Shown here piece after piece: positions 1 through 64,000 of a stretch of 64,000 nucleotides of DNA; position 1 is the first letter of the stretch; each line of letters starts with the position of its first letter. Origin of the DNA: Polaromonas sp. 39-63-25 (GTDB lineage: Bacteria > Pseudomonadota > Gammaproteobacteria > Burkholderiales > Burkholderiaceae_C). The stretch spans positions 248,001 to 312,000 of the forward strand of contig NZ_NCJH01000007.1 in assembly GCF_002278925.1 (NCBI RefSeq). Reading direction: 5' to 3'. The notes beneath the pieces are model-generated. The model had not been told where the DNA came from, searched no databases, and saw nothing but the letters and a program-made list of their open reading frames with translations. A program made the position numbers and the translations under genes.

Positions 1-1
1 C

Positions 2-1933
2 GGCGACGACGTGCTGCTGGAGATGAACAAGGCTTTCAAGCGCGGCGATAAAGCCAGACTGGCCCAGTTGCTGCAGCTGGCCCAGGGCCATGCGCTGGAG
101 CCCTGGGCCGCCTACTGGGAACTGCGGGCGCGGCTGGACGAAGCCGGCGCGCGTGAGGTGCAGGATTTTCTGGCGCGTTACGCCGGCAGCTACCAGGAAG
201 ACCGGCTGCGCAACGACTGGCTGCTGCTGCTGGGCCAACGCCGCGACTGGGGCGCCTTTGCCGCCGAATACCCGAACTACCGCATGGGCGACGACAAGGA
301 CGTGCGTTGCTACGCGTTGCTGGTCGACGGCCTGACGAACCCGGCCGCAGTTCCGCGCGACGCCGACCAGGTCCGCAAGAACTGGTACGCCCAGCGCGAG
401 GCCAGCGACGGCTGCACATCGGCGGCCTCGCGGCTGGTCGGCAACAAGAGTCTGACCACGCACGACGTGTGGATCAAGGCCAGGCTGGCGATGGAGGCCA
501 ATCGCCCGCGCGCCGCCCGCGATGCGGTCGAGATCATCGCGCCCGAAGCCCTCGGGCTGGTGACCGAACTCAACAGCAGCCCGACGAAATTCCTCGCCAC
601 CAAGGTAATTGCCATCCGGCAGGTGCGCAAGGAAATCATCGTGCTGGCCCTGGTCAAGCTCGCCGCCAGCGACCCAGATGGTGCCGCCCGCTTCGTCGAA
701 GACAAATGGGGACTGCAACTCACGGCTGAGGAACGCAACTGGGTCTGGGGCGCCATCGGCAAGCAGGCGGCGACCCGGCTCAGCAGCGACGCGCTCGGGT
801 ACTTCGCCAAGGTCAGCAAGGACACCGACCTGAGCGACGACATGCTGGGCTGGAAGGTCCGCGCCGCCCTGCGCGCCGGCAGCACGCCGCGCTGGCCGCT
901 GGTGCTGGGCGCCATCAACGCCATGAGCGACGACGCACGCAAGGACCCGACCTGGGTCTACTGGAAAGCGCGCGCCCTGCTCAGCAACGCGCCGGCCGCC
1001 GTCGCCAGCGCGCCGATACCGCCACAGCGCGCAGAAGCCCTGGCGCTGCTGCAATCGATTGCCTCGGTGCGCGGGTTTTACGAACAGCTGGCGCTCGAAG
1101 AGCTGGGCCAGAAAATCACCGTCCCACCGCGGCCGGCCCCCCTCACGCCGGAGGAAAAGGAAGCGGCACGCCTGCACCCCGGACTGAACCGCGCCGCGTA
1201 TGCCATCGCCCTCGGCCTGCGCAGCGAGGGTGTGCGCGAATGGAACTACAGCACCAACCTGCACCAGCGCGGCGGCATGGGTGAGCGCGAGCTGCTGGCT
1301 GCCGCACAGTTCGCCTGCGACCGCGCCATCTGGGACCGCTGCATCAACACCAGCGAACGCACCCAGACGGTGATGGACTTCGAGCAGCGTTTCCCCATGC
1401 CGTTTCGTGAAGCGGTGGCCCAGCGCAGCCGCGACATCAACCTGGACCCGGCCTATGTGTATGGCCTGATCCGCCAGGAATCGCGTTTCATCATGGATGC
1501 GCGCTCCGGCGTCGGCGCGTCGGGCCTGATGCAGGTCATGCCCGCCACCGCGCGCGAGACCGCCCGTTATATCGGCCTGACGGGTTTCACCGCGGGCCAG
1601 ATCAACGACCGCGACACCAACATCGTGATCGGCACGGCTTACCTCAAGCGCGCGCTCGACGACTTCGGCGGCTCGATGGCGCTGGCCGCCGCAGCCTACA
1701 ACGCCGGCCCCGGCCGGCCGCGCAGCTGGCGCAACGGCCCGGTGATCGAAGCGGCCATCTGGGCGGAAAACGTGCCTTTTGGCGAGACGCGCGACTATGT
1801 GAAAAAAGTGCTGTCCAACACCACCAACTACGCAGCGCTGCTGACCGGACAACCGCAGTCCCTCAAGGCCAGGCTGGGCAGCGTGGGGCCGCGTGACGCT
1901 TCGGCACCACCGCCCGACGAGAAGATGCCCTGA
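2..1933 (+). CDS. Soluble lytic murein transglycosylase (Slt70-like), 5' end outside window
   Basis: Periplasmic peptidoglycan-cleaving enzyme that forms 1,6-anhydro-muropeptides. The reading frame is open from base 2 and the family normally has a signal peptide and more N-terminal sequence, so the gene begins upstream; the GTG at 11 is only the first possible start inside the window. The first ~430 residues are the helical superhelix (U/L-type) region rich in Ala, Leu and Trp. The catalytic SLT domain follows: RQESRF with the catalytic Glu encoded at 1478-1480, then GASGLMQVMPATA and AAYNAGPGRPRSW, all hallmarks of the family. A likely terminator follows directly. The muropeptide-recycling kinase anmK lies about 34 kb away but is not linked in an operon. 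Confidence 0.93.
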   Translation, partial: GDDVLLEMNKAFKRGDKARLAQLLQLAQGHALEPWAAYWELRARLDEAGAREVQDFLARYAGSYQEDRLRNDWLLLLGQRRDWGAFAAEYPNYRMGDDKDVRCYALLVDGLTNPAAVPRDADQVRKNWYAQREASDGCTSAASRLVGNKSLTTHDVWIKARLAMEANRPRAARDAVEIIAPEALGLVTELNSSPTKFLATKVIAIRQVRKEIIVLALVKLAASDPDGAARFVEDKWGLQLTAEERNWVWGAIGKQAATRLSSDALGYFAKVSKDTDLSDDMLGWKVRAALRAGSTPRWPLVLGAINAMSDDARKDPTWVYWKARALLSNAPAAVASAPIPPQRAEALALLQSIASVRGFYEQLALEELGQKITVPPRPAPLTPEEKEAARLHPGLNRAAYAIALGLRSEGVREWNYSTNLHQRGGMGERELLAAAQFACDRAIWDRCINTSERTQTVMDFEQRFPMPFREAVAQRSRDINLDPAYVYGLIRQESRFIMDARSGVGASGLMQVMPATARETARYIGLTGFTAGQINDRDTNIVIGTAYLKRALDDFGGSMALAAAAYNAGPGRPRSWRNGPVIEAAIWAENVPFGETRDYVKKVLSNTTNYAALLTGQPQSLKARLGSVGPRDASAPPPDEKMP

Positions 1934-1937
1934 AGCG

Positions 1938-1980
1938 CCTGTCCCAGCCGCTCAAGGGGTGGGACAGGTTTTGTAGGTTT
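1938..1980 (+). terminator. Rho-independent terminator after the transglycosylase gene
   Basis: A 9-bp perfect stem, CCTGTCCCA (1938-1946) pairing with TGGGACAGG (1960-1968), is followed by a T-rich run TTTTGTAGGTTTT. It starts five bases after the stop codon. Confidence 0.75.
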
Positions 1981-2046
1981 TGGCCTATGTTCCGGCCCGT
2001 GCTCCCCGGCTAAAGTGACATCTCCTTTCCAGGCTGGAGTGCACAG

Positions 2047-2577
2047 ATGAACCCGTGGTGGCAACAAGTCGGCAACACCATCGTTGCCGAATTCTCGGAC
2101 CTGACCGACCCGACCCAGGTGACACGCGCCGTCCTGCGCCTGCTGGTGGCGGCCCTGCTGGGCGGCCTGCTCGGCTGGGAGCGCGAGCACCAGGGCAAGG
2201 CAGCGGGCGTGCGCACCCACATGCTGGTGGCCATGGGCGCCGCCCTGTTTGTGCTGGTGGCACAACAGGCCGGCATGGCGGCCGACGACCTGAGCCGGGT
2301 CATCCAGGGCATCACCGCGGGCGTGGGTTTTCTCTGCGCGGGCACCATCCTCAAAGGTGACCGGCTCGATGACGTGAAAGGGCTGACCACGGCAGCCGGG
2401 CTGTGGCTGACGGCGGCAGTCGGCGTGGCCGCCGGCATGGGACGCGAGTCCACCGCCGTGCTCGGCACCGTGCTGGCCCTGGGTGTGCTGGCGGTGGTGC
2501 CCCTGGTGGTCAGGTCCAGCGAAAAGCCTGCACCCTTGCTGGCTGCGGATGAGCCGCCATCCCCCAAGAGGCGTTGA
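2047..2577 (+). CDS. MgtC/SapB family inner-membrane protein
   Basis: 176-residue membrane protein of the MgtC/SapB family, which is linked to magnesium limitation, membrane potential and, in pathogens, survival in macrophages. Visible features: a soluble N-terminal ~30 residues, then LLGGLLGWERE followed by GVRTHMLVAMGAALF and GVGFLCAGTILK, which are the family's conserved segments, and four to five hydrophobic helices. The C-terminal soluble domain of true virulence MgtC is absent (length ~176), so it is closer to the short SapB/YhiD type. A GGAG ribosome-binding site precedes the ATG. It stands alone, converging with the hemerythrin gene. Function beyond the family is unknown. Confidence 0.85.
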   Translation: MNPWWQQVGNTIVAEFSDLTDPTQVTRAVLRLLVAALLGGLLGWEREHQGKAAGVRTHMLVAMGAALFVLVAQQAGMAADDLSRVIQGITAGVGFLCAGTILKGDRLDDVKGLTTAAGLWLTAAVGVAAGMGRESTAVLGTVLALGVLAVVPLVVRSSEKPAPLLAADEPPSPKRR

Positions 2578-2586
2578 ATTGCCGGG

Positions 2587-3030
2587 TCAGGCTTTCAGGC
2601 GCTGCGAGACGAACTCGCCTTCATAGCCCCTGGCCAGCGACAGTTTCTCGGCTTCGCTGAGCACCTTGCCGGCAAGCTGGAAAATGCCCTGCTCTTCGTC
2701 CTTCAGGTGATGAAAAACCTTGTGGTGCAGCTCTTTGGCAACCGCCAGCCAGGCCGGGGAACTGAAATCGGTCTTCTCCAGTTTTTCTACCAGCTCGTCC
2801 ATTTCATGGTGCTCGGCTATGCCGTGGCGCGAAGGCTCCTGCGTGATGTCGTGGGCAATCAGCGGCACGTAAAAAAACCGCTCTTCCGCCGCCGCGTGGG
2901 CCGCCAGTTCGGTTTTCAGCTCCTTGAACAGCAGGTCGCGCTCCTTGCTGTCTCCCGAGGTCTTGATGAGGTTGTCCGCCAGCTCGCGTTGGGTGTCGTG
3001 GCTGGTGCGCAAGGCTTCAAAAATATTCAT
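2587..3030 (-). CDS. Hemerythrin HHE cation-binding domain protein
   Basis: 147-residue all-helical protein of the hemerythrin-like (HHE) family, which binds a diiron centre and is associated with oxygen, NO or oxidative-stress sensing or repair. Likely metal ligands visible: His11, the HxxxE pair His45-Glu49, His75/His76 and the late HHxxDE motif (FHHLKDEEQGIF). Length matches single-domain stand-alone members. It ends 9 bp from the stop of the convergent MgtC-like gene and is transcribed alone. Specific ligand (O2, NO, iron) cannot be read from the sequence. Confidence 0.88.
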   Translation of the reverse strand: MNIFEALRTSHDTQRELADNLIKTSGDSKERDLLFKELKTELAAHAAAEERFFYVPLIAHDITQEPSRHGIAEHHEMDELVEKLEKTDFSSPAWLAVAKELHHKVFHHLKDEEQGIFQLAGKVLSEAEKLSLARGYEGEFVSQRLKA

Positions 3031-3167
3031 TCGTCAATTATGTAAAGCCCGCCGTCAAGAAAGTGTAGGCCGACAAGCCGGGATTTGTTCAGGCCGGGGC
3101 CTACAACAACGCCCGGTTTTGCTGGCCTGTTTTGCATCGGCCGACCTGAAGGCGTCTAATATTGGCT

Positions 3168-4157
3168 ATGAAAAAAATACTGATTCTGGGCGGCACCGGT
3201 TTTGTGGGCCGCCATGTCTGCGAGAAACTCACGCAACTGCAGTGGCGGGTGACCGTGCCGACCCGGCATGAAGCAAACGCCAGGGACATCCAGATGCTGC
3301 CCGCCCTGGATGTGGTGCCGGCCGATGTGCATGACGAGGCGGCGCTGACCCGGCTGGTGGCCGGACATGATGCGGTGGTCAACCTGATTGCCATCCTGCA
3401 CGGCACGCAGGAGGCCTTCCAGCGGACCCATGTGCAGTTGCCCGAAAAACTGGCGCGCGCCTGCACCGCAATCGGTGTGCGGCGCCTGGTCCATGTCAGT
3501 GCGCTGGGCGCCGACATGCGCAATCCGGACGTGGCGCCGTCCCTGTACCTGCGCAGCAAGGGGCACGGCGAGGTGGCGCTGCACGCGGCGGCCCTCGAGC
3601 TCACGGTGTTGCGGCCCAGCGTGATGTTCGGCGCCGACGACAAATTCCTCAACACCTTCGCGCGGCTGCAGAAAATATTTCCGGTCATTCCGCTGGCAGC
3701 CAGCCACGCCTTGTTCCAGCCGGTGTGGGTCGAGGACGTGGCCAGCGCCATCGTGTATTGCCTGCAGGACGCCCACACCCATGCCACGGTTGACCAGACC
3801 TTCGAGGCCTGCGGTCCGGGCGTCTTCACGCTCAGGCAACTCGTCGAACTGGCAGGGCGGATGAGCGGCATCAACGAGGGCCGCGGCCGCCCGGTGATCC
3901 CGCTGCCGGCGGCACTCGGCCGCCTGCAGGCGCGCCTGATGGAACTGGCGCCCGGCGAGCCCCTGATGAGCCGCGACAACCTGGACTCCATGAGTCTGCC
4001 CAACATTGCCAGCGGCAACCTGCCGGGGCTAGAAGCCCTGGGCATCACGCCGGCAGCGCTGGAAGCGATAGCGCCCACGTACCTCGGCCCGCTCAGCGAC
4101 GGCTGGGGCCTGCGCAGCCACCTGACGCTCAAGCGCAAGACCGCGGGACGGTTTTAG
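3168..4157 (+). CDS. NDUFA9-like NAD(P)-binding oxidoreductase (atypical SDR)
   Basis: 329-residue extended/atypical short-chain dehydrogenase of the complex I NDUFA9-like group. The Rossmann glycine motif GGTGFVG lies at residues 8-14, followed by VHVSALGAD and a YLRSKGHGE segment where classical SDRs carry YxxxK. The C-terminal part (ALGITPAALEAIAPTYLG) matches the bacterial NDUFA9-like subgroup common in Burkholderiales. The ATG at 3168 is preferred over the TTG six bases upstream because it starts directly with the beta strand KKILILGG. Single gene. Physiological substrate unknown; a role in quinone or complex I biology is inferred only from family name. Confidence 0.85.
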   Translation: MKKILILGGTGFVGRHVCEKLTQLQWRVTVPTRHEANARDIQMLPALDVVPADVHDEAALTRLVAGHDAVVNLIAILHGTQEAFQRTHVQLPEKLARACTAIGVRRLVHVSALGADMRNPDVAPSLYLRSKGHGEVALHAAALELTVLRPSVMFGADDKFLNTFARLQKIFPVIPLAASHALFQPVWVEDVASAIVYCLQDAHTHATVDQTFEACGPGVFTLRQLVELAGRMSGINEGRGRPVIPLPAALGRLQARLMELAPGEPLMSRDNLDSMSLPNIASGNLPGLEALGITPAALEAIAPTYLGPLSDGWGLRSHLTLKRKTAGRF

Positions 4158-4265
4158 GTTTAGAACTTGTTCCTGGTCCCGGGCCGCATCAATGAGGCGG
4201 TCTTTTGGCATCAATGAAACCGCGTCCACCCGGTAGCATGGTGCTTTTTCATCCTGGGTGACTCC

Positions 4266-4949
4266 ATGCTCAAACTCTACATCGGCAACAAGAATTACTC
4301 GTCCTGGTCCATGCGCCCCTGGGTGCTGCTCAAGCAGGCCGGCATTGCGTTTGAGGAAGTCAAGGTCCGCTTCGACTCGTTCGAGGCCGTGTCCACCTTC
4401 AAGCAGGCCATCCGTACCATCACCCCCGTCGGCAAGGTGCCGGTGCTGCTGGACGGTGACCTGGCGGTCTGGGACACGCTGGCAATCGCCGAGTACCTGG
4501 CCGAGCAGTACCCGGACAAACAGCTCTGGCCCGCCGACGTCAAGGCGCGCGCACGCGCACGCAGCATCTGCGCCGAAATGCACAGCGGCTTTGGCGCCCT
4601 GCGCAGCGCCTGCCCCATGAACATCGAGGCCGACCTGAGCGACACCGGCCGGCTGATCTGGCGCGACAAACCCGCGGTGCGCGCCGATGTCGCGCGCATC
4701 GTGGCCATGTGGGAAGAATTGCTGGCAAGCTACAAGGGCCCGCTGCTGTTCGGGCAATTCAGCATTGCCGACGCCTACTTCGCGCCGGTTGCCATGCGCC
4801 TGAGCAGGTATGCCCTGCCGGTGCCGCAGGAAATCAATGCCTACATCGAGCGCCTGAGCGCGTTGCCCGGGGTCAAGGCCTGGGTGGACGACGCCCTCGC
4901 GGAAAACGACTTTCGGGAATTCGAGGAACCGTACCGGTTCTCACGCTGA
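4266..4949 (+). CDS. Glutathione S-transferase family protein
   Basis: 227-residue cytosolic GST. The N-terminal thioredoxin fold starts LYIGNKNYSSWSMRPW, with the Ser-Ser-Trp-Ser stretch in the catalytic position typical of the bacterial subgroup related to maleylacetoacetate isomerase-type GSTs. The cis-proline loop GKVPVLLDG and the ExLAIAEYLAE glutathione-binding segment follow. The C-terminal helical domain begins after residue ~90 and contains the conserved FSIADAYFAPV capping box. The next gene starts 2 bp after its stop, so the two are probably co-transcribed. Substrate not predictable. Confidence 0.92.
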   Translation: MLKLYIGNKNYSSWSMRPWVLLKQAGIAFEEVKVRFDSFEAVSTFKQAIRTITPVGKVPVLLDGDLAVWDTLAIAEYLAEQYPDKQLWPADVKARARARSICAEMHSGFGALRSACPMNIEADLSDTGRLIWRDKPAVRADVARIVAMWEELLASYKGPLLFGQFSIADAYFAPVAMRLSRYALPVPQEINAYIERLSALPGVKAWVDDALAENDFREFEEPYRFSR

Positions 4950-4951
4950 TC

Positions 4952-5272
4952 ATGGCAAGAAGCACCATGGTCACGATTTACCTGCGTTACGTCCTCGACA
5001 CCCACCGGCTCAAGGAATTCGAGCATTACGGCAAGCTGTGGATTCCACTGGTGGAAAAGTTTGGCGGAAAACACCACGGCTACTTCATGCCCGGCGAAGG
5101 CGCCAGCAACATTGCGTTGGCGCTGTTCACGTTCGACAGCCTGGCTTCCTACGAAAGTTACCGGCAGCGGTCTTTTGAAGACCCCGATTGCCAGGCTGCC
5201 TTCAGGTACGCCGAAGAAACGGGCTGCATTCTGAGCTACGAGCGCAGTTTTTTCCGCCCTGTCTTTTCCTGA
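4952..5272 (+). CDS. NIPSNAP family protein
   Basis: 106-residue small protein of the NIPSNAP fold (ferredoxin-like, dimeric alpha/beta barrel). Characteristic sequence: TIYLRYVLDTHRLKEFEHY near the start, a central GGKHHGYF, and the DSLASYESYRQRS segment. Two in-frame ATGs (4952, 4967) are possible; both leave the domain intact. Reads directly on from the glutathione S-transferase gene. Family members are of unknown biochemical function in bacteria; some are compared to quinol monooxygenase-like dimeric barrels. Confidence 0.8.
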   Translation: MARSTMVTIYLRYVLDTHRLKEFEHYGKLWIPLVEKFGGKHHGYFMPGEGASNIALALFTFDSLASYESYRQRSFEDPDCQAAFRYAEETGCILSYERSFFRPVFS

Positions 5273-5315
5273 TCCGCATGCGGGGTGGCGCCAACCCAAC
5301 CGCTAAACTGCCACC

Positions 5316-6611
5316 ATGGAAATTTTCATGGTCGGTGGTGCGGTGCGCGATGCCTTGCTGGGCCTGCCGGTGCAGGACCATGACTGGGTGGTGGTCGGCG
5401 CAACGCCCGACGAACTGACCGCCCTGGGCTATCTGCCGGTGGGCAAGGACTTCCCGGTGTTCCTGCATCCGCAGACGCGCGAGGAGTATGCGCTGGCCCG
5501 CACCGAACGCAACACGGCGCGCGGCTACCGCGGCTTTGCCATCCACGCCGCACCGGACGTGACGCTGGAGGAAGACCTTGCACGCCGCGACCTTACTATC
5601 AATTCAATAGCAGCTCCCGCACATCCTCAAAGAGATGGAGCCGGATTTGAGGCTGATCTTGAAGCGCTCATCGATCCCTACGGCGGACAGGGGGACATCC
5701 GGGACAAGGTTCTGCGCCACGTCACCGACGCCTTTCGCGAGGACCCGGTGCGCATCCTGCGGCTGGCACGTTTTGCCGCGCGCTTCGCCGACTTCACGGT
5801 GGCGCCTGAAACCCTGGCGCTGATGCGCGAGATGGTGGCGCACGGCGAGGTCGATGCCCTGGTGGCCGAACGCGTCTGGCAGGAACTGGCGCGCGGCCTC
5901 ATGGAGGACACGCCGTCCCGCATGTTCGCGGTGCTGCGCGACTGCGGCGCACTGCAGCACCTGCTGCCCGAGGTCGAGAAACTCTGGGGCGTGCCGCAAC
6001 GCCCCGAGTACCACCCCGAAGTGGACACCGGCGTGCACCTGATGATGGTGCTGGACATGGCAGCGCAACTGCAGGCCAGCCTGGCCGTGCGTTTCGCCTG
6101 CCTGGGCCACGACCTCGGCAAGGGCACCACAGCGGTCGAACTGCTGCCCAGACACATCGGCCACGAGGAGCGCAGCGCACGCCTGCTCAAGGGCCTGTGT
6201 GCGCGGCTGCGTGTGCCCACCGAATGCCGGGAGCTGGCCGAAGTGGTGGCACGCGAACACGGCAACATCCACCGCAGCGCCGGATTCGGTGCGGCCGCTC
6301 TGGTGCGCTTGCTGGAGCGTTGCGACGCATTTCGCAAGCCGCAACGTTTTGACGACATCCTGCTGGCTTGCGAATGTGATGCGCGCGGCCGCCTGGGGCT
6401 GGCGAACGCTGCCTATCCGCAGCGGCAGCATCTGGCGCAGGCCTTGCAGGCGGCGCAAGCGGTGGTGACGGCGTCGATCGCAGAAGCAGCGCAGGCGGCA
6501 GGCCTGAGCGGCCCCAAAATCGGCGACAAGATCCATGCCGCCCGGGTGCAGGCCCTCCAGACGTGGATCGACGGTACAGCGGCGCCTGCCGCTACAGCCC
6601 CGTCCGCCTGA
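5316..6611 (+). CDS. cca: Multifunctional CCA-adding enzyme (tRNA nucleotidyltransferase)
   Basis: 431 residues. Adds or repairs the 3'-CCA end of tRNAs and, through its HD domain, carries phosphohydrolase activity. Visible: GGAVRDALLG (7-16), metal-binding Asp21 and Asp23 in QDHDW, RRDLTIN, the DPYGGQGDIRDKVLRHV segment, RILRLARFAARF, and an HD pair at about residues 265-266 (LGHDLGKGTT), so it is the long gammaproteobacterial/betaproteobacterial type. Odd: between RRDLTINSI and IDPYGG there are about 18 extra residues (APAHPQRDGAGFEADLEA) encoded by a copy of repeat A (5596-5660), in frame, in a loop where E. coli Cca has only a few residues. Confidence 0.96.
   Translation: MEIFMVGGAVRDALLGLPVQDHDWVVVGATPDELTALGYLPVGKDFPVFLHPQTREEYALARTERNTARGYRGFAIHAAPDVTLEEDLARRDLTINSIAAPAHPQRDGAGFEADLEALIDPYGGQGDIRDKVLRHVTDAFREDPVRILRLARFAARFADFTVAPETLALMREMVAHGEVDALVAERVWQELARGLMEDTPSRMFAVLRDCGALQHLLPEVEKLWGVPQRPEYHPEVDTGVHLMMVLDMAAQLQASLAVRFACLGHDLGKGTTAVELLPRHIGHEERSARLLKGLCARLRVPTECRELAEVVAREHGNIHRSAGFGAAALVRLLERCDAFRKPQRFDDILLACECDARGRLGLANAAYPQRQHLAQALQAAQAVVTASIAEAAQAAGLSGPKIGDKIHAARVQALQTWIDGTAAPAATAPSA
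5596..5660 (-). repeat. Repeat A copy inside cca
   Basis: About 65 bp with the core CTATCAATTCAATAGCAGCT, then CGCACATCCTCAAAGAG and GAGCCGGATTTGA. In reverse complement this matches the order ATCAAA-GGCC-CAGCCC-GCAGCTAT seen in other copies. It stays in frame and encodes the extra loop of Cca. Confidence 0.75.
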
Positions 6612-6700
6612 CGAGCACAGGGCGTCCTGCAGCGCCGCCTGTGCCAGCAGGGAATCCGGCCTACAGGCGTCGCAGAAAAATTCTGCTAAGGTAGGAAGCG

Positions 6701-7468
6701 ATGCACATGCCCTACGACACGCTCCCCCGTATCGCGCAGGATACGGCGCTTTTTCTGGACTTTGACGGAACCCTGGTTGAGCTGGCCGCCCGGCCCGAAG
6801 CCGTAGTCATTCCGCCCACCCTGACAAGCACGCTGGCTGCGCTGTATGGACAACTCGGCGGCGCGCTGGCGCTGGTATCGGGTCGCCGCCTGAGCGACCT
6901 CGACAGTTTTCTGGCGCCGCTGCAGTTGCCGGCAGCGGTCGAACATGGCGGGCAGCGCCGCAACGCCGACGGTCTCCTGATCAGTGCACCGGCCACGGAT
7001 CTGCGCGATGCGCTGCAGGCGGCCGAAGGGCTGCTGCAGCGCCATCCCGCTCTCCAGCTCGAGCGGAAAAATCTGGCCCTGAGCCTGCACTACCGGCACG
7101 CCCCCGACCTGGAAGACCTGTGCCTGCAGGTGATGGGCGAGGCCGCGGCACGCAGCCCGGGGCTGCAGCTTATACATGGCAAATGTGTGGTCGACCTGAA
7201 GCCCACTGGGGTCAGCAAGGGCACGGCGATTGCGGCCTTCATGGACGAAGCGCCGTTTGCCGGCCGTGTTCCGGTGTTTGCCGGCGACGACGTCACCGAC
7301 GAGGACGGCTTCGAACAGGTGCTGCGCATGGGCGGCCACGCGATCAAGGTCGGCCCCGGACCCACGCTGGCGAAACATCGCTGCGACAACGTGGCGCAAC
7401 TGGCCCAATGGCTGCTGTCGGCACGGGCGCCCGCGCGCGCGAACGGACCGGAACGGCGGCACGCATGA
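6701..7468 (+). CDS. otsB: Trehalose-6-phosphate phosphatase
   Basis: 255-residue HAD-superfamily phosphatase that dephosphorylates trehalose-6-phosphate to trehalose. The catalytic motif LFLDFDGTLVELA places the nucleophile at Asp20 and the general acid at Asp22; motif III/IV appear as KGTAIAAFM and FAGDDVTDEDGFE. An AGGAAG ribosome-binding site sits just upstream of the ATG at 6701 (a second in-frame ATG is at 6707). It overlaps the GH15 gene by ATGA, giving translational coupling, and otsA is the third gene, so this is the trehalose (OtsBA) route used for osmotic and desiccation protection. Confidence 0.95.
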   Translation: MHMPYDTLPRIAQDTALFLDFDGTLVELAARPEAVVIPPTLTSTLAALYGQLGGALALVSGRRLSDLDSFLAPLQLPAAVEHGGQRRNADGLLISAPATDLRDALQAAEGLLQRHPALQLERKNLALSLHYRHAPDLEDLCLQVMGEAAARSPGLQLIHGKCVVDLKPTGVSKGTAIAAFMDEAPFAGRVPVFAGDDVTDEDGFEQVLRMGGHAIKVGPGPTLAKHRCDNVAQLAQWLLSARAPARANGPERRHA

Positions 7469-9285
7469 GCACCCCAGTCCATCCCTCCAGCTTCGCTGCA
7501 CCCGCGCCGCCCTCACTGTCGCTGGGCGTGATCGGCAACTGCGCCTTCAGCGCGCTGGTGGATGCCCGGGGCCGCATTGTCTGGTGCTGCCTGCCGCGTT
7601 TCGACGGCGACCCGGTGTTCAACGCCCTGCTGGACCCAAGCGAGAACGGCAGCGCCTTTGCCATCGAGATCGAGAACTTCTCGCACAGCAAGCAGTGGTA
7701 CGAACCGAACACCGCCGTGCTGCGCACGCAGCTTTTCGACACCAGCGGCCAGGCAGTGGAGATCACCGACTTCGCGCCGCGTTTTTACCGGCGCTCGCGC
7801 TTTTTCAAGCCCATGACGCTGGTGCGGCGCGTGCGGCCAATTCAGGGCGCGCCGCGCATCCGGGTCTCGCTGGACCTGCGTTACGACTGGGGCCGGAGCC
7901 GGCCGGTGGTGACCCAGGGCAGCAACCACCTGCGTTATGTCGGCGATGCGCTGACACTGAGGCTCAACACCGACGCGCCGCTGGCGCACCTGCTGTCCCG
8001 GCAAGCCTTTGTGCTGACACGCGAACACAACTTCCTGCTGGGCGCCGACGAGTCGCTGGCCGACGGCATTGCCGACACCGCGCGCCTGTTCGAGGAAGAA
8101 ACCCTCTCCTACTGGCGCAAGTGGAGCCAGCGCCTGCACATTCCGCTGCAGTGGCAGGAGGCCGTGATACGCGCGGCCATCACGCTCAAGCTCTCGCTGT
8201 TTGAAGACACCGGCGCGATTGTGGCGGCCATGACCACCAGCATTCCCGAGGCGCCCAACAGCGGACGCAACTGGGACTACCGCTTCTGCTGGTTGCGCGA
8301 CGCTTTTTTTGTGGTGCGCGCACTCAACAGCCTGTCCGAAGTCGGCACCATGGAAGACTACCTGCGCTGGCTCAGCAACGTGGTGGTGCAGGCTGGCGGC
8401 GGCCATATCCAGCCGCTGTACGGCATCGGCCTGGAACGCGAGTTGCCCGAGGCGGTGCACGGCCACCTGAGCGGCTACCGCGGCATGGGGCCGGTGCGCG
8501 TGGGCAACCAGGCGCAGGAGCATTTCCAGCACGACGTCTACGGCAACGTGGTGCTGGGCGCGGCCCAGGCCTTCCACGACCACCGGCTGCTGCACCGCGC
8601 CGGCGAGGCCGAATTTTCGCGGCTGGAAGCGGTTGGTGAGCAGGCCGTGCGCAACTACGACCAGCCCGACGCCGGCATGTGGGAGCTGCGCACGCGCGCC
8701 CGGGTGCACACCTCCTCGGCCCTGATGTGCTGGGCGGCCTGCGACCGTCTTGGCAAGATCGCCGTCACCCTGAAACAGCCGGACCGCGCCATCTACTGGC
8801 ACGGCCATGCCAACACCATGCGCGAGCGCATCCTGCGCGAATCATGGAGCGAGGAACGCCAGGCCTTTGCCGAGAGTTTCGGCGGGCGCGACCTCGACGC
8901 CAGCGTGCTCCTGATGATCGAGGTCGGTTTCATCGACCCGAAAGACCCGCGTTTTGTCGCGACCGTGGACGCGCTGGAAAAACACCTGTGCGACGGCCCC
9001 TACATGCGGCGTTACGAAGCGCCCGACGACTTCGGCAAACCCGAGACCGCCTTCAACATCTGCACCTTCTGGCGCATCGATGCGCTGGCGCGCATTGGCC
9101 GCAAGGAACAGGCGCGCGAGATCTTCGAGACCATGCTGGCTGCGCGCAACCACCTCGGCCTGCTGTCGGAAGACACGCATCCCGTGACCGGCGAGATGTG
9201 GGGCAACTTCCCGCAAACCTACTCCATGGTCGGCCTCATCAACGCCGCCGTGCGCCTCTCTGCGCCCTGGGATAGCCAGGTATGA
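7465..9285 (+). CDS. Glycoside hydrolase family 15 protein (glucoamylase/trehalase-like)
   Basis: 606 residues. The N-terminal ~230 residues are the beta-sandwich of bacterial GH15 enzymes (IGNCAFSALVDARGRIVWCCLPRFDGDPVF), followed by the (alpha/alpha)6 barrel with the family segments NSGRNWDYRFCWLRDAFF and, near the end, ETAFNICTFWRIDALARIG. Starts inside the otsB stop codon (ATGA). Its place between otsB and otsA suggests the substrate is trehalose or a related alpha-glucoside: some bacterial GH15 members are trehalases. Glucoamylase or isomaltose-type activity remains possible. No signal peptide is visible, so it is predicted to be cytoplasmic. Confidence 0.9.
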   Translation: MSTPVHPSSFAAPAPPSLSLGVIGNCAFSALVDARGRIVWCCLPRFDGDPVFNALLDPSENGSAFAIEIENFSHSKQWYEPNTAVLRTQLFDTSGQAVEITDFAPRFYRRSRFFKPMTLVRRVRPIQGAPRIRVSLDLRYDWGRSRPVVTQGSNHLRYVGDALTLRLNTDAPLAHLLSRQAFVLTREHNFLLGADESLADGIADTARLFEEETLSYWRKWSQRLHIPLQWQEAVIRAAITLKLSLFEDTGAIVAAMTTSIPEAPNSGRNWDYRFCWLRDAFFVVRALNSLSEVGTMEDYLRWLSNVVVQAGGGHIQPLYGIGLERELPEAVHGHLSGYRGMGPVRVGNQAQEHFQHDVYGNVVLGAAQAFHDHRLLHRAGEAEFSRLEAVGEQAVRNYDQPDAGMWELRTRARVHTSSALMCWAACDRLGKIAVTLKQPDRAIYWHGHANTMRERILRESWSEERQAFAESFGGRDLDASVLLMIEVGFIDPKDPRFVATVDALEKHLCDGPYMRRYEAPDDFGKPETAFNICTFWRIDALARIGRKEQAREIFETMLAARNHLGLLSEDTHPVTGEMWGNFPQTYSMVGLINAAVRLSAPWDSQV

Positions 9286-9295
9286 AGGGATGGCT

Positions 9296-9427
9296 CACCC
9301 CCGTCGGCGGCTCACTGCGTGTAGCCCCTTCCCCCCTTGAGTCATCGGCACACCCCCGTCGGAGACTCACTGCGTGTAGTCCCTTCCCCCCTTGCCGGGG
9401 GCGATACCTACGGCCCGGCAAAGCCGG
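9296..9427 (+). repeat. Two tandem copies of intergenic repeat B
   Basis: Two near-identical units (9296-9338 and 9351-9393), each CACCCCCGTCGG, then CTCACTGCGTGTAG, then CCCTTCCCCCCTT; the second unit continues into GCCGGGGGCGATACC and a CGGCCCGGCAAAGCCGG hairpin. They fill the gap between the GH15 gene and otsA. The same elements recur at 35786-35965, 48922-49110 and 59332-59427. Confidence 0.75.
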
Positions 9428-9463
9428 TTCCGTGGTATCCGCGGCTGGTGAAAGTTGTGCCAT

Positions 9464-10846
9464 ATGAGCAGACTTGTGGTGGTCTCCAACCGCGTCGCGG
9501 ATCCGCGCAAGACGGCCGCCGGCGGCCTGGCGGTGGCCCTGGGCGATGCGCTGTCCGCCAACGGCGGTCTGTGGTTCGGCTGGAGCGGGACGATTGTCGA
9601 AGGCGGCACGCCCGGTGAAGGCGAGATGCACACCCAGCAGGCCGGCAATGTGACGCTGACCACGGTGGACCTGTGCCGCGAAGACCACGACAGTTATTAC
9701 CTGGGTTACACCAACGGCGTGCTCTGGCCGGTGTTTCATTACCGGCTGGATCTGGCCGACTTCGATGCCGGCTTCATCGGTGGCTACCGCCGTGTCAACC
9801 AGATGCTGGCGCACAAGCTGATGCCGCTGCTGCGGCCCGACGACACCATCTGGGTGCACGACTACCACCTGATCCCGCTGGCGGCCGAACTGCGCGCGAT
9901 GGGCTGCAAGAACCGCATCGGCTTCTTCCTGCACATCCCGCTGCCGCCACCGCTGATCCTCGCGGCCGTGCCCCAACATGAATGGCTGATCCGCTCGCTG
10001 TTTTCCTATGACCTGGTGGGCTTCCAGAGCCAGGCGGATGTGGACCACTTCTCGCGTTATGTCGGCCAGGAGGCGGGCGCCGAAGCCCTGGACAAACACC
10101 AGTTCCGCGCCTTCGGGCGCACGGTGCACGCGCAGGCCTTTCCGATTGGCATCGATGTCGATGAATTTGCGGCCCTCACGCATGGCAAGGAAGCGCGCGA
10201 GATGTACGAGCGCATGAAGGAAGAATACTCGCGGCGCCGTCTGTTGCTGGGCGTGGAGCGGCTGGATTACTCCAAGGGCCTGCCGCAGCGCCTGCGTGCC
10301 TTCAGGCAGTTGCTGAAGATGTACCCGGAGAACCTCAACAGCGCAACGCTGATCCAGATCGCCTCACCCAGCCGCGAGGCCCTCGACACCTACAGCGGCC
10401 TGCGCCAGGAACTGGAGAGCCTGTGCGGCGCCATCAATGGCGACTATGGCGAGCTGGACTGGATGCCGGTGCGCTACATCCACCGCAACGTGGCGCGCAA
10501 GCGCCTGCCCGGCCTGTACCGCGTGGCCAGTGTGGCCCTGGTCACGCCGCTGCGCGACGGCATGAACCTGGTCGCCAAGGAGTTCATTGCGGCGCAGGAC
10601 CCGGCCGACCCCGGCGTGCTGGTGCTGTCACGTTTTGCGGGCGCGGCCGAACAGCTCAAGGAAGCGCTGCTGGTCAACCCCTACGACACCCACGGCACGG
10701 CCGAGAGCATCCAGCTGGCACTGCAGATGCCGCTGCACGAGCGCCAGCGGCGGCACCAGGCGCTGCTCGAGCGCATCCGTAGCCAGGATGTGCACTGGTG
10801 GCGCCAGACCTTTCTGCAAACCCTGGCCGGCACCACCCCCGAATAG
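9464..10846 (+). CDS. otsA: Trehalose-6-phosphate synthase
   Basis: 460-residue GT20 glycosyltransferase joining UDP-glucose and glucose-6-phosphate to trehalose-6-phosphate. Hallmarks: [12 protein letters not shown] at the N-terminus, GGLAVAL, the WFGWSG loop, [20 protein letters not shown], the [15 protein letters not shown] donor site and [14 protein letters not shown] near the C-terminus. ATG 9464 is preferred to the TTG at 9455 because the conserved N-terminus begins there. Separated from the GH15 gene by 178 bp of repeat B, so it may have its own promoter or be a weaker member of the operon. Confidence 0.96.
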
Positions 10847-10920
10847 AACAAGCGCCTTCTGGCGCACTGCTGGCAGACAAGCCGGAAATGTGCAACCATT
10901 CAGTCATGAATTGAACTGAC

Positions 10921-11322
10921 ATGGTCAAACGCAATTACCTCAACCGCTCCTTGGCCGACGGCATACGCAAGGTGGGCTTTCGCAAATGGTATGAACACGA
11001 GCTGATGTCCAGCCATGCCCACATGCTGCTGGCCCTGCTGTGCACGATTGCCCTGATGGCCACGCTGGAGCTTTTTCAGGGCGGCACCCTCACCGAAAAG
11101 CTGGTGGACGTGGTCCTGTTCATCATCAGCGGCGCGGTGGGACTGTGGGCCCTGCGTCGCTACCTGTACCTGCTGCTGCATGCCGAAACCGTGGCCGACC
11201 AGGCCAATTGCCCGAAATGCGCCGAATACGGCCGGCTCGATGTTGTCGAGGAAGACCACCGCAGCGGTCAGGTTCTCGTCAAGTGCCGCAAATGCGGCGA
11301 GCCCTGGACGCTGATTCCCTGA
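10921..11322 (+). CDS. Small membrane protein with C-terminal zinc ribbon
   Basis: 133 residues, not assigned to a named family. Two hydrophobic helices (about residues 35-50 and 60-85: HMLLALLCTIALMATLELF and VDVVLFIISGAVGLWAL) form a hairpin, followed by a cytoplasmic tail with two CxxC knuckles (NCPKCAEYG and KCRKCGEPW) that make a typical zinc ribbon. This arrangement is recurrent in Burkholderiales conserved hypothetical proteins. Lies 74 bp behind otsA in the same direction; convergent with the ROK gene. Function unknown. Confidence 0.75.
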   Translation: MVKRNYLNRSLADGIRKVGFRKWYEHELMSSHAHMLLALLCTIALMATLELFQGGTLTEKLVDVVLFIISGAVGLWALRRYLYLLLHAETVADQANCPKCAEYGRLDVVEEDHRSGQVLVKCRKCGEPWTLIP

Positions 11323-11338
11323 AACCCGGGCGGCTTCT

Positions 11339-12337
11339 TCAGACCACCAGCGCCAGCGCCGCGTAGTCGCCGACCCGGTCCTGCAGGCCGGCCGGCACCA
11401 GCACAAACCCGTCCGTCAGCGCCGGCAGCCTGCCCCTGATGTGGGCCTGCAGACGCGGCAGCAGGTAATCGCGGTGGTGCCAGAACACGCTGCCGCCGAT
11501 GCTGATGCGCTGCAGGTCCAGCGTCACGACCAGGTTGTACAGGGCCCGGCCCATCACCCGGCATAGATCATTAACAATGGCCACAGCGCCCGTCTCTCCT
11601 GCGCGAGCAGCTATCAAAATAGAAGCAGCATCGGCATACCCGAGCGCGCCAAAACGCCGCGGCATGGCATTGCCCGCCACCAGCGCCTCGACATCGCCGA
11701 TGTTGCCGCAGCCGCACAGCGCATCGTTGTTGTCGCTGACGAACATGTGGCCGGCATGGCCGGCGTTGCCGTTTTTCCCGCGCAGCATCTGCCCGTCGAC
11801 ACACAGGCCGACACCGATGCCGGTGCTCCAGGTCACGTAAGCGCAATGCGCCATGCCCTGCAGCGCGCCCCAGCGGCGCTCAGCCTTGAGCGCAGCCAGG
11901 CCGTCATTTTCAACACGCACCTGGGCGAATACCTCGCGCAGCGGCGCTTCGAGCAAGGCCGTGGTCCAGTCGTTGGGCAGCCCGCGCGCCGCCCCGGCCA
12001 AGCCGCCGCAGATGTTGGGCGCCGCGAGTTCGACCTGGCCATCGTTCAGCACAAAGGGCCCGCAGGACGCCACGCCGACGGCCGCCAGGTCCTCGCAGCG
12101 GATCTGCGCCGCCACGCTGCTTTCCCCGATCATGCGCAGCACCTGCCGCGCCAGCGCATCGCTGACGCCCTCCTTGGCGGTCGGCTCCACCCGCCGGCCC
12201 AGAATGCCGCGCTGATCGACCACGGCAACCGACACCTTGGTGCCGCCTATGTCCACGCAGGCCACCGGGGCGGCGCCGGCAGGCAGGCGAATGTCGGGCC
12301 CGGCGAAGGGCGGAGCGGTCGGTAGAGGGCTGTTCAT
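11339..12337 (-). CDS. ROK family sugar kinase
   Basis: 332-residue protein of the ROK (repressor, ORF, kinase) family without a helix-turn-helix domain, so an enzyme rather than a repressor: ATP-dependent phosphorylation of glucose, N-acetylglucosamine or a related hexose. ATP site: CVDIGGTKVSVAVVD near the start. Sugar/zinc signature: GHAGHMFVSDNNDALCGCGNIGDVEA with the His and CxC ligands (the third expected Cys position reads Asp/Val, so zinc binding may be altered). Catalytic STGIGVGLCVDG is present. A repeat A core (11601-11629) encodes IAARAGETGA near residue 240. Substrate cannot be decided. Confidence 0.88.
   Translation of the reverse strand: MNSPLPTAPPFAGPDIRLPAGAAPVACVDIGGTKVSVAVVDQRGILGRRVEPTAKEGVSDALARQVLRMIGESSVAAQIRCEDLAAVGVASCGPFVLNDGQVELAAPNICGGLAGAARGLPNDWTTALLEAPLREVFAQVRVENDGLAALKAERRWGALQGMAHCAYVTWSTGIGVGLCVDGQMLRGKNGNAGHAGHMFVSDNNDALCGCGNIGDVEALVAGNAMPRRFGALGYADAASILIAARAGETGAVAIVNDLCRVMGRALYNLVVTLDLQRISIGGSVFWHHRDYLLPRLQAHIRGRLPALTDGFVLVPAGLQDRVGDYAALALVV
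11601..11629. repeat. Repeat A core inside the ROK kinase gene
   Basis: GCGCGAGCAGCTATCAAAAT followed by AGAAGCAGC: the GCGC-GAGCAGCTAT half of repeat A with a degenerate distal arm, in frame within the kinase. Confidence 0.55.
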
Positions 12338-12347
12338 GGCAGGCGGT

Positions 12348-12542
12348 TCAAATCATCTGGCTGATGAGGCTGGCCACCAGGCTCAGGACAATGGTGGTCG
12401 TCAGCGGAATGAACCATTCGCGCCCAAACAGTTTGAAGCGCAAGTCGCCCGGCAGTTTGCCAAAGCCCAGCTTGTGCAGCAGGGGCGTGAACCAGCTGAT
12501 GAAGATCAGCGCCAGGAAAATCACCAGCATCCAGCGAATCAT
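12348..12542 (-). CDS. DUF2905 small membrane protein
   Basis: 64 residues with two hydrophobic helices separated by the family's conserved loop: MIRWMLVIFLALIFISWF, then GKLPGDLRFKLFGREWFIPL and TTTIVLSLVASLISQMI. The GKLPGD and FxFPxTTxxxLS pattern is characteristic of DUF2905. Transcribed before the ROK kinase, with 10 bp between them, so probably one transcript. Function unknown. Confidence 0.85.
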   Translation of the reverse strand: MIRWMLVIFLALIFISWFTPLLHKLGFGKLPGDLRFKLFGREWFIPLTTTIVLSLVASLISQMI

Positions 12543-12864
12543 GGGGCTAGTTTAGAGGCAAGCGCCTTGCGCCGCGTTGCCGGGTTGTTGCGAGCTGCAG
12601 TTGCTTGCCTGCAAGCCGGGTCTCGCCCCGGCGGGCGAGGCACTTTGTCTTTGCTTCGCCAAAGAAAAGTACCCAAAAGAAAGGCGACCCGATGGTCTGG
12701 GTCCCTCCGCTTCGCTACGGGCAACCTCCGGTGCTCGGTAAAAGCGGGGGCTCGCTCGAACTCGCCTTCGGCTCAGACAATCGCGAGCCCTGATCCGCTT
12801 TTGCCTGCGCTCCTCGGCCCAGCCCGACGGGTGGAGGAAACGAATACAAATGCGGATGCGGGGA

Positions 12865-12893
12865 GGCGAGGACGCGCTTTGCGCGTCCTCGCC
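12865..12893. other. Perfect 13-bp hairpin in the centre of the inverted repeat
   Basis: GGCGAGGACGCGC (12865-12877), a TTT loop, then GCGCGTCCTCGCC (12881-12893): a perfect stem with a three-base loop and no U tract, located between the two arms. Confidence 0.8.
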
Positions 12894-12903
12894 GGAGTCC
12901 GAT

Positions 12904-12951
12904 TCCGTATCCGTATCCGTATCCGTATCCGTATCCGGCTCCGCTTCCGAT
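12904..12951. repeat. TCCGTA hexanucleotide microsatellite
   Basis: Five perfect TCCGTA units (12904-12933) followed by three degenerate units (TCCGGC, TCCGCT, TCCGAT). Copy number is likely to vary between strains. Confidence 0.85.
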
Positions 12952-13261
12952 CCCGTCCCCACCACCCTTCTGGCTGCGCCGAGGAGCGGAGGTCCAGCCG
13001 GATCAGGGCGAGCGATTGTCTGAGCGTAGCGAGTTCGAGCTCGACCCCGGCTGGACCGAGCACCGCAGGTTGCCCCCGTAGCGTCAGCGAAGGGGGACGC
13101 AGACAGCAGGGTCGCCTTTTTCTTTGCTTACTTTCTTTTTGGCGACGCAAAAAGAAAGTAAGTTGCCGCCGGGCAACCCCCGGCTTGCTGGCAAACCTCC
13201 AACAGCAGAAGCAAAGAAGACTTCAACAAGCTCAGCCCAAACAGCTCGAAACGGCAACCCG

Positions 13262-14383
13262 CTACAAGGTATGGCTCCTGTCCCCTAGCGCAAACCCCAG
13301 CGCCTGCCACCCATTCCACGGACAGTCCTTCGAGTCCACGGCAAAACCGATGACCTTGAACAACTCACCCATTTCATGTTCATTGATTAGTTTCTGCACC
13401 ATGACGCGTTCGGCCAGCGGCGCATCGTCCATGCCGTCCAGCACACCGCAATTGAGCAGAAAACGCGCCTGGCTGGTGTAACCCAGCACCTGGAAACCGG
13501 CGTCCTGCCCGGCCAGCGCGATGCCACTGAAGTTGACGTGCGCGGTGATGTCTTTCTCGCCAACGTCCTGCAGCGCATCGGCGTCAGCCAGGTGAGCGCG
13601 GTGGCACATGACCGTGCCCATGCTGCGCTGCGGGTGGTAATACTCGTGTTCGGGGAAACCGTAGTCCAGCAGAAACACCGCGCCGGCCTGCAGCCGGTCG
13701 GCCAGGGTGCGCACAAACGCCTCGGCCTGCGGGTGGATCTCGGTCAGGTAGTCGTGGCTGCCCGCCACGTCGAGCGGCGGCCGCAGGGCGGTCGGCTGGT
13801 CGGCCGGCACAAACATGCCGTTATCAACGGCGACGCCGCGCTCCTGCCAGGCGCCGTCCACGCGGGCCAGCAACTGCACCGGCATGGCGTCCAGCACCTC
13901 GTTGCCGACCACCACACCCTGCATCTGCGCCGGCAATTCGCTGACCCACTGCACGGTGTCGCCCCAGGCGGCCAGGCGCTCGCGCTGTCGCGCCTGCAGG
14001 CTGCCGGAGAGATCCACAATCGTGTAACGCCGAATTTGCGTGCCCAAGGCCTCGAGCAGCTGCTGCGCCAGCGCGCCGGAACCCGCGCCGAACTCCCAGA
14101 CCTCCGTGGTCCCGGTGGCCGCCAAGGCCTGCGCCAGTTGCCGTGCCAGCGCCTGGCCAAAACGCGGGGAAAGCTCGGGCGCGGTGACAAAATCGCTGCC
14201 GCCGCCCTTCACGCCGGCGGGCATGAGGCCGAACTGGCGCGCGTCGCGGGCGTAATAGCCCAGACCCGGGGTGTACAGGGCCATGGCCATGAAACGGTCA
14301 AAACCGATCCAGCCACCGGCGGCGCTTATGGCCCCGCGGATGTGGGCGGCCAGGGGGCTCGTTAAACTAGGGGGTATCGTCAT
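13262..14383 (-). CDS. MidA/NDUFAF7-like SAM-dependent methyltransferase (DUF185)
   Basis: 373 residues. Class I SAM-dependent methyltransferase of the DUF185 family, whose eukaryotic members (MidA/NDUFAF7) methylate an arginine of complex I subunit NDUFS2. Visible: GWIGFDRFMAMALYTPGLGYY at the N-terminus, DFVTAPELSPRFG, the SAM motif VWEFGAGSGALAQQLL, VVGNEVLDAMPV and the LLDYGFPEHEYYHPQRS segment diagnostic of the family. ATG 14383 is chosen because the family N-terminus starts here; a GTG at 14398 is an alternative. The much longer open frame running to 15208 is antisense to the next gene. Divergently transcribed from the pteridine reductase gene. Confidence 0.9.
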   Translation of the reverse strand: MTIPPSLTSPLAAHIRGAISAAGGWIGFDRFMAMALYTPGLGYYARDARQFGLMPAGVKGGGSDFVTAPELSPRFGQALARQLAQALAATGTTEVWEFGAGSGALAQQLLEALGTQIRRYTIVDLSGSLQARQRERLAAWGDTVQWVSELPAQMQGVVVGNEVLDAMPVQLLARVDGAWQERGVAVDNGMFVPADQPTALRPPLDVAGSHDYLTEIHPQAEAFVRTLADRLQAGAVFLLDYGFPEHEYYHPQRSMGTVMCHRAHLADADALQDVGEKDITAHVNFSGIALAGQDAGFQVLGYTSQARFLLNCGVLDGMDDAPLAERVMVQKLINEHEMGELFKVIGFAVDSKDCPWNGWQALGFALGDRSHTL

Positions 14384-14449
14384 GGGGGAGGTGCTCACCC
14401 CCGGATTGTCGGCGATTGCCCTGTCCCCAGCACCCCCAGCCTTCACCAG

Positions 14450-15244
14450 ATGAACCCAGCGTCTCCCGCTCCTGTTGTTCTCGTTACCGGCGCCGCCAGG
14501 CGACTGGGCCGCGAGATCGCGCTTGCGCTGGCAGCCAGCGGCTGGCGCGTGGCCGTGCACTACCGGAGCTCGGAAGAGGATGCTATTAAAACAGTAGCAG
14601 ACTGCGCACAACTGGCGGGGGATGCAGCCTCTTTTTGCTGTGAACTGGAGGACGAGGCCGCGGTCCGCAGCCTGCTGCCGCAGGTGATCAACCACTTCGG
14701 CCAGGTCGATGCGGTGGTCAACAACGCCTCCACCTTCGAACATGACAGCGCCGCCAGCTTCGGTTTTGCGTCGCTTGAAAAACACATGCGCAGCAACACC
14801 GGCGCGGCGATTGTGCTGGCGCAGGCCCTGCACGCCCACGTGCTGGCGCGGCAGGCCGCCGGGGCGGCGCCTGAGCCAATCGGCCGGTTTGCAGTGATCA
14901 ACCTGCTGGACCAGAAGCTCTGGAACCAGAATCCGGACTTTTTCAGCTACACCCTGTCCAAGGCGGCGCTCGAAGCCGCCAACACCATGCTGGCCATCGC
15001 GCTGGCGCCGCAGCTGCGCGTGGTGGGGGTGGCCCCCGGGCTGACACTGACCAGCCACCTGCTGAGTGACGAAAAATTCCAGGCCCTGCACAAACTCTCG
15101 CCGCTGGGCCGTTCGTCCAGCGCGGCCGACGTGGTGGCCACCGTCAAGTTCGCGCTGGACAATGCCTCCATCACCGGCACCACGCTGCTGGTGGACGGCG
15201 GACAGCACCTGCTGAAATTCGAGCGCGATTTCTCACTGATGTGA
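14450..15244 (+). CDS. Pteridine reductase-like short-chain dehydrogenase
   Basis: 264-residue SDR. The cofactor motif is TGAARRLGREIA, where Arg replaces the usual third glycine; this TGxxxRxG form is typical of NADPH-dependent pteridine reductases (PTR1/FolM type). NNAS, the catalytic Tyr167 and Lys171 (YTLSKAAL) and a C-terminal GTTLLVDGGQHL are present. It precedes folB by 34 bp, strongly suggesting a role in reducing dihydropterin or dihydrofolate in the folate or monapterin pathway. A short repeat A core (14580-14600) lies inside and encodes AIKTVAD. Exact substrate not proven by sequence. Confidence 0.88.
   Translation: MNPASPAPVVLVTGAARRLGREIALALAASGWRVAVHYRSSEEDAIKTVADCAQLAGDAASFCCELEDEAAVRSLLPQVINHFGQVDAVVNNASTFEHDSAASFGFASLEKHMRSNTGAAIVLAQALHAHVLARQAAGAAPEPIGRFAVINLLDQKLWNQNPDFFSYTLSKAALEAANTMLAIALAPQLRVVGVAPGLTLTSHLLSDEKFQALHKLSPLGRSSSAADVVATVKFALDNASITGTTLLVDGGQHLLKFERDFSLM
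14580..14600. repeat. Repeat A core in the pteridine reductase gene
   Basis: ATGCTATTAAAACAGTAGCAG: palindromic core GCTAT...GTAGC of repeat A without the long arm, in frame. Confidence 0.5.
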
Positions 15245-15278
15245 GCGCACCCTCCTACACCGCCACCTCTTGCCCTCC

Positions 15279-15668
15279 ATGCAGACTGACTTCACCATGT
15301 TCAACACCCGTGGCACCCAGATCCTGACGCTGACCGGCCTGCGCTTCGACGCCAACCTCGGCATCCTGGAGCAGGAAAAAAACGCGCCGCAACCGATCCA
15401 GGTGGACGCCGAACTCAACCTCGGCACGCAGCCGCTGCTGCCCAGCGACGACGACATCCACCATGTGCTGGACTACCGCAAGGTGCGCCAGATCATCATC
15501 AACGAATGCACGGCCGAACATGTGAACCTGCTGGAAAGCCTGATCGGCAAGCTGGCGCACCGGCTGATGCTGCTGCCCGGCGTGCTGGGTGTGCGCGTGA
15601 AAATTGCCAAACTTGAAATTTTTGACGACTGCGAAGTGGCCATTCGCGTCGAGACCGGCCAGTGGTGA
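15279..15668 (+). CDS. folB: Dihydroneopterin aldolase
   Basis: 129-residue FolB-family protein that converts 7,8-dihydroneopterin to 6-hydroxymethyl-dihydropterin in folate synthesis (some betaproteobacterial members may act as epimerases). Typical features: LTLTGLRFDANLGILEQEKNAPQPIQVDAELNL at the N-terminus containing the catalytic-region Gly-Ile-x-Glu, HHVLDYRKVRQII with the DY motif, and LLESLIGKLA in helix 2. Start candidates are ATG 15279 and ATG 15297; the TTG at 15270 has no advantage. Co-directional with the pteridine reductase gene and ttcA. Confidence 0.9.
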   Translation: MQTDFTMFNTRGTQILTLTGLRFDANLGILEQEKNAPQPIQVDAELNLGTQPLLPSDDDIHHVLDYRKVRQIIINECTAEHVNLLESLIGKLAHRLMLLPGVLGVRVKIAKLEIFDDCEVAIRVETGQW

Positions 15669-15698
15669 AGCACCACACCGACAACCTGAGGTAAATCC

Positions 15699-16640
15699 AT
15701 GAGTGCCGTATTGAATGAAATGACGAATGACGCAGCCGGTGAAGAAGCGGCGGCCACGGCCAAAGCGGGCCTGAAGATAGAACGCGAGGAACACAAGCTC
15801 GAAAAACGCCTGTGCCGCGAGGTCGGCCGCGCGATTGTGGACTTCAACATGATCGAGGAAGGCGACAAGGTCATGGTTTGCGTCTCGGGCGGCAAGGACA
15901 GCTACGCGATGCTGGACATCCTGCTCAAGCTGCAAAAACGCGCACCCATCAACTTCGAGCTGATCGCCGTCAACCTCGACCAGAAGCAACCCGGCTTTCC
16001 CGACCACATCCTGCCGCAATACCTGGAAAAACTCGGCGTGCCTTTCCACATCGAGACGCAGGACACCTACAGCATCGTCAAGCGCGTGATCCCCGAGGGC
16101 AAGACCATGTGTTCGCTGTGTTCGCGCCTGCGCCGCGGCATTCTGTACCGGGTCGCCGAAGAGCTGGGCGCCACCAAGATCGCGCTGGGCCACCACCGCG
16201 ACGACATGCTGCAGACCTTCTTTCTGAACATGTTTTTTGCCTCCCGCCTCAAGGGCATGCCGCCCAAGCTGGTCAGCGACACCGGCAAACACGTGGTGAT
16301 CCGGCCCATGGCCTATGTGCCTGAGAAGGACCTCATCAAGTGGGCGCAGGTGCGCGACTTTCCGATCATTCCGTGCACGCTGTGCGGCAGCCAGCAGAAC
16401 CTGCAGCGCGTGCAGGTCGGCAACATGCTGCGCGAATGGGACAAGAAGTTTCCGGGCCGCCTGGAGAACATGTTCACCTCGCTGCAAAACGTCGTGCCCT
16501 CGCACCTGATGGACGGCAAGCAGCACGACTTCAAGGGCATACGCAGCACCGGCATGCCGGACCCGGAAGGTGACAAGGCCTTTGACATGGAAGAGTTTTT
16601 TGAACCCGTCCGGCCCGGGCTGGGCGTCGTGACGCTGTAA
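15699..16640 (+). CDS. ttcA: tRNA 2-thiocytidine(32) synthetase TtcA
   Basis: 313 residues. ATP-dependent, Fe-S-dependent enzyme thiolating C32 of certain tRNAs. PP-loop SGGKDS at residues 63-68; cluster-binding CSLC (Cys138, Cys141) and the third region [13 protein letters not shown] (Cys226, Cys229), all conserved in Ttc[18 protein letters not shown] is also diagnostic. Reads 30 bp after folB. Nothing unusual except a slightly extended Ala-rich N-terminus (residues 1-25). Confidence 0.97.
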
Positions 16641-16671
16641 GTTTTACAAGTCATTCAGACCTGGAGGCCTT

Positions 16672-17301
16672 ATGTACAGAGCGCTGAAAGCTATCATTTT
16701 TGCAGCAACCGTGGCGGGACTCCTGGGCGGTTGCGCCAGCACCCGCATGGTCGGCAGCGAGGTCAACAGCTTCGCCCGCTGGGCGCCGGCACCGCCCGCA
16801 CCGGGCAGCAGCTACCGCTTCGAGCGTTTGCCCTCGCAGCAGGCGGACATATCCCAAGCCCGGCTGGAAGGACTGACCCAGGCCGCGCTGGCCAGAGTGG
16901 GCCTGCAGCACAACCCGCAGGCGGCCAGCCTGAGCGTGCAGGTCAGCGCCAGCTCCCAGCCCATGCTGCGCTCGCGCTGGGACGGCGGCTATTACCCTTA
17001 TGGCGGTGGTCCCAACATCTTCATCGGCGGCGGCAGCGGCGTGGGTGTCAGCAATGTTGGTGTGGGTTTCGGCTTCGGTTTTCCGCTGGGCGGCATGGAC
17101 ACGCCGATTTACCGGCGCGAAGTCAGCATCGTGATGCGCGAGCTGCGCAGCAACGTGGCCGTGTATGAAACACGCGCGGTCAGCGAGGAACCCTGGCTGG
17201 ACACCGACCCGGTGCTGTCGGCCATGCTGGACGCCGCCCTGCGCGGCTTCCCGGTGCCGCCGGCCGGCCCGCGCCGAATCAATGTCGAGGTCAAGCCTTG
17301 A
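16672..17301 (+). CDS. DUF4136-like outer-membrane/periplasmic lipoprotein
   Basis: 209 residues with a lipoprotein signal peptide ending LLGGC; the lipidated residue would be Cys22. The body fits DUF4136: FARW, SSYRFERLPSQQ, a Gly-rich central loop (FIGGGSGVGVSNVGVGFGFG) and the C-terminal AMLDAALRGFPVPP. Family function unknown. Part of the signal peptide (KAIIFAAT) is encoded by a repeat A core at 16687-16707. Its stop overlaps the TTG start proposed for the histidine phosphatase. Confidence 0.82.
   Translation: MYRALKAIIFAATVAGLLGGCASTRMVGSEVNSFARWAPAPPAPGSSYRFERLPSQQADISQARLEGLTQAALARVGLQHNPQAASLSVQVSASSQPMLRSRWDGGYYPYGGGPNIFIGGGSGVGVSNVGVGFGFGFPLGGMDTPIYRREVSIVMRELRSNVAVYETRAVSEEPWLDTDPVLSAMLDAALRGFPVPPAGPRRINVEVKP
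16687..16707. repeat. Repeat A core in a signal peptide
   Basis: AAAGCTATCATTTTTGCAGC resembles the GCTAT...GCAGC core of repeat A and supplies hydrophobic residues of the lipoprotein signal sequence. Short, so chance resemblance is possible. Confidence 0.35.
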
Positions 17302-17945
17302 CCCACGGGGCACGCGTGCTGGCCATCCGCCACGGCGAAACCACCTGGAATGTGGATACCCGCATCCAGGGCCAGCTCGATGTCGGGCTCAACGACACCG
17401 GGCGCTGGCAGGCCGAGCGCCTGGCCCGCGCGCTGGCCGAAGAACCCATACGCGCGATTTACGCCAGCGACCTCGGGCGCGCCCATGACACGGCGATGGC
17501 GATCAGCCGCGTCTCCGGTGTGGCGGTCACCGCCGAACAAGGCCTGCGCGAGCGGCATTTCGGCGAATTCCAGGGCAAGACCTTTGCCGAGATCGAAGCC
17601 GTTCTGCCCGAGCAGGCCAGGCTCTGGCGCACCCGCGACCCGGCTTTTGCCCCGACCGGCGGCGAGTCGCTGCTGCAGTTGCGCGAACGGGTGGTTGCCA
17701 CCGCCGAAAAACTCGCAGCGCGCCATGCCGGCGAGCTGATCGTGCTGGTCGGCCACGGCGGCGTGATGGACGTGTTGTACCGGGCCGCAACGCGGCTGGA
17801 CATCCAGGCGCCGCGCACCTGGGCACTGGGCAATGCGGCCATCAACCGCCTGCTCTGGACGCCGGACGGTTTCACGCTGGTTGGCTGGGCCGACACCCAG
17901 CACCTGGACAACGACAACAACTCCCTCGATGAAACGACCACCTGA
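17298..17945 (+). CDS. Histidine phosphatase (phosphoglycerate mutase-like) family protein
   Basis: 215 residues. The phospho-acceptor motif IRHGETTWN has the catalytic His at residue 12; Glu in the RHFGEFQGKTFAEIE region and a second His in LVGHGGVMDVLYRA complete the active site. This is the cobC/GpmB-like branch: broad-specificity phosphatase rather than true mutase. The start is a TTG overlapping the upstream lipoprotein stop (TTGA); a GTG at 17313 would also work. Stop and next start overlap by one base, so it is co-translated with the PLP enzyme gene. Confidence 0.87.
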   Translation: MTHGARVLAIRHGETTWNVDTRIQGQLDVGLNDTGRWQAERLARALAEEPIRAIYASDLGRAHDTAMAISRVSGVAVTAEQGLRERHFGEFQGKTFAEIEAVLPEQARLWRTRDPAFAPTGGESLLQLRERVVATAEKLAARHAGELIVLVGHGGVMDVLYRAATRLDIQAPRTWALGNAAINRLLWTPDGFTLVGWADTQHLDNDNNSLDETTT

Positions 17946-19072
17946 TGCACCTGCTGTCTGACCTGCTGGGCCGCCCTGCCGCGGCCATCGACACCCCCGC
18001 GCTGGTGATCGACCTCGACGCGATGGAGCGCAACCTGGACCGCATGGCGGCGTTCGCGGCGCAGCACGGCGTCATGCTGCGGCCACACGCCAAGATGCAC
18101 AAAAGCGCCACCCTGGCCAAACTGCAGATGGCCCATGGCGCGGTCGGTGTCTGCGTCCAGAAAACCTCGGAAACCGAAGCGCTGGCGGCGCTGGGCGTCA
18201 ACAACATCTACATCAGCAACGAGGTGGTCTCGCCCTTCAAGCTCAAGCGCGTCATGGCGGTTGCCAGGGAGCTGCAGGCGCTGGGCGGCCAGCTGGCCAT
18301 CGCGGTCGACAGCCTCGAGGGCCTGCGCCGGCTGGCCCAGGCTGCGCACGGCCAGCATGCGGCCATCCGCGTGTTCATCGAAATCGATGTCGGCCATGGG
18401 CGCTGCGGCCTGGCGCCCGGCGCGTCCGCCGTCGCACTGGCCAATGAAATGGCGCTCCACCCGGCGCTGCAATTTGGCGGCCTGCAGGCCTACCACGGAC
18501 GCGCCCAGCATCTGCGCACCGTGGCCGAGCGGCAAAAGGCGATAACGCAGGTGATCACCCATGTGCAGGCCACCCGCGCCGCGCTGCAGGCGGCCGGCCA
18601 CGCAGTGCCGCTGGTGACCGGCGCAGGCACCGGCACCTTTGCGCTGGAAACCGCCAGCGGCGTGTACGGCGAATTGCAGGCGGGCTCCTACCTGTTCATG
18701 GACCGCGACTACGCCGACAACGAACGCGACCCGGCGCAGCCGGTTTTTGAGCACGCACTGTTCGTCAAAAGCCAGGTGATGAGCGTCTGCGCCAGCCATG
18801 CCGTGGTGGACGCCGGGCACAAAAGCCATGCGATTGATTCGGGCCTGCCGACGGTGCACGGCCTGGCGCTGGACTACGCCAACGGCGGCGACGAACACGG
18901 CATCCTGCGCGGCGCGGTGCTGCCGGCGCTGGGCGACACCGTGTGGCTGATCCCCGGCCACTGCGACCCGACCGTCAACCTGCACGAGCACCTGCTGGGC
19001 GTGCGCGGCGGCCTGGAACATGGCACGGTCGAGCAGATCATCAAGGTGGATGCCAGAGGCGCCCTGACCTGA
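17945..19072 (+). CDS. D-threonine aldolase-like PLP-dependent enzyme (DSD1 family)
   Basis: 375 residues. Alanine racemase-type N-terminal barrel with TPALVIDLDAMERNL and the PLP-lysine segment RPHAKMHKS (Lys51 is the candidate Schiff-base residue). The C-terminal domain has the metal-site pattern VVDAGHKSHAIDSG and GHCDPTVNLHEHLLGVRGG, where His and Cys bind the divalent metal in D-threonine aldolase and D-serine dehydratase. It would cleave D-threonine/D-allothreonine-type 3-hydroxy-D-amino acids or dehydrate D-serine; which one is not decidable here. Overlaps the preceding phosphatase gene by one base. Confidence 0.88.
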   Translation: MHLLSDLLGRPAAAIDTPALVIDLDAMERNLDRMAAFAAQHGVMLRPHAKMHKSATLAKLQMAHGAVGVCVQKTSETEALAALGVNNIYISNEVVSPFKLKRVMAVARELQALGGQLAIAVDSLEGLRRLAQAAHGQHAAIRVFIEIDVGHGRCGLAPGASAVALANEMALHPALQFGGLQAYHGRAQHLRTVAERQKAITQVITHVQATRAALQAAGHAVPLVTGAGTGTFALETASGVYGELQAGSYLFMDRDYADNERDPAQPVFEHALFVKSQVMSVCASHAVVDAGHKSHAIDSGLPTVHGLALDYANGGDEHGILRGAVLPALGDTVWLIPGHCDPTVNLHEHLLGVRGGLEHGTVEQIIKVDARGALT

Positions 19073-19085
19073 ACTGACGCAGGCG

Positions 19086-19994
19086 TCAGATGGCGATACT
19101 CGCCCCGGTGCAAGCGAGCCGGTCCAGCGTTTCCTCCCAGCGGCTCAGGTGTTCACCGTGCAGAGCAGTGCCTTCCTCCAGCACGGGCCAGAATGCCCAA
19201 CCGCGAAGACCACTCACCACAAACCACTGGCGCACACTTTGCCGCACGACCCACTGCGGCGTGCGCCAGGGTCCCCAGGGCTCGGCACTTCTTGCAAAGT
19301 CAGGTGTCTGCGCCAAAGCACTCGCCGCATAGGACAGCAGTCCGTAACGACGCGGCTGGCTGGGCTGGCTTGGGCCGTCGTCATAAGTGGCGATTCGCGT
19401 CCGGTCGGCCAGCGCCGCAGGCAGCAGTTCGCTGGTCGTGAGGTGAAAGCCTGTTTCATGGGGCGTGCCTTTGACGGGATGCAGAACCGGCGCCAGGGCC
19501 CAGCCGGTCAACCCGCTGCATCGCAAGGCCTGGGCCGCATCGATTCCGCAGGCGTATTCACCGGTCCATTGGTCAACGAGCGCGATCGTCGACGGCGGCA
19601 CCGGCTTGCTCAGATAAATTTTCGGTGGCAGGCGCACGCGCCACTCGCTTGCGGTCGGGTGCAGGCTGTCCGCGCTCCAGGCCGCGCGGGTCGCCGTTAC
19701 ATCGGAGCGCGATTGGGCGATGGTGCTGCGGCACACCACTTCAAGATGCGATGCGGCATCGATCTCACCACCGGAAAACTGCATGTCACGCAGCAGCGAC
19801 AGCGATTCGCCATGGTCCTGGGCACATCGCAGCACACGTGCGAGCACCGGACCAGTCGCATCGAAGAACCTGGTGAACACATGTCCCACTGCCGCGTTGG
19901 GCCGCGCACCAAGCGCCTTGGCCAACACGGCGTCGGCGGCCAGCTCCCGGGACAGCGCGGGGGAGCAAAGGGTCAGGCGCAGCAGGATCTTCAT
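19086..19994 (-). CDS. Hypothetical protein with a duplicated SGLxGWAxxPVL motif
   Basis: 302 residues, not recognised. No signal peptide or membrane helix is clear. The mid region carries SGLTGWALAPVL (160-171) and the C-terminus SGLRGWAFWPVL (261-272), suggesting two diverged copies of one domain or a structural repeat. Other visible parts: RLPPKIYLSKPVPPS and GFHLTTSELLPAAL. The start ATG 19994 follows the end of a long unrelated antisense frame over the desaturase gene; that frame is rejected. It is convergent with the PLP enzyme gene and divergent from the desaturase fusion gene (129 bp gap). Confidence 0.65.
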   Translation of the reverse strand: MKILLRLTLCSPALSRELAADAVLAKALGARPNAAVGHVFTRFFDATGPVLARVLRCAQDHGESLSLLRDMQFSGGEIDAASHLEVVCRSTIAQSRSDVTATRAAWSADSLHPTASEWRVRLPPKIYLSKPVPPSTIALVDQWTGEYACGIDAAQALRCSGLTGWALAPVLHPVKGTPHETGFHLTTSELLPAALADRTRIATYDDGPSQPSQPRRYGLLSYAASALAQTPDFARSAEPWGPWRTPQWVVRQSVRQWFVVSGLRGWAFWPVLEEGTALHGEHLSRWEETLDRLACTGASIAI

Positions 19995-20123
19995 TCTTGT
20001 CGCGAGGTCGCCATGACCCCAAAGTGGCAAATGGCGTTTTTTACCACGCCCGCTGTATGCCGGCGCCGGTCTCAGGGTTGGCGCTAAGGCGGCGCCAATC
20101 AACGCAGGCGACAATTCCGGACC

Positions 20124-21848
20124 ATGACCCCAAGCCAGATCATCGTTCTCGCCACACCCGTCTTCTTTCTGCTGATCGCGATCGAGTTCGCCTGGGGCTA
20201 CGCGAAGGGCCGCAACACCTACCGCCTCAACGACGCGATCAACAGCATCAGCCTGGGCATGCTCAGCCAGGTCAGCGCGGTGTTCACGCGGCTGTTTCGC
20301 ATCGGCATCTACACCGCCATCTATTCGTCGATGGCGCTGTTTCCTGACGAAGCCTTCTGGACCACCTGGTACGGCTGGCTGATCGCCCTGGTTTTCTACG
20401 ACTTCTGCTACTACTGGCTGCACCGCGCCGGCCACGAAAGCGCCGTCTTCTGGGCCGCGCATGTGGTGCATCACCAGAGCCAGGACTACAACCTGTCCAC
20501 CGCACTTCGCCAGACCAGCAGCGGCGCGCTGCTCGGCTGGATTTTTTATGTGCCGATGGCGATTGCCGGTGTGCCGCCGCTGGTCTTCGGCGTGGTGGTG
20601 CTGATCGACCTGCTTTACCAGTTCTGGGTGCATACCGAACACGTGCCCAAGCTCGGCTGGTTCGACCGCTGGTTCTGCTCGCCCTCCAACCACCGCGTGC
20701 ACCACGCAGTCAACGACAACTATGTCGACAGGAACTACGGCGGCATCCTGATCATCTGGGACCGGCTCTTCGGCAGCTTCCGCGAGGAAGACGAGAAATG
20801 TATTTACGGCACACGCAGCCCGCTCAACAGCTGGGACCCGCTGTGGTCCAACACCGAGGTGTACTGGGCCCTGGCCAAAGACTCCTGGCATGCCAGGAAC
20901 TGGGGTGACAAGCTGCGTATCTGGTTCAAGCCGCCTGGTTGGCGCCCTGCTGACGTGACGGCACGTTTTCCGAAACCGCCTTTTGACATCACGCGGCTGG
21001 AGCGTTACCACCCACCCATGACCCGCACCCTGATGTGGTTCGGCGCCGTGCAGTTTGCCCTTCTGTTGCAGGGCGTCGCCCTGTTCCTCTGGTACGCCGA
21101 CGGCCTGCCGGCCTTGCAGTCGGCCGTCTGGCTGGGGGCGCTGGCGACAGGGCTCTGGGCCGTGGGCGGCGCGCTGCAGGGCCGCCTGACGATGACCGAG
21201 GTGCTGCTGATCGAGGCCGCCGCGCTGGCGACGGCGACCAGCGTCCTTGGGCTGGTGGAGCTGCACCGCGTGTTCAAGCCGCTGGCGCTTTGTTTTGCTC
21301 TTGTTTTTGTAGCTGCTCGCGCATACCCCATAAGGGCTGTTGGCCGATTTGATCTGCTTTTGGGGGCAGGTCTGGTCTTTTCCCTCGCCGGCGATGTTCT
21401 CCTGATGTTTCCCGGTTTCTTCATCCCCGGCCTGCTGTCTTTCCTGGTCGCCCACCTGTTCTACATTGCCCTGTTCAAGCAGGGCCAGGCCTGGTTTCCC
21501 AGCCGGCGCGCGCTGGCGGTGACGCTGGGCGTGGGTGCGCTGATGTACGCCTTCCTGTTTGCCGGGCTCAACCCGGTGCTGCGTTTTGCCGTGGCCGCCT
21601 ACGTGATCGTGATTGCACTGATGGCCGCGCAGGCGATCGGCCGGGCCACGGTGCTGCGTGACAAGGCTTCACTGGGCGTGGCCGTCGGTGCCGGCTTTTT
21701 CATGCTCAGTGACGCGCTGCTGGCCACCAACAAGTTCGCCCAGCCCCTGCCCATGGCCCAGCTGTGGGTGCTGGGCACCTACTACCTCGCGCAAGTCCTG
21801 ATCGTGCACAACGCGCGGCCTGCCACTGCAGGGGAGCGGGCGGGCTGA
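20124..21848 (+). CDS. Sterol desaturase/alkylglycerol monooxygenase-like domain fused to YhhN lysoplasmalogenase-like domain
   Basis: 574 residues, two membrane enzymes in one chain. N-terminal half: fatty acid hydroxylase/sterol desaturase fold with the three His clusters LHRAGHE (from His100), HVVHHQ (from His113) and HRVHHAV (from His190) that bind the diiron centre, in the pattern of alkylglycerol monooxygenase-like proteins. C-terminal half (about 310-560): eight hydrophobic helices with the YhhN/TMEM86 motifs LVFSLAGDVLLM, SFLVAHLFYIALF and GFFMLSDALLATN, including the two Asp residues typical of lysoplasmalogenases. Both mammalian counterparts cut ether lipids, so a combined ether-lipid or plasmalogen-type catabolic role is a reasonable inference. 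Repeat A (21291-21353) forms residues about 390-410. Confidence 0.88.
   Translation: MTPSQIIVLATPVFFLLIAIEFAWGYAKGRNTYRLNDAINSISLGMLSQVSAVFTRLFRIGIYTAIYSSMALFPDEAFWTTWYGWLIALVFYDFCYYWLHRAGHESAVFWAAHVVHHQSQDYNLSTALRQTSSGALLGWIFYVPMAIAGVPPLVFGVVVLIDLLYQFWVHTEHVPKLGWFDRWFCSPSNHRVHHAVNDNYVDRNYGGILIIWDRLFGSFREEDEKCIYGTRSPLNSWDPLWSNTEVYWALAKDSWHARNWGDKLRIWFKPPGWRPADVTARFPKPPFDITRLERYHPPMTRTLMWFGAVQFALLLQGVALFLWYADGLPALQSAVWLGALATGLWAVGGALQGRLTMTEVLLIEAAALATATSVLGLVELHRVFKPLALCFALVFVAARAYPIRAVGRFDLLLGAGLVFSLAGDVLLMFPGFFIPGLLSFLVAHLFYIALFKQGQAWFPSRRALAVTLGVGALMYAFLFAGLNPVLRFAVAAYVIVIALMAAQAIGRATVLRDKASLGVAVGAGFFMLSDALLATNKFAQPLPMAQLWVLGTYYLAQVLIVHNARPATAGERAG
21291..21353 (-). repeat. Repeat A copy inside the desaturase/YhhN gene
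   Basis: Full-length copy: TTTTTGTAGCTGCTCGCGCA then CCCCATAAGGGCTGTTGGCC and GATTTGAT. In reverse complement it reads ATCAAATCGGCCAACAGCCC ... GCGAGCAGCTAC, almost the consensus. In frame, encoding a loop plus helix edge between YhhN segments. Confidence 0.85.
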
Positions 21849-21978
21849 ACGCAAAGCCGCAAGGCCGCTCAGCACGCGACGTGCATCTCGCGGCGATAGG
21901 GAAGCGCATCCGTCGGTGCCGGCCTACAGATGGCGGGCTCATGGGTTCCTATGCTTTTGCATTTAAACAGGAGTTTTC

Positions 21979-22218
21979 ATGCAAGAGCCATCCACCGACC
22001 GCCACCCCATCAGCAACCTGGAATATGACTGGATCACGCTGATCCAGAACAAGGCACAAGCGCTCATGGCCTACGACCAATACATCAAGGATGCCGAGCA
22101 GGCCGGCTCCGCCGAATGCGCCGCATTTTTCCGAAAGGTGCACGACAGCGACAAGGCACAGCTGGCCGAGGCCAAGGGACACTTGGTCGCCGTGCTTCAG
22201 GGAAAAATGGGCAAGTAG
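21979..22218 (+). CDS. Small helical hypothetical protein
   Basis: 79 residues, charged and almost entirely helix-forming (NLEYDWITLIQNKAQALMAY, YIKDAEQAGSAECAAFFRKV, HDSDKAQLAEAKGHLVAVLQ). Preceded by CAGGAG eight bases before the ATG. This resembles conserved short proteins with two antiparallel helices found in Burkholderiales, sometimes near stress genes, but I cannot name the family. Contains no Cys pair or clear metal motif except scattered Glu and His. Confidence 0.65.
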   Translation: MQEPSTDRHPISNLEYDWITLIQNKAQALMAYDQYIKDAEQAGSAECAAFFRKVHDSDKAQLAEAKGHLVAVLQGKMGK

Positions 22219-22228
22219 GCGCACCACG

Positions 22229-22261
22229 CCCGGCGAACGCCGCCAGGCGGAGTTCGCCGGG
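22229..22261. terminator. Hairpin between convergent genes
   Basis: CCCGGCGAAC (22229-22238) pairs perfectly with GTTCGCCGGG (22252-22261). It sits between two convergent stops. There is no U tract on either side, so it may act only as an RNA 3'-end stabiliser. Confidence 0.5.
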
Positions 22262-22265
22262 ACAG

Positions 22266-23009
22266 TCAGTCTGCTTGGCACCAGCGACCGGACGCCGTGC
22301 ACACACTGACCGGCGTACCGTTCAGCCAGACCTGCTCTTTGTCCAGCAGCAAGGCGGTCGAAGGGTCGATGTCGAAGCTGATCCCCAGGGCCTGCCCGAC
22401 AGCGGCATTCTCAATGGGCAGTTCCCAGGTCAGGAACACCAGGCTGCAGTCCTGCCCGGCTGGAAAATCGGCCGCATCAAAGCCAGGGCCGCGGCGCTTG
22501 ATCACGGCATGCGGCTGACCGGTATCGAAGACCACCACCGTGCCCCGGCGCAGGGGAATGCGATGACCTGTTGCCGGGAAATGCAGGTCCAGGCCCTTGT
22601 CCTCGCCTAGGAAGAGATTGCAGAAGGCCGCACCGCCATACTGCGCGCCATCGTGGTGGTAACGCGCGCCGCGGCAGGCCATCAGGGCGACGTCACAGGC
22701 AGCAAGCTCCACTTGCAGGCTCAGCGTGTGTGTCCAGTCCGACACCGCCTGCACGCAGCGCCGGTAGTCCGGCCAGCGCGCACGCGCTCGCACCAAAGGC
22801 AAGGCCTCGACATCTCCGGGTTCCAGTTCCAGGCGCAGCGAGATCTCCCGTTCCCAGTCGGCCACCAGCCTGGCCGGTGGCGCTGGCACGTCGACCGTGG
22901 CCGACAGCACGATATCACTCACGCTGCGGCTGCGCATGACATCGCCACTGCGGAAATAGGAAACCAGACGGTCTCCCACGCGGGGTGATGGTGGAAGGGG
23001 AGCGCTCAT
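22266..23009 (-). CDS. 2OG-Fe(II) oxygenase-like protein
   Basis: 247 residues with a double-stranded beta-helix core of the prolyl-4-hydroxylase type. First Fe ligands: ARYHHDGAQYGGAAFCNLFL (H-x-D); second half: GHRIPLRRGTVVVFDTGQPHAVIKR giving the distal His and the following basic residue for 2-oxoglutarate. The N-terminus chosen (ATG 23009, MSAPLPPSP) excludes an upstream low-quality extension that the open frame allows. Substrate unknown. Borders the low-GC cassette-like region. Confidence 0.8.
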   Translation of the reverse strand: MSAPLPPSPRVGDRLVSYFRSGDVMRSRSVSDIVLSATVDVPAPPARLVADWEREISLRLELEPGDVEALPLVRARARWPDYRRCVQAVSDWTHTLSLQVELAACDVALMACRGARYHHDGAQYGGAAFCNLFLGEDKGLDLHFPATGHRIPLRRGTVVVFDTGQPHAVIKRRGPGFDAADFPAGQDCSLVFLTWELPIENAAVGQALGISFDIDPSTALLLDKEQVWLNGTPVSVCTASGRWCQAD

Positions 23010-23169
23010 TTGCCCCAGTGTAGTCAGGGGGGCGTGAGCCCCTTGGCGAGGGCGCGGCCGCAGAGCTGGCCCAAACACCGTCGTTGCCTGAGAATGGCAC
23101 ACCTTGAACTGAAATCGTGACGGCGACTTTGTCAAATTCAATATACCTGTATAAACACGCAGTCAATCA

Positions 23170-23275
23170 AACTAACGTCAATGACTACAAACATCTTTTC
23201 AGGTTCTTCCGCGCCATATTGTCTGGCGAGGTGCCATGTTGTTCCGCACCTTTTCGGGACATACCAAAGTTAAAC
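23170..23275 (+). other. Possible recombination site (attC/attI-like) at left edge of cassette region
   Basis: Ends in GTTAAAC (23269-23275), the GTTRRRY core consensus of integron sites, and begins near ACTAAC (about 23171), which resembles the inverse core. It lies 8 bp before the start of the first cassette-like gene. The intervening sequence folds only weakly by eye. No integrase gene is seen beside it. Confidence 0.4.
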
Positions 23276-23282
23276 GGCAAGA

Positions 23283-24011
23283 ATGCCCCGGCTTCCAATC
23301 CGTACTCACTTTGTCGTAGCGATTGAACTCGCCGCGTTGATTGCGTCTGTCGTTCTCGCCGTATTGTGGATGTCAAAGCCCATAGGAGCTTTCGAGCCCT
23401 ACCTGGTTGCTACAGGTCTCGTCTTTGTCGTTACTGAGGCGTATCGGCGCTATGAGGGCAGGCTGTTCCGAACTGAGGGAGTCGAAAGAACGGCAGCTGA
23501 ACGCGTTCGCCACCATGACGCGCTTCGCGACCAGTTCAAGGAGGAGATCGACCGGTGCAGGGCAGAGAATCTGCGAAAAGATGTGATCATCCGCCACGTA
23601 AATCGGTTGGATGACTATCCGAACAACAAAGAAGGCCCGGGAATCTCACCGTGGTTCAAGGCAGGTTTGCTTGACACCTATCACATGGGCATCAAAGTTG
23701 GCCTTGGGTGGTATGGCCTCGTTCAAAGTGACCGTGGATTGCGACGTGCGGACTACCAAAATGCGGAGGAAGGCGAGCTGACAGCAATGCTACTGGGCGA
23801 GATTCCTTATGACTTTATAGAGTCAATGAATGTCCGAGGTGACGAGTACTACTACCTTCCCCACATCTTTTGCCATTTTGCTAATCACGGCGAACCGTAC
23901 CAGCGGTTGTTCTATGCACAGGAAATTAGCATGGGCCACGGGCATTCGTACTGGAAGGAGATTGCAAGTTATGAAGAGGTCAAACGGAATGGCAAGGCGA
24001 GCGCCACGTGA
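23283..24011 (+). CDS. Hypothetical membrane-anchored protein, first cassette-like gene
   Basis: 242 residues, unrecognised. The N-terminus has two hydrophobic helices (THFVVAIELAALIASVVLAV and EPYLVATGLVFVVTEAYRRY), then a charged helical segment (GVERTAAERVRHHDALRDQF) and a soluble domain with GPGISPWFKAGLLDTYHMGIK, VGLGWYGLV and YYYLPHIFCHF. Base composition is visibly less GC-rich and codon use less biased than in neighbouring genes. The ATG starts 7 bases after a GTTAAAC core and the stop is followed within 10 bases by a palindromic site: the layout of an integron gene cassette. No function assigned. Confidence 0.7.
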   Translation: MPRLPIRTHFVVAIELAALIASVVLAVLWMSKPIGAFEPYLVATGLVFVVTEAYRRYEGRLFRTEGVERTAAERVRHHDALRDQFKEEIDRCRAENLRKDVIIRHVNRLDDYPNNKEGPGISPWFKAGLLDTYHMGIKVGLGWYGLVQSDRGLRRADYQNAEEGELTAMLLGEIPYDFIESMNVRGDEYYYLPHIFCHFANHGEPYQRLFYAQEISMGHGHSYWKEIASYEEVKRNGKASAT

Positions 24012-24018
24012 AGTTGCT

Positions 24019-24105
24019 GTTTAACATGTCAATCGACACGGACCCACAACAGCAAGAGGCGGCTGCGCCGCGCGTGTTGGTGGTTCGGTCATTTTCACGG
24101 TAAGC
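24019..24105 (+). other. attC-like palindrome between the two cassette genes
   Basis: Starts with GTTTAAC (24019-24025, matches RYYYAAC) and ends with GGTAAGC (24099-24105, one mismatch to GTTRRRY). The interior can fold as one long hairpin: CGGACC pairs with GGTTCG (one G-T wobble), CCACAACA pairs with TGTTGGTGG leaving one unpaired G as attC sites do, and GGCGGC pairs with GCCGC around a TGC loop. The last 24 bases match the second site at 19 of 24 positions. Confidence 0.55.
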
Positions 24106-24110
24106 GGCAA

Positions 24111-24854
24111 ATGGAGCGGTCAGCGGCTGACGACGATCTCGTAACCTGCCCAAGCTGCGGCCAACGCGACTCGCTCGTCATTCGATGGATGCCCGAGATC
24201 GACTATCGCGTCCACGCTCGGACAGAGGTCGGCTGTGAACGTTGTCAATTGTGGCAGTCTGCGAAGGAGGATCGGTGGGCCTTCGCCGATTGGAACCACT
24301 GGGCCTGCGCAGAGTGGGCTCGGAAAGGTCAACAGCACCCGCATGCAACGCTGTATGCACTGCTGGTTAAAGAGGGGCAGTTGGAACGCGCGCAAATGGC
24401 CGCGGCTGCCAACGTAAGCGAGTACCTTAAGAACGAAGTTGCTAGTCGGTGCGTATGGAAGACTGGCGACCGCTTCGAGTCGCTCGATTGGCCAAGGGGG
24501 CGCTGGTCAGTGCGTTCTGTCGAGGCCGTCTACGGAACAAACACCGGGCCTTTCTCGATAGTCAAAGCAATCGAGATACTGCCCAGCGGCATTCTTGGCG
24601 AGGAGAAACACGAGTTTTGGGATCATCAAGCCAGATTAAGGAGGCTATCGCCATACGCTCGGCCCAGGGAATGGTCTCAAGTCCACACTGGAGACCGATG
24701 CCTCCTCGATGGATTTCCCGGATTGGTCCTCTCCGCGGACACCACCAAGAGGTTGGCCGTCATCAGAATCGACGCCGGCAATGAGGAGGTTCACATTGCA
24801 CGCCTCAGCAGCCTTCAAGTTCCTGTTCACCGCCTGGAGCGCGATGACGCCTAG
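24111..24854 (+). CDS. Hypothetical zinc-ribbon protein, second cassette-like gene
   Basis: 247 residues, unrecognised. The N-terminal ~45 residues form a probable zinc ribbon: CPSCGQRD and, further on, GCERCQLW. A middle Trp-rich segment (ADWNHWACAEWARKG) and a C-terminal beta-rich part (VHTGDRCLLDGFPGLVLSAD, KRLAVIRID) with an SH3/Tudor-like look follow. It begins 5 bases after a GGTAAGC core, and its TAG stop lies inside a GCCTAGC sequence that starts the next putative attC site. Lower GC than the flanks. Function unknown. Confidence 0.68.
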   Translation: MERSAADDDLVTCPSCGQRDSLVIRWMPEIDYRVHARTEVGCERCQLWQSAKEDRWAFADWNHWACAEWARKGQQHPHATLYALLVKEGQLERAQMAAAANVSEYLKNEVASRCVWKTGDRFESLDWPRGRWSVRSVEAVYGTNTGPFSIVKAIEILPSGILGEEKHEFWDHQARLRRLSPYARPREWSQVHTGDRCLLDGFPGLVLSADTTKRLAVIRIDAGNEEVHIARLSSLQVPVHRLERDDA

Positions 24855-24925
24855 CCCGCCGTATGCGGACTCCCGTACAAGAGGCATGGCCACGCCGTTG
24901 CGGTCCGCTCAATTTCACGTTAAAC
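24849..24925 (+). other. attC-like site after the second cassette gene
   Basis: Begins GCCTAGC (one mismatch to RYYYAAC, overlapping the stop codon) and ends TTTCACGTTAAAC with a perfect GTTRRRY core at 24919-24925. GCGGAC (24865-24870) can pair with GTCCGC (24903-24908). The distance from the previous core (820 bp) is close to that of the first cassette (830 bp). Confidence 0.5.
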
Positions 24926-25054
24926 CCCGTTTTTGCTAGCGACCCTTCTCGCATTTTTCTTCAACAATTTTTCCGAGTCCACTCTCTGGTGACCGTTCCT
25001 TAAGCACGCTCCGGAATAGCCACATTTCCGCTGTTCCCCGCTGATTCTCCGGGA

Positions 25055-25783
<729 letters not shown>

Positions 25784-25787
25784 GGGG

Positions 25788-27014
25788 TCACATCCGTATC
25801 GCCTGCGCCGGGTCCAGCGCCGCAGCGCGGCGCGCCGGTGCCACCGCGGCCAGCACACCACACACGGTGGCGATCAGCGCCACCTGCAGGGCCGTGGCCA
25901 ATGGCAGGCCGATCACAAACAGCGGCAGCCCGTCGGAGCCGCGCACAAATTTCGTGAACAGCCAGATCATCAGCACGGCCAGCGCAATGCCGAGTGCCGA
26001 GCCGAGCGCGCCCACCACCGCGCCCTGCACCAGGAAAAGCCGCAGGATCTGCCCGCGCGTGGCGCCCATGGCGCGCAAAATTCCGATCTCGCGGCGCTTT
26101 TGCACCACCGACACGACCAGCACGCTGGCGATGCCCAGCACCACCACCACCAGCACCACCCCGCGTATCAGCGCGGTGCTGACCGACTGGGCGTTGAGGG
26201 CTGACACCAGCTGCGCGTTGCTCTCCTGCCAGCTTTCAATCTTGTAGGGAAACTGCCGGCGCAGGTCACTGGCAAGCTCCTGCGCCGACCACACGTCCTT
26301 CACGGTCAGGTCCAGACTGGTGGCGCCGCCGGGCAGACCCAGCAGGTTTTGCGCCGCGCGCAGCGGCACGATGACGGTGCGCCGGTTCAGGTCCTTGACG
26401 CCCAGGTCCACCAGCGCGGTGACACGCACCGAGTCGCTGACCAGGCCGGTCTGCACGGTCAGGCGGTCACCGGCGCGCACGCCCAGATCGGCCGCCAGCT
26501 CACGGCCGACGATGGCCTCGCCCGGCGCCAGCCGCGCGGTGCCGCTGATCACCTTGCTGCGCAGCCCGACGACGCGGTCGTAGCGGTCCAGATCCACGCC
26601 CAGCAGCGCTATCGCCTGGGTGGCTTCACCGCGCAGGGCCAGGCCGGCACCCGACACCATGGGGGATACGCCGGCAATGCCGGGCAGGGCTTCGAGCAGC
26701 GGCATCAGGGCCTGCCAGTTGGCGACCGAACGCAGGCGCTGCGCGCGCGGCTGGGTGTCGGTCAGCGCGGTGGTGCCCGGCACGGCCGGCCAAGCGGGCG
26801 TGACCACGTCGTCCGGCGCACGCACGCTGATGTGCGCCTGCGCGCCCAGGGTCTTGGTCAGGGTGCTGCCCTGCAGGCCGCTGATCAGCGCCGAAATGTA
26901 GGCGATGACCGCCACACCGGCCGCCACACCGACGATGATGAGCACCGTCTGCATGCGCCCCTCGCGCAGGAAACGCAGCGCCACGCGCCATTCGAAACCA
27001 AGCCCGGGAAACAT
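25788..27014 (-). CDS. FtsX-like ABC transporter permease (DevC type)
   Basis: 408 residues. Starts with the membrane-proximal FEWRVALRFLREGRMQTVLIIVGVAAGVAVIAYI, a ~230-residue periplasmic domain (MacB_PCD-like), then three C-terminal helices with the FtsX segment VLVVVVLGIASVLVVSVVQK followed by RREIGILRAMGATRGQILRLFLVQG, the coupling motif of this superfamily. It follows the membrane-fusion gene without a gap and precedes the ATPase gene. Unlike MacB, ATPase and permease are separate chains, matching DevC. Confidence 0.92.
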   Translation of the reverse strand: MFPGLGFEWRVALRFLREGRMQTVLIIVGVAAGVAVIAYISALISGLQGSTLTKTLGAQAHISVRAPDDVVTPAWPAVPGTTALTDTQPRAQRLRSVANWQALMPLLEALPGIAGVSPMVSGAGLALRGEATQAIALLGVDLDRYDRVVGLRSKVISGTARLAPGEAIVGRELAADLGVRAGDRLTVQTGLVSDSVRVTALVDLGVKDLNRRTVIVPLRAAQNLLGLPGGATSLDLTVKDVWSAQELASDLRRQFPYKIESWQESNAQLVSALNAQSVSTALIRGVVLVVVVLGIASVLVVSVVQKRREIGILRAMGATRGQILRLFLVQGAVVGALGSALGIALAVLMIWLFTKFVRGSDGLPLFVIGLPLATALQVALIATVCGVLAAVAPARRAAALDPAQAIRM

Positions 27015-28319
27015 TCAGCGCCCGATAGCGTTGGACATGGCCGAGCCGGCTTCGGACGTGGCCGCAGCCCTGGCGACCGGCTGCCCCGGCGTCCAGGCCA
27101 CGGCGCGCGCGCGAATGCGGGCGCCGGCCGGCACGCTGCTTCCCAGCAGCACGGCGTCTCCTTCAGCCAGGCCCTCGAGCACCTCGGCCGCGTCCAGTGT
27201 GCGCAGGCCCAGGCGCAGCTTGCGCTCCTGCGCGCGACCCGCGTCGGCAACCAGCACCGTCGCCGTGGTGGGCGAGGCCTGGCTGCGCAGGGCGCTCAGC
27301 GGCAGCACCAGGGCGCGTTCACGCCGGCCGGTTTCGACCTCGACCGAGAGCGTCATGTCTTCCCGCAGAAAGACCGGGGCCTGCTGCTCGAGCGCAAACT
27401 TGACTTCGATGGCGCCGCGCTGGGCATCGACCGCGGGGGCAATCGACAACACGCGGGCGGCAAAACGCTGGTCGGCAAACGCGTCGGCCACCACGGCCGC
27501 CTTCTGCCCCGGCTGCAGCTGGTCGAGGAAACGCTCGTCCACCTGCGCCGTGAGTTGCGTGGGGCCGGCCAGCGCCAGGCTCATCAGGGCCTTGCCGGGC
27601 TGCACGATTTGCCCCGGCTCGACATCGCGTGTCAACACGCGCGCATCGGTCGGTGCCAGCACGGCCGCCTGCGCCAGGCGGGCGCGGGCCGCTGCCGTGG
27701 CGGCGCTGGCCAGGGCCAGCTGCGCCTGGGCCTGGGCCACATCGGTCCCGGCATCGGCGTTGGCCTGGGTCTGTGCGCGGGCGCCGGCCTGCTGCGCACT
27801 GGCCACCTCGACGGCGCGCCGGACTTCATCGAGCCGCGCTTCGCTGAGAAAACCCTGGGCCACCAGTTGTTGGGTACGTGCGAGTTCGGCCTCGGCCGCC
27901 TTCAGCGTCGAATCGGCCTGCGCGAGGCCGGCCTGGGCGGCCGTCCGCCCGGTGCTGCGCAGGCCTGCCATGCGCGCCTGGGCCTGGCGCTCCGAAGCCA
28001 GCGCCTGCGTCACGGCGGCGCGCAGCTCCTCGGTCTCCAGCTGGACCAGCACATCGCCCTGTCGCACCTGCGCGCCTTCTGCCACCCGCACCTGCGCGAC
28101 GCGCCCGGTCACGGTGCTACCCACGTCCACGCGCGACAAGGTCGCCACGCGGGCAGAAAACTGCAGGGTCCGCAGCAGCGGCGCGTAACGCAGTTCCAGC
28201 ACATCAACCCGGGGACTTTTCTGGACAAACCAGGCCGCGCCGGCCGCCACCACAACCATGGCCACGACCCCTATCCAGATCCAGCCGCGTTTCAGGGAAA
28301 GGGTGTGGGCCAGGCTCAT
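27015..28319 (-). CDS. Membrane fusion protein, HlyD/DevB family
   Basis: 434 residues. One N-terminal membrane helix (WIWIGVVAMVVVAAGAAWFV), then the lipoyl/barrel-sandwich halves (VTGRVAQVRVAEGAQVRQGDVLVQL and VLTRDVEPGQIVQPGKALM) split by a ~110-residue Ala/Gln-rich alpha hairpin (SERQAQARMAGLRSTGRTAA onward). Periplasmic adaptor linking the inner-membrane ABC exporter to an outer-membrane channel, which is not in the window. The MSLAHTLSL start is chosen; a longer frame overlaps the ruvB end. Cargo unknown. Confidence 0.9.
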   Translation of the reverse strand: MSLAHTLSLKRGWIWIGVVAMVVVAAGAAWFVQKSPRVDVLELRYAPLLRTLQFSARVATLSRVDVGSTVTGRVAQVRVAEGAQVRQGDVLVQLETEELRAAVTQALASERQAQARMAGLRSTGRTAAQAGLAQADSTLKAAEAELARTQQLVAQGFLSEARLDEVRRAVEVASAQQAGARAQTQANADAGTDVAQAQAQLALASAATAAARARLAQAAVLAPTDARVLTRDVEPGQIVQPGKALMSLALAGPTQLTAQVDERFLDQLQPGQKAAVVADAFADQRFAARVLSIAPAVDAQRGAIEVKFALEQQAPVFLREDMTLSVEVETGRRERALVLPLSALRSQASPTTATVLVADAGRAQERKLRLGLRTLDAAEVLEGLAEGDAVLLGSSVPAGARIRARAVAWTPGQPVARAAATSEAGSAMSNAIGR

Positions 28320-28326
28320 GGGGAGT

Positions 28327-29396
<1,070 letters not shown>

Positions 29397-29400
<4 letters not shown>

Positions 29401-29969
29401 TTAGCGAGGGCTTTCAAAGCCAGCTTGATGCCGTCACTCACACCGATGTCTTTTGGCAGCGCCTTGAGCGCCAGGGCTGCATCACGGTCGCTGTAGCCCA
29501 GCGCCACCAGGGCCTGCAGGATGTCGGATTGGGCGTCGTCGGCCACGCTGACCGTGATGCCCATGTCGGCGCCAAGTTTGCCCTTGAGTTCGAGCAGCAG
29601 GCGTTCGGCGGTTTTTTTGCCGATGCCGGGCACCTTGATGATGCGGCCGGCTTCCTGCTGGGTCACGGCCTGGGCCAGCTCGTCCACACTCATGCCGCTG
29701 AGCACGCTGAGCGCGGTGCGCGGGCCGACCCCGGAAATCTTGATCAGCTGGCGAAAGGCGGCACGTTCGCTGGCGCTGCCGAAGCCGTAAAGGATTTGCG
29801 CGTCCTCGCGCACCACGAAGTGCGTCAGCAGCGAGACTTTTTCGCCCAGACCGGGGAGGTTGTAGAAAGTGCTCATGGGCACCTGCACCTCGTAACCCAC
29901 GCCGTTGCAGTCCACCAGCAGTTCCGGGGGGTTCTTTTCAGCCAGCAGGCCACTTATTCGTCCGATCAT
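29397..29969 (-). CDS. ruvA: Holliday junction DNA-binding subunit RuvA
   Basis: 190 residues. OB-fold N-terminus [20 protein letters not shown], two helix-hairpin-helix motifs ([19 protein letters not shown] and [20 protein letters not shown]) that contact the junction, and the flexible C-terminal UBA-like domain III that touches RuvB. The start is ATG 29969, matching the family; the frame extends two codons further without support. First gene of the ruvAB unit; ruvC is not adjacent. Confidence 0.97.
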
Positions 29970-30085
29970 GGGCAAATCTTAGCAGTCGTGCCCACGTGCC
30001 CGCTGACTTGAATATCGGGGGACAATCACCCATCTGTCTGTGTCCCGCCGGTTCTGACCGGTCCAACCGCCCGGAAAGCCTGCAT

Positions 30086-31099
30086 TTGATTCTTCGCCAC
30101 ACTTTCACCCCGCCGAACAACACCCGCATGGGCCACCTGTGCGGCCCCATGGACTCGCACATCCGCACCGTCGAGGCGGCGCTGCAGGTCACGATTGCGC
30201 ACCGCTTCGAGCAGTTCAAGATCGACGGACCCAAGGCCAAAGCGCAGCAGGCACTGGAAGTGCTGCAGGCGCTGTATGAAATGGCGCAACGCCCGATTCC
30301 CGAGGAAACCGTGCAGCTGATGCTGGCCGGCGACACCGCGCTGAGCATCGCCCCCGACGGCGCGATGGCGCTGTCCACCCGCCGCGCCGACCTGCGTGCG
30401 CGCACCACCAACCAGGGCGCCTACCTGGAAAACATCGCCACCCACGACATCACCTTCGGCATCGGCCCGGCCGGCACCGGCAAAACCTACCTGGCCGTGG
30501 CTTGCGCGGTCGATGCGCTGGAGCGCAGCGCGGTGCAGCGCATCGTGCTGACGCGCCCGGCGGTCGAGGCCGGTGAGCGTCTGGGCTTTCTTCCGGGCGA
30601 CCTGAACCAGAAGGTGGACCCCTACCTGCGCCCGCTGTATGACGCGTTGTACGAACTGATGGGTTTTGAACGTGTGCAGAAAGCCTTCGAGCGCCAGCAG
30701 ATCGAAATCGCGCCGCTGGCCTTCATGCGCGGGCGCACGCTGAACCACGCCTTTGTGATCCTCGACGAGGCGCAGAACACCACCCCCGAGCAGATGAAGA
30801 TGTTTTTGACGCGCATCGGCTTTGGCGCCAAGGCGGTGATCACCGGCGACGTCAGCCAGGTCGATTTGCCGCGCACCCAGCTCAGTGGCTTGATTGATGC
30901 CGAACGTGTCCTCAAGCGCGTCAAGGGCATTGCCATCACCCGCCTGACCAGCGCCGACGTGGTGCGGCACCCGCTGGTGGCGCGCATCGTGGACGCCTAT
31001 GACGGCTACAAGGGCAAAACCCCGGGCATAGCCGACGCTATCGATTCGATAGTGCCTGTCGCCCGCCCCACAAGGACAAAAAGCCGAAATGGCTCTTAA
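30086..31099 (+). CDS. PhoH-like ATPase
   Basis: 337 residues from the TTG at 30086; an upstream GTG (29996) would add 30 unlikely residues, mostly Pro/Ser/Cys-rich. PhoH domain: Walker [34 protein letters not shown], Walker [21 protein letters not shown], and [10 protein letters not shown]. Cytoplasmic ATPase linked to RNA metabolism. It overlaps ybeY, the usual partner in proteobacteria, where the pair acts in ribosome or RNA quality control. The last ~20 residues ([13 protein letters not shown]) include a palindromic repeat A core. Confidence 0.92.
31037..31055. repeat. Repeat A core at the 3' end of the phoH-like gene
   Basis: GCTATCGATTCGATAGTGC: near-perfect palindrome GCTATCGA-TTCGATAG, in frame, encoding AIDSIVP. 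Confidence 0.55.
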
Positions 31100-31544
31100 A
31101 CAGCTGAGCCTGTCGCTGCAGTTCGGCGACATCAAGGACGCCAAACGCCACCGCGCCGCCCTGCCGCGCCACAGCGTGGCGCGCTGGATACGCCATGCGC
31201 TGGACAGCGATGCCGAGATCACCGTGCGTATCGTGGACGCCGAAGAAGGCCAGGCGCTGAACCGCGGCTACCGGCAAAAAGACTACGCCACCAACGTGCT
31301 GACCTTCGACTACACCCTGGCACCGCTGGTCACGGCCGACCTGGTGCTGTGTGCGCCGGTGATAGCCAAAGAGGCGCGCGAGAACAGGAAAACATTACAG
31401 GCGCACTATGCGCACCTGCTGGTGCACGGCGTGCTGCATGCGCAGGGCTGGGACCATGAGACGGGTGAGGCTGATGCGCAGGCCATGGAAGCGCGCGAGA
31501 TTGAAATCCTCGCCGGCCTGGGCGTCAAAAACCCTTACCGCTGA
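31089..31544 (+). CDS. ybeY: Endoribonuclease YbeY (16S rRNA maturation factor)
   Basis: 151 residues. Single-strand endoribonuclease acting in 16S rRNA 3' maturation and late 70S quality control. The zinc-binding motif [12 protein letters not shown] (H-x3-H-x5-H) is intact, preceded by the conserved [17 protein letters not shown]. The first codons overlap the end of the phoH-like gene by 11 bases, so translation is coupled. Between this gene and dtd lies a full repeat A copy. Confidence 0.96.
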
Positions 31545-31554
31545 GTTTTCATGT

Positions 31555-31611
31555 ATCAAATTGGCCATCAGCCCTTATCGGGCGGTCGCCAACAGCTATT
31601 AAATCGATAGC
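31555..31611 (+). repeat. Full repeat A copy between ybeY and dtd
   Basis: ATCAAATTGGCCATCAGCCC, TTATCGGGCGGTCGCC, AACAGCTATTAAATCGATAGC. This copy is close to the apparent consensus. Its distal end contains the stop codon and the last codons (PLSI) of dtd on the opposite strand. Confidence 0.85.
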
Positions 31612-32051
31612 GGATCCATGCGCAAGGGAATCGTCACCGGCCCGTCATTGACCAGGTGGACCTGCATGTCCGCGGCAAACTGGCCGGTCTCTACCTGCGG
31701 ATGCGCCAGCCGTGCCTGAGCTACAAAGTAGTTATACAGCCGGCGCCCCTCATCCGGCGCCGCTGCACCGGTGAAGCTGGGCCGGTTGCCGCCCGACACA
31801 TCGGCGGCCAGTGTGAACTGGCTGACGACAAGCAGGCCGCCGGCCACGTCCTGCACGCTGCGGTTCATCTTGCCGGCCTCGTCTGAAAAAATACGCAGCT
31901 TGAGGATTTTTGCCAGCAGCTTGTCGGCCTGGGCATCGCTGTCGCCGCGCTCGGCGCACAGCAGCACCAGCAAGCCGGCGCTGATCTGGCCAACCACTTC
32001 ACCGTCCACCACCACACGCGCCTGGCTGACGCGCTGTATCACGCTGATCAA
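31599..32051 (-). CDS. dtd: D-aminoacyl-tRNA deacylase
   Basis: 150 residues. Removes D-amino acids (and glycine mischarged on tRNA-Ala) from tRNAs. N-terminus [21 protein letters not shown], the active-site signature [17 protein letters not shown] and the cross-subunit Gly-cisPro segment NDGPVTIPL are clear. The final residues DPLSI and stop are encoded by repeat A sequence, so the native C-terminus seems to have been rewritten, though these residues follow the last conserved motif. Overlaps the CDF transporter gene by 4 bases. Confidence 0.95.
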
Positions 32052-32962
32052 ATCAGGTCCTTTTCATAGTCAAAGTGCGTCTCCACATCGGAAGGCAGCA
32101 ACTGAATGGTGGCGCGCAGGCCCGGCACGGCGCTCATCAGCGCCTGCTCGACGCTGGTGCGAACCGCAGCGGCGCGCCCGAGTGACCAGCTGGCCGGCAT
32201 GTGCATGTGCATGTCCACAAAACGGCGCTGGCCCGAGCGGCGTGTGCTGATGTGATCGAAGCGGATGGTGTGGTGCTGGAACTCTTCCAGGGTCTTGTGA
32301 ATGTCGGCCAGCACCTCGGGCTCCACCGCCTCGTCCATCAGCCCCTGCGACGAGCGCCACATCAGGTGAACACCTTCCCAGAGAATGTTCAGCGCCACCC
32401 CGATCGCCACCAGCGCATCGAGCCACAGCCAGCCCGTCAGCGTGACGGCAACAATGCCCACCACCACGCCCGCCGAGGTCCAGACGTCGGTGACCAGGTG
32501 CCTGGCATCGGCTTCGAGTGCAATCGAGCGGTGCGCCCTGGCGGAGCGGAACATGATCCAGGCCAGCAAACCGTTGAGACCCGAGCTGGCCACGGACAGT
32601 GCCAGACCCCAACCCACCTGTTGCAGGGGCCGCGGGTCAAACATCCGGTGGCCCGCCGCCCAGATGATGGCCAGTGCCGCGGCGATGATCAGCACCCCCT
32701 CAAACCCGGAAGAGAAATATTCGGCCTTGTGGTGGCCATAGGGGTGGTCCTCGTCAGCAGGCCGCTGCGCAATCGTGACCATGGTCAGCCCGAAGATCGC
32801 GCTGGCCAGATTGACGAAGGACTCCATGGCGTCGGCCAGCAAACCCACCGAGTCGGTGATGTACCACGCCCCGGTTTTCAGCACGATGGTGACAAGCGCC
32901 ACCACCACCGAAGCCATCAGCAGGCGCTGCGGCGTCAGGGATTGCAGTGTCGGCAGCTTCAT
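32048..32962 (-). CDS. Cation diffusion facilitator family transporter
   Basis: 304 residues. Six predicted membrane helices followed by a ~95-residue cytoplasmic domain. Helix 2 has [16 protein letters not shown] with the site-A Asp, the loop [15 protein letters not shown] is the CDF hallmark, and helix 5 has [16 protein letters not shown] with the HxxxD metal site. This is the zinc/iron-type (FieF-like) subgroup pattern; the metal is not certain. C-terminal domain ends with a His-rich strand [12 protein letters not shown]. Shares a 4-base overlap with dtd downstream. Confidence 0.92.
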
Positions 32963-32976
32963 GGCCAGCCAACGAT

Positions 32977-34209
32977 TCAGGAAAGCGTCACACGCGCGAA
33001 CTTGCGTTTGCCCACCTGCACGACATAGATGCCGGCATTCAGCTTGAGCGCCTTGTCGCTGACCACGCTGGAGTCCACACGCACACCGCCACCGTCGATC
33101 AGGCGGTTGCCTTCACCGGTGGAGGCGGCCAGCCCCGCCATCTTGAGCAGTGCAGCCATGCCCAGCGGCGCGCCGCTCAACGCGATTTCGGGGATCTCGT
33201 CGGGCACGCCCCCCTTGCTGCGGTTGATGAAGTCCTGCTCGGCGGCGTCTGCCGCGGCGGCGGAATGGAAACGGGCCGTGATCTCCTTCGCAAGCATCAC
33301 CTTGGCGTCTTTCGGGTTGCGCCCGCCTTCGATTTCTATCTTCAGCGCGGCGATCTCGGCCTCGGTCTTGAAGCTCAGCAGGGTGAACCACTTCCACATC
33401 AGCACGTCAGAGATCGACAGCACCTTGGCAAACATGGTGTTGGCGTCTTCGGAAATGCCGATGTAGTTGTTCTTGCTCTTGGACATCTTCTCCACGCCGT
33501 CCAGCCCTTCGAGCAGCGGCATGGTCAAAATGCATTGCGGCTCCTGACCGTATTCGACCTGCAGGTGGCGGCCCATCAGCAGGTTGAACTTCTGGTCGGT
33601 GCCGCCGAGCTCCAGGTCGGACTTGAGCGCCACCGAGTCGTACCCCTGCATCAGCGGGTAGAGGAACTCATGCACGCTGATCGGCGTGCCGGCCTTGAAA
33701 CGGTCATGGAAATCGTTGCGCTCCATCATGCGCGCCACCGTGTATTTGGCAGCCAGCTCGATCATGCCGCGCGCGCCCAGCGGGTCGCTCCACTCGCTGT
33801 TGTAGCGGATCTCGGTCCGGGCCGGGTCCAGCACCAGGGAAGCCTGGCGGTAGTAGGTGTCGGCGTTGGCCTTGATCTGCTCCGGGGTCAGCGGAGGACG
33901 CGTGTTGTTGCGGCCCGACGGATCGCCGATCAGGCTGGTGAAGTCGCCGATGAGAAAGATGACTGTATGGCCCAGATCCTGGAGCTGACGCATTTTGTTC
34001 AGCACCACGGTATGTCCGACATGAATGTCAGGCGCCGTCGGGTCCAGCCCCAATTTGATGCGCAGCGGAACGCCGGTAGCCTCTGAACGCGCGAGTTTTT
34101 TCAGCCATTCGTCCTGGGGAATCAGTTCTTCACAGCCCCGCAGGGATACGGCCAAGGCCTCCCTGGCACGGTCCGTCACGGGAAAGTTTGTAACAAGCTC
34201 TTGATTCAT
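32977..34209 (-). CDS. tyrS: Tyrosine-tRNA ligase
   Basis: 410-residue class I aminoacyl-tRNA synthetase. HIGH-like motif HVGHTVVLNKMRQLQ, second signature KMSKSKNNYIGI, and a C-terminal S4 RNA-binding domain (NRLIDGGGVRVDSSVVSDKA). This is the TyrZ-like form (LKIKLGLDPTAPDIH) common in betaproteobacteria. Divergent from the M23 peptidase gene, with about 200 bp between. Confidence 0.97.
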   Translation of the reverse strand: MNQELVTNFPVTDRAREALAVSLRGCEELIPQDEWLKKLARSEATGVPLRIKLGLDPTAPDIHVGHTVVLNKMRQLQDLGHTVIFLIGDFTSLIGDPSGRNNTRPPLTPEQIKANADTYYRQASLVLDPARTEIRYNSEWSDPLGARGMIELAAKYTVARMMERNDFHDRFKAGTPISVHEFLYPLMQGYDSVALKSDLELGGTDQKFNLLMGRHLQVEYGQEPQCILTMPLLEGLDGVEKMSKSKNNYIGISEDANTMFAKVLSISDVLMWKWFTLLSFKTEAEIAALKIEIEGGRNPKDAKVMLAKEITARFHSAAAADAAEQDFINRSKGGVPDEIPEIALSGAPLGMAALLKMAGLAASTGEGNRLIDGGGVRVDSSVVSDKALKLNAGIYVVQVGKRKFARVTLS

Positions 34210-34245
34210 AAGGGTTTTTCACAGGTCGGGCAGTTGTCTGACAGA

Positions 34246-34251
34246 TATAAT
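34246..34251 (+). promoter_or_regulatory. -10 element upstream of the M23 peptidase gene
   Basis: A perfect TATAAT in the tyrS/M23 intergenic region. No good -35 hexamer is found at 16-18 bp. The leader downstream holds a perfect 8-bp hairpin (CAGGCTGC-TTCT-GCAGCCTG, 34371-34390). Confidence 0.45.
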
Positions 34252-34418
34252 CGCGTTTCTGCCGTTGCGGGGCCCCAAAGCAGCTTGGCCCGCAAATTGC
34301 AAACCGATTCTAAGTTGTTGCACCGTCCGCCTTTTGCAGGGGAGTGCGCAACACCATCATCAGTCGCTATCAGGCTGCTTCTGCAGCCTGAGGCCTACAA
34401 AGGTTGGGAACACCAGTT

Positions 34419-35780
34419 TTGATCAAAACCGATCTCGCGTACGCGCTGCAAGCAGTCACCAACCTGCTTCGCCGCCATCCTAAAAGAATCACAGGCTCGC
34501 TGGCCGCCTTGCTGCTGGGAACCGGGGTCACCGCTTTCGGCGTTGCACCGCTCGCACCCGATGCCGCCGACCTGCCGGTCCGCCAGGTTCTGGAAGCCGT
34601 CCAGAGCCTGCCCACCGAGGCACAGACCGAAGCCCTGGACAATTTCCAGTTCAAGCTGTTTCGCAGCGAAACCACGCGCAGCACCGACACGGCCGACGCC
34701 CTGCTCAAGCGCCTGAACATTGACGACGCTGCAGCCGCTGCCTTTTTGCGCAGCGACGCCAACGGTCGCCTGACCCTGATGGGCCGCCCCGGCAAGAATG
34801 TCACGGTTGAAGCGACAGACAACAATCAGTTGCTCAAGCTGACCGTGCGCTGGGCCACCGACGACGAAGAAAAATTCACCCGGCTGGTGGTCGAACGTGC
34901 GGCAGACAACCGTTTTACGTCCCGCGTGGAAACTGCGGCCTACACCAGCTCGACCCAGTTGGCCAGCGGCACCATCCAGACCTCGCTGTTTGCCGCCACC
35001 GACAATGCGGGCATCCCTGACGCCGTGGCGATCCAGGTCGCCGAAATTTTCTCGGGCGATATCGACTTCCACCGCGCCCTGCGCAAAGGCGACCGTTTCA
35101 GCGTGGTTTACGAAACGCTGGAAGCCGACGGGGAAGCGCTGCGCACCGGCCGGGTGGTCAGCACCGAATTTGTCAACAACGGCAAGACACTGCAGGCCAT
35201 GTGGTTCCGCGACCAGGCGGGCGGCGCCAGCGCAGCCAAAGGTGGCTACTACACGCTCGACGGCCAGAGCCTGCGCCGCGCCTACCTGGCCTCGCCCATG
35301 GAGTTCTCGCGTGTCAGCAGCGGCTTCAAGATGCGTTTTCATCCCATCCTGCAGACATGGCGCGCCCACCTCGGTGTCGATTACGCCGCACCAACAGGCA
35401 CGGCCGTGCGCAGCATCGGCGACGGCGTGGTCGAGTTTGCCGGCGTGCAAAACGGGTTTGGTAACGTCGTGTTCATCAAACACCGCAACAACCACACCAC
35501 CGTTTACGCCCATCTGAGCCGTATCAACGTACAAAGAGGCCAGAGCGTGAGCCAGGGACAGAACGTCGGCGCCGTCGGCGCGACCGGCTGGGCCACCGGG
35601 CCGCACCTGCACTTCGAGTTCCGTGTCAACGGCGCCCACCAGGACCCGATGACCCTTGCCCAGCAGAACGAAACCGTTCCCCTGTCGGCGGCAGCGCAAC
35701 CCCTGTTCCGCAAACTCGCGGGAAATGTGAAGCAACAGCTGCAGGCCGCAGCGGACATCACGCAGACTCGGGCTGAATAG
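34419..35780 (+). CDS. M23 family murein endopeptidase
   Basis: 453 residues from the TTG at 34419 (GGGA ribosome-binding site 8 bases upstream); a TTG at 34404 is the alternative. An N-terminal membrane anchor (ITGSLAALLLGTGVTAFGVA) is followed by a Csd3/OapA-like region (residues ~60-260) and the LytM/M23 zinc peptidase domain: HLGVDYAAPTG (H and D ligands), VYAHLS and TGPHLHFEFRVNG. Cleaves peptide cross-links in peptidoglycan during growth or division. Followed by repeat B, then anmK; together they suggest cell-wall turnover, although no operon is proven. Confidence 0.92.
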   Translation: MIKTDLAYALQAVTNLLRRHPKRITGSLAALLLGTGVTAFGVAPLAPDAADLPVRQVLEAVQSLPTEAQTEALDNFQFKLFRSETTRSTDTADALLKRLNIDDAAAAAFLRSDANGRLTLMGRPGKNVTVEATDNNQLLKLTVRWATDDEEKFTRLVVERAADNRFTSRVETAAYTSSTQLASGTIQTSLFAATDNAGIPDAVAIQVAEIFSGDIDFHRALRKGDRFSVVYETLEADGEALRTGRVVSTEFVNNGKTLQAMWFRDQAGGASAAKGGYYTLDGQSLRRAYLASPMEFSRVSSGFKMRFHPILQTWRAHLGVDYAAPTGTAVRSIGDGVVEFAGVQNGFGNVVFIKHRNNHTTVYAHLSRINVQRGQSVSQGQNVGAVGATGWATGPHLHFEFRVNGAHQDPMTLAQQNETVPLSAAAQPLFRKLAGNVKQQLQAAADITQTRAE

Positions 35781-35785
35781 GCCAA

Positions 35786-35965
35786 GCCCCCACGCTTTTC
35801 ACTTCGTGTAATGCGCTGCCCCCCGAGGGGGTGCATTTTTCCTCGGGGCGGCCCTACGGAAAAACATGGCCCCCACGTTCGCTCACTACGTGTCGCTTCC
35901 TGCCCCCCGAGGGGGCCGCTGCGCCTGCGGGCCGGCAAAGCCGGACCCGCGGCCCTGGCTGGTCT
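35786..35965 (+). repeat. Two copies of intergenic repeat B
   Basis: Copy 1 (35786-35865): CCCCCACGC, CACTTCGTGTAATGCGCTGCC, CCGAGGGGG, then a degenerate return CCTCGGGGCGG. Copy 2 (35869-35965): CCCCCACGTTCGCTCACTACG, TGTCGCTTCCTGCC, CCCGAGGGGGCCGC, then a GCCGGCAAAGCCGG hairpin and CCGCGGCCCTGGCTGGT. They fill the gap between the M23 peptidase and anmK. Confidence 0.75.
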
Positions 35966-36030
35966 GAAGAGCTCCCACGGTCGCCCATCCACAAATCGCG
36001 CCTCCAGTCACCCTTGCGGCAAAATGACGC

Positions 36031-37212
36031 ATGGCTGATTACTACATGGGGTTGATGTCGGGCACCTCGCTCGATGGTGCGGACGGCGTTCTGGTGGATT
36101 TCGAGCCGGCGGTGCCACGTGTCATGGCCTCTACGTCCGTCCCCTTCCCGGCCACCTTCCGGGCCGAACTGCTGGCCCTCAACACCGCCGGCCACAACGA
36201 ACTGCACCGCGCGGCGCTGGCTGCCAACCAGCTGGCCGTGCTGTACGCACAGGTGGTCCATGCCCTGCTGGCGCAGGCGGGCCACCAGGGCATCACGGCG
36301 GACCAGGTGCACGCCATAGGCGCTCACGGACAGACCGTGCGCCACCGGCCGCAGGAGTTCGGGGACGACACGCTCAGCGGCGGATCAGAGGCAGGCTACA
36401 CACTGCAACTGAACAACCCGGCCCTGCTGGCTGAACTCACCGGGCTGGACGTGGTCGCCGATTTCCGCACCGCCGACCTCGCGGCCGGCGGCCAGGGCGC
36501 GCCGCTGGTGCCTGCGTTTCACCACGCTGTTTTTGCGCAGCCCGAACGGGACGTTGCGGTTCTCAACATCGGCGGCATCAGCAACCTGACGCTGCTGCCG
36601 GCGCACGGCGGCCCGGTGAAAGGTTTCGACTGCGGCCCCGGCAACGCCCTGATGGACTTCTGGTGCCTGCAGCACACCGGCCAGCCGTACGACGCGTTGG
36701 GCGACTGGGCCGCGTCAGGAACCGTGCTTCCCGGCCTGCTGGCGCGCCTGCTGGCGGCGCCCTACTTTTCCAGGGTGCCGCCAAAAAGCACAGGGCGCGA
36801 CCTGTTCAACCCCGAATGGCTGGCCGGGCAACTCAGCGGCCTGGAGGCCAGCGCAGCGCAGGATGTGCAGGCCACCCTCACCGCCCTGACGGCGCAGGCC
36901 TGCGCGCGCGACCTGATGCGCCACGCCCCCCGCACCTCCGAACTGCTGGTCTGCGGCGGCGGCGCCTTCAATGACGAACTGATGCGGCAACTGGCCCTGG
37001 CTCTGCCCGGGGTGAGCGTCCAGCCCACCACCACGCATGGCCTGCCGCCGCTGCAGGTGGAAGCCGCTGCTTTTGCATGGTTGGCCCGGGCCTGGCACCA
37101 CCGGCAGCCAGGTAGTTTGCCAGCCGTCACGGGCGCCCGCGGCCCGCGCGTGCTGGGCGCCCGGTATTTGGCCCCCACGGTGTCGACTGCTGACATTGAG
37201 AGGCGGGCATGA
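36031..37212 (+). CDS. anmK: Anhydro-N-acetylmuramic acid kinase
   Basis: 393 residues. Phosphorylates and opens 1,6-anhydroMurNAc released by lytic transglycosylases, feeding it back to GlcNAc-6-phosphate. N-terminal phosphate loop MGLMSGTSLDGADGVLVDF, GAHGQTVRHRP, the FDCGPGNALMDFW sugar-binding segment and LLVCGGGAFNDELMRQL are diagnostic. Full length for the family. Co-directional with the M23 peptidase gene and ends at a bidirectional terminator. Confidence 0.97.
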   Translation: MADYYMGLMSGTSLDGADGVLVDFEPAVPRVMASTSVPFPATFRAELLALNTAGHNELHRAALAANQLAVLYAQVVHALLAQAGHQGITADQVHAIGAHGQTVRHRPQEFGDDTLSGGSEAGYTLQLNNPALLAELTGLDVVADFRTADLAAGGQGAPLVPAFHHAVFAQPERDVAVLNIGGISNLTLLPAHGGPVKGFDCGPGNALMDFWCLQHTGQPYDALGDWAASGTVLPGLLARLLAAPYFSRVPPKSTGRDLFNPEWLAGQLSGLEASAAQDVQATLTALTAQACARDLMRHAPRTSELLVCGGGAFNDELMRQLALALPGVSVQPTTTHGLPPLQVEAAAFAWLARAWHHRQPGSLPAVTGARGPRVLGARYLAPTVSTADIERRA

Positions 37213-37214
37213 AA

Positions 37215-37239
37215 AAAGGACCCGTAGGTCCTTTGTTTT
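37215..37239. terminator. Bidirectional terminator between anmK and erpA
   Basis: AAAGGACC (37215-37222), CGTA loop, GGTCCTTT (37227-37234), then GTTTT on the plus side and an A run on the left that reads as U's for the minus-strand transcript. Confidence 0.85.
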
Positions 37240-37253
37240 GAGGCCGGGAAAGC

Positions 37254-37619
37254 TCAGGCCGAGAAGCTGGAGCCACAGCCGCAAGTGCTGGTGGCGTTGG
37301 GGTTCTTGATCACGAACTGGGCGCCTTCAAGGTCGTCCTTGTAATCAATTTCAGCGCCCACCAAGTACTGGTAACTCATGGCATCGATCAGCAGGGACAC
37401 ACCATTCTTGGTCATGGTGGTGTCGTCTTCATTGGTGATTTCGTCGAAGGTGAAACCGTACTGGAAGCCGGAGCAGCCACCGCCCTGCACAAACACGCGC
37501 AGTTTCAGGTCCGGATTGCCCTCTTCGGCAATCAGGTCCGCCACCTTGGCCGCTGCGCTGTCGGTAAAGACAAAGGGGGCGGGCATTTCGGTCTGGATGT
37601 TTTCAGCTACTGCACTCAT
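37254..37619 (-). CDS. erpA: Iron-sulfur cluster insertion protein ErpA
   Basis: 121-residue A-type Fe-S carrier delivering clusters to apoproteins such as IspG/IspH. The three cluster cysteines are visible: [11 protein letters not shown] and, at the C-terminus, [29 protein letters not shown] at the N-terminus fits. Third gene after DUF6776 and bactofilin on the minus strand, as in many Burkholderiales. A GGAG ribosome-binding site precedes the ATG. Confidence 0.95.
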
Positions 37620-37692
37620 GGGGAACTCCGTTTTTCAGAACTTATGTTTTTAATAGTACAGCAATTCAATCAACCATAAGGCCCGCGCTGGC

Positions 37693-38142
37693 TTAGAGTC
37701 GGCCGTAGCCACTGACCGGGGCTTCTTCCCGGGCTTTCTCAACGTTATTGGCGGCCAGCTTCAGCAGGGGTTTGTCGCTGACTTCGTGGTTGGTGGGCCG
37801 CAACTGTCCAAAAATGACGGCGCCCTGGTGCATTTCAAGTGCCTTGTAAGCCACATCGCCCTGGATCTTGGCCTTGGGCTGCAGCTCGAGGAGTTCCGCC
37901 GCATGCACCGGTCCCATGACGCGACCATTGATGATGACGTGGTCGGCATGGATGGCCCCGGTGACACAGGCGGACTCGCTGATCACCAGAATGCTGGGGC
38001 TGCCCTCGTTGGCACGGATGTCACCGATCACTTCGCCGTCGATGCGCAAGCCGTCGGTGAACTTCAGGTTGCCTTCTATGCAACTGCCCTGGGCAATCAG
38101 GCTTTTGATCGGGGGCTGCGATTTTTTACCAAACATGGACAA
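37693..38142 (-). CDS. Bactofilin (polymer-forming cytoskeletal protein)
   Basis: 149 residues. DUF583 right-handed beta-helix core (SLIAQGSCIEGNLKFTDGLR, IDGEVIGDI, VTGAIHADHVIINGRVMGPV, KIQGDVAYKALEMHQGAVIF) with short unstructured ends (MSMFGKKSQPP at the start). Bactofilins polymerise without nucleotide at the membrane and position cell-wall or polarity factors. Sits between DUF6776 and erpA on one strand; neighbouring M23 peptidase and anmK are on the other strand. Confidence 0.92.
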   Translation of the reverse strand: MSMFGKKSQPPIKSLIAQGSCIEGNLKFTDGLRIDGEVIGDIRANEGSPSILVISESACVTGAIHADHVIINGRVMGPVHAAELLELQPKAKIQGDVAYKALEMHQGAVIFGQLRPTNHEVSDKPLLKLAANNVEKAREEAPVSGYGRL

Positions 38143-38175
38143 ATCCTGTGAGATTCTGGATGTTGAAGCGGGGGT

Positions 38176-38883
38176 TCAGAGCTTGATGGTCTGGACGGAG
38201 CGGACGGCCGTTCCTTCGAGGACCTTGGCGGTCACCGTTTGTACCACGGCCAGGGGGGGCAGGTCGAGCACCCCTTCGATGCGGCGGTACTGCTTGAACT
38301 GCAGGAGCTGGGCGCCGCCCGGCAAGCCTGTTGTCCATGGCTTGCCGGCCAGGGTACCGCTGAAAGTGAGTTCCAGCTTGCCGTTGAACACCGGTGCGTC
38401 CTTGACCGGCTGGATCACCAGCACTTGCCACTTGACCTGCGTGTCGGTCAGGGCTTCGGCCTGCAGGCCGCGAATGGCGGCGTTTTCCACGCCGCCGGCA
38501 GGCAGGAGTTTTTCAAAAAAACCGAGATCGTCGCGCAGCAGCCGGTTGTCCGCTTCGAGCTGGCGGATCTGGGCCACCATCTTTTCCTGCGCGGCCTTCT
38601 CGGCAGTCAGCAGGCTGCCCGAAATGTTGGCGATCGACTGCGATTTGTCGCGCTCCGCGCGCAGTGCGGCGACCTCCTCCCGCAGCCTGGTCAGCTCCAG
38701 CTTGGCATCCTTGTCCAGCCCCGCGATGCTGACGCCGAGTTCGAAGGTCCACAGCGCGATGGCCGCAGAAAACCCCAGCATCATCGCGCCCAGCGCCCAG
38801 CGCAGCGGCCAGGGCAAGGACGTGCGAATGGCCATGCGCGGGGAGCTGATGGTCAGGCGGCGGCGAAACAGGCGGAATTTCAA
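38176..38883 (-). CDS. DUF6776 family membrane-anchored coiled-coil protein
   Basis: 235 residues. An Arg-rich cytoplasmic start, one membrane helix (LRWALGAMMLGFSAAIALWTF), a coiled coil of ~70 residues (KLELTRLREEVAALRAERDK; MVAQIRQLEADNRLLRDDL), then a conserved periplasmic beta domain (VKWQVLVIQPVKDAPVFNGK; LPGGAQLLQFKQYRRIEGVL). This fits DUF6776, which regularly precedes bactofilin genes in betaproteobacteria and may be its membrane partner (inference from gene order). Confidence 0.8.
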   Translation of the reverse strand: MKFRLFRRRLTISSPRMAIRTSLPWPLRWALGAMMLGFSAAIALWTFELGVSIAGLDKDAKLELTRLREEVAALRAERDKSQSIANISGSLLTAEKAAQEKMVAQIRQLEADNRLLRDDLGFFEKLLPAGGVENAAIRGLQAEALTDTQVKWQVLVIQPVKDAPVFNGKLELTFSGTLAGKPWTTGLPGGAQLLQFKQYRRIEGVLDLPPLAVVQTVTAKVLEGTAVRSVQTIKL

Positions 38884-39010
38884 AAGCGACCTTGGGTTGT
38901 CTTCCAGGAAGTGAATTGTGCACTCAGATGCAGCCTGCGCTGAGTGCTACCCGGCAGGCAGCGGCAAGGATTTGTATCGGCAGGCCCGGCACTGGCTGCG
39001 AACACCCATG

Positions 39011-39044
39011 AAAAAAGCCGCCAGGCGCAAACCAGGCGGCTTTT
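39011..39044 (-). terminator. Terminator of the rplM-rpsI operon
   Basis: On the minus strand AAAAGCCGCCTGG, a TTTGCG loop, and CCTGGCGGCTTTTTT. GC-rich stem with one mismatch followed by six U's, directly after the rpsI stop. Confidence 0.9.
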
Positions 39045-39063
39045 CGGAGACAGCAACAGCGGA

Positions 39064-39456
39064 TTAACGCTTGCTGAACTGCTTGCGACGGCGTGCCGAA
39101 CGGAAGCCGACTTTCTTACGCTCGACTTCACGGGCATCACGCGTGACAAACCCGGCCTGGCTCAGCGCCGGCTTGAGGGTGGTGTCATAGTCGATCAGCG
39201 CGCGGGTAATGCCGTGGCGGATCGCACCGGCCTGGCCGGACTCGCCGCCGCCGTGCACGTTGACCATGATGTCGAAGGTTTCGACATGGTTGGTCAGGTA
39301 CAGGGGCTGCTTGCAGATCATGATCGAGGTTTCGCGACCGAAGAAAGTCTGGATGTCACGGTCGTTGACCGTGATCTTGCCAGTGCCTTTTTTGATGAAC
39401 ACACGGGCGACGCTTGATTTGCGACGGCCGGTGCCATTGTTCCATTCACCAATCAT
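39064..39456 (-). CDS. rpsI: 30S ribosomal protein S9
   Basis: 130 residues, full length. The start [20 protein letters not shown] matches S9, and the C-terminal tail [18 protein letters not shown] with final Lys-Arg reaches the P-site tRNA. Transcribed 11 bp after rplM in the standard order. Confidence 0.98.
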
Positions 39457-39467
39457 CTCAAGGCTCC

Positions 39468-39848
39468 TTAAATTTCCAGCACTTTAGGCTGTTGGGCGGT
39501 ATGCGGATGCTCTGCACCACCGTACACCTTGAGTTTTTTGATCATGGCGTAACCAAGCGGGCCCTTGGGCAGCATGCCCTTGACGGCTTTTTCCAGGGCG
39601 CGGCCCGGGAACTTGGTTTGCATGTCGCGGAAATTCGTAGCCGAGATACCGCCGGGGTAACCCGAATGGCGATAGTAGATCTTGTCGGTCGACTTGGCGC
39701 CGGTGACACGAAGCTGGGCTGCGTTGATGATGACGATGAAGTCACCGGTATCGACGTGAGGCGTATAAATGGCCTTGTGTTTGCCGCGCAAACGGAGAGC
39801 AACTTCGCTGGCTACTCGTCCGAGGACCTTGTCGGTCGCGTCAATCAC
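39468..39848 (-). CDS. rplM: 50S ribosomal protein L13, N-terminus apparently missing
   Basis: 126 residues from a GTG at 39848 ([20 protein letters not shown] onward), ending [12 protein letters not shown] exactly as in L13. Normal bacterial L13 has 142 residues; the first 16 (pattern MxTFSAKPAEVxHEWF before VIDATDK) are absent. Only 20 bases separate GTG from the leader's AAGAGG ribosome-binding-like sequence, and upstream in frame there is no Met codon before a stop. Either a real 48-base deletion with translation from GTG, or an assembly or sequencing error. Confidence 0.9.
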
Positions 39849-39924
39849 ATGTTTCTCTGATGGAAACCTCTTAGGTGGGGTTCAAGCTTCGCCGCGGGGC
39901 CAGCCGATCGCTGCGAAGCCTTCC

Positions 39925-39930
39925 ATTATA
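39925..39930 (-). promoter_or_regulatory. -10 element of the rplM-rpsI promoter
   Basis: Minus-strand TATAAT (in TTTTGTATAATGG) about 75 bases before the rplM start; the -35 region 17 bp upstream reads TGCCCA (weak). The leader can form a stem GCTTCGC / GCGAAGC (39913-39919 with 39886-39892), possibly for ribosomal-protein feedback. Confidence 0.6.
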
Positions 39931-40024
39931 CAAAATCCGGGGCTGCGTGGGCAGCTTCGCGGGTCCGCGCGGCCGGAACGCCCTGTTCTGGCCGTTCGGC
40001 GGCCAATTCCGGGGCCTTTTTGAG

Positions 40025-41743
40025 CTAAAACCCGTCGGCCCGCCGGCTGTTCTGCAGTCGGGCGTTGTTTTCAACACACAGGGGGAGCTTGGCCATCTCC
40101 GGCTTCTGGCACTGCCGAAAAATACACATGGGTCGGGTCACGAAGTTGCTGTCGGCACACAAGGCGAGCGGATCGGGGGGCTTCACACGCTGTGGCAGCT
40201 CCACCCGCTCCGGTGTCACGGCAACCAACGGCGGCGGCACGGGCGCCGGGCTCGTGGCATCGGCCGGCGTCGCTGTCTTTTTCGGCGTGGCGCGCTTGAC
40301 GACAGGGCTTGGCCGCAGCTCTGGCGACATAGGTGCCCGGGCGGCCGCTGCGACCTGCTGCACGGGTGCGACCGACACCGGCACGGGTTCGGCCAATGTG
40401 GCGGCCGGCGGGCTGACCACCCGCTGCACGATCTCAGCAGCGGCCGGGGCAGCCTGCGCGAGCCGGGTTTCGGGCGCGCGCGCCCCCCGTCCCAGCATCA
40501 GTCCCAGCAACAGGGCAACGATGGCCACGGCCACCACGCCAGCACCCACACGCCACGAAAGGCCAGACCGGGCGGGCGCGGCCACGGCGGCGGCCGGCGC
40601 TGGTGCCGAAACAGCCGGCCGCTGGGCGGCAAGCTCCCGCCGCCGGGGCGCAGCCGCCAGGGGTTGTGTCGGGTCATTGCGGGGTGCCGGTGCAGGAGGT
40701 TGCGGCGAAGGTGGTTCCGCCCTGGCCGCCAGCCGTGAGACGGACAGGCCCGGCGGTGCCCAGATCGGGCCCAGTTCGGCACGCCAGTCGAAACGGGACA
40801 TGCCATTGGGCGTTTCGAGCGCCATGAGTTGCACCAGGGCCCCCACGCTTTGCGGCCTGTCCCTGGCGTCGATCGCCAGCGCCTGGCTGATCGCCTGCAC
40901 AAACGGCTGCGAATAACCGAGGCCAAACTGCTCCTGCACCGTGCGCGCCACACGGGCAAAAGGCGGCAGGCGGTCGCGCACGGCCCGGAAAGTGGCCGGC
41001 AGCGGTGGCTTGTTGCAAAGCAGGCCATGCACCACGGCGGCCAGCGCATACAGGTCGGTCCACGGCCCCTGGCGCATGTCGGGCGCGCCGGCGTGTTGCT
41101 CCAGCGGCGCGTAGCTCAGCTTGAAGGCGTCGGTCAGGTCCTGCGTCTTGCCGCCCATGGCATGGCGCGCCGCGCCCAGGTCCAGCAGCACTGGCGGGCC
41201 GATGTCCTGCAGGAAGATGTTGTCGGGCGAGACGTCGCGGTGCACCGCGCGGCCCTGGTGCAGGGTCTTGAGTGCGCCCAGCACCGCCCACAGCACCTTG
41301 CGCAGCCAGGCCTCGGTAGGCGGGCTGCGCATCTGGCTGCGCGCCGCCTGCAGCGTGATGCCGCGGTAGAGGGGCATCACCATGTAAGCCGTCTGGTGCG
41401 CTTCCCAGTAACGGAAAACCTTGACCAGCGACGGATGGTCGAACTGCGCCAGCAGCCGCGCCTCGGCGACAAAAGACTGCAGCCCGACCTGAAAGGCCGC
41501 CTGGTCGGCCGGGTCGCGAACTACCACCGCACCATCCGCGCCGCGGCAGGCCAGCGTGGCCGGCATGAACTCCTTGATGGCCACCGGCCGCTGCAGCGAG
41601 TGGTCGAACGCCTGGTAGACCATGCCAAAACCACCGACGCCCAGCAGACCCAGCACTTCAAACTCGGCCAGGCGCGTGCCCACCGGCAAGGCATCCACAT
41701 GCGTCATCAGGGAAACGGGGGTCGGGCTGGGCGAGGCTGTCAT
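40025..41743 (-). CDS. Serine/threonine protein kinase with C-terminal transmembrane segment
   Basis: 572 residues. Eukaryote-like kinase domain (about 20-290): Gly loop LLGVGGFGMVY, ATP Lys in PVAIKEFMP, catalytic loop VHRDVSPDNIFL (RDVSPDN in place of RDIKPEN) and DLGAA where DFG is usual, a variant shared by a bacterial kinase subgroup. Then a Pro/Ala-rich linker, a membrane helix (GVVAVAIVALLLGLMLG) and a Pro/Ala-rich C-terminal periplasmic part with four cysteines near the end (LCADSNFVTRPMCIFRQCQK). ATG 41743 chosen; 41706 is possible. Divergent from rlmJ. Signal and targets unknown. Confidence 0.88.
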   Translation of the reverse strand: MTASPSPTPVSLMTHVDALPVGTRLAEFEVLGLLGVGGFGMVYQAFDHSLQRPVAIKEFMPATLACRGADGAVVVRDPADQAAFQVGLQSFVAEARLLAQFDHPSLVKVFRYWEAHQTAYMVMPLYRGITLQAARSQMRSPPTEAWLRKVLWAVLGALKTLHQGRAVHRDVSPDNIFLQDIGPPVLLDLGAARHAMGGKTQDLTDAFKLSYAPLEQHAGAPDMRQGPWTDLYALAAVVHGLLCNKPPLPATFRAVRDRLPPFARVARTVQEQFGLGYSQPFVQAISQALAIDARDRPQSVGALVQLMALETPNGMSRFDWRAELGPIWAPPGLSVSRLAARAEPPSPQPPAPAPRNDPTQPLAAAPRRRELAAQRPAVSAPAPAAAVAAPARSGLSWRVGAGVVAVAIVALLLGLMLGRGARAPETRLAQAAPAAAEIVQRVVSPPAATLAEPVPVSVAPVQQVAAAARAPMSPELRPSPVVKRATPKKTATPADATSPAPVPPPLVAVTPERVELPQRVKPPDPLALCADSNFVTRPMCIFRQCQKPEMAKLPLCVENNARLQNSRRADGF

Positions 41744-41944
41744 GAAGGGACTGTGGCAACAGGAGAGCTGTAGATGGCAACGTGGGGCTGTCATTAGGCA
41801 TGGGCGCCCTGCCGCCGTCAAGGCGCCCGGGCGGCCAGAATGCTGCGTCCGTCGGTATTGTGTTGCAGATTGCAAGCAGCCGGCCCAGCCGCCCGGCGCG
41901 GTCAAAAAAAGAGCCTGTCTGGCGGCGCCCGTTAACATAGCGAC

Positions 41945-42943
41945 ATGTTCAGTTATCGCCACGCCTTCCATGCCGGCAACCATGCCGATGTGCTCAAGCA
42001 CACCACGCTGATTGCGTTGATGAAGTATTTGACCCAGAAAGACACGGCGCTGACCGTGATCGACACGCACGCCGGCGCCGGGCTGTACCGCCTCGACGGC
42101 GACTACACCGAAACCAGCGGCGAAGCGCAGGAGGGCATTTTTCGCCTGGTCTCTGCATCAAAAGCGCCCACAACCCTTTCTGCATCAGCGCCAGCAGCTA
42201 CCAAAAAAGTAGCGACCTCCAAAACGCCAGGCGCAGCAAAAGCAGCGGCCGACGAACCCCTGGCCCCCGCGCTGCAGGACTATATCGACCTGCTGCGCGG
42301 CCTGAACCCGCAGTTCGCCGCAAGCGGTGATCCGGCGCACCTGAAGATTTACCCCGGCTCGCCGTTCATCGAGCAGCAATTCCTCAGCGGCCGCGACAAG
42401 CTCAAGCTGTTTGAACTGCACCCGACCGATTTCAAGTCGCTGACCGGCAACATCGCGCAACTGGGCGTGGGCCGCCAGGTCACGGTGGCGTGCGAGGACG
42501 GCTTTGAGGTGCTGAAGACCTTTTTGCCGCCGCCGGCGCGCCGTGCCATGGTGCTGTGCGATCCGAGCTACGAGATCAAGAGCGACTACGCCCGCGTCGC
42601 GGCCTGCATGGGCGATGCCGTCAAGCGTTTTGCCACCGGCACCTATGTGGTCTGGTACCCCATCATTCCGCGCCCCGAGGCCCATGACCTGCCGCGCAAG
42701 CTCAAGACGCTGGCGACCAAGGCGGGCCGCAGCTGGCTCAACGCCACGCTCACGGTCAAGTCCAGCAAGCTGACCACCGACGAGGCCGGCGACATCAAAC
42801 GCCCGGGCCTGCCGGCCAGCGGCATGTTTGTGATCAACCCGCCGCACACGCTCAAGGCCGACCTGCAGGCGGCCCTGCCGCAGCTGGTGGCGCGCCTGGG
42901 ACAGGACCGCAACGCCGGCTTCACGCTGGACCACGGCGGCTGA
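41945..42943 (+). CDS. rlmJ: 23S rRNA (adenine(2030)-N6)-methyltransferase RlmJ
   Basis: 332 residues, against about 280 in the family. N-terminus MFSYRHAFHAGNHADVLKH, SAM-binding IDTHAGAGLY, and the catalytic LCDPSYEIKSDY (DPPY-type) are clear. The extra ~45 residues (KAPTTLSASAPAATKKVATS and following Ala/Lys-rich stretch) sit after EGIFRLVSAS and correspond to an in-frame repeat A copy (42157-42213) plus flanking low-complexity sequence, in the position of the family's helical insertion domain. Core enzyme looks intact. Confidence 0.94.
   Translation: MFSYRHAFHAGNHADVLKHTTLIALMKYLTQKDTALTVIDTHAGAGLYRLDGDYTETSGEAQEGIFRLVSASKAPTTLSASAPAATKKVATSKTPGAAKAAADEPLAPALQDYIDLLRGLNPQFAASGDPAHLKIYPGSPFIEQQFLSGRDKLKLFELHPTDFKSLTGNIAQLGVGRQVTVACEDGFEVLKTFLPPPARRAMVLCDPSYEIKSDYARVAACMGDAVKRFATGTYVVWYPIIPRPEAHDLPRKLKTLATKAGRSWLNATLTVKSSKLTTDEAGDIKRPGLPASGMFVINPPHTLKADLQAALPQLVARLGQDRNAGFTLDHGG
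42157..42213 (+). repeat. Repeat A copy inside rlmJ
   Basis: ATCAAAAGCGCCCACAACCC, TTTCTGCATCAGCGCC, AGCAGCTACCAAAAAAGTAGC: same order of blocks as the ybeY-dtd copy, in frame, about 57 bp. Confidence 0.8.
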
Positions 42944-42974
42944 CCGGAAACTGCCGCCGGCAAAGGGTCTGTCC

Positions 42975-45026
42975 ATGCATGTGATCCTGGTTGTTGAGGA
43001 CGACGACGCCATTCGCAGCAACATCGCCCGCCTGCTGACGCTGGAGGGGTTCGAGGCGGTCTCGGCCGCCGATGGCCGGTCCGGCCTCGCACACGCCAGG
43101 GCCCGCACGCCGGACCTGATCATTTCGGACGTCAACATGCCCGGCATGGATGGCTTTGAGCTGCTGGCTGCGGTACGGGCCGACCCGGCGCTGGCGACCA
43201 CTCCGTTCATGCTGCTGACCGCGCTGGACGACCGCGGCAGCATGCGCCGCGGCATGACCGGCGGCGCCGACGACTACCTGTCCAAGCCTTTCACGCGCAC
43301 CGAGCTGCTCGAAGCCGTCAACGCGCAGCTGCGCAAAAAAGGTCTCGTCGACACACGCATTGCGTCCAGCCTGGCGGCACTCGAGGCGCGCCTGCGCACG
43401 GCTTTCGGCAGCGACATTGGCGGCGGCCGGCCTGAAGCCTTTCCGGTGGACATGCCGGCGGACAGCGAAGACGGGCAGGCACTCGACGCCACGGTGCTGG
43501 TGTCGACGATTCGCCACTTCACCTCGCTGGCCGAAAAACTCGAGGCTGGTGAGGTTTCGGAATTGCTGACCGGCTACTTCGATCGCAGTTGCCAGCCGGT
43601 ACTCAAGAATGGCGGGCGGCACCTCAAGTTCGTCGGCGACGGCCTGATGGCGGTGTTTGCCGACACGCTCAGCGGCTCGCCGCTGCCGGCGCAGCGCCGC
43701 GCCGTTTCCGCGGCGCTGGCGATGGCGCTGGCAGCCCACGAGTTCCGCGACTGGCTGGCACAGCGTTTCCCGGACCGCGGCCTGCCGCCGTTTGCCATCG
43801 GCATCGGGCTGCACAGCGGCGAGACAACGCTGTGCCGCATGGGCCCGCCGGGCAGCCAAGAGCTGATGCCGGTGGGCGATACCGTCAGCCTTGCCGCGCG
43901 CCTGGAGGCGGTCACGCGCGAGCGCGGCTGGACCGTGCTGGCCAGCCGCGCCGTGCTGGCCGGTGCCGGCCCCGGCATCCAGACCGGCGCGCAGGAGACA
44001 CTGACCGTTCCCGGCAAGAACCTCACACTGGACGTGGTGGAAATCACCGGCCTGGTGACCGGGATGGACGACAAGATCCACGGCATGGCCAGCCTGACCG
44101 AGCGTGCCAACGAGATCAGCGCGGCGGTCAGGACCAACTCCGAGATCACCGCGCGGGCCGTCAAGGATGCCCTGCAGGCCAAGCTGGCCGCGCTGAAAGA
44201 GCAGCGCTTTGCGCCCGACACCGAGCCGGTGCGCCTCAAGGGCTATCGCGTCACCCGGAAAATCGGCGCCGGCGGCATGACCGAGGTTTACCTGGCCGAA
44301 CGCGAAGCCGACGGCCTGCCCATCGTGCTCAAGGTGCTGGATTCGCGCGGCAAGGAAGCGTCGGAGCACCTGGTCCGGTTTATCCAGGAGTACGCGCTGC
44401 TGAGCCAGATCAAGCATCCGAATGTGATCCGCATCCACGATCAGGGCTTCAGCGACGAACACGCCTACATCGCGATGGAGTATTTCGAGCGCGGAGACCT
44501 GCGCGGCCTGTTCGGCCCCGGCATGACCCGCGAGCAGGCACTTGCGGTGGTGCAACAACTGGCGCTGGCCCTGGCGGCCATCCACAGCCACGGCATCGTG
44601 CACCGCGACATCAAGCCGGAAAACGTCATGCTGCGCAACGACGGCTCGGTGGCGCTGGCCGATTTCGGCATCGCCAAATCCACGCTGCAGGCCGAAAGCC
44701 TGGGCCTGACGCAGACCCGGCACGGTGATGTGGTCGGCACGCCCTATTACATGAGCCCCGAGCAGGTCAGCGGCAAAGCCGTGACGGCCCGCTCCGACCT
44801 GTACAGCCTGGGCGTCATGCTGTTCGAGATGCTGGCCGGACGGCGCCCTTTCATCGCGGAATCGCTGGAACTGCTGCTGGCCAGGCACCTGCATGCGGAC
44901 ACGCCGGTGCTGCCTGCGGCGCACGCCGCCCTGCAGCCCATCGTCAACAGACTGATGGCGAAAAACCCCGACAACCGTTATGCATCGGCCGACGCCCTGT
45001 TGGCGGACCTCGCCCGGGTGAGCTGA
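42975..45026 (+). CDS. Receiver - cyclase homology - Ser/Thr kinase fusion protein
   Basis: 683 residues, three signalling modules. (1) Response-regulator receiver, ~1-120: acidic VVEDDD, phospho-acceptor Asp52 in SDVNMPGMDGF, Lys104 in LSKPF. (2) Class III nucleotide cyclase homology domain, ~165-355: TVLVSTIRHFTSLAEKL, KFVGDGLMAVFAD (Asp222) and VGDTVSLAARLEA. The first metal Asp expected in VLF(S/A)DIRGFT is Thr178, so catalysis is doubtful and it may be a sensory or dimerisation module. (3) Kinase, ~420-683: IGAGGMTEVYLA, IVLKVLD, IVHRDIKPENVML, DFGIAKS, GTPYYMSPEQ: all catalytic residues present. Soluble. No partner histidine kinase in the window. Confidence 0.9.
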   Translation: MHVILVVEDDDAIRSNIARLLTLEGFEAVSAADGRSGLAHARARTPDLIISDVNMPGMDGFELLAAVRADPALATTPFMLLTALDDRGSMRRGMTGGADDYLSKPFTRTELLEAVNAQLRKKGLVDTRIASSLAALEARLRTAFGSDIGGGRPEAFPVDMPADSEDGQALDATVLVSTIRHFTSLAEKLEAGEVSELLTGYFDRSCQPVLKNGGRHLKFVGDGLMAVFADTLSGSPLPAQRRAVSAALAMALAAHEFRDWLAQRFPDRGLPPFAIGIGLHSGETTLCRMGPPGSQELMPVGDTVSLAARLEAVTRERGWTVLASRAVLAGAGPGIQTGAQETLTVPGKNLTLDVVEITGLVTGMDDKIHGMASLTERANEISAAVRTNSEITARAVKDALQAKLAALKEQRFAPDTEPVRLKGYRVTRKIGAGGMTEVYLAEREADGLPIVLKVLDSRGKEASEHLVRFIQEYALLSQIKHPNVIRIHDQGFSDEHAYIAMEYFERGDLRGLFGPGMTREQALAVVQQLALALAAIHSHGIVHRDIKPENVMLRNDGSVALADFGIAKSTLQAESLGLTQTRHGDVVGTPYYMSPEQVSGKAVTARSDLYSLGVMLFEMLAGRRPFIAESLELLLARHLHADTPVLPAAHAALQPIVNRLMAKNPDNRYASADALLADLARVS

Positions 45027-45050
45027 AAGCCCCCTGCAGCGGAGTCAACA

Positions 45051-45076
45051 ATTAACCGACCGATCGGTCGGTTAAT
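45051..45076. promoter_or_regulatory. Perfect 26-bp palindromic operator of the paa operon
   Basis: ATTAACCGACCGA followed by its exact reverse complement TCGGTCGGTTAAT. It overlaps the -35 region, with TATACT (-10, 45081-45086) immediately downstream. The ACCGACCGATCGGTCGGT form is what a TetR-family repressor (PaaR type) would bind; in that model phenylacetyl-CoA relieves repression. The regulator gene is not in the window. Confidence 0.8.
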
Positions 45077-45080
45077 TCGC

Positions 45081-45086
45081 TATACT
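45081..45086 (+). promoter_or_regulatory. -10 element of the paaA promoter
   Basis: TATACT, 45 bases before the paaA start codon, 4 bases after the palindromic operator. Confidence 0.65.
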
Positions 45087-45130
45087 CCGGCTTACCACCG
45101 CCCTGCAGACCGGGTGACAGGAGACAAGAC

Positions 45131-46138
45131 ATGTACACACAATCACTCGACGTGCCCGACACGTCCGCCCCGGCCCTGGCTTCGATCCCGGCGCCCCCCG
45201 ACGCGTTGCAGACACGCTTCGACGAAAAAATCGACGCCGATGAGAAGATCGAGCCGCAGGACTGGATGCCCGAGGCCTACCGCCGCACCTTGGTGCGCCA
45301 GATCAGCCAGCATGCGCACAGCGAGATCATCGGCATGCAGCCCGAAGGCAACTGGATTTCGCGTGCGCCCTCACTCAAACGCAAGGCCATCCTGCTGGCC
45401 AAGGTGCAGGACGAAGGCGGCCACGGCCTCTACCTGTATTCGGCCGCCGAAACCCTGGGCGTGGACCGCGACACGATGCTCGATGCATTGCACACCGGCA
45501 AGGCCAAGTACAGCTCCATCTTCAACTACCCGACGCTGCAGTGGGCCGATGTCGGCGTGATCGGCTGGCTGGTCGACGGCGCGGCCATCATGAACCAGGT
45601 GCCGATCTGCCGCTGCTCCTACGGACCCTATGCGCGCGCCATGGTCCGCATCTGCAAGGAAGAAAGTTTTCACCAGCGCCAGGGCTTTGAAAGCCTGATG
45701 GTGCAGATGCAGGGCACGCCCGAGCAGCGCGCCATGGTGCAGGACGCAGTGAACCGCTGGTGGTGGCCGGTGCTGGCCATGTTCGGTCCGCCCGATGCGG
45801 CCAGCGCCAACACCGCGCAAGGCATGCGCTGGGGCATCAAGCGCATTTCCAACGATGACCTGCGCCAGAAGTTTGTCGACGCCACGGTGCCGCAGGCCGC
45901 GGTGCTGGGCGTGACCTTGCCCGACCCCGACCTGAAGTGGAACGAGGAGCGCCGGCAGCACGACTACGGCGCGATCGACTGGGACGAGTTCTGGGAGGTC
46001 GTCAACGGCAACGGCCCCTGCAACAAGGAGCGCCTGGCCAACCGCGTGAAAGCCCACGAGGACGGCCAGTGGGTGCGCGATGCGGCGCAGGCCCATGCAG
46101 CCAAACAGAAAGCCCGCCAGATGAAGGAAGCAGCATGA
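45131..46138 (+). CDS. paaA: 1,2-phenylacetyl-CoA epoxidase, catalytic subunit PaaA
   Basis: 335 residues. Diiron monooxygenase subunit epoxidising the phenylacetyl-CoA ring. Carboxylate/His ligands appear in [40 protein letters not shown] and [13 protein letters not shown], all as in PaaA. Slightly longer N-terminus (~25 residues, Pro/Ala-rich) than E. coli PaaA. First gene of paaABCDE, overlapping paaB by ATGA. Confidence 0.97.
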
Positions 46139-46428
46139 GCAACACACACAACGACTGGCCTCTGTGGGAAGTGTTCGTACGCAGCAAACAAGGGCTGGAA
46201 CACAAACACTGCGGCAGCCTGCACGCCGCCGATGCACAGCAGGCGCTGCAGATGGCGCGCGACGTTTACACACGGCGCCAGGAGGGCGTGAGCATCTGGG
46301 TGGTGCCGTCCAACACCATCACAGCCAGCGAACCCGACGACAAGGCCGCGTTTTTCGAGCCCATGGCCGACAAGATCTACCGGCACCCGACCTTTTACGA
46401 GATCCCTGACGAAGTGGGCCACATGTGA
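46135..46428 (+). CDS. paaB: 1,2-phenylacetyl-CoA epoxidase subunit PaaB
   Basis: 97 residues; small structural/regulatory subunit of the PaaABCE complex. [20 protein letters not shown] and [19 protein letters not shown] are the standard PaaB sequence. Starts in the paaA stop (ATGA) and its stop overlaps the GTG start of paaC. Confidence 0.96.
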
Positions 46429-47216
46429 ATACCGTTGAAGCCCCCGTCAGAACAGCCCCGCTGGGCTACCTGCTGCACCTGGCCGACAACGCGCTGGTGC
46501 TCGGCCAGCGCAACGCCGAGTGGTGCGGCAACGGCCCGGTGCTGGAGGAAGACATCGCGCTGGCCAACATGAGCCTGGACCTGATCGGGCAGGCGCGTTT
46601 GTTGTACCAGCATGCGGCCACGGTGGCCGGCAGTGGCGCTACTGAGGATTCACTCGCCTACTTCCGCGGCGCTGACGAGTTCCGGAACTACACGTTGCTC
46701 GAGCTGCCGCAATCCTCCGATGCTTCGGAGCGCGACTACGCGGTGACCATCGTCCGCAATTTTTTTTACAGCGCGCTGATGCTGCTGCTGTGGGAAGCCT
46801 TGCAGAAATCCAAGGACGCGCAGCTGGCCGCGATTGCGGGCAAGTCATTCAAGGAAGTGCGTTACCACTTTCGCCACTCGCGCGACTGGCTGGTACGCCT
46901 GGGCGACGGCACCACCGAATCGCACGCCCGCACGCAGGCCGCCTTGGAGCATTTAATGCCTTACACCCAGGAGTACTGGGCGCCATCAGCTATTGAAACA
47001 GTAGCAGATACGGAAGGCCGACCCATCGATGTTGCCGCACTGAAAAGCGAATGGGACGACCTCGTCAATGACGCCCTGCAGGAAGCCGGGCTGCGGCGCC
47101 CGGCGCCCGGCACCGGTCTGCCGCAGGGTAAAAACGGACAGCACAGCGACCACCTGGCGCCGCTGCTGGCCGAGATGCAAAGCCTGGCGCGCGCTCACCC
47201 GAACGCTCTATGGTGA
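46425..47216 (+). CDS. paaC: 1,2-phenylacetyl-CoA epoxidase subunit PaaC
   Basis: 263 residues. Structural ferritin-like subunit pairing with PaaA. DNALVLGQRNAEWCGNGPVL, LGQARLLYQ-like LIGQARLLYQHAAT and KEVRYHFRHSRDWLVRLGDG are diagnostic. GTG start overlapping the paaB stop (GTGA). A short repeat A core (46988-47007) encodes AIETVADTE in a region between conserved helices. Overlaps paaD. Confidence 0.95.
   Translation: MNTVEAPVRTAPLGYLLHLADNALVLGQRNAEWCGNGPVLEEDIALANMSLDLIGQARLLYQHAATVAGSGATEDSLAYFRGADEFRNYTLLELPQSSDASERDYAVTIVRNFFYSALMLLLWEALQKSKDAQLAAIAGKSFKEVRYHFRHSRDWLVRLGDGTTESHARTQAALEHLMPYTQEYWAPSAIETVADTEGRPIDVAALKSEWDDLVNDALQEAGLRRPAPGTGLPQGKNGQHSDHLAPLLAEMQSLARAHPNALW
46988..47007. 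repeat. Repeat A core in paaC
   Basis: AGCTATTGAAACAGTAGCAG: the GCTAT...GTAGC core, almost the same as in the pteridine reductase gene, in frame. Confidence 0.55.
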
Positions 47217-47785
47217 GCGCTTCGCACCCACCACGAGCTCCGGAGAGCTGTTATGGAACACCTCCCGCAAGCGGGAAGGTGGTGGTGAACACCCTGCAGC
47301 AGGTCTGGGACGTGCTTGAAGCCGTGCCCGACCCGGAGATCCCGGTGGTGTCCATCCGCGAACTGGGCATCCTGCGCGACGTGCGCCATGTCGAGGGCGG
47401 CGTGGAAGTCATCATCACACCGACCTACAGCGGCTGTCCGGCCATGGGGCAGATCGAGGACGACATTCGCGCCGCGCTGGCGCAGCACCAGCTCAGCGCA
47501 CGCATCACCACCCAGCTCGCACCCGCCTGGACCACCGACTGGATGACCGCAGCCGCCAAAACCAAACTGCGCAGCTACGGCATTGCGCCGCCGCACACCA
47601 CCACGCCCGGCAGCGACAAGGTCATCCGCTTTGCGCCCCGGCACCAGGCGGCTGAGGCCGTGGCCTGCCCGCAATGCGGCTCGGTCAACACCACTGAGAC
47701 CTCGCATTTCGGCGCCACCGCATGCAAGGCGCTGTACAAGTGCCTGGACTGCCTGGAACCCTTCGACTATTTCAAGCCTTATTGA
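47210..47785 (+). CDS. paaD: Phenylacetate-CoA oxygenase maturation protein PaaD
   Basis: 191 residues. Fe-S/metal maturation factor of the epoxidase, MIP18/SufT-like. The core begins VWDVLEAVPDPEIPVVSIRELGIL; PTYSGCPAMGQIEDDI follows; the C-terminal zinc ribbon has CPQCGS and YKCLDC. The ATG at 47210 overlaps paaC and adds ~24 residues before the conserved core; a GTG near 47282 is an alternative start. Confidence 0.93.
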   Translation: MVSASHPPRAPESCYGTPPASGKVVVNTLQQVWDVLEAVPDPEIPVVSIRELGILRDVRHVEGGVEVIITPTYSGCPAMGQIEDDIRAALAQHQLSARITTQLAPAWTTDWMTAAAKTKLRSYGIAPPHTTTPGSDKVIRFAPRHQAAEAVACPQCGSVNTTETSHFGATACKALYKCLDCLEPFDYFKPY

Positions 47786-47796
47786 TTGAGCCGCCC

Positions 47797-48921
47797 ATGT
47801 CTGTTCCGCACTTTCACCCGCTGGTCGTCACACGCGTCACCCCCGAAGCGGCCGGGGCCGTGGCCGTCAGCTTTGCGATTCCGCCCGAGCTGCGTAGCCT
47901 GTATGGCTTTACGCCGGGTCAGTTCCTCACGCTCAAGGCCACCATAGACGGCGAGCCGGTGCGCCGCAGCTACTCCATCTGCAGCAGCACCCAGCGCCTG
48001 GCCGCAGAACACGACATCGAGGTCGGCATCAAACCGGTCGAAGGCGGGGTCTTCTCCAACTGGGCCACGCAGCTGCAGCCCGGCGACACCCTGGACGTGA
48101 TGCCGCCGGACGGCCGCTTCACGCCGCGCCTGAGCGGTGCGGTGCACCGCGTCGGTTGGGCCGCCGGCTCGGGCATCACGCCGCTGCTGTCCATCATCGC
48201 CAGCACGCTGGCCGGCGAGCCGCAGGCCACCTTCACGCTGGTGTACTGCAACCAGCGCACCGGCAGCATCCTGTTCAATGAAGCGCTGCAGGATCTCAAG
48301 GACCGTTATCCGTCCCGCCTGAGCCTGGTCCACCTGCTCTCGCGCCAGTCGCAGGATGTGCCGCTGTTCAACGGCCGGCTCGACGCGGCCAAGGTCAGCG
48401 AACTGCTGGCCACGCTGATTCCGCCGGCCAGCATCGACGAGACCTTTGTCTGCGGTCCGGAAGCCATGATCGAAGGCTGCCTGCAGGCCCTGCTGGCGGC
48501 CGGCGTGCCGAAGGAACGCATCCACGCCGAGCGTTTCACCAGCGCGGCGCAACCCGCCAACGCTATGAAATCAGGAGCTGCTGACGCAAAAGGGACGGGG
48601 GCTGAAGGCCAAAAAGGCTTGAAAAACGAAGGGGCCATTGGCGCCATCCGCCTGTCGGTGCAGCTCGACGGCAAGGCGCATGAGTTGCGCATGCACGCGC
48701 ACGAACGTGTGCTGGACGTGGCCTTGGCCGCCGGCCTGGACCTGCCCTACAGCTGCAAGGGCGGCGTCTGCTGCACCTGCCGCGCCAAGGTGCTCGAGGG
48801 ACAGGTCGCCATGGAAAAAAACTTCACGCTGGAAGACTGGGAAGTGCAAAAAGGTTTTGTGCTGAGCTGCCAGGCGCGGCCCCTGAGCGACAGCGTGTCC
48901 ATCAGTTACGACGACAGATAA
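47797..48921 (+). CDS. paaE: 1,2-phenylacetyl-CoA epoxidase reductase subunit PaaE
   Basis: 374 residues. Electron-transfer subunit: ferredoxin-NADP reductase-like part with flavin motif RRSYSICSS and NAD(P)-binding GWAAGSGITPLLSI, then a plant-type [2Fe-2S] ferredoxin domain with CKGGVCCTC and a distal Cys in VLSCQ. The linker between domains (ANAMKSGAADAKGTGAEGQK) is built from repeat A (48561-48623), making the protein some 15-20 residues longer than usual. Last gene of the operon; downstream are repeat B fragments. Confidence 0.96.
   Translation: MSVPHFHPLVVTRVTPEAAGAVAVSFAIPPELRSLYGFTPGQFLTLKATIDGEPVRRSYSICSSTQRLAAEHDIEVGIKPVEGGVFSNWATQLQPGDTLDVMPPDGRFTPRLSGAVHRVGWAAGSGITPLLSIIASTLAGEPQATFTLVYCNQRTGSILFNEALQDLKDRYPSRLSLVHLLSRQSQDVPLFNGRLDAAKVSELLATLIPPASIDETFVCGPEAMIEGCLQALLAAGVPKERIHAERFTSAAQPANAMKSGAADAKGTGAEGQKGLKNEGAIGAIRLSVQLDGKAHELRMHAHERVLDVALAAGLDLPYSCKGGVCCTCRAKVLEGQVAMEKNFTLEDWEVQKGFVLSCQARPLSDSVSISYDDR
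48561..48623 (-). repeat. Repeat A copy forming the PaaE interdomain linker
   Basis: CGCTATGAAATCAGGAGCTG, CTGACGCAAAAGGGACGGGG, GCTGAAGGCCAAAAAGGCTT. Contains the GCTAT-AGCTGCT-GCGC-GGGCTG-AGGCC block order of the reverse-oriented consensus. Confidence 0.85.
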
Positions 48922-49110
48922 AGCCCCCACGGTTGCTTACTGCGTGTAGCGTCCGAGGCCTTGCAGGCCGCGGCTCGCGGGACGCTTCGCCTCTGTCGCC
49001 TGTCCAAACCTGCTCAAGCAGGTTTGGAGCCGCAGGCTCCAGCCCCTCGGCGGCGCTGCGCCTGCGGACTGGCAGAGCCAGATCCGCGGCCCCTGCTTGA
49101 AGGGGATGTT
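48922..49110 (+). repeat. Degenerate repeat B fragments after paaE
   Basis: AAGCCCCCACGGTTGCTTAC and TGCGTGTAGC directly after the paaE stop, then CAGGTTTGGAGCCGCAGGCTC and GGCGGCGCTGCGCCTGCGG ... GATCCGCGGCCCCTGCTTG, which match the GCGCCTGCGG and CCGCGGCCC blocks of other copies. No gene seen in 48922-49149. Confidence 0.6.
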
Positions 49111-49149
49111 GCCCCATGCGCTTCATCCGCACGCCGGCGGATTGTGATC

Positions 49150-49485
49150 TCAGTGGGTTCTGGAATTCCAGACGTGGAGTTCGAAAAATGCGTCGGTCGC
49201 GGCAATTTTCATCTGGCTGAACACCGACCGGGTCGCCTCTTCCGCGGCCCTTTCCCAGCGGGCAATCGCCTGCAGTTCTTCCTCGGGAGCGCTCATGTCG
49301 GATGGATTTTCAGCGCGCAGGGAGCGGGCAGCCATCCATTCGCAATAAGCACCCCGCACCGCCGACCCGCCGCCGAAAATACGCTCCAGCCTTTCCAGGA
49401 ACTTGGCTTCCGCCGCCTGCCGCTGCGCGTCCGACAAACCGGCGGCCGCAAGAAGTGATGCATGGTATTTGCTTTGCGTTCTCAT
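49150..49485 (-). CDS. Small helical hypothetical protein
   Basis: 111 residues, no known family seen. Predicted mostly helical (SDAQRQAAEAKFLERLERIF; EEELQAIARWERAAEEATRS), with FELHVWNSRTH at the C-terminus. Neither signal peptide nor membrane helix. It lies alone between paaE and cydB on the opposite strand to paa. Confidence 0.6.
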   Translation of the reverse strand: MRTQSKYHASLLAAAGLSDAQRQAAEAKFLERLERIFGGGSAVRGAYCEWMAARSLRAENPSDMSAPEEELQAIARWERAAEEATRSVFSQMKIAATDAFFELHVWNSRTH

Positions 49486-49560
49486 GGGAGGAAGGTAGGA
49501 AGGTGGGTTAGCGGTGGAGAACCGCCGCCGATTTTACATAGTCCCTGAAGGCGGGGGACG

Positions 49561-50592
49561 TCAGTACTTCAGCGCCGTGCTTTTGCCCCAGAACACACGG
49601 TAGGCAAACACCGTGTAGCCGACGATCATGGGCAGCACGACCAGCGCGCCCACCAGAATCACACCCATCGCTTCGGGCGCCGTGGCCGCCTGCCAGATCG
49701 TGATCCGGTCGATGACCAGCCACGGAAACAGGCTGTAGGCCAGGCCGTAAAACGCCAGCAGGAACACGCCCACCGTCGCACCGAAGGGCACCCAGGCGCC
49801 GTATTCATTGCCCTGGCCCAGTCGCACCGGCAAGCGCTGCAGGCTGCGAAAAATAATGGCAAACAACACGGCGGTGGCCACCGGAATCGGCAGCAACAAA
49901 ACGATGTTGGGAAAGGAAAACCATTTTTCGAAAATGCGCTGGCTGACCAGCGGCGTGGCGATCGAGATGGCAGCAACACCGGCCAGGGTGAACAGCAGGC
50001 TGCCGCGCGCCCAGCGCACCGCCTGCAGTTGCAGCGCGCCTTCGGACTTGATGATGAGCCAGCCGGCGCCCAGCAGGCAGTAGGCGGCCACCAGCGCCAA
50101 CCCGATCACGGCGTTGAACGCCATGGTCCACCATGTGTCGGCAAAACCCGTGATCAGCGAGCCCAGCATGTAACCCTGGCTCCAGCTGGCCAGCAACGAG
50201 CCGGTGTAGAACAGGCGGTTCCACAGCGGCTTGTACGCGGCGCGCGCCTTCACGCGGAAGTCAAAGGCCACGCCGCGCAGCGTCAGCCCGATCAGCATGA
50301 AGGCCACCGGCAGATACAGCGCCCCCAGGATCACGCCATGCGCCAGCGGGAACACGGTGAGCAGGATGCCGACGCCCAGCACCAGCCAGGTTTCATTGGC
50401 GTCCCAGAAGGGGCCGATGCTGGCAATCATGGTGTCCTTGTCGTCGTCGCTGGCGCGGCGCATCAACACGCCCACGCCCAGGTCGTAACCGTCCAGGATC
50501 ACGTAGGCCAGCATCGCCAGCCCCATCACCACCAGGAAAACAATGGGCATCCAGCCCGCGGCTAACGTCAGGTCAGGCGCAAGGTCAAGCAT
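49561..50592 (-). CDS. cydB: Cytochrome bd-type ubiquinol oxidase subunit II
   Basis: 343 residues, nine or so membrane helices. N-terminal ILDGYDLGVGVLM, FWDANETWLVLGVGIL and the GVAFDFRVKA segment are CydB/CioB signatures. Quinol oxidase reducing O2 to water without proton pumping; high O2 affinity or cyanide insensitivity depending on the type. Overlaps the end of cydA by 8 bases. No cydX reading frame is recognisable after it. Confidence 0.95.
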   Translation of the reverse strand: MLDLAPDLTLAAGWMPIVFLVVMGLAMLAYVILDGYDLGVGVLMRRASDDDKDTMIASIGPFWDANETWLVLGVGILLTVFPLAHGVILGALYLPVAFMLIGLTLRGVAFDFRVKARAAYKPLWNRLFYTGSLLASWSQGYMLGSLITGFADTWWTMAFNAVIGLALVAAYCLLGAGWLIIKSEGALQLQAVRWARGSLLFTLAGVAAISIATPLVSQRIFEKWFSFPNIVLLLPIPVATAVLFAIIFRSLQRLPVRLGQGNEYGAWVPFGATVGVFLLAFYGLAYSLFPWLVIDRITIWQAATAPEAMGVILVGALVVLPMIVGYTVFAYRVFWGKSTALKY

Positions 50593-51991
50593 GGGGAGCT
50601 CCTTCCTGTTGCGGGTAGGTCACCGGATTGGGCGTGTCTTCGAGGCCGGTGCCAAACGGCTTGTCCGCATGTTTTCTGTGGCGCGCCAGGTAAAACACCA
50701 CCGAGATGTAGGCCACGATCAGCGCTGCATACAGCGTGAGGTAGAGGGACAGTGTGAGTGCAATGCGCGGCGCCGGCACCGTGGACGCCGCCTCGGCCGC
50801 CGTCAGCACACCGGTCACCAGCCAGGGCTGGCGCCCGATCTCGGTGACATACCAGCCGGCGATCAGCGCCACCCAGCCGGCAAAAGTCATGGCCACCAGC
50901 AGCTTCGCATGCCAGGGCCGCAGCTTGCGTTCCGTCCCCTTCTTCCACGGTGCAAGTTGCCAGGTGGCGGCCCAGCTGACCAGCAGCATCAGCACACCCA
51001 CGCCGACCATGATGCGGAAAGCCCAGAACACCGGCGCCACCGGCGGGTGTTTGCCTTCAAACTGGTCCAGGCCCTTGACCTCGCCATCGAGCGAATGCGT
51101 CAGGTACAGGGACGCCAGCTTCGGGATGGCGATTTCGTAGCGATTCTCCTTCGCCTTCTCGTCGGGCAAGCCAAACAGCACGGCGGGAACGCCTTTTTCC
51201 GTTTTCCATATGCCTTCCATGGCGGCCAGCTTGGCCGGCTGGTGTTCCAGCGTGTTCAGCCCGTGCAGGTCGCCCGCGATGATCTGCAGCGGAATCAGTA
51301 GCGCCGCGATGTACACCCCGGTCTTCAGGCTGGCCATGACCTCGGCGCCGCGGTCATTACGCAGCCAGCGGTAAGCCGAGATGCCGGCCACCAGAAACGC
51401 CACCGTCAGGCCGGAAGCCAGCAGCATGTGCACCATGCGGTAGGGAAACGAGGGGTTGAAGATCACCTCGAACCAGCTTGTCACATGGGCCTGGCCGTTG
51501 ATCATTTCAAAGCCGGCCGGCGTCTGCATCCAGGAGTTGAGCGCCAGGATCCAGAACGCCGAGAGTGTGGTCCCGCCGGCCACCAGCAGCGTGGCCACGG
51601 TGTGCAGGGTCTCGCTCACACGTTCGCGGCCGAACAGCATCACGCCCAGCATGGTCGCCTCCAGGAAGAAAGCCGTCAGCACTTCATAGGCGAGCAGCGG
51701 CCCGGCGATGTTGCCGACCTTTTCCATGTAGCCCGGCCAGTTGGTGCCGAACTGGAAACTCATGGTGATGCCGCTGACCACACCCAGCGCAAAGGTCAGC
51801 GCAAAAATTTTCACCCAGAACTGGTAGGCATCCATCCAGTGCCGCTCGCCGGTCTTGACGAAGCGCAGCTTGAAAAACAGCAGCACCCAGGCCAGCGAAA
51901 TGCTGATCGTCGGAAACAGGATGTGAAAAGTGATGTTGGCCGCAAACTGAATGCGCGCCAGCAGGAATGCGTCGAATCCGTCCATCATCAA
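50585..51991 (-). CDS. cydA: Cytochrome bd-type ubiquinol oxidase subunit I (CioA-like)
   Basis: 468 residues. ARIQFAANITFHILFPTISI gives the heme b595 His, GTNWPGYMEKVG and AFFLEATMLGVMLFG follow, and NPSFPYRMVHMLLASG carries another heme ligand. The Q-loop after GDLHGLNTLEHQPAKLAAMEG is short, as in the cyanide-insensitive (Cio) subgroup. Start codon overlaps the stop of the GbsR-family regulator gene by 4 bases, so regulator and oxidase are co-translated. Confidence 0.94.
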   Translation of the reverse strand: MMMDGFDAFLLARIQFAANITFHILFPTISISLAWVLLFFKLRFVKTGERHWMDAYQFWVKIFALTFALGVVSGITMSFQFGTNWPGYMEKVGNIAGPLLAYEVLTAFFLEATMLGVMLFGRERVSETLHTVATLLVAGGTTLSAFWILALNSWMQTPAGFEMINGQAHVTSWFEVIFNPSFPYRMVHMLLASGLTVAFLVAGISAYRWLRNDRGAEVMASLKTGVYIAALLIPLQIIAGDLHGLNTLEHQPAKLAAMEGIWKTEKGVPAVLFGLPDEKAKENRYEIAIPKLASLYLTHSLDGEVKGLDQFEGKHPPVAPVFWAFRIMVGVGVLMLLVSWAATWQLAPWKKGTERKLRPWHAKLLVAMTFAGWVALIAGWYVTEIGRQPWLVTGVLTAAEAASTVPAPRIALTLSLYLTLYAALIVAYISVVFYLARHRKHADKPFGTGLEDTPNPVTYPQQEGAPHA

Positions 51992-52617
51992 CTCCTGTTG
52001 GTTTCTTCGGGGATAGCGTCCGCCGGCAGTGCCGCCAGCTTGGGCGCAGCGGCCCGGCCTGTCAAGCCGGCCTTCACCTTGCTGCTGACCTTGTCCTTGA
52101 CCTCGAGCAGCTTCTGCACCTTGGCGCCCATCTTCATCAGGCTGACCAGCGTGGCCGAGTCCATTTTCTGCACGTCGGCCAGCCAGCCGGTCATGAGCTC
52201 GATCAGGTCGTGCATCTGTTTCATGCGCGCCTGGGCGTGGATGTCGTCAGGCGCCGAAGGCTGCTCCATCAGCGCGTCGCGCAGCATGGACAGCGTGGGG
52301 TCGATCTCGCGCTTGCGCCGCTCCTCGGCCAGGGTGCGGAAAATCGCCCAAACGTCATCAGGCGCCTGGAAATACTCGCGCCTGTCGTTGGGCAGGTGCT
52401 GCAGCCGCACCAGGTTCCAGGACTGCAGCTCCTTGAGCCCCATGCTGACGTTGGAGCGCGAAAACGCCAGCGCCTCGCCAATCTCGTCGGCATTGAGCGC
52501 GCGCGGCGACACATACAGCAGCGCGTAAATCTGCCCCACGGTGCGGTTGATGCCCCAGCGGCTGCCCATTTCCCCGAAGTGAAGGACAAAACGCTGGGTC
52601 AGGGGGGCGAGGTTCAT
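51988..52617 (-). CDS. GbsR/MarR family transcriptional regulator
   Basis: 209 residues. GbsR-like winged helix: HFGEMGSRWGINRTVGQIYA, then NADEIGEALAFSRSNVSMGLKEL (recognition helix) and VRLQHLPNDRREYFQAPDD (wing). The C-terminal ~60 residues are a Lys/Ala-rich helix. In Bacillus GbsR senses choline; here gene order points to control of cydAB. It is the first gene of the operon, with a candidate operator just upstream, so it is likely autoregulated. Confidence 0.88.
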   Translation of the reverse strand: MNLAPLTQRFVLHFGEMGSRWGINRTVGQIYALLYVSPRALNADEIGEALAFSRSNVSMGLKELQSWNLVRLQHLPNDRREYFQAPDDVWAIFRTLAEERRKREIDPTLSMLRDALMEQPSAPDDIHAQARMKQMHDLIELMTGWLADVQKMDSATLVSLMKMGAKVQKLLEVKDKVSSKVKAGLTGRAAAPKLAALPADAIPEETNRS

Positions 52618-52625
52618 GGCAGTCC

Positions 52626-52665
52626 GGATTTACTGAATTTTCAGGAATTACTGAAATTCTAGTAA
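52626..52665. promoter_or_regulatory. Candidate operator upstream of gbsR-cydAB
   Basis: Inverted half-sites TTACTGAATTT (52630-52640) and AAATTCTAGTAA (52654-52665), and at the same time two 18-bp direct near-repeats starting GGATTTACTGAA (52626) and GGAATTACTGAA (52644), identical at 14 of 18 positions. Located 9 bp upstream of the regulator start codon. Confidence 0.6.
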
Positions 52666-52758
52666 GTTAAAAATTTTTCTGCTGGCACCCGGATATTGGC
52701 ACGGCGGGCATCCCTCTGCGCAGGTTATGAAAAGGGCGATATCCCAAAGCAAAAATAT

Positions 52759-52806
52759 GCCATCAACCCTTGTGCAGTGGAACCAGGTAGCTATTAATAA
52801 CATAGC
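52759..52806 (+). repeat. Repeat A copy in the gbsR upstream region
   Basis: GCCATCAACCCTTGTGCAGT, GGAACCAGGTAGCTATTAAT, AACATAGC: the CATCA-CCCTT block and the GCTAT...ATAGC core. Intergenic. The rest of 52666-52870 shows nothing else recognisable. Confidence 0.7.
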
Positions 52807-52870
52807 AAAGAAAATCCGCGATGCCAGACATTGCTGCCGGGTGCGGGATACCAACAACTGAGGCCGGCGC

Positions 52871-53377
52871 TCACCTGGCCGGCTTGGGCTGCACCGGCAC
52901 GACGCTGTATTTCGGCTTGGCGGTGGCGCCCACGCTCAGATAGTTGACCACGCCCATGACGTCATCGACCAGCATGACGGCCTGCTCCATGGCCCTGGCC
53001 TGCTCCTGCGTCTGCACGCAGCCCATCAGTGTGACCAGGCGCCGCTCGCCGAGCACCCAGACACTGGTGTTGTTGAAGCGCCCGTCCTGCTGCAGGTAGC
53101 TGACCATGCGGGGAATGATCTCCCTGTCGTAGAGATAGGAGTTGGGCAGGCGGCAACGGCCCGAGCGGAAGCAGCTGCCGCCGTGCTGGGCGCGCACATG
53201 CGCCTCTGCGCGCACCTGGTCCGGCGTGAACATCGGGCCTTCGGGCACGGGGCAGCCGGCCATGGCAGAGGTCACCTGCAGGAAAGGATCGTTGAAATGA
53301 TTCTTTCGATCCTGCGCGACGGCTGCTGACGACAGCCCCGCCAGGAAGATGAACAACATCAGCTCGCCCGTCTTCAT
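52871..53377 (-). CDS. Secreted BON-like domain protein
   Basis: 168 residues with a signal peptide (MKTGELMLFIFLAGLSSAAVAQ, cleavage after AVAQ). The middle has four Cys (AGCPVPEGPMF, GGSCFRSGRCRLP) that could form disulfides; the C-terminal ~80 residues (VSYLQQDGRFNNTSVWVLGE, RRLVTLMGCVQTQEQARAME, VMGVVNYLSVG) match the BON fold that binds membranes or phospholipids. Periplasmic. Single gene. Confidence 0.7.
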   Translation of the reverse strand: MKTGELMLFIFLAGLSSAAVAQDRKNHFNDPFLQVTSAMAGCPVPEGPMFTPDQVRAEAHVRAQHGGSCFRSGRCRLPNSYLYDREIIPRMVSYLQQDGRFNNTSVWVLGERRLVTLMGCVQTQEQARAMEQAVMLVDDVMGVVNYLSVGATAKPKYSVVPVQPKPAR

Positions 53378-53567
53378 ACGCGGCTCCAGTCAGAGTGTTT
53401 CAAAGGCGCCATTTTCAGGGGAAACGCCCACGCCGCCTGCGTTGCGTACGTCCCGGTCCGATTGGCTCCGTACCCGACCAGATGTCCGGAAGCCGGCCGC
53501 GCTACGTGAACGTCGTTCATTCAAGGACTGTCATCTCTTCGACACGATGCCCGGGAACAGTGGCGTC

Positions 53568-54017
53568 ATGCTTGATGCCCTTACCCTTCGCCCGGTTCTC
53601 GAGCCGGATCTGCTGGACGTACTGCGCCTCTACGCCCAGCCTGACATTGACGACGGAGACATCCTTGCACTGGCGGATGCAAAGCGCATCTGGGCCCGCA
53701 TGGCGAGTTATCCCAACTACAAGCTGTATGTCGCCGTCAAGGGCGCGCAGGTGGTCGGTACCTTTGCCCTGCTCATCATGGACAACCTCGGCCACCTCGG
53801 GGCGCCCTCGGCGGTGGTTGAAGACGTGGCGGTGGACCCGGCCTGGCAGGGCCAGGGCATCGGCAAGGCCATGATGCGCCATGCGATGGCGCTGGCCGCC
53901 GAAAGCGGTTGCTACAAGCTCACGCTGTCCTCCAGCCTGAAACGCGAAAAGGCCCATGCGTTCTACGATTCGCTGGATTTCGAGCGCCATGGCTACAGCT
54001 TTCGCGCAAGCGTTTAG
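53568..54017 (+). CDS. GNAT family N-acetyltransferase
   Basis: 149 residues from ATG 53568 (53547 is an in-frame alternative that adds 7 residues). GNAT fold: LTLRPVLEPDLLDVLRLY, acetyl-CoA motif A VEDVAVDPAWQGQGIGKAMM (Q-G-Q-G-I-G-K), and motif B AHAFYDSLDFERHGYSFR. Substrate unknown. Frame continues upstream to 53349 but that part overlaps the preceding gene's start and is not protein-like. Confidence 0.87.
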   Translation: MLDALTLRPVLEPDLLDVLRLYAQPDIDDGDILALADAKRIWARMASYPNYKLYVAVKGAQVVGTFALLIMDNLGHLGAPSAVVEDVAVDPAWQGQGIGKAMMRHAMALAAESGCYKLTLSSSLKREKAHAFYDSLDFERHGYSFRASV

Positions 54018-54030
54018 GTTTTGACCTTAA

Positions 54031-54093
54031 TTTGCTATCTATTCAGGAGCTGCTACCGAACGTGAAATAAGGGCTTGAGGCCAATTTCACATC
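54031..54093 (-). repeat. Repeat A copy between the GNAT gene and rlpA
   Basis: TTTGCTATCTATTCAGGAGC, TGCTACCGAACGTGAAATAA, GGGCTTGAGGCCAATTTCAC. Intergenic, in reverse orientation; close to full length. Confidence 0.8.
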
Positions 54094-54100
54094 AAAATAT

Positions 54101-54724
54101 CTAGCGCACCCTGGGCACTGGCGCGCGCCTGGCGCCGCGCCGGGATTTTCTGACCGGTGGCGGCGGTGCGGTGGCCATGACCGGTGTGGACTCCGGGACC
54201 AGCAACACCACCTCCTTGAAGCCCAGGCCCAGCATGCCGAGTTCTGCCGCGGCAGCGCGGCTCACGTCGATGATGCGGTTGCGGCTGAAGGGGCCGCGAT
54301 CGGTGATGCGCAGATCCACGTCACGGCCATTGACCAGGCTGTGAACCCGCACCATGGTACCGAACGGCAAGGTGCGGTGCGCGGCCGTGAAAGCGTTCAT
54401 GTCATAACGTTCGCCGCTGGCCGTCAGCCGGCCATGAAAACCCGGGCCGTACCACGACGCAGCGCCACGCTCGAACTCGCGCGCAGGTTCACCCGCCAGC
54501 AACGCCGGTCGTGGCAGATCGCTGAAGGGCCCGATGGACAGGGGCGCCGCGTCCGCGGGTGTGCCCACAGCCTCGGGGCTGGCGGGCATGGGCGCCGGTT
54601 TGACTGTCGGCACAGGGCGGGGTGCAGAGCGGCCGGGTGGCGCTGGCGCGGTTGTCGTACAGGCTGCCAGCAGGGCCAGCAGGCCGAGGGCCATGGCCTG
54701 TGTGATGGCGCGCGGCTTCAGCAT
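54101..54724 (-). CDS. rlpA: RlpA-like septal ring lytic transglycosylase lipoprotein
   Basis: 207 residues. Lipoprotein signal LGLLALLAACT (lipidated Cys22), Pro/Ala-rich linker, then the double-psi beta-barrel: EFERGAASWYGPGFHGRLTA, HRTLPFGTMVRVHSLVNGRD, LRITDRGPFSRNRIIDVSRA with the catalytic Asp region. C-terminus ends in an Arg/Pro tail with no SPOR domain, so septal targeting by denuded glycan is not evident. Transcribed in the same direction as metF, which ends 22 bp before its start on that strand. Confidence 0.88.
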   Translation of the reverse strand: MLKPRAITQAMALGLLALLAACTTTAPAPPGRSAPRPVPTVKPAPMPASPEAVGTPADAAPLSIGPFSDLPRPALLAGEPAREFERGAASWYGPGFHGRLTASGERYDMNAFTAAHRTLPFGTMVRVHSLVNGRDVDLRITDRGPFSRNRIIDVSRAAAAELGMLGLGFKEVVLLVPESTPVMATAPPPPVRKSRRGARRAPVPRVR

Positions 54725-54746
54725 GCCGGTCAGAACAGGGATCCCT

Positions 54747-55577
54747 TCAAACCGGCTGCAATCGTCGGATGATCTCGGTCGTCGCGGCGGCCTGGTTCAT
54801 CGTATAAAAATGAATGCCGGGCGCACCCGCGGTCTGCAGCTGGTCGCAAAGGTCGGTGATCACGTCGAGGCCGAAGCTCCTGATCGATGCCGTGTCGTCG
54901 CCGAAACCCTGCAGGCGCAGGCGGATCCAGCGTGGAATCTCGGCGCCGCAGGCATCGGAAAACCGCATCAGCTGGGTGGAGCTGGTGATCGGCATGATGC
55001 CGGGCACCACGGGCACATCGACGCCGAGCCGGCGGGTGTCCTCCACAAAGCGGAAGTAGGCATCCGCGTTGAAAAAATACTGGGTGATGGCTGAATTGGC
55101 GCCGGCCTTGACCTTGGCAGCAAAGGCCTGCAGGTCGGCATCGGCCGATTTGGCCTGCGGGTGGATCTCGGGGTAGGCCGCCACTTCGATGTGAAAGGCA
55201 TTGCCCGTGAACTCACGGATGAAAGCCACCAGGTCGCTGGCGTAATGGAACTCGCCGCCGGCGCCGTAACCGCTGGGCAGATCACCGCGCAGGGCCACCA
55301 GGCGCTTGACGCCCATGGCCTGCAAGGCAGCGAGCTGCTGGCGCACCGTGGCCTTGGTCGCGCCCACGCATGAGAAATGGCAGGCAGCGTCAACGCCCTC
55401 TTTCAGGATTTCACCGACGGTGCCGAAAGTGCCTTCCTGGGTGGAGCCGCCAGCCCCAAAGGTAACGGAGCAGAACTCGGGCTGGTGCGCGTACAGCGCC
55501 CGGCGCGTCAGGCGCAGCTTGTCGGCGCCTTCCGGTGTCTTGGGGGGAAAAAATTCAAAGCTGATTGGAAGATTCAT
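54747..55577 (-). CDS. metF: 5,10-methylenetetrahydrofolate reductase
   Basis: 276 residues. FAD enzyme making 5-methyl-THF for methionine synthesis. ISFEFFPPKTPEGADKLR contains the catalytic Glu; SVTFGAGGSTQEGT, LRGDLPSG and TQYFFNADAYFRF follow. Start ATG 55577; the frame allows four more codons. Third gene of ahcY-tlyA-metF, the SAM cycle unit placed behind the SAH riboswitch. Confidence 0.97.
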   Translation of the reverse strand: MNLPISFEFFPPKTPEGADKLRLTRRALYAHQPEFCSVTFGAGGSTQEGTFGTVGEILKEGVDAACHFSCVGATKATVRQQLAALQAMGVKRLVALRGDLPSGYGAGGEFHYASDLVAFIREFTGNAFHIEVAAYPEIHPQAKSADADLQAFAAKVKAGANSAITQYFFNADAYFRFVEDTRRLGVDVPVVPGIMPITSSTQLMRFSDACGAEIPRWIRLRLQGFGDDTASIRSFGLDVITDLCDQLQTAGAPGIHFYTMNQAAATTEIIRRLQPV

Positions 55578-55616
55578 CACCAGTCTCACTTGTAGTTCAG
55601 GGCTGCGCAGTGCGGA

Positions 55617-56615
55617 TCAGTCGTCTTTGTCGCGGCGTTTGCCGCGCGCCGGGCCGTGCTGGCCCGCGTGGGCTTCTTCAGAGTCCTCGTGCGCCTCATG
55701 CATCGCGCGTAGCTCGCTGCGCGGCGTGCGTTTGGCGGCCTTGCGCGGCGGCGCCGCCGGTAGCGGCTGGTCTTCGCCGACTGTGCTTTGGCCTTTGACC
55801 GCGTGAATGAAAAACTCGCGATTGCCGTCGCCGCCTTCAATCGGCGAGGCCAGCCAGGCTTTCACGTCCAGCCCCAACGCAGCGCAGGCATCACGCAGGC
55901 GTTTCTCGACAAATTCGAAATGCACGGCATCACGCACAATGCCACCCTTGCCGATCTGGCCGGGCTGCAACTCGAACTGGGGTTTGACCAGCATCAGCAG
56001 ATGACCGCCGGCTTTCAGCAGGCGCACCACGGCGGGCAACACCAGCGTCAGGGAAATAAAGGACAGGTCGCCGGTCAGGAAATCAAAGTCGGCTTCGACG
56101 GCCTCGCCTTCGTCCACCTCGAAGTCATCACCATCGTCAAATTGACCTTCAGCCTCCGCCGTATGGACGGGACCCGCTATCAAATCAGAAGCAGTCATGG
56201 ACCGCGCGTTAAGGCCTTCGATGCACACCACACGCGGGTCGCCGCGCAGGCTGGGGTGCAGCTGGCCATGGCCCACATCCACGCCCACCACCTCCACAGC
56301 ACCGTGCTGCAGCAGGCAGTCGGTGAAGCCACCGGTGGATTGCCCGATGTCCAGGCAGCGCAGACCGGCCACGCTCAGGCCGGTGCTTTTGAGCGCACCT
56401 TCAAGCTTGAGCCCGCCGCGCGAGATGTACTTGGCTTCCGTGGTGTCGGGAATCTGCAGCTCGGCGCCTTCAGGAATTTCGTCGCCGTTTTTGGCGACTT
56501 TCTTCCAGGGCGCACTTTCCTCGGCGCGCCACAACACGCCCGAAGCGATCAGGCGCTGGGCCTGGGAACGGGTGGCGGCAAAGCCGTTGTCGACGAGGAA
56601 GAGGTCAGCGCGCAT
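55617..56615 (-). CDS. tlyA: TlyA family rRNA/RNA methyltransferase
   Basis: 332 residues. S4 domain (MRADLFLVDNGFAATRSQAQRL), then the FtsJ-like domain: KYISRGGLKLEGAL, SAM motif CLDIGQSTGGFTDCLLQHGA, DLSFISLTLVLPAV and LVKPQFEL. TlyA proteins 2'-O-methylate rRNA. Longer than the usual ~250-270: an acidic insertion of ~40 residues (SDLIAGPVHTAEAEGQFDDG and DDFEVDEGEAVE) sits after CIEGLNARSM, beginning with a repeat A core; and the C-terminal ~60 residues are a charged Lys/Arg/Glu/His tail. Lies between ahcY and metF. Confidence 0.93.
   Translation of the reverse strand: MRADLFLVDNGFAATRSQAQRLIASGVLWRAEESAPWKKVAKNGDEIPEGAELQIPDTTEAKYISRGGLKLEGALKSTGLSVAGLRCLDIGQSTGGFTDCLLQHGAVEVVGVDVGHGQLHPSLRGDPRVVCIEGLNARSMTASDLIAGPVHTAEAEGQFDDGDDFEVDEGEAVEADFDFLTGDLSFISLTLVLPAVVRLLKAGGHLLMLVKPQFELQPGQIGKGGIVRDAVHFEFVEKRLRDACAALGLDVKAWLASPIEGGDGNREFFIHAVKGQSTVGEDQPLPAAPPRKAAKRTPRSELRAMHEAHEDSEEAHAGQHGPARGKRRDKDD
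56173..56196. repeat. Repeat A core in tlyA
   Basis: CCCGCTATCAAATCAGAAGC then AGTC: half core of repeat A at the border of the acidic insertion, in frame. Confidence 0.55.
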
Positions 56616-56671
56616 GGTTTTCCAACAGGTGGTTCGGCGTCCGGTGAGCACCGTTCATCAAAAAGCACAAA

Positions 56672-56721
56672 CCGTTCGCCCTGAGCCTGTCGAAGGGCTT
56701 CGACAGGCTCAGCCCGAACGG
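56672..56721. repeat. 50-bp REP-like palindrome between ahcY and tlyA
   Basis: Near-perfect inverted repeat: CCGTTCGCCCTGAGCCTGTC then GAAGGG / CTTCGACAGGCTCAGCCCG then AACGG. Both arms carry TGAGCCTGTCGAAG / CTTCGACAGGCTCA with one mismatch further out. This sequence is a widely dispersed extragenic palindrome in proteobacteria. In an operon it could cause partial termination or stabilise ahcY mRNA. Confidence 0.85.
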
Positions 56722-56764
56722 TGAAATGCCAGAAGGCGAACGCGCATGCAGTTCGCCGAGACCA

Positions 56765-58204
56765 TCAATACCTGTACGTATTTGCCTTGTAGGGGCCGGC
56801 CTTCGAAACACCAATATACGCAGCCTGCTCATCGCTCAGTTCCGTCAGCATCGCGCCGACCTTCTTCAGGTGCAGACGTGCGACTTTTTCGTCGAGGTGT
56901 TTCGGCAGCACATAAACCTTGCCCACTTCGTAGTCGGCCTGTTTGGTGAACAGTTCGATCTGCGCAATGGTCTGGTTGGCAAAGCTGGACGACATCACAA
57001 AGCTCGGGTGGCCGGTGCCGCAACCGAGGTTCACCAGACGGCCTTTGGCCAGCAGGATGATGCGTTTGCCATCCGGGAAAATCACGTGGTCGACTTGCGG
57101 CTTGATCTCTTCCCAGGTGCATTTTTCCAGCGCAGCAACGTCGATTTCGTTGTCGAAGTGGCCGATGTTGCAGACGATGGCCTGGTCTTTCATGGCTGCC
57201 ATGTGTTCATAGGTGATGACGTTCTTGTTGCCGGTGGCGGACACGAAAATGTCTGCCTTGTCGGCAGCGTATTCCATGGTCACGACCTTGTAGCCTTCCA
57301 TCGCGGCCTGCAGGGCGTTGATCGGGTCGATCTCGGTCACCCAGACCTGCGCAGACAAGGCGCGCAGGGCCTGGGCCGAACCCTTGCCCACGTCGCCGTA
57401 ACCGGCCACGCAAGCCACCTTGCCGGCGACCATCACGTCGGTGGCGCGCTTGATCGCGTCAACCAGCGACTCGCGGCAACCGTACAGGTTGTCGAACTTG
57501 GACTTGGTCACCGAGTCGTTGACGTTGATGGCGCGCAGGGCCAGCGTGCCCTTGGCCGACATCTCGTTCAGGCGCAGCACGCCGGTGGTGGTTTCCTCGG
57601 TCACGCCGAGGATGTTTTTCAGGCGGCGGCTGTACCAGGTCGGGTCGATGGCCAGCTTGGCCTTGATCGAGTTGAACAGGCAGATTTCCTCTTCGCTGGT
57701 CGGCTTGGAGATCAGGCTGGCGTCCGTCTCGGCACGGGTGCCCAGATGCATCAGCAGCGTTGCGTCGCCGCCGTCGTCCAGGATCATGTTCGGGCCTTCT
57801 TCGGGCGTGCCTTTGGCGCCGCTGAATTCGAAGATGCGGTGGGTGTAGTCCCAGTAGTCGGCCAGGGTCTCGCCCTTGACTGCGAACACGGGCGTGCCGG
57901 CGGCCACAATCGCAGCGGCGGCATGATCCTGCGTCGAGAAAATGTTGCACGAGGCCCAGCGCACGTCGGCACCCAGGGCTTGCAGCGTTTCGATCAGCAC
58001 GCCGGTCTGGATGGTCATGTGCAGCGAACCGGTGATGCGTGCGCCCTTCAGGGGCTGGGCTTTCGCGAACTCTTCGCGGATGGCCATCAGGCCGGGCATT
58101 TCGGTTTCTGCGATTTTCAGTTCCTTGCGGCCCCAGGCGGCAAGCGAAATGTCGGCAATCACGTAGTCAGTGGCGGTCTGGGCGGGTTTCAATACGGCGT
58201 TCAT
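56765..58204 (-). CDS. ahcY: S-adenosylhomocysteine hydrolase
   Basis: 479 residues, full length. Reversible cleavage of SAH to homocysteine and adenosine; removes the product inhibitor of methyltransferases. [39 protein letters not shown]-region [23 protein letters not shown]-binding [20 protein letters not shown] and the C-terminal [10 protein letters not shown] with the NAD-contacting Lys-Tyr are all present. GGAG ribosome-binding site. First gene after the SAH riboswitch. Confidence 0.98.
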
Positions 58205-58313
58205 TGGGGTATCTCCAAGATCAAGGGTCCAATTGGGCAAAATAGCCACGGCCACAAGGCGACAAGTCGGCGGGGAGTCGGTTGGATCTCACCCGGCTTG
58301 AAAGCACATGCGG

Positions 58314-58380
58314 GTGAGCGTGGTTGCAAATGAAAGTCCTGAGCCTAGACCACATGTTGTGGGTTGCAACGCTCCTCAGG
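58314..58380 (-). ncRNA. S-adenosylhomocysteine (SAH) riboswitch
   Basis: Minus-strand leader of ahcY. Sequence blocks match the class: CCTGAGGAGCGTTGCAACC, then TAGGCTCAGG pairing with CCTGAG, then TTGCAACCACGCTCAC whose GCAACCACGCTC re-pairs with GAGCGTTGC to form P1. Downstream, CTCACCCG (sharing CTCAC with the P1 3' strand) can pair with CGGGTGAG, a plausible expression platform. SAH binding is expected to raise ahcY expression. Confidence 0.88.
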
Positions 58381-58388
58381 AATCGACG

Positions 58389-58416
58389 ATTGTACAGGCA
58401 TGCGACACTTTCGTCA
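58389..58416 (-). promoter_or_regulatory. Promoter of ahcY and its riboswitch
   Basis: Minus strand: TGACGA (-35, 58411-58416), 16-bp spacer, TACAAT (-10, 58389-58394). The predicted start near 58381 is immediately before the riboswitch. The -35 hexamer overlaps the first base of the divergent HAD phosphatase gene. Confidence 0.65.
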
Positions 58417-59240
58417 TGAAAGCCCTGAAAACCTGGCCAGCACACGACCGGCAACACATCACCGGCGTTTTTACCGACATCGACGACACCCTGACCACCG
58501 ACGGCGCGATCACGCCCGATGCGCTGCAGGCCCTTGGCGACCTGAAGGCCGCCGGCCTGCATGTGATTCCCATCACCGGGCGGCCGGTCGGCTGGAGCGA
58601 GCCTTTTGCGCTGCGCTGGCCGGTGGATGCCATCGTTGCCGAAAACGGTGCCGTGGCCCTGCTTGCAAGCCAGATTGGGCATCAGCCCTCGACTGACGGG
58701 CGTGAGCCGCTATCAAAACTGTATCAGCAGGACGCACCGACACGCCTGGCCAACTACGCCCGCATGCAACAGGTGGCCCGGCGTGTGATGCAGGACGTGC
58801 CCGGCGCCGTGTTGTCCGAAGACAGCCCAGGACGCGAAACCGACATCGCCATCGACCACAGCGAGTTTGTGCACCTGCCACCGGAAAGCATCGCCCATGC
58901 CGTGCAGATCATGCAAAGCGAGGGCATGAACGCGACAGTGAGCTCCATCCACATCAACGGCTGGTTCGGCGCACACAACAAGCTGGAGGGTGCACGCTGG
59001 ATCGTCCGTGAATTGTTCGGCCGCGACCTGGACAGCGAAATGGACCGCTGGGTCTATGTCGGCGACTCGACCAACGACCAGCTGATGTTCGAGGCCTTCG
59101 CGCATTCGGTCGGCGTGGCCAACATCCGCCGCTTTGAAGCGGAGTTGAGCCACAAGCCGCGTTACATCACCGAGGGGGAGCGCGGCGCAGGCTTTGCCGA
59201 AGTGGCGGCGGCGCTGCTGGCGGCGCGTGATCCCGGCTGA
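58416..59240 (+). CDS. HAD-IIB family phosphatase
   Basis: 274 residues. HAD motif I FTDIDDTLTTDG, motif II IPITGRPVGW, a Cof-type (C2B) cap, and motif IV YVGDSTNDQLMFEAFAHSVG. Resembles sugar-phosphate phosphatases such as mannosyl-3-phosphoglycerate or sucrose phosphatase relatives; substrate not determined. ATG 58416 is chosen; the frame upstream runs over the antisense riboswitch. A repeat A copy (58670-58728) encodes QIGHQPSTDGREPLSKLYQQ in the cap domain, so that loop is longer than in relatives. Confidence 0.88.
   Translation: MKALKTWPAHDRQHITGVFTDIDDTLTTDGAITPDALQALGDLKAAGLHVIPITGRPVGWSEPFALRWPVDAIVAENGAVALLASQIGHQPSTDGREPLSKLYQQDAPTRLANYARMQQVARRVMQDVPGAVLSEDSPGRETDIAIDHSEFVHLPPESIAHAVQIMQSEGMNATVSSIHINGWFGAHNKLEGARWIVRELFGRDLDSEMDRWVYVGDSTNDQLMFEAFAHSVGVANIRRFEAELSHKPRYITEGERGAGFAEVAAALLAARDPG
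58670..58728 (+). repeat. Repeat A copy inside the HAD phosphatase gene
   Basis: CCAGATTGGGCATCAGCCCT, CGACTGACGGGCGTGAGCCG, CTATCAAAACTGTATCAGC. Full-length copy in forward orientation, in frame. Confidence 0.8.
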
Positions 59241-59252
59241 CATGACAGACAA

Positions 59253-59308
59253 AATAAGGCCGTAGCCCTTATGGATCGTGCGCCAAAAGCTATAAATTCA
59301 ATAGCAAT
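59253..59308 (+). repeat. Repeat A copy after the HAD phosphatase gene
   Basis: AATAAGGCCGTAGCCCTTAT, GGATCGTGCGCCAAAAGC, TATAAATTCAATAGCAATGG. Intergenic, 12 bp after the stop; a second copy within 600 bp. Confidence 0.75.
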
Positions 59309-59331
59309 GGCGCAATACCGTATCTCTGACC

Positions 59332-59427
59332 CTGCCAGCAGGGGCCGCAGGCCCGGCTCCGCCGGCCTGCAGGCGTCGTCCCCTGCAAGAGGAGAGGCGC
59401 TACACGCAGTGAGCGCCGACAGGGGTG
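59332..59427 (-). repeat. Repeat B copy next to uvrA
   Basis: In reverse complement: CACCCCTGTCGGCGCTCACTG, CGTGTAGCGCCTCTCCTC, TTGCAGGGGACGACGCC, GGCCGGCGGAGCCGG, GGCCCCTGCTGGCAG. Same block order as other repeat B copies. Directly abuts the 3' end of uvrA. Confidence 0.75.
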
Positions 59428-59428
59428 T

Positions 59429-64000
<4,572 letters not shown>

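What the first reader, a model, noticed from the sequence alone, without database searches (positions are those of the whole stretch)
5596..59308. A short repeat (repeat A) has inserted in frame into many conserved genes
At least 15 copies share ordered blocks: ATCAAAttGGCC - CAtCAGCCC - TTAT - GGGCG - GCGCnAGCAGCTAT - AAATnnATAGC. Long copies: 5596, 21291, 31555, 42157, 48561, 52759, 54031, 58670, 59253. Core-only copies: 11601, 14580, 31037, 46988, 56173 and perhaps 16687. Most lie inside reading frames without breaking them, in cca, rlmJ, paaE, tlyA, a HAD phosphatase and others. The inserted peptides fall in loops, linkers or termini. This behaves like the palindromic coding elements of Rickettsia, but the sequence is different. 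Either the element has an open frame in several phases and is mobile, or it is a hot spot for gene conversion.
Basis: partly seen in the sequence, partly recalled or inferred. Interest (0 to 1): 0.85.

Follow-up and report, generated by a model that had tools for sequence, protein, structure and literature searches.

The report
Genome-wide DNA recognition motif with dialects
A roughly 70-base DNA signature repeated several hundred times in a Polaromonas-like genome appears mostly not to be inserted jumping DNA but a signal written in place over existing sequence and spelled differently in related species, much like the DNA-uptake signals of other bacteria.

Summary
The genome looks like a Polaromonas. 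'Inserted mobile element' mostly fails: in PaaC, a ROK kinase, a pteridine reductase, MerR and YhhN the copy costs 0-3 residues; the YhhN site carries the motif in 11 of 22 aligned genomes with no 22-residue step. Some genes gain 6-23 residues. The copies behave as a double-stranded DNA recognition motif: fixed register, position-specific constraint, a dyad consensus without overall arm covariation, mostly nearest-neighbour dependence. Against close relatives 9 of 16 tested sites keep the motif score despite 10-22 substitutions. Genomes have dialects: at 6 sites shared with a congener the copies sit in the same place and strand; 6 of 6 own and 4 of 6 other copies fit their own genome's dialect. 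OS-4's best 150 matches split 149 chromosome, 1 plasmid. Nearest analogue: uptake signal sequences (USS/DUS); uptake is untested. Rivals: chromosome-organising site, old insert. No hairpin or RAYT link was found; no description was found in the papers searched.

The parts
5591..5661 (-). motif copy in cca (tRNA nucleotidyltransferase), codons about 92-115
   Evidence: same length and a weaker site in G099
11560..11630 (+). copy, mainly right half, in a ROK-family kinase gene; no gap against solved ROK kinases
   Evidence: G099 has no site there at the same length
14578..14648 (-). motif copy in a pteridine reductase (SDR); net +2 aa against FolM
   Evidence: drifts from G153 as random decay would; site present in G099
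16640..16710 (+). motif copy between two genes (ttcA-like and a lipoprotein, names recalled), overlapping the start of the second
   Evidence: orthologous site in G153 and G099
21293..21363 (-). motif copy inside the YhhN domain of a fatty acid hydroxylase-YhhN fusion; 17 substitutions from G153 with the score unchanged
31033..31103 (-). motif copy at the end of the phoH-like gene and start of the ybeY-like gene (names recalled)
   Evidence: no site in G099
31545..31615 (+). strongest window copy, between the ybeY-like and dtd-like genes and overlapping the end of the latter; G099 has a site here in its own dialect
42147..42217 (+). motif copy in an rlmJ loop
46939..47009 (+). copy, mainly right half, in paaC; no gap against E. 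coli PaaC
   Evidence: drifts from G153 as random decay would
48558..48628 (-). motif copy in the linker before the Fer2 domain of a paaE-like gene
52740..52810 (+). motif copy, intergenic
   Evidence: not alignable in relatives
54030..54100 (-). motif copy between two convergent genes; 20-21 substitutions from relatives with the motif score largely kept
56126..56196 (+). motif copy in a loop of a tlyA-like gene (FtsJ-family methyltransferase)
58659..58732 (+). motif copy in a HAD phosphatase loop that is longer in carriers
59239..59309 (+). motif copy between the HAD gene and the convergent gene beyond it

Best explanation
Repeat A is a long (about 66-71 bp), roughly dyad-symmetric, double-stranded DNA recognition sequence. 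Several hundred copies (about 600-800 in three sampled genomes) lie on both strands of the chromosome, in spacers, at gene ends, in loops and sometimes in conserved folds. Shown by sequence: copies have fixed register, are constrained position by position, are rewritten in place by substitution, and share a genome-specific dialect. Inferred: one trans-acting DNA-binding factor reads the motif and its specificity sets the dialect; copies arise where coding constraint is loose and are kept or improved by selection or molecular drive. Of the known systems that behave like this, DNA uptake signals of competent bacteria (USS/DUS) fit best, so the most likely function is self-DNA recognition in natural transformation. 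I put about 0.7 on 'motif read in trans and maintained in place' and about 0.4 on uptake as the function.
For: (1) Register: of 80 right-module sites >= 14 bits (reversed control 1), 58 have the left module at the exact spacing, none of the rest is rescued by a shift of 1-3, 19 score below 0 on the left; left modules >= 14 bits without a right one: 3 of 59, with 3 control hits for that module (matrices trained partly on these copies). (2) 63 copies carry 54 bits over 71 columns, from 63/63 (columns 52, 53, 65) to background (columns 35-36). (3) In 111 copies the strongest mutual information is between neighbouring bases (15-16, 31-32, 40-41: AAA-TTT type swaps); few pairs further apart (31-38, 32-38, 18-34) reach the null maximum. 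(4) Consensus dyad about column 36, clearest in G004, without overall covariation of the arms: z -2.1, -0.5, 0.0. (5) Motif-preserving substitution against G153/L133: 9 of 16 sites at P < 0.02, e.g. L083:5545, 22 substitutions, 65.2 to 59.9 bits where random placement costs 60.7; 5 of 5 unique sites G004-G142 at P <= 0.025. (6) Dialects: columns 29, 31, 39-44 differ between G000, G099, G004 and OS-4; leave-one-out assignment of own and G099 sites 66/72 and 72/78. (7) 6 of 13 own sites with alignable surroundings have a G099 site at the same place and strand, identity 0.52-0.83; leave-one-out, own copies fit the own dialect 6/6, G099 copies theirs 4/6, one tie, one exception. (8) YhhN site: motif in 11 of 22 aligned genomes without a length step. 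(9) OS-4: 149 of the best 150 matches on the chromosome, 1 on the 305 kb plasmid, about 11 expected by length. (10) Passages on uptake sequences describe point-mutational origin, coding and non-coding places, no orientation bias and dialects.
Against: No uptake, binding or competence evidence; receptor and competence genes were not searched. The motif is far longer than the 9-12 bp cores of USS/DUS, and 54 bits far exceed what is needed to mark about 700 sites. PGI, carboxyltransferase, HAD and tlyA loops are longer by 6 or more aa. Two sites (14578, 46939) drift from G153 as random decay would and 5 more of the 16 are not significant. Unconstrained columns of intergenic sites diverge about 2.4 times faster than 4-fold sites (0.336 against 0.138), which neither uptake drive nor simple selection explains; 3 of 17 comparisons show the opposite. 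Single pairs do covary: own 53-65 (resting on one copy), own 20-52 and G004 29-43. The single plasmid match of OS-4 is its best match of all, and two weaker sites lie near it.
Confidence: 0.6

Rival explanations
1. A chromosome-organising or nucleoid-protein binding site: the same kind of trans-read motif, but selected for a role inside the cell rather than for DNA uptake.
For: The motif-level evidence fits equally; chromosome bias and dyad symmetry suit a dimeric DNA-binding protein.
Against: No clear strand pattern along the sampled G004 chromosome (inspected, no test run); many sites are inside genes and only 6 of 13 are shared with G099.
Confidence: 0.25
2. An old mobile element family (MITE- or Rickettsia palindromic element-like) that inserted in frame and is now decaying.
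For: Longer loops in HAD, tlyA, PGI and a carboxyltransferase; patchy distribution, 23 of 150 family genomes with >= 100 core matches.
Against: No length step in several folds; fixed register; even the best copies differ in the same columns; little long-range linkage; dialect change in place at orthologous sites; plasmid depletion in OS-4.
Confidence: 0.1
3. A family homogenised by gene conversion between copies.
For: Many sites diverge faster than their flanks, with fairly sharp edges, yet stay in the family.
Against: No near-identical pairs among sampled copies: maximum identity 0.761 of 6105 pairs of 111 own copies against 0.749 in block-shuffled data; 0.746 against 0.724 for 136 G004 sites; these samples are a fraction of all copies. 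Transition/transversion 1.04 at unconstrained columns of intergenic sites, where block replacement would give about 0.5 (my estimate).
Confidence: 0.04
4. A REP-like hairpin mobilised by a RAYT (TnpA-REP) transposase, or an RNA element.
For: The own genome has one Y1_Tnp match in an open frame of 238 codons; the consensus is an imperfect palindrome.
Against: No overall pairing covariation; RNAalifold gives 3 pairs; 8 of 19 sites found in 20 RAYT surroundings (175.5 kb) lie within 1 kb of the gene where about 5.0 are expected by length (counted by hand); G095 and G141, rich in core matches, are not among the 112 of 150 genomes with a Y1_Tnp match; no Rfam family at gathering score in the window but a SAH riboswitch.
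Confidence: 0.03

Closest known systems
Uptake signal sequences / DNA uptake sequences (USS of Pasteurellaceae, DUS of Neisseriaceae)
   Same: Hundreds of dispersed copies on both strands, in and between genes, core plus AT-rich stretches, in-place origin, lineage dialects (passages of PMC1939737, PMC3630211 and PMC7811141 seen).
   Different: 66-71 bp instead of a 9-12 bp core with AT-rich flanks; dyad consensus; one site per about 6 kb; no uptake shown.
Rickettsia palindromic elements (RPE)
   Same: Found in frame in many unrelated genes.
   Different: RPEs are inserts of about 150 bp (passage of PMC10969869); this motif mostly overlays existing codons.
BRE, Beta-proteobacterial repeat element (Hot et al. 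2011, PMC3110155, section read)
   Same: Comamonadaceae including Polaromonas JS666; some copies inside coding sequences.
   Different: BRE is about 90 bp, mean GC 69%, sometimes tandem; repeat A has mean GC 0.49 (0.38-0.59 in 72 copies). The GC-rich repeat at 9290-9435 resembles BRE more; BRE's sequence itself was not at hand.
REP/BIME elements with RAYT transposases
   Same: Imperfect palindromic consensus, hundreds of copies.
   Different: No overall hairpin covariation, no clear RAYT flanking, many copies inside genes.

Membership tests
USS/DUS uptake sequences | Hundreds to thousands of dispersed copies on both strands | tested here: met
   about 760 (own), 634 (G004), 825 (G099) per genome, extrapolated from 400-464 kb samples; core matches 151 forward, 133 reverse
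USS/DUS uptake sequences | Arise and change in place by point mutation, not by insertion | tested here: inconclusive
   fits PaaC, ROK, SDR, MerR, YhhN and 6 orthologous G099 sites; HAD, tlyA, PGI and carboxyltransferase loops are longer
USS/DUS uptake sequences | Lineage dialects shared by the copies of a genome | tested here: met
USS/DUS uptake sequences | Short core (9-12 bp) | tested here: not met
   right module about 30 bp, full motif 66-71 bp
USS/DUS uptake sequences | Enhances uptake by competent cells; cognate receptor | not testable with these tools
   needs uptake and binding assays; receptor and competence genes were not searched
Rickettsia palindromic elements / MITEs | Insertion that lengthens the target, with empty sites or target duplications | tested here: inconclusive
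   no length step in several genes, longer loops in others; no clean empty site seen in the alignments, target duplications not tested systematically
REP / RAYT | Hairpin structure with pairing | tested here: not met
   (single pairs excepted)
REP / RAYT | Association with a RAYT gene | tested here: not met
   8 near-gene sites against about 5.0 expected
BRE | About 90 bp, GC 64-79% | tested here: not met
   66-71 bp, GC 0.38-0.59
Rfam RNA families | Match above gathering score | tested here: not met
   only RF01057 SAH riboswitch in the window

The most novel reading that the evidence does not exclude
A further, independent DNA-uptake (self-recognition) code, in the family of Polaromonas and Rhodoferax: a 66-71 bp dyad-symmetric signal, far longer than USS or DUS, written in place at 600-800 chromosomal sites, with dialects that change in concert at fixed positions even within one genus, and with locally accelerated substitution inside many sites.
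Probability: 0.35. Interest if true: 0.9.

Novelty: new variant of a known kind. Interest (0 to 1): 0.77.

Why it matters
The passages seen describe uptake codes in two families, Pasteurellaceae and Neisseriaceae; one more, with a much longer motif, would make the old question of why uptake codes exist testable by comparison. If it is instead an intracellular binding site, it is a large unrecognised chromosome-wide DNA-binding system. Either way, dispersed sites change dialect together without copying, a natural experiment on how a trans-acting reader rewrites a genome, including protein-coding sequence.

Tried and rejected
Replication-strand bias: '+' hits in the listing seemed to cluster in half of single-contig genomes; the sampled chromosome of G004 shows both strands along its length, so I take the pattern for an artefact of the truncated listing. 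In the own sample sites split 23 '+' to 36 '-', not pursued. 'G099 is a low-copy sister' (my early note) is wrong: it has about 825 sites in another dialect. A hairpin between columns 27-33 and 39-45, suggested by the dialect consensus, shows no clear covariation within genomes. One search wasted a stricter core pattern on G004, whose dialect lacks the last base. Note 3 says about 25 copies of the 575 bp repeat in G099; the listing shows 19 distinct places. Note 7 gives 5.8 expected RAYT-near sites; the recount gives about 5.0.

Rows dropped or weak: the two rows for 58662 were in the wrong register; the site was redone at 58659 (P 0.074). Of the 16 sites tested against G153/L133, 7 are not significant: three had only 3 substitutions (16640, 31033, L083:17459), two decayed as random (14578, 46939), two are borderline (56126, 58659); 31545 and L083:15175 gave no alignment, and 5591, 11560 and 52740 none against G153. 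The scoring matrix was trained on copies that include the own copies tested. rows contain duplicates (both orientations, overlapping stretches); 5 sites are unique and one has 2 gap columns. The OS-4 dialect rests on its 30 best matches to the Polaromonas model, the G004 one partly on stretches chosen around hits. Of the 7 own sites without a G099 site, some may map to paralogues or repeats. Net lengths from Pfam are over whole domains; there PaaC is +6, the pteridine reductase +4, an aminopeptidase +6, a second carboxyltransferase +3 and PGI -20. In one search, 5 of 28 sequences gave no alignment and one place occurs twice (22 distinct). Plasmid and phage searches used one own copy as query and would miss other dialects. 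The JS666 genome paper that reports MITEs (cited in PMC10969869) is not held. Gene names ttcA, phoH, ybeY, dtd, ahcY and uvrA come from the finding or from recall, not from a call.
Full report
OBSERVATION. The window is G000:C32:248001-312000 of a 4.83 Mb genome; the nearest named records at one window gene are Polaromonas. The core pattern GCGCNAGCAGCTAT with up to one mismatch occurs 284 times in the genome against 12 for the reversed pattern. A profile retrained on 464 kb finds 73 sites there and none in reversed sequence, about 760 per genome, and the same 15 in the window.

ANATOMY. The unit is 66-71 bp: a TTT tract, an AAA (or TTT) tract, GGCCT-CAGCCCTT, a variable middle, GCGCAAGCAGCTAY, a W tract, RTAGC. 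Information is 54 bits but very uneven: columns 52, 53 and 65 are invariant in 63 of 63 copies (two exceptions each at 53 and 65 in the larger set of 111), columns 35-36 are background. Right and left modules sit in one register: 58 of 80 right-module sites have the left module at exact spacing, none of the rest is rescued by a shift of 1-3, 19 score below 0 on the left; left modules without a right one are at control level. RNAalifold finds 3 pairs. The strongest mutual information in 111 copies is between adjacent bases; a few pairs further apart just reach the null maximum. The consensus is an imperfect dyad about column 36, clearest in G004, but the arms do not covary overall (z -2.1, -0.5, 0.0), with single pairs as exceptions (own 20-52 z 3.1, G004 29-43 z 2.4). 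This looks like independent reading of two half-sites by a protein; that a protein reads it is inference.

IN PLACE OR INSERTED. PaaC aligns to E. coli PaaC without a gap across the copy, the ROK kinase likewise to solved ROK kinases; the pteridine reductase is +2 aa there against FolM; MerR is +1 and YhhN +3 over the Pfam domain. PGI is +6 and a carboxyltransferase +7 aa; Cca is +8 against distant enzymes but equal to G099. The element would add 22-24 aa. Orthologues of equal or nearly equal length without the motif exist at the ROK, PaaC and phoH sites. YhhN is the broadest test: among 22 aligned genomes, 11 carry the motif at this place (>= 10 bits) with 0 to +11 aa relative to the window, and 11 do not, with -3 to +9 aa; two of the latter have exactly the window's length. 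Against this, the HAD loop is 78-114 bp in 14 motif-bearing genes and 57-90 bp in 20 without a match; the tlyA loop is 99-234 bp in 14 bearing genes and 36-273 bp, commonly 48, in the rest. So the motif mostly overlays sequence, with added loop length in some genes.

CONSTRAINT AND SPEED. Against relatives about 7% diverged (G153 and L133), many sites carry many substitutions yet keep the motif: intergenic 54030, 20-21 substitutions, 69.3 to 55.0 or 65.5 bits where random placement would cost 57-59; the YhhN site, 17 substitutions, 60.6 to 61.4; L083 sites 4953, 5545, 13020 and 18839, 15-22 substitutions, P <= 0.0005. In all, 9 of 16 sites are significant at P < 0.02; the other 7 are listed under Tried and rejected. 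Gaps inside the site occur in 1 of 17 comparisons (tlyA). The pair G004-G142, another genus, repeats this at 5 of 5 unique sites at P <= 0.025, one of them with 2 gap columns. Many sites diverge faster than their surroundings: the seven intergenic comparisons 0.18-0.29 against 0.03-0.14 in flanks, while 3 of 17 comparisons (16640, 31033, L083:17459) show less. Unconstrained columns of intergenic sites diverge by 0.336 against 0.138 at 4-fold sites and 0.107 in other intergenic DNA of the window. Sampled copies are not recent copies of each other. The acceleration is unexplained; a bound footprint that mutates faster is one guess.

DIALECTS. Genome-wide consensus differs between genomes: column 29 is C in G000 and in its congener G099, G in G004, mixed in OS-4; columns 40-41 are AA in G004; column 41 is T and column 43 mostly G in G099. 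Leave-one-out, columns 31-50 assign 66 of 72 own and 72 of 78 G099 sites correctly. Thirteen own sites have alignable surroundings in held G099 sequence; 6 have a G099 site at the same place and strand, identity 0.52-0.83, where two sites of the own genome share 0.536 on average. Leave-one-out, own copies fit the own dialect in 6 of 6; G099 copies fit theirs in 4 of 6, with one tie and one exception. Dispersed sites thus change spelling together without moving or copying, which points to a reader acting in trans.

DISTRIBUTION. Of 150 family genomes 23 have >= 100 core matches (counted by hand); the pattern is dialect-bound and undercounts (G099: 37 matches, about 825 sites by its own model). 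In 117 genomes of other families of the order no genome exceeds 31 matches, with controls of similar size. One of 72,556 plasmids and one of 50,697 phage records match one own copy, the latter at E 0.004. In OS-4, 149 of the best 150 matches are chromosomal and 1, the best of all, is on the 305 kb plasmid, about 11 expected by length; in the 150 kb of plasmid read there are three sites, all at about 206-211 kb beside a housekeeping block flanked by transposases.

WHAT IT WORKS LIKE. Passages seen describe uptake sequences as dispersed, in and between genes, arising by point mutation in unconstrained parts, without orientation bias, and with species dialects. The motif shares these traits and differs in length and symmetry. 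I do not file it as USS/DUS: uptake is untested and the short core is not met. RPE/MITE, REP/RAYT, BRE and RNA readings were considered and are listed with the features tested. Paper searches (listings and abstracts), with passages or one section, showed no description of this motif; PMC12306157 and PMC3733652 do not hold the genus names searched. Subscription papers, among them the JS666 genome paper, were not available.

Noticed in passing
window 12609-13184: A MITE-like inverted-repeat element of about 575 bp with matches at 19 distinct places in G099.
   Followed up: partly
window 9290-9435, also 35899-35985 and 49036-49097: A GC-rich repeat of about 90 bp (GC 0.68 at 9340-9435, 0.79 at 35899-35985), tandem in G099 at 92-96 bp spacing; it resembles the published BRE.
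   Followed up: partly
window 48917-49106: A repeat of about 180 bp with many matches in G000 and G153, part of it also repeated alone.
   Followed up: no
window 56670-56729 and 59330-59436: Two further short dispersed repeats, about 53 bp and 97 bp, in G000, G153 and G155.
   Followed up: no
window 58309-58383 (-): SAH riboswitch upstream of the gene used as query, which I take for ahcY.
   Followed up: no
window 20124-21848: A fusion of a fatty acid hydroxylase domain with a YhhN domain.
   Followed up: no
L083 4953-5615: Two motif sites in the same orientation bracket a repeat of about 500 bp with more than 20 matches in G153.
   Followed up: no
motif sites, own genome against G153 and G004 against G142: Unconstrained columns of intergenic motif sites diverge about 2.4 times faster than 4-fold sites, with the rise mainly inside the motif.
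   Followed up: partly
L272 (plasmid of OS-4) 21782-26321: A chromosomal-type block metZ-purF-cvpA-dedD-folC lies between Tn3 and IS91 transposases on the plasmid.
   Followed up: no
G015:C1: 20 Y1_Tnp matches, several with equal scores and split into two adjacent pieces, in the genome with the most core matches of the motif among the 150.
   Followed up: no
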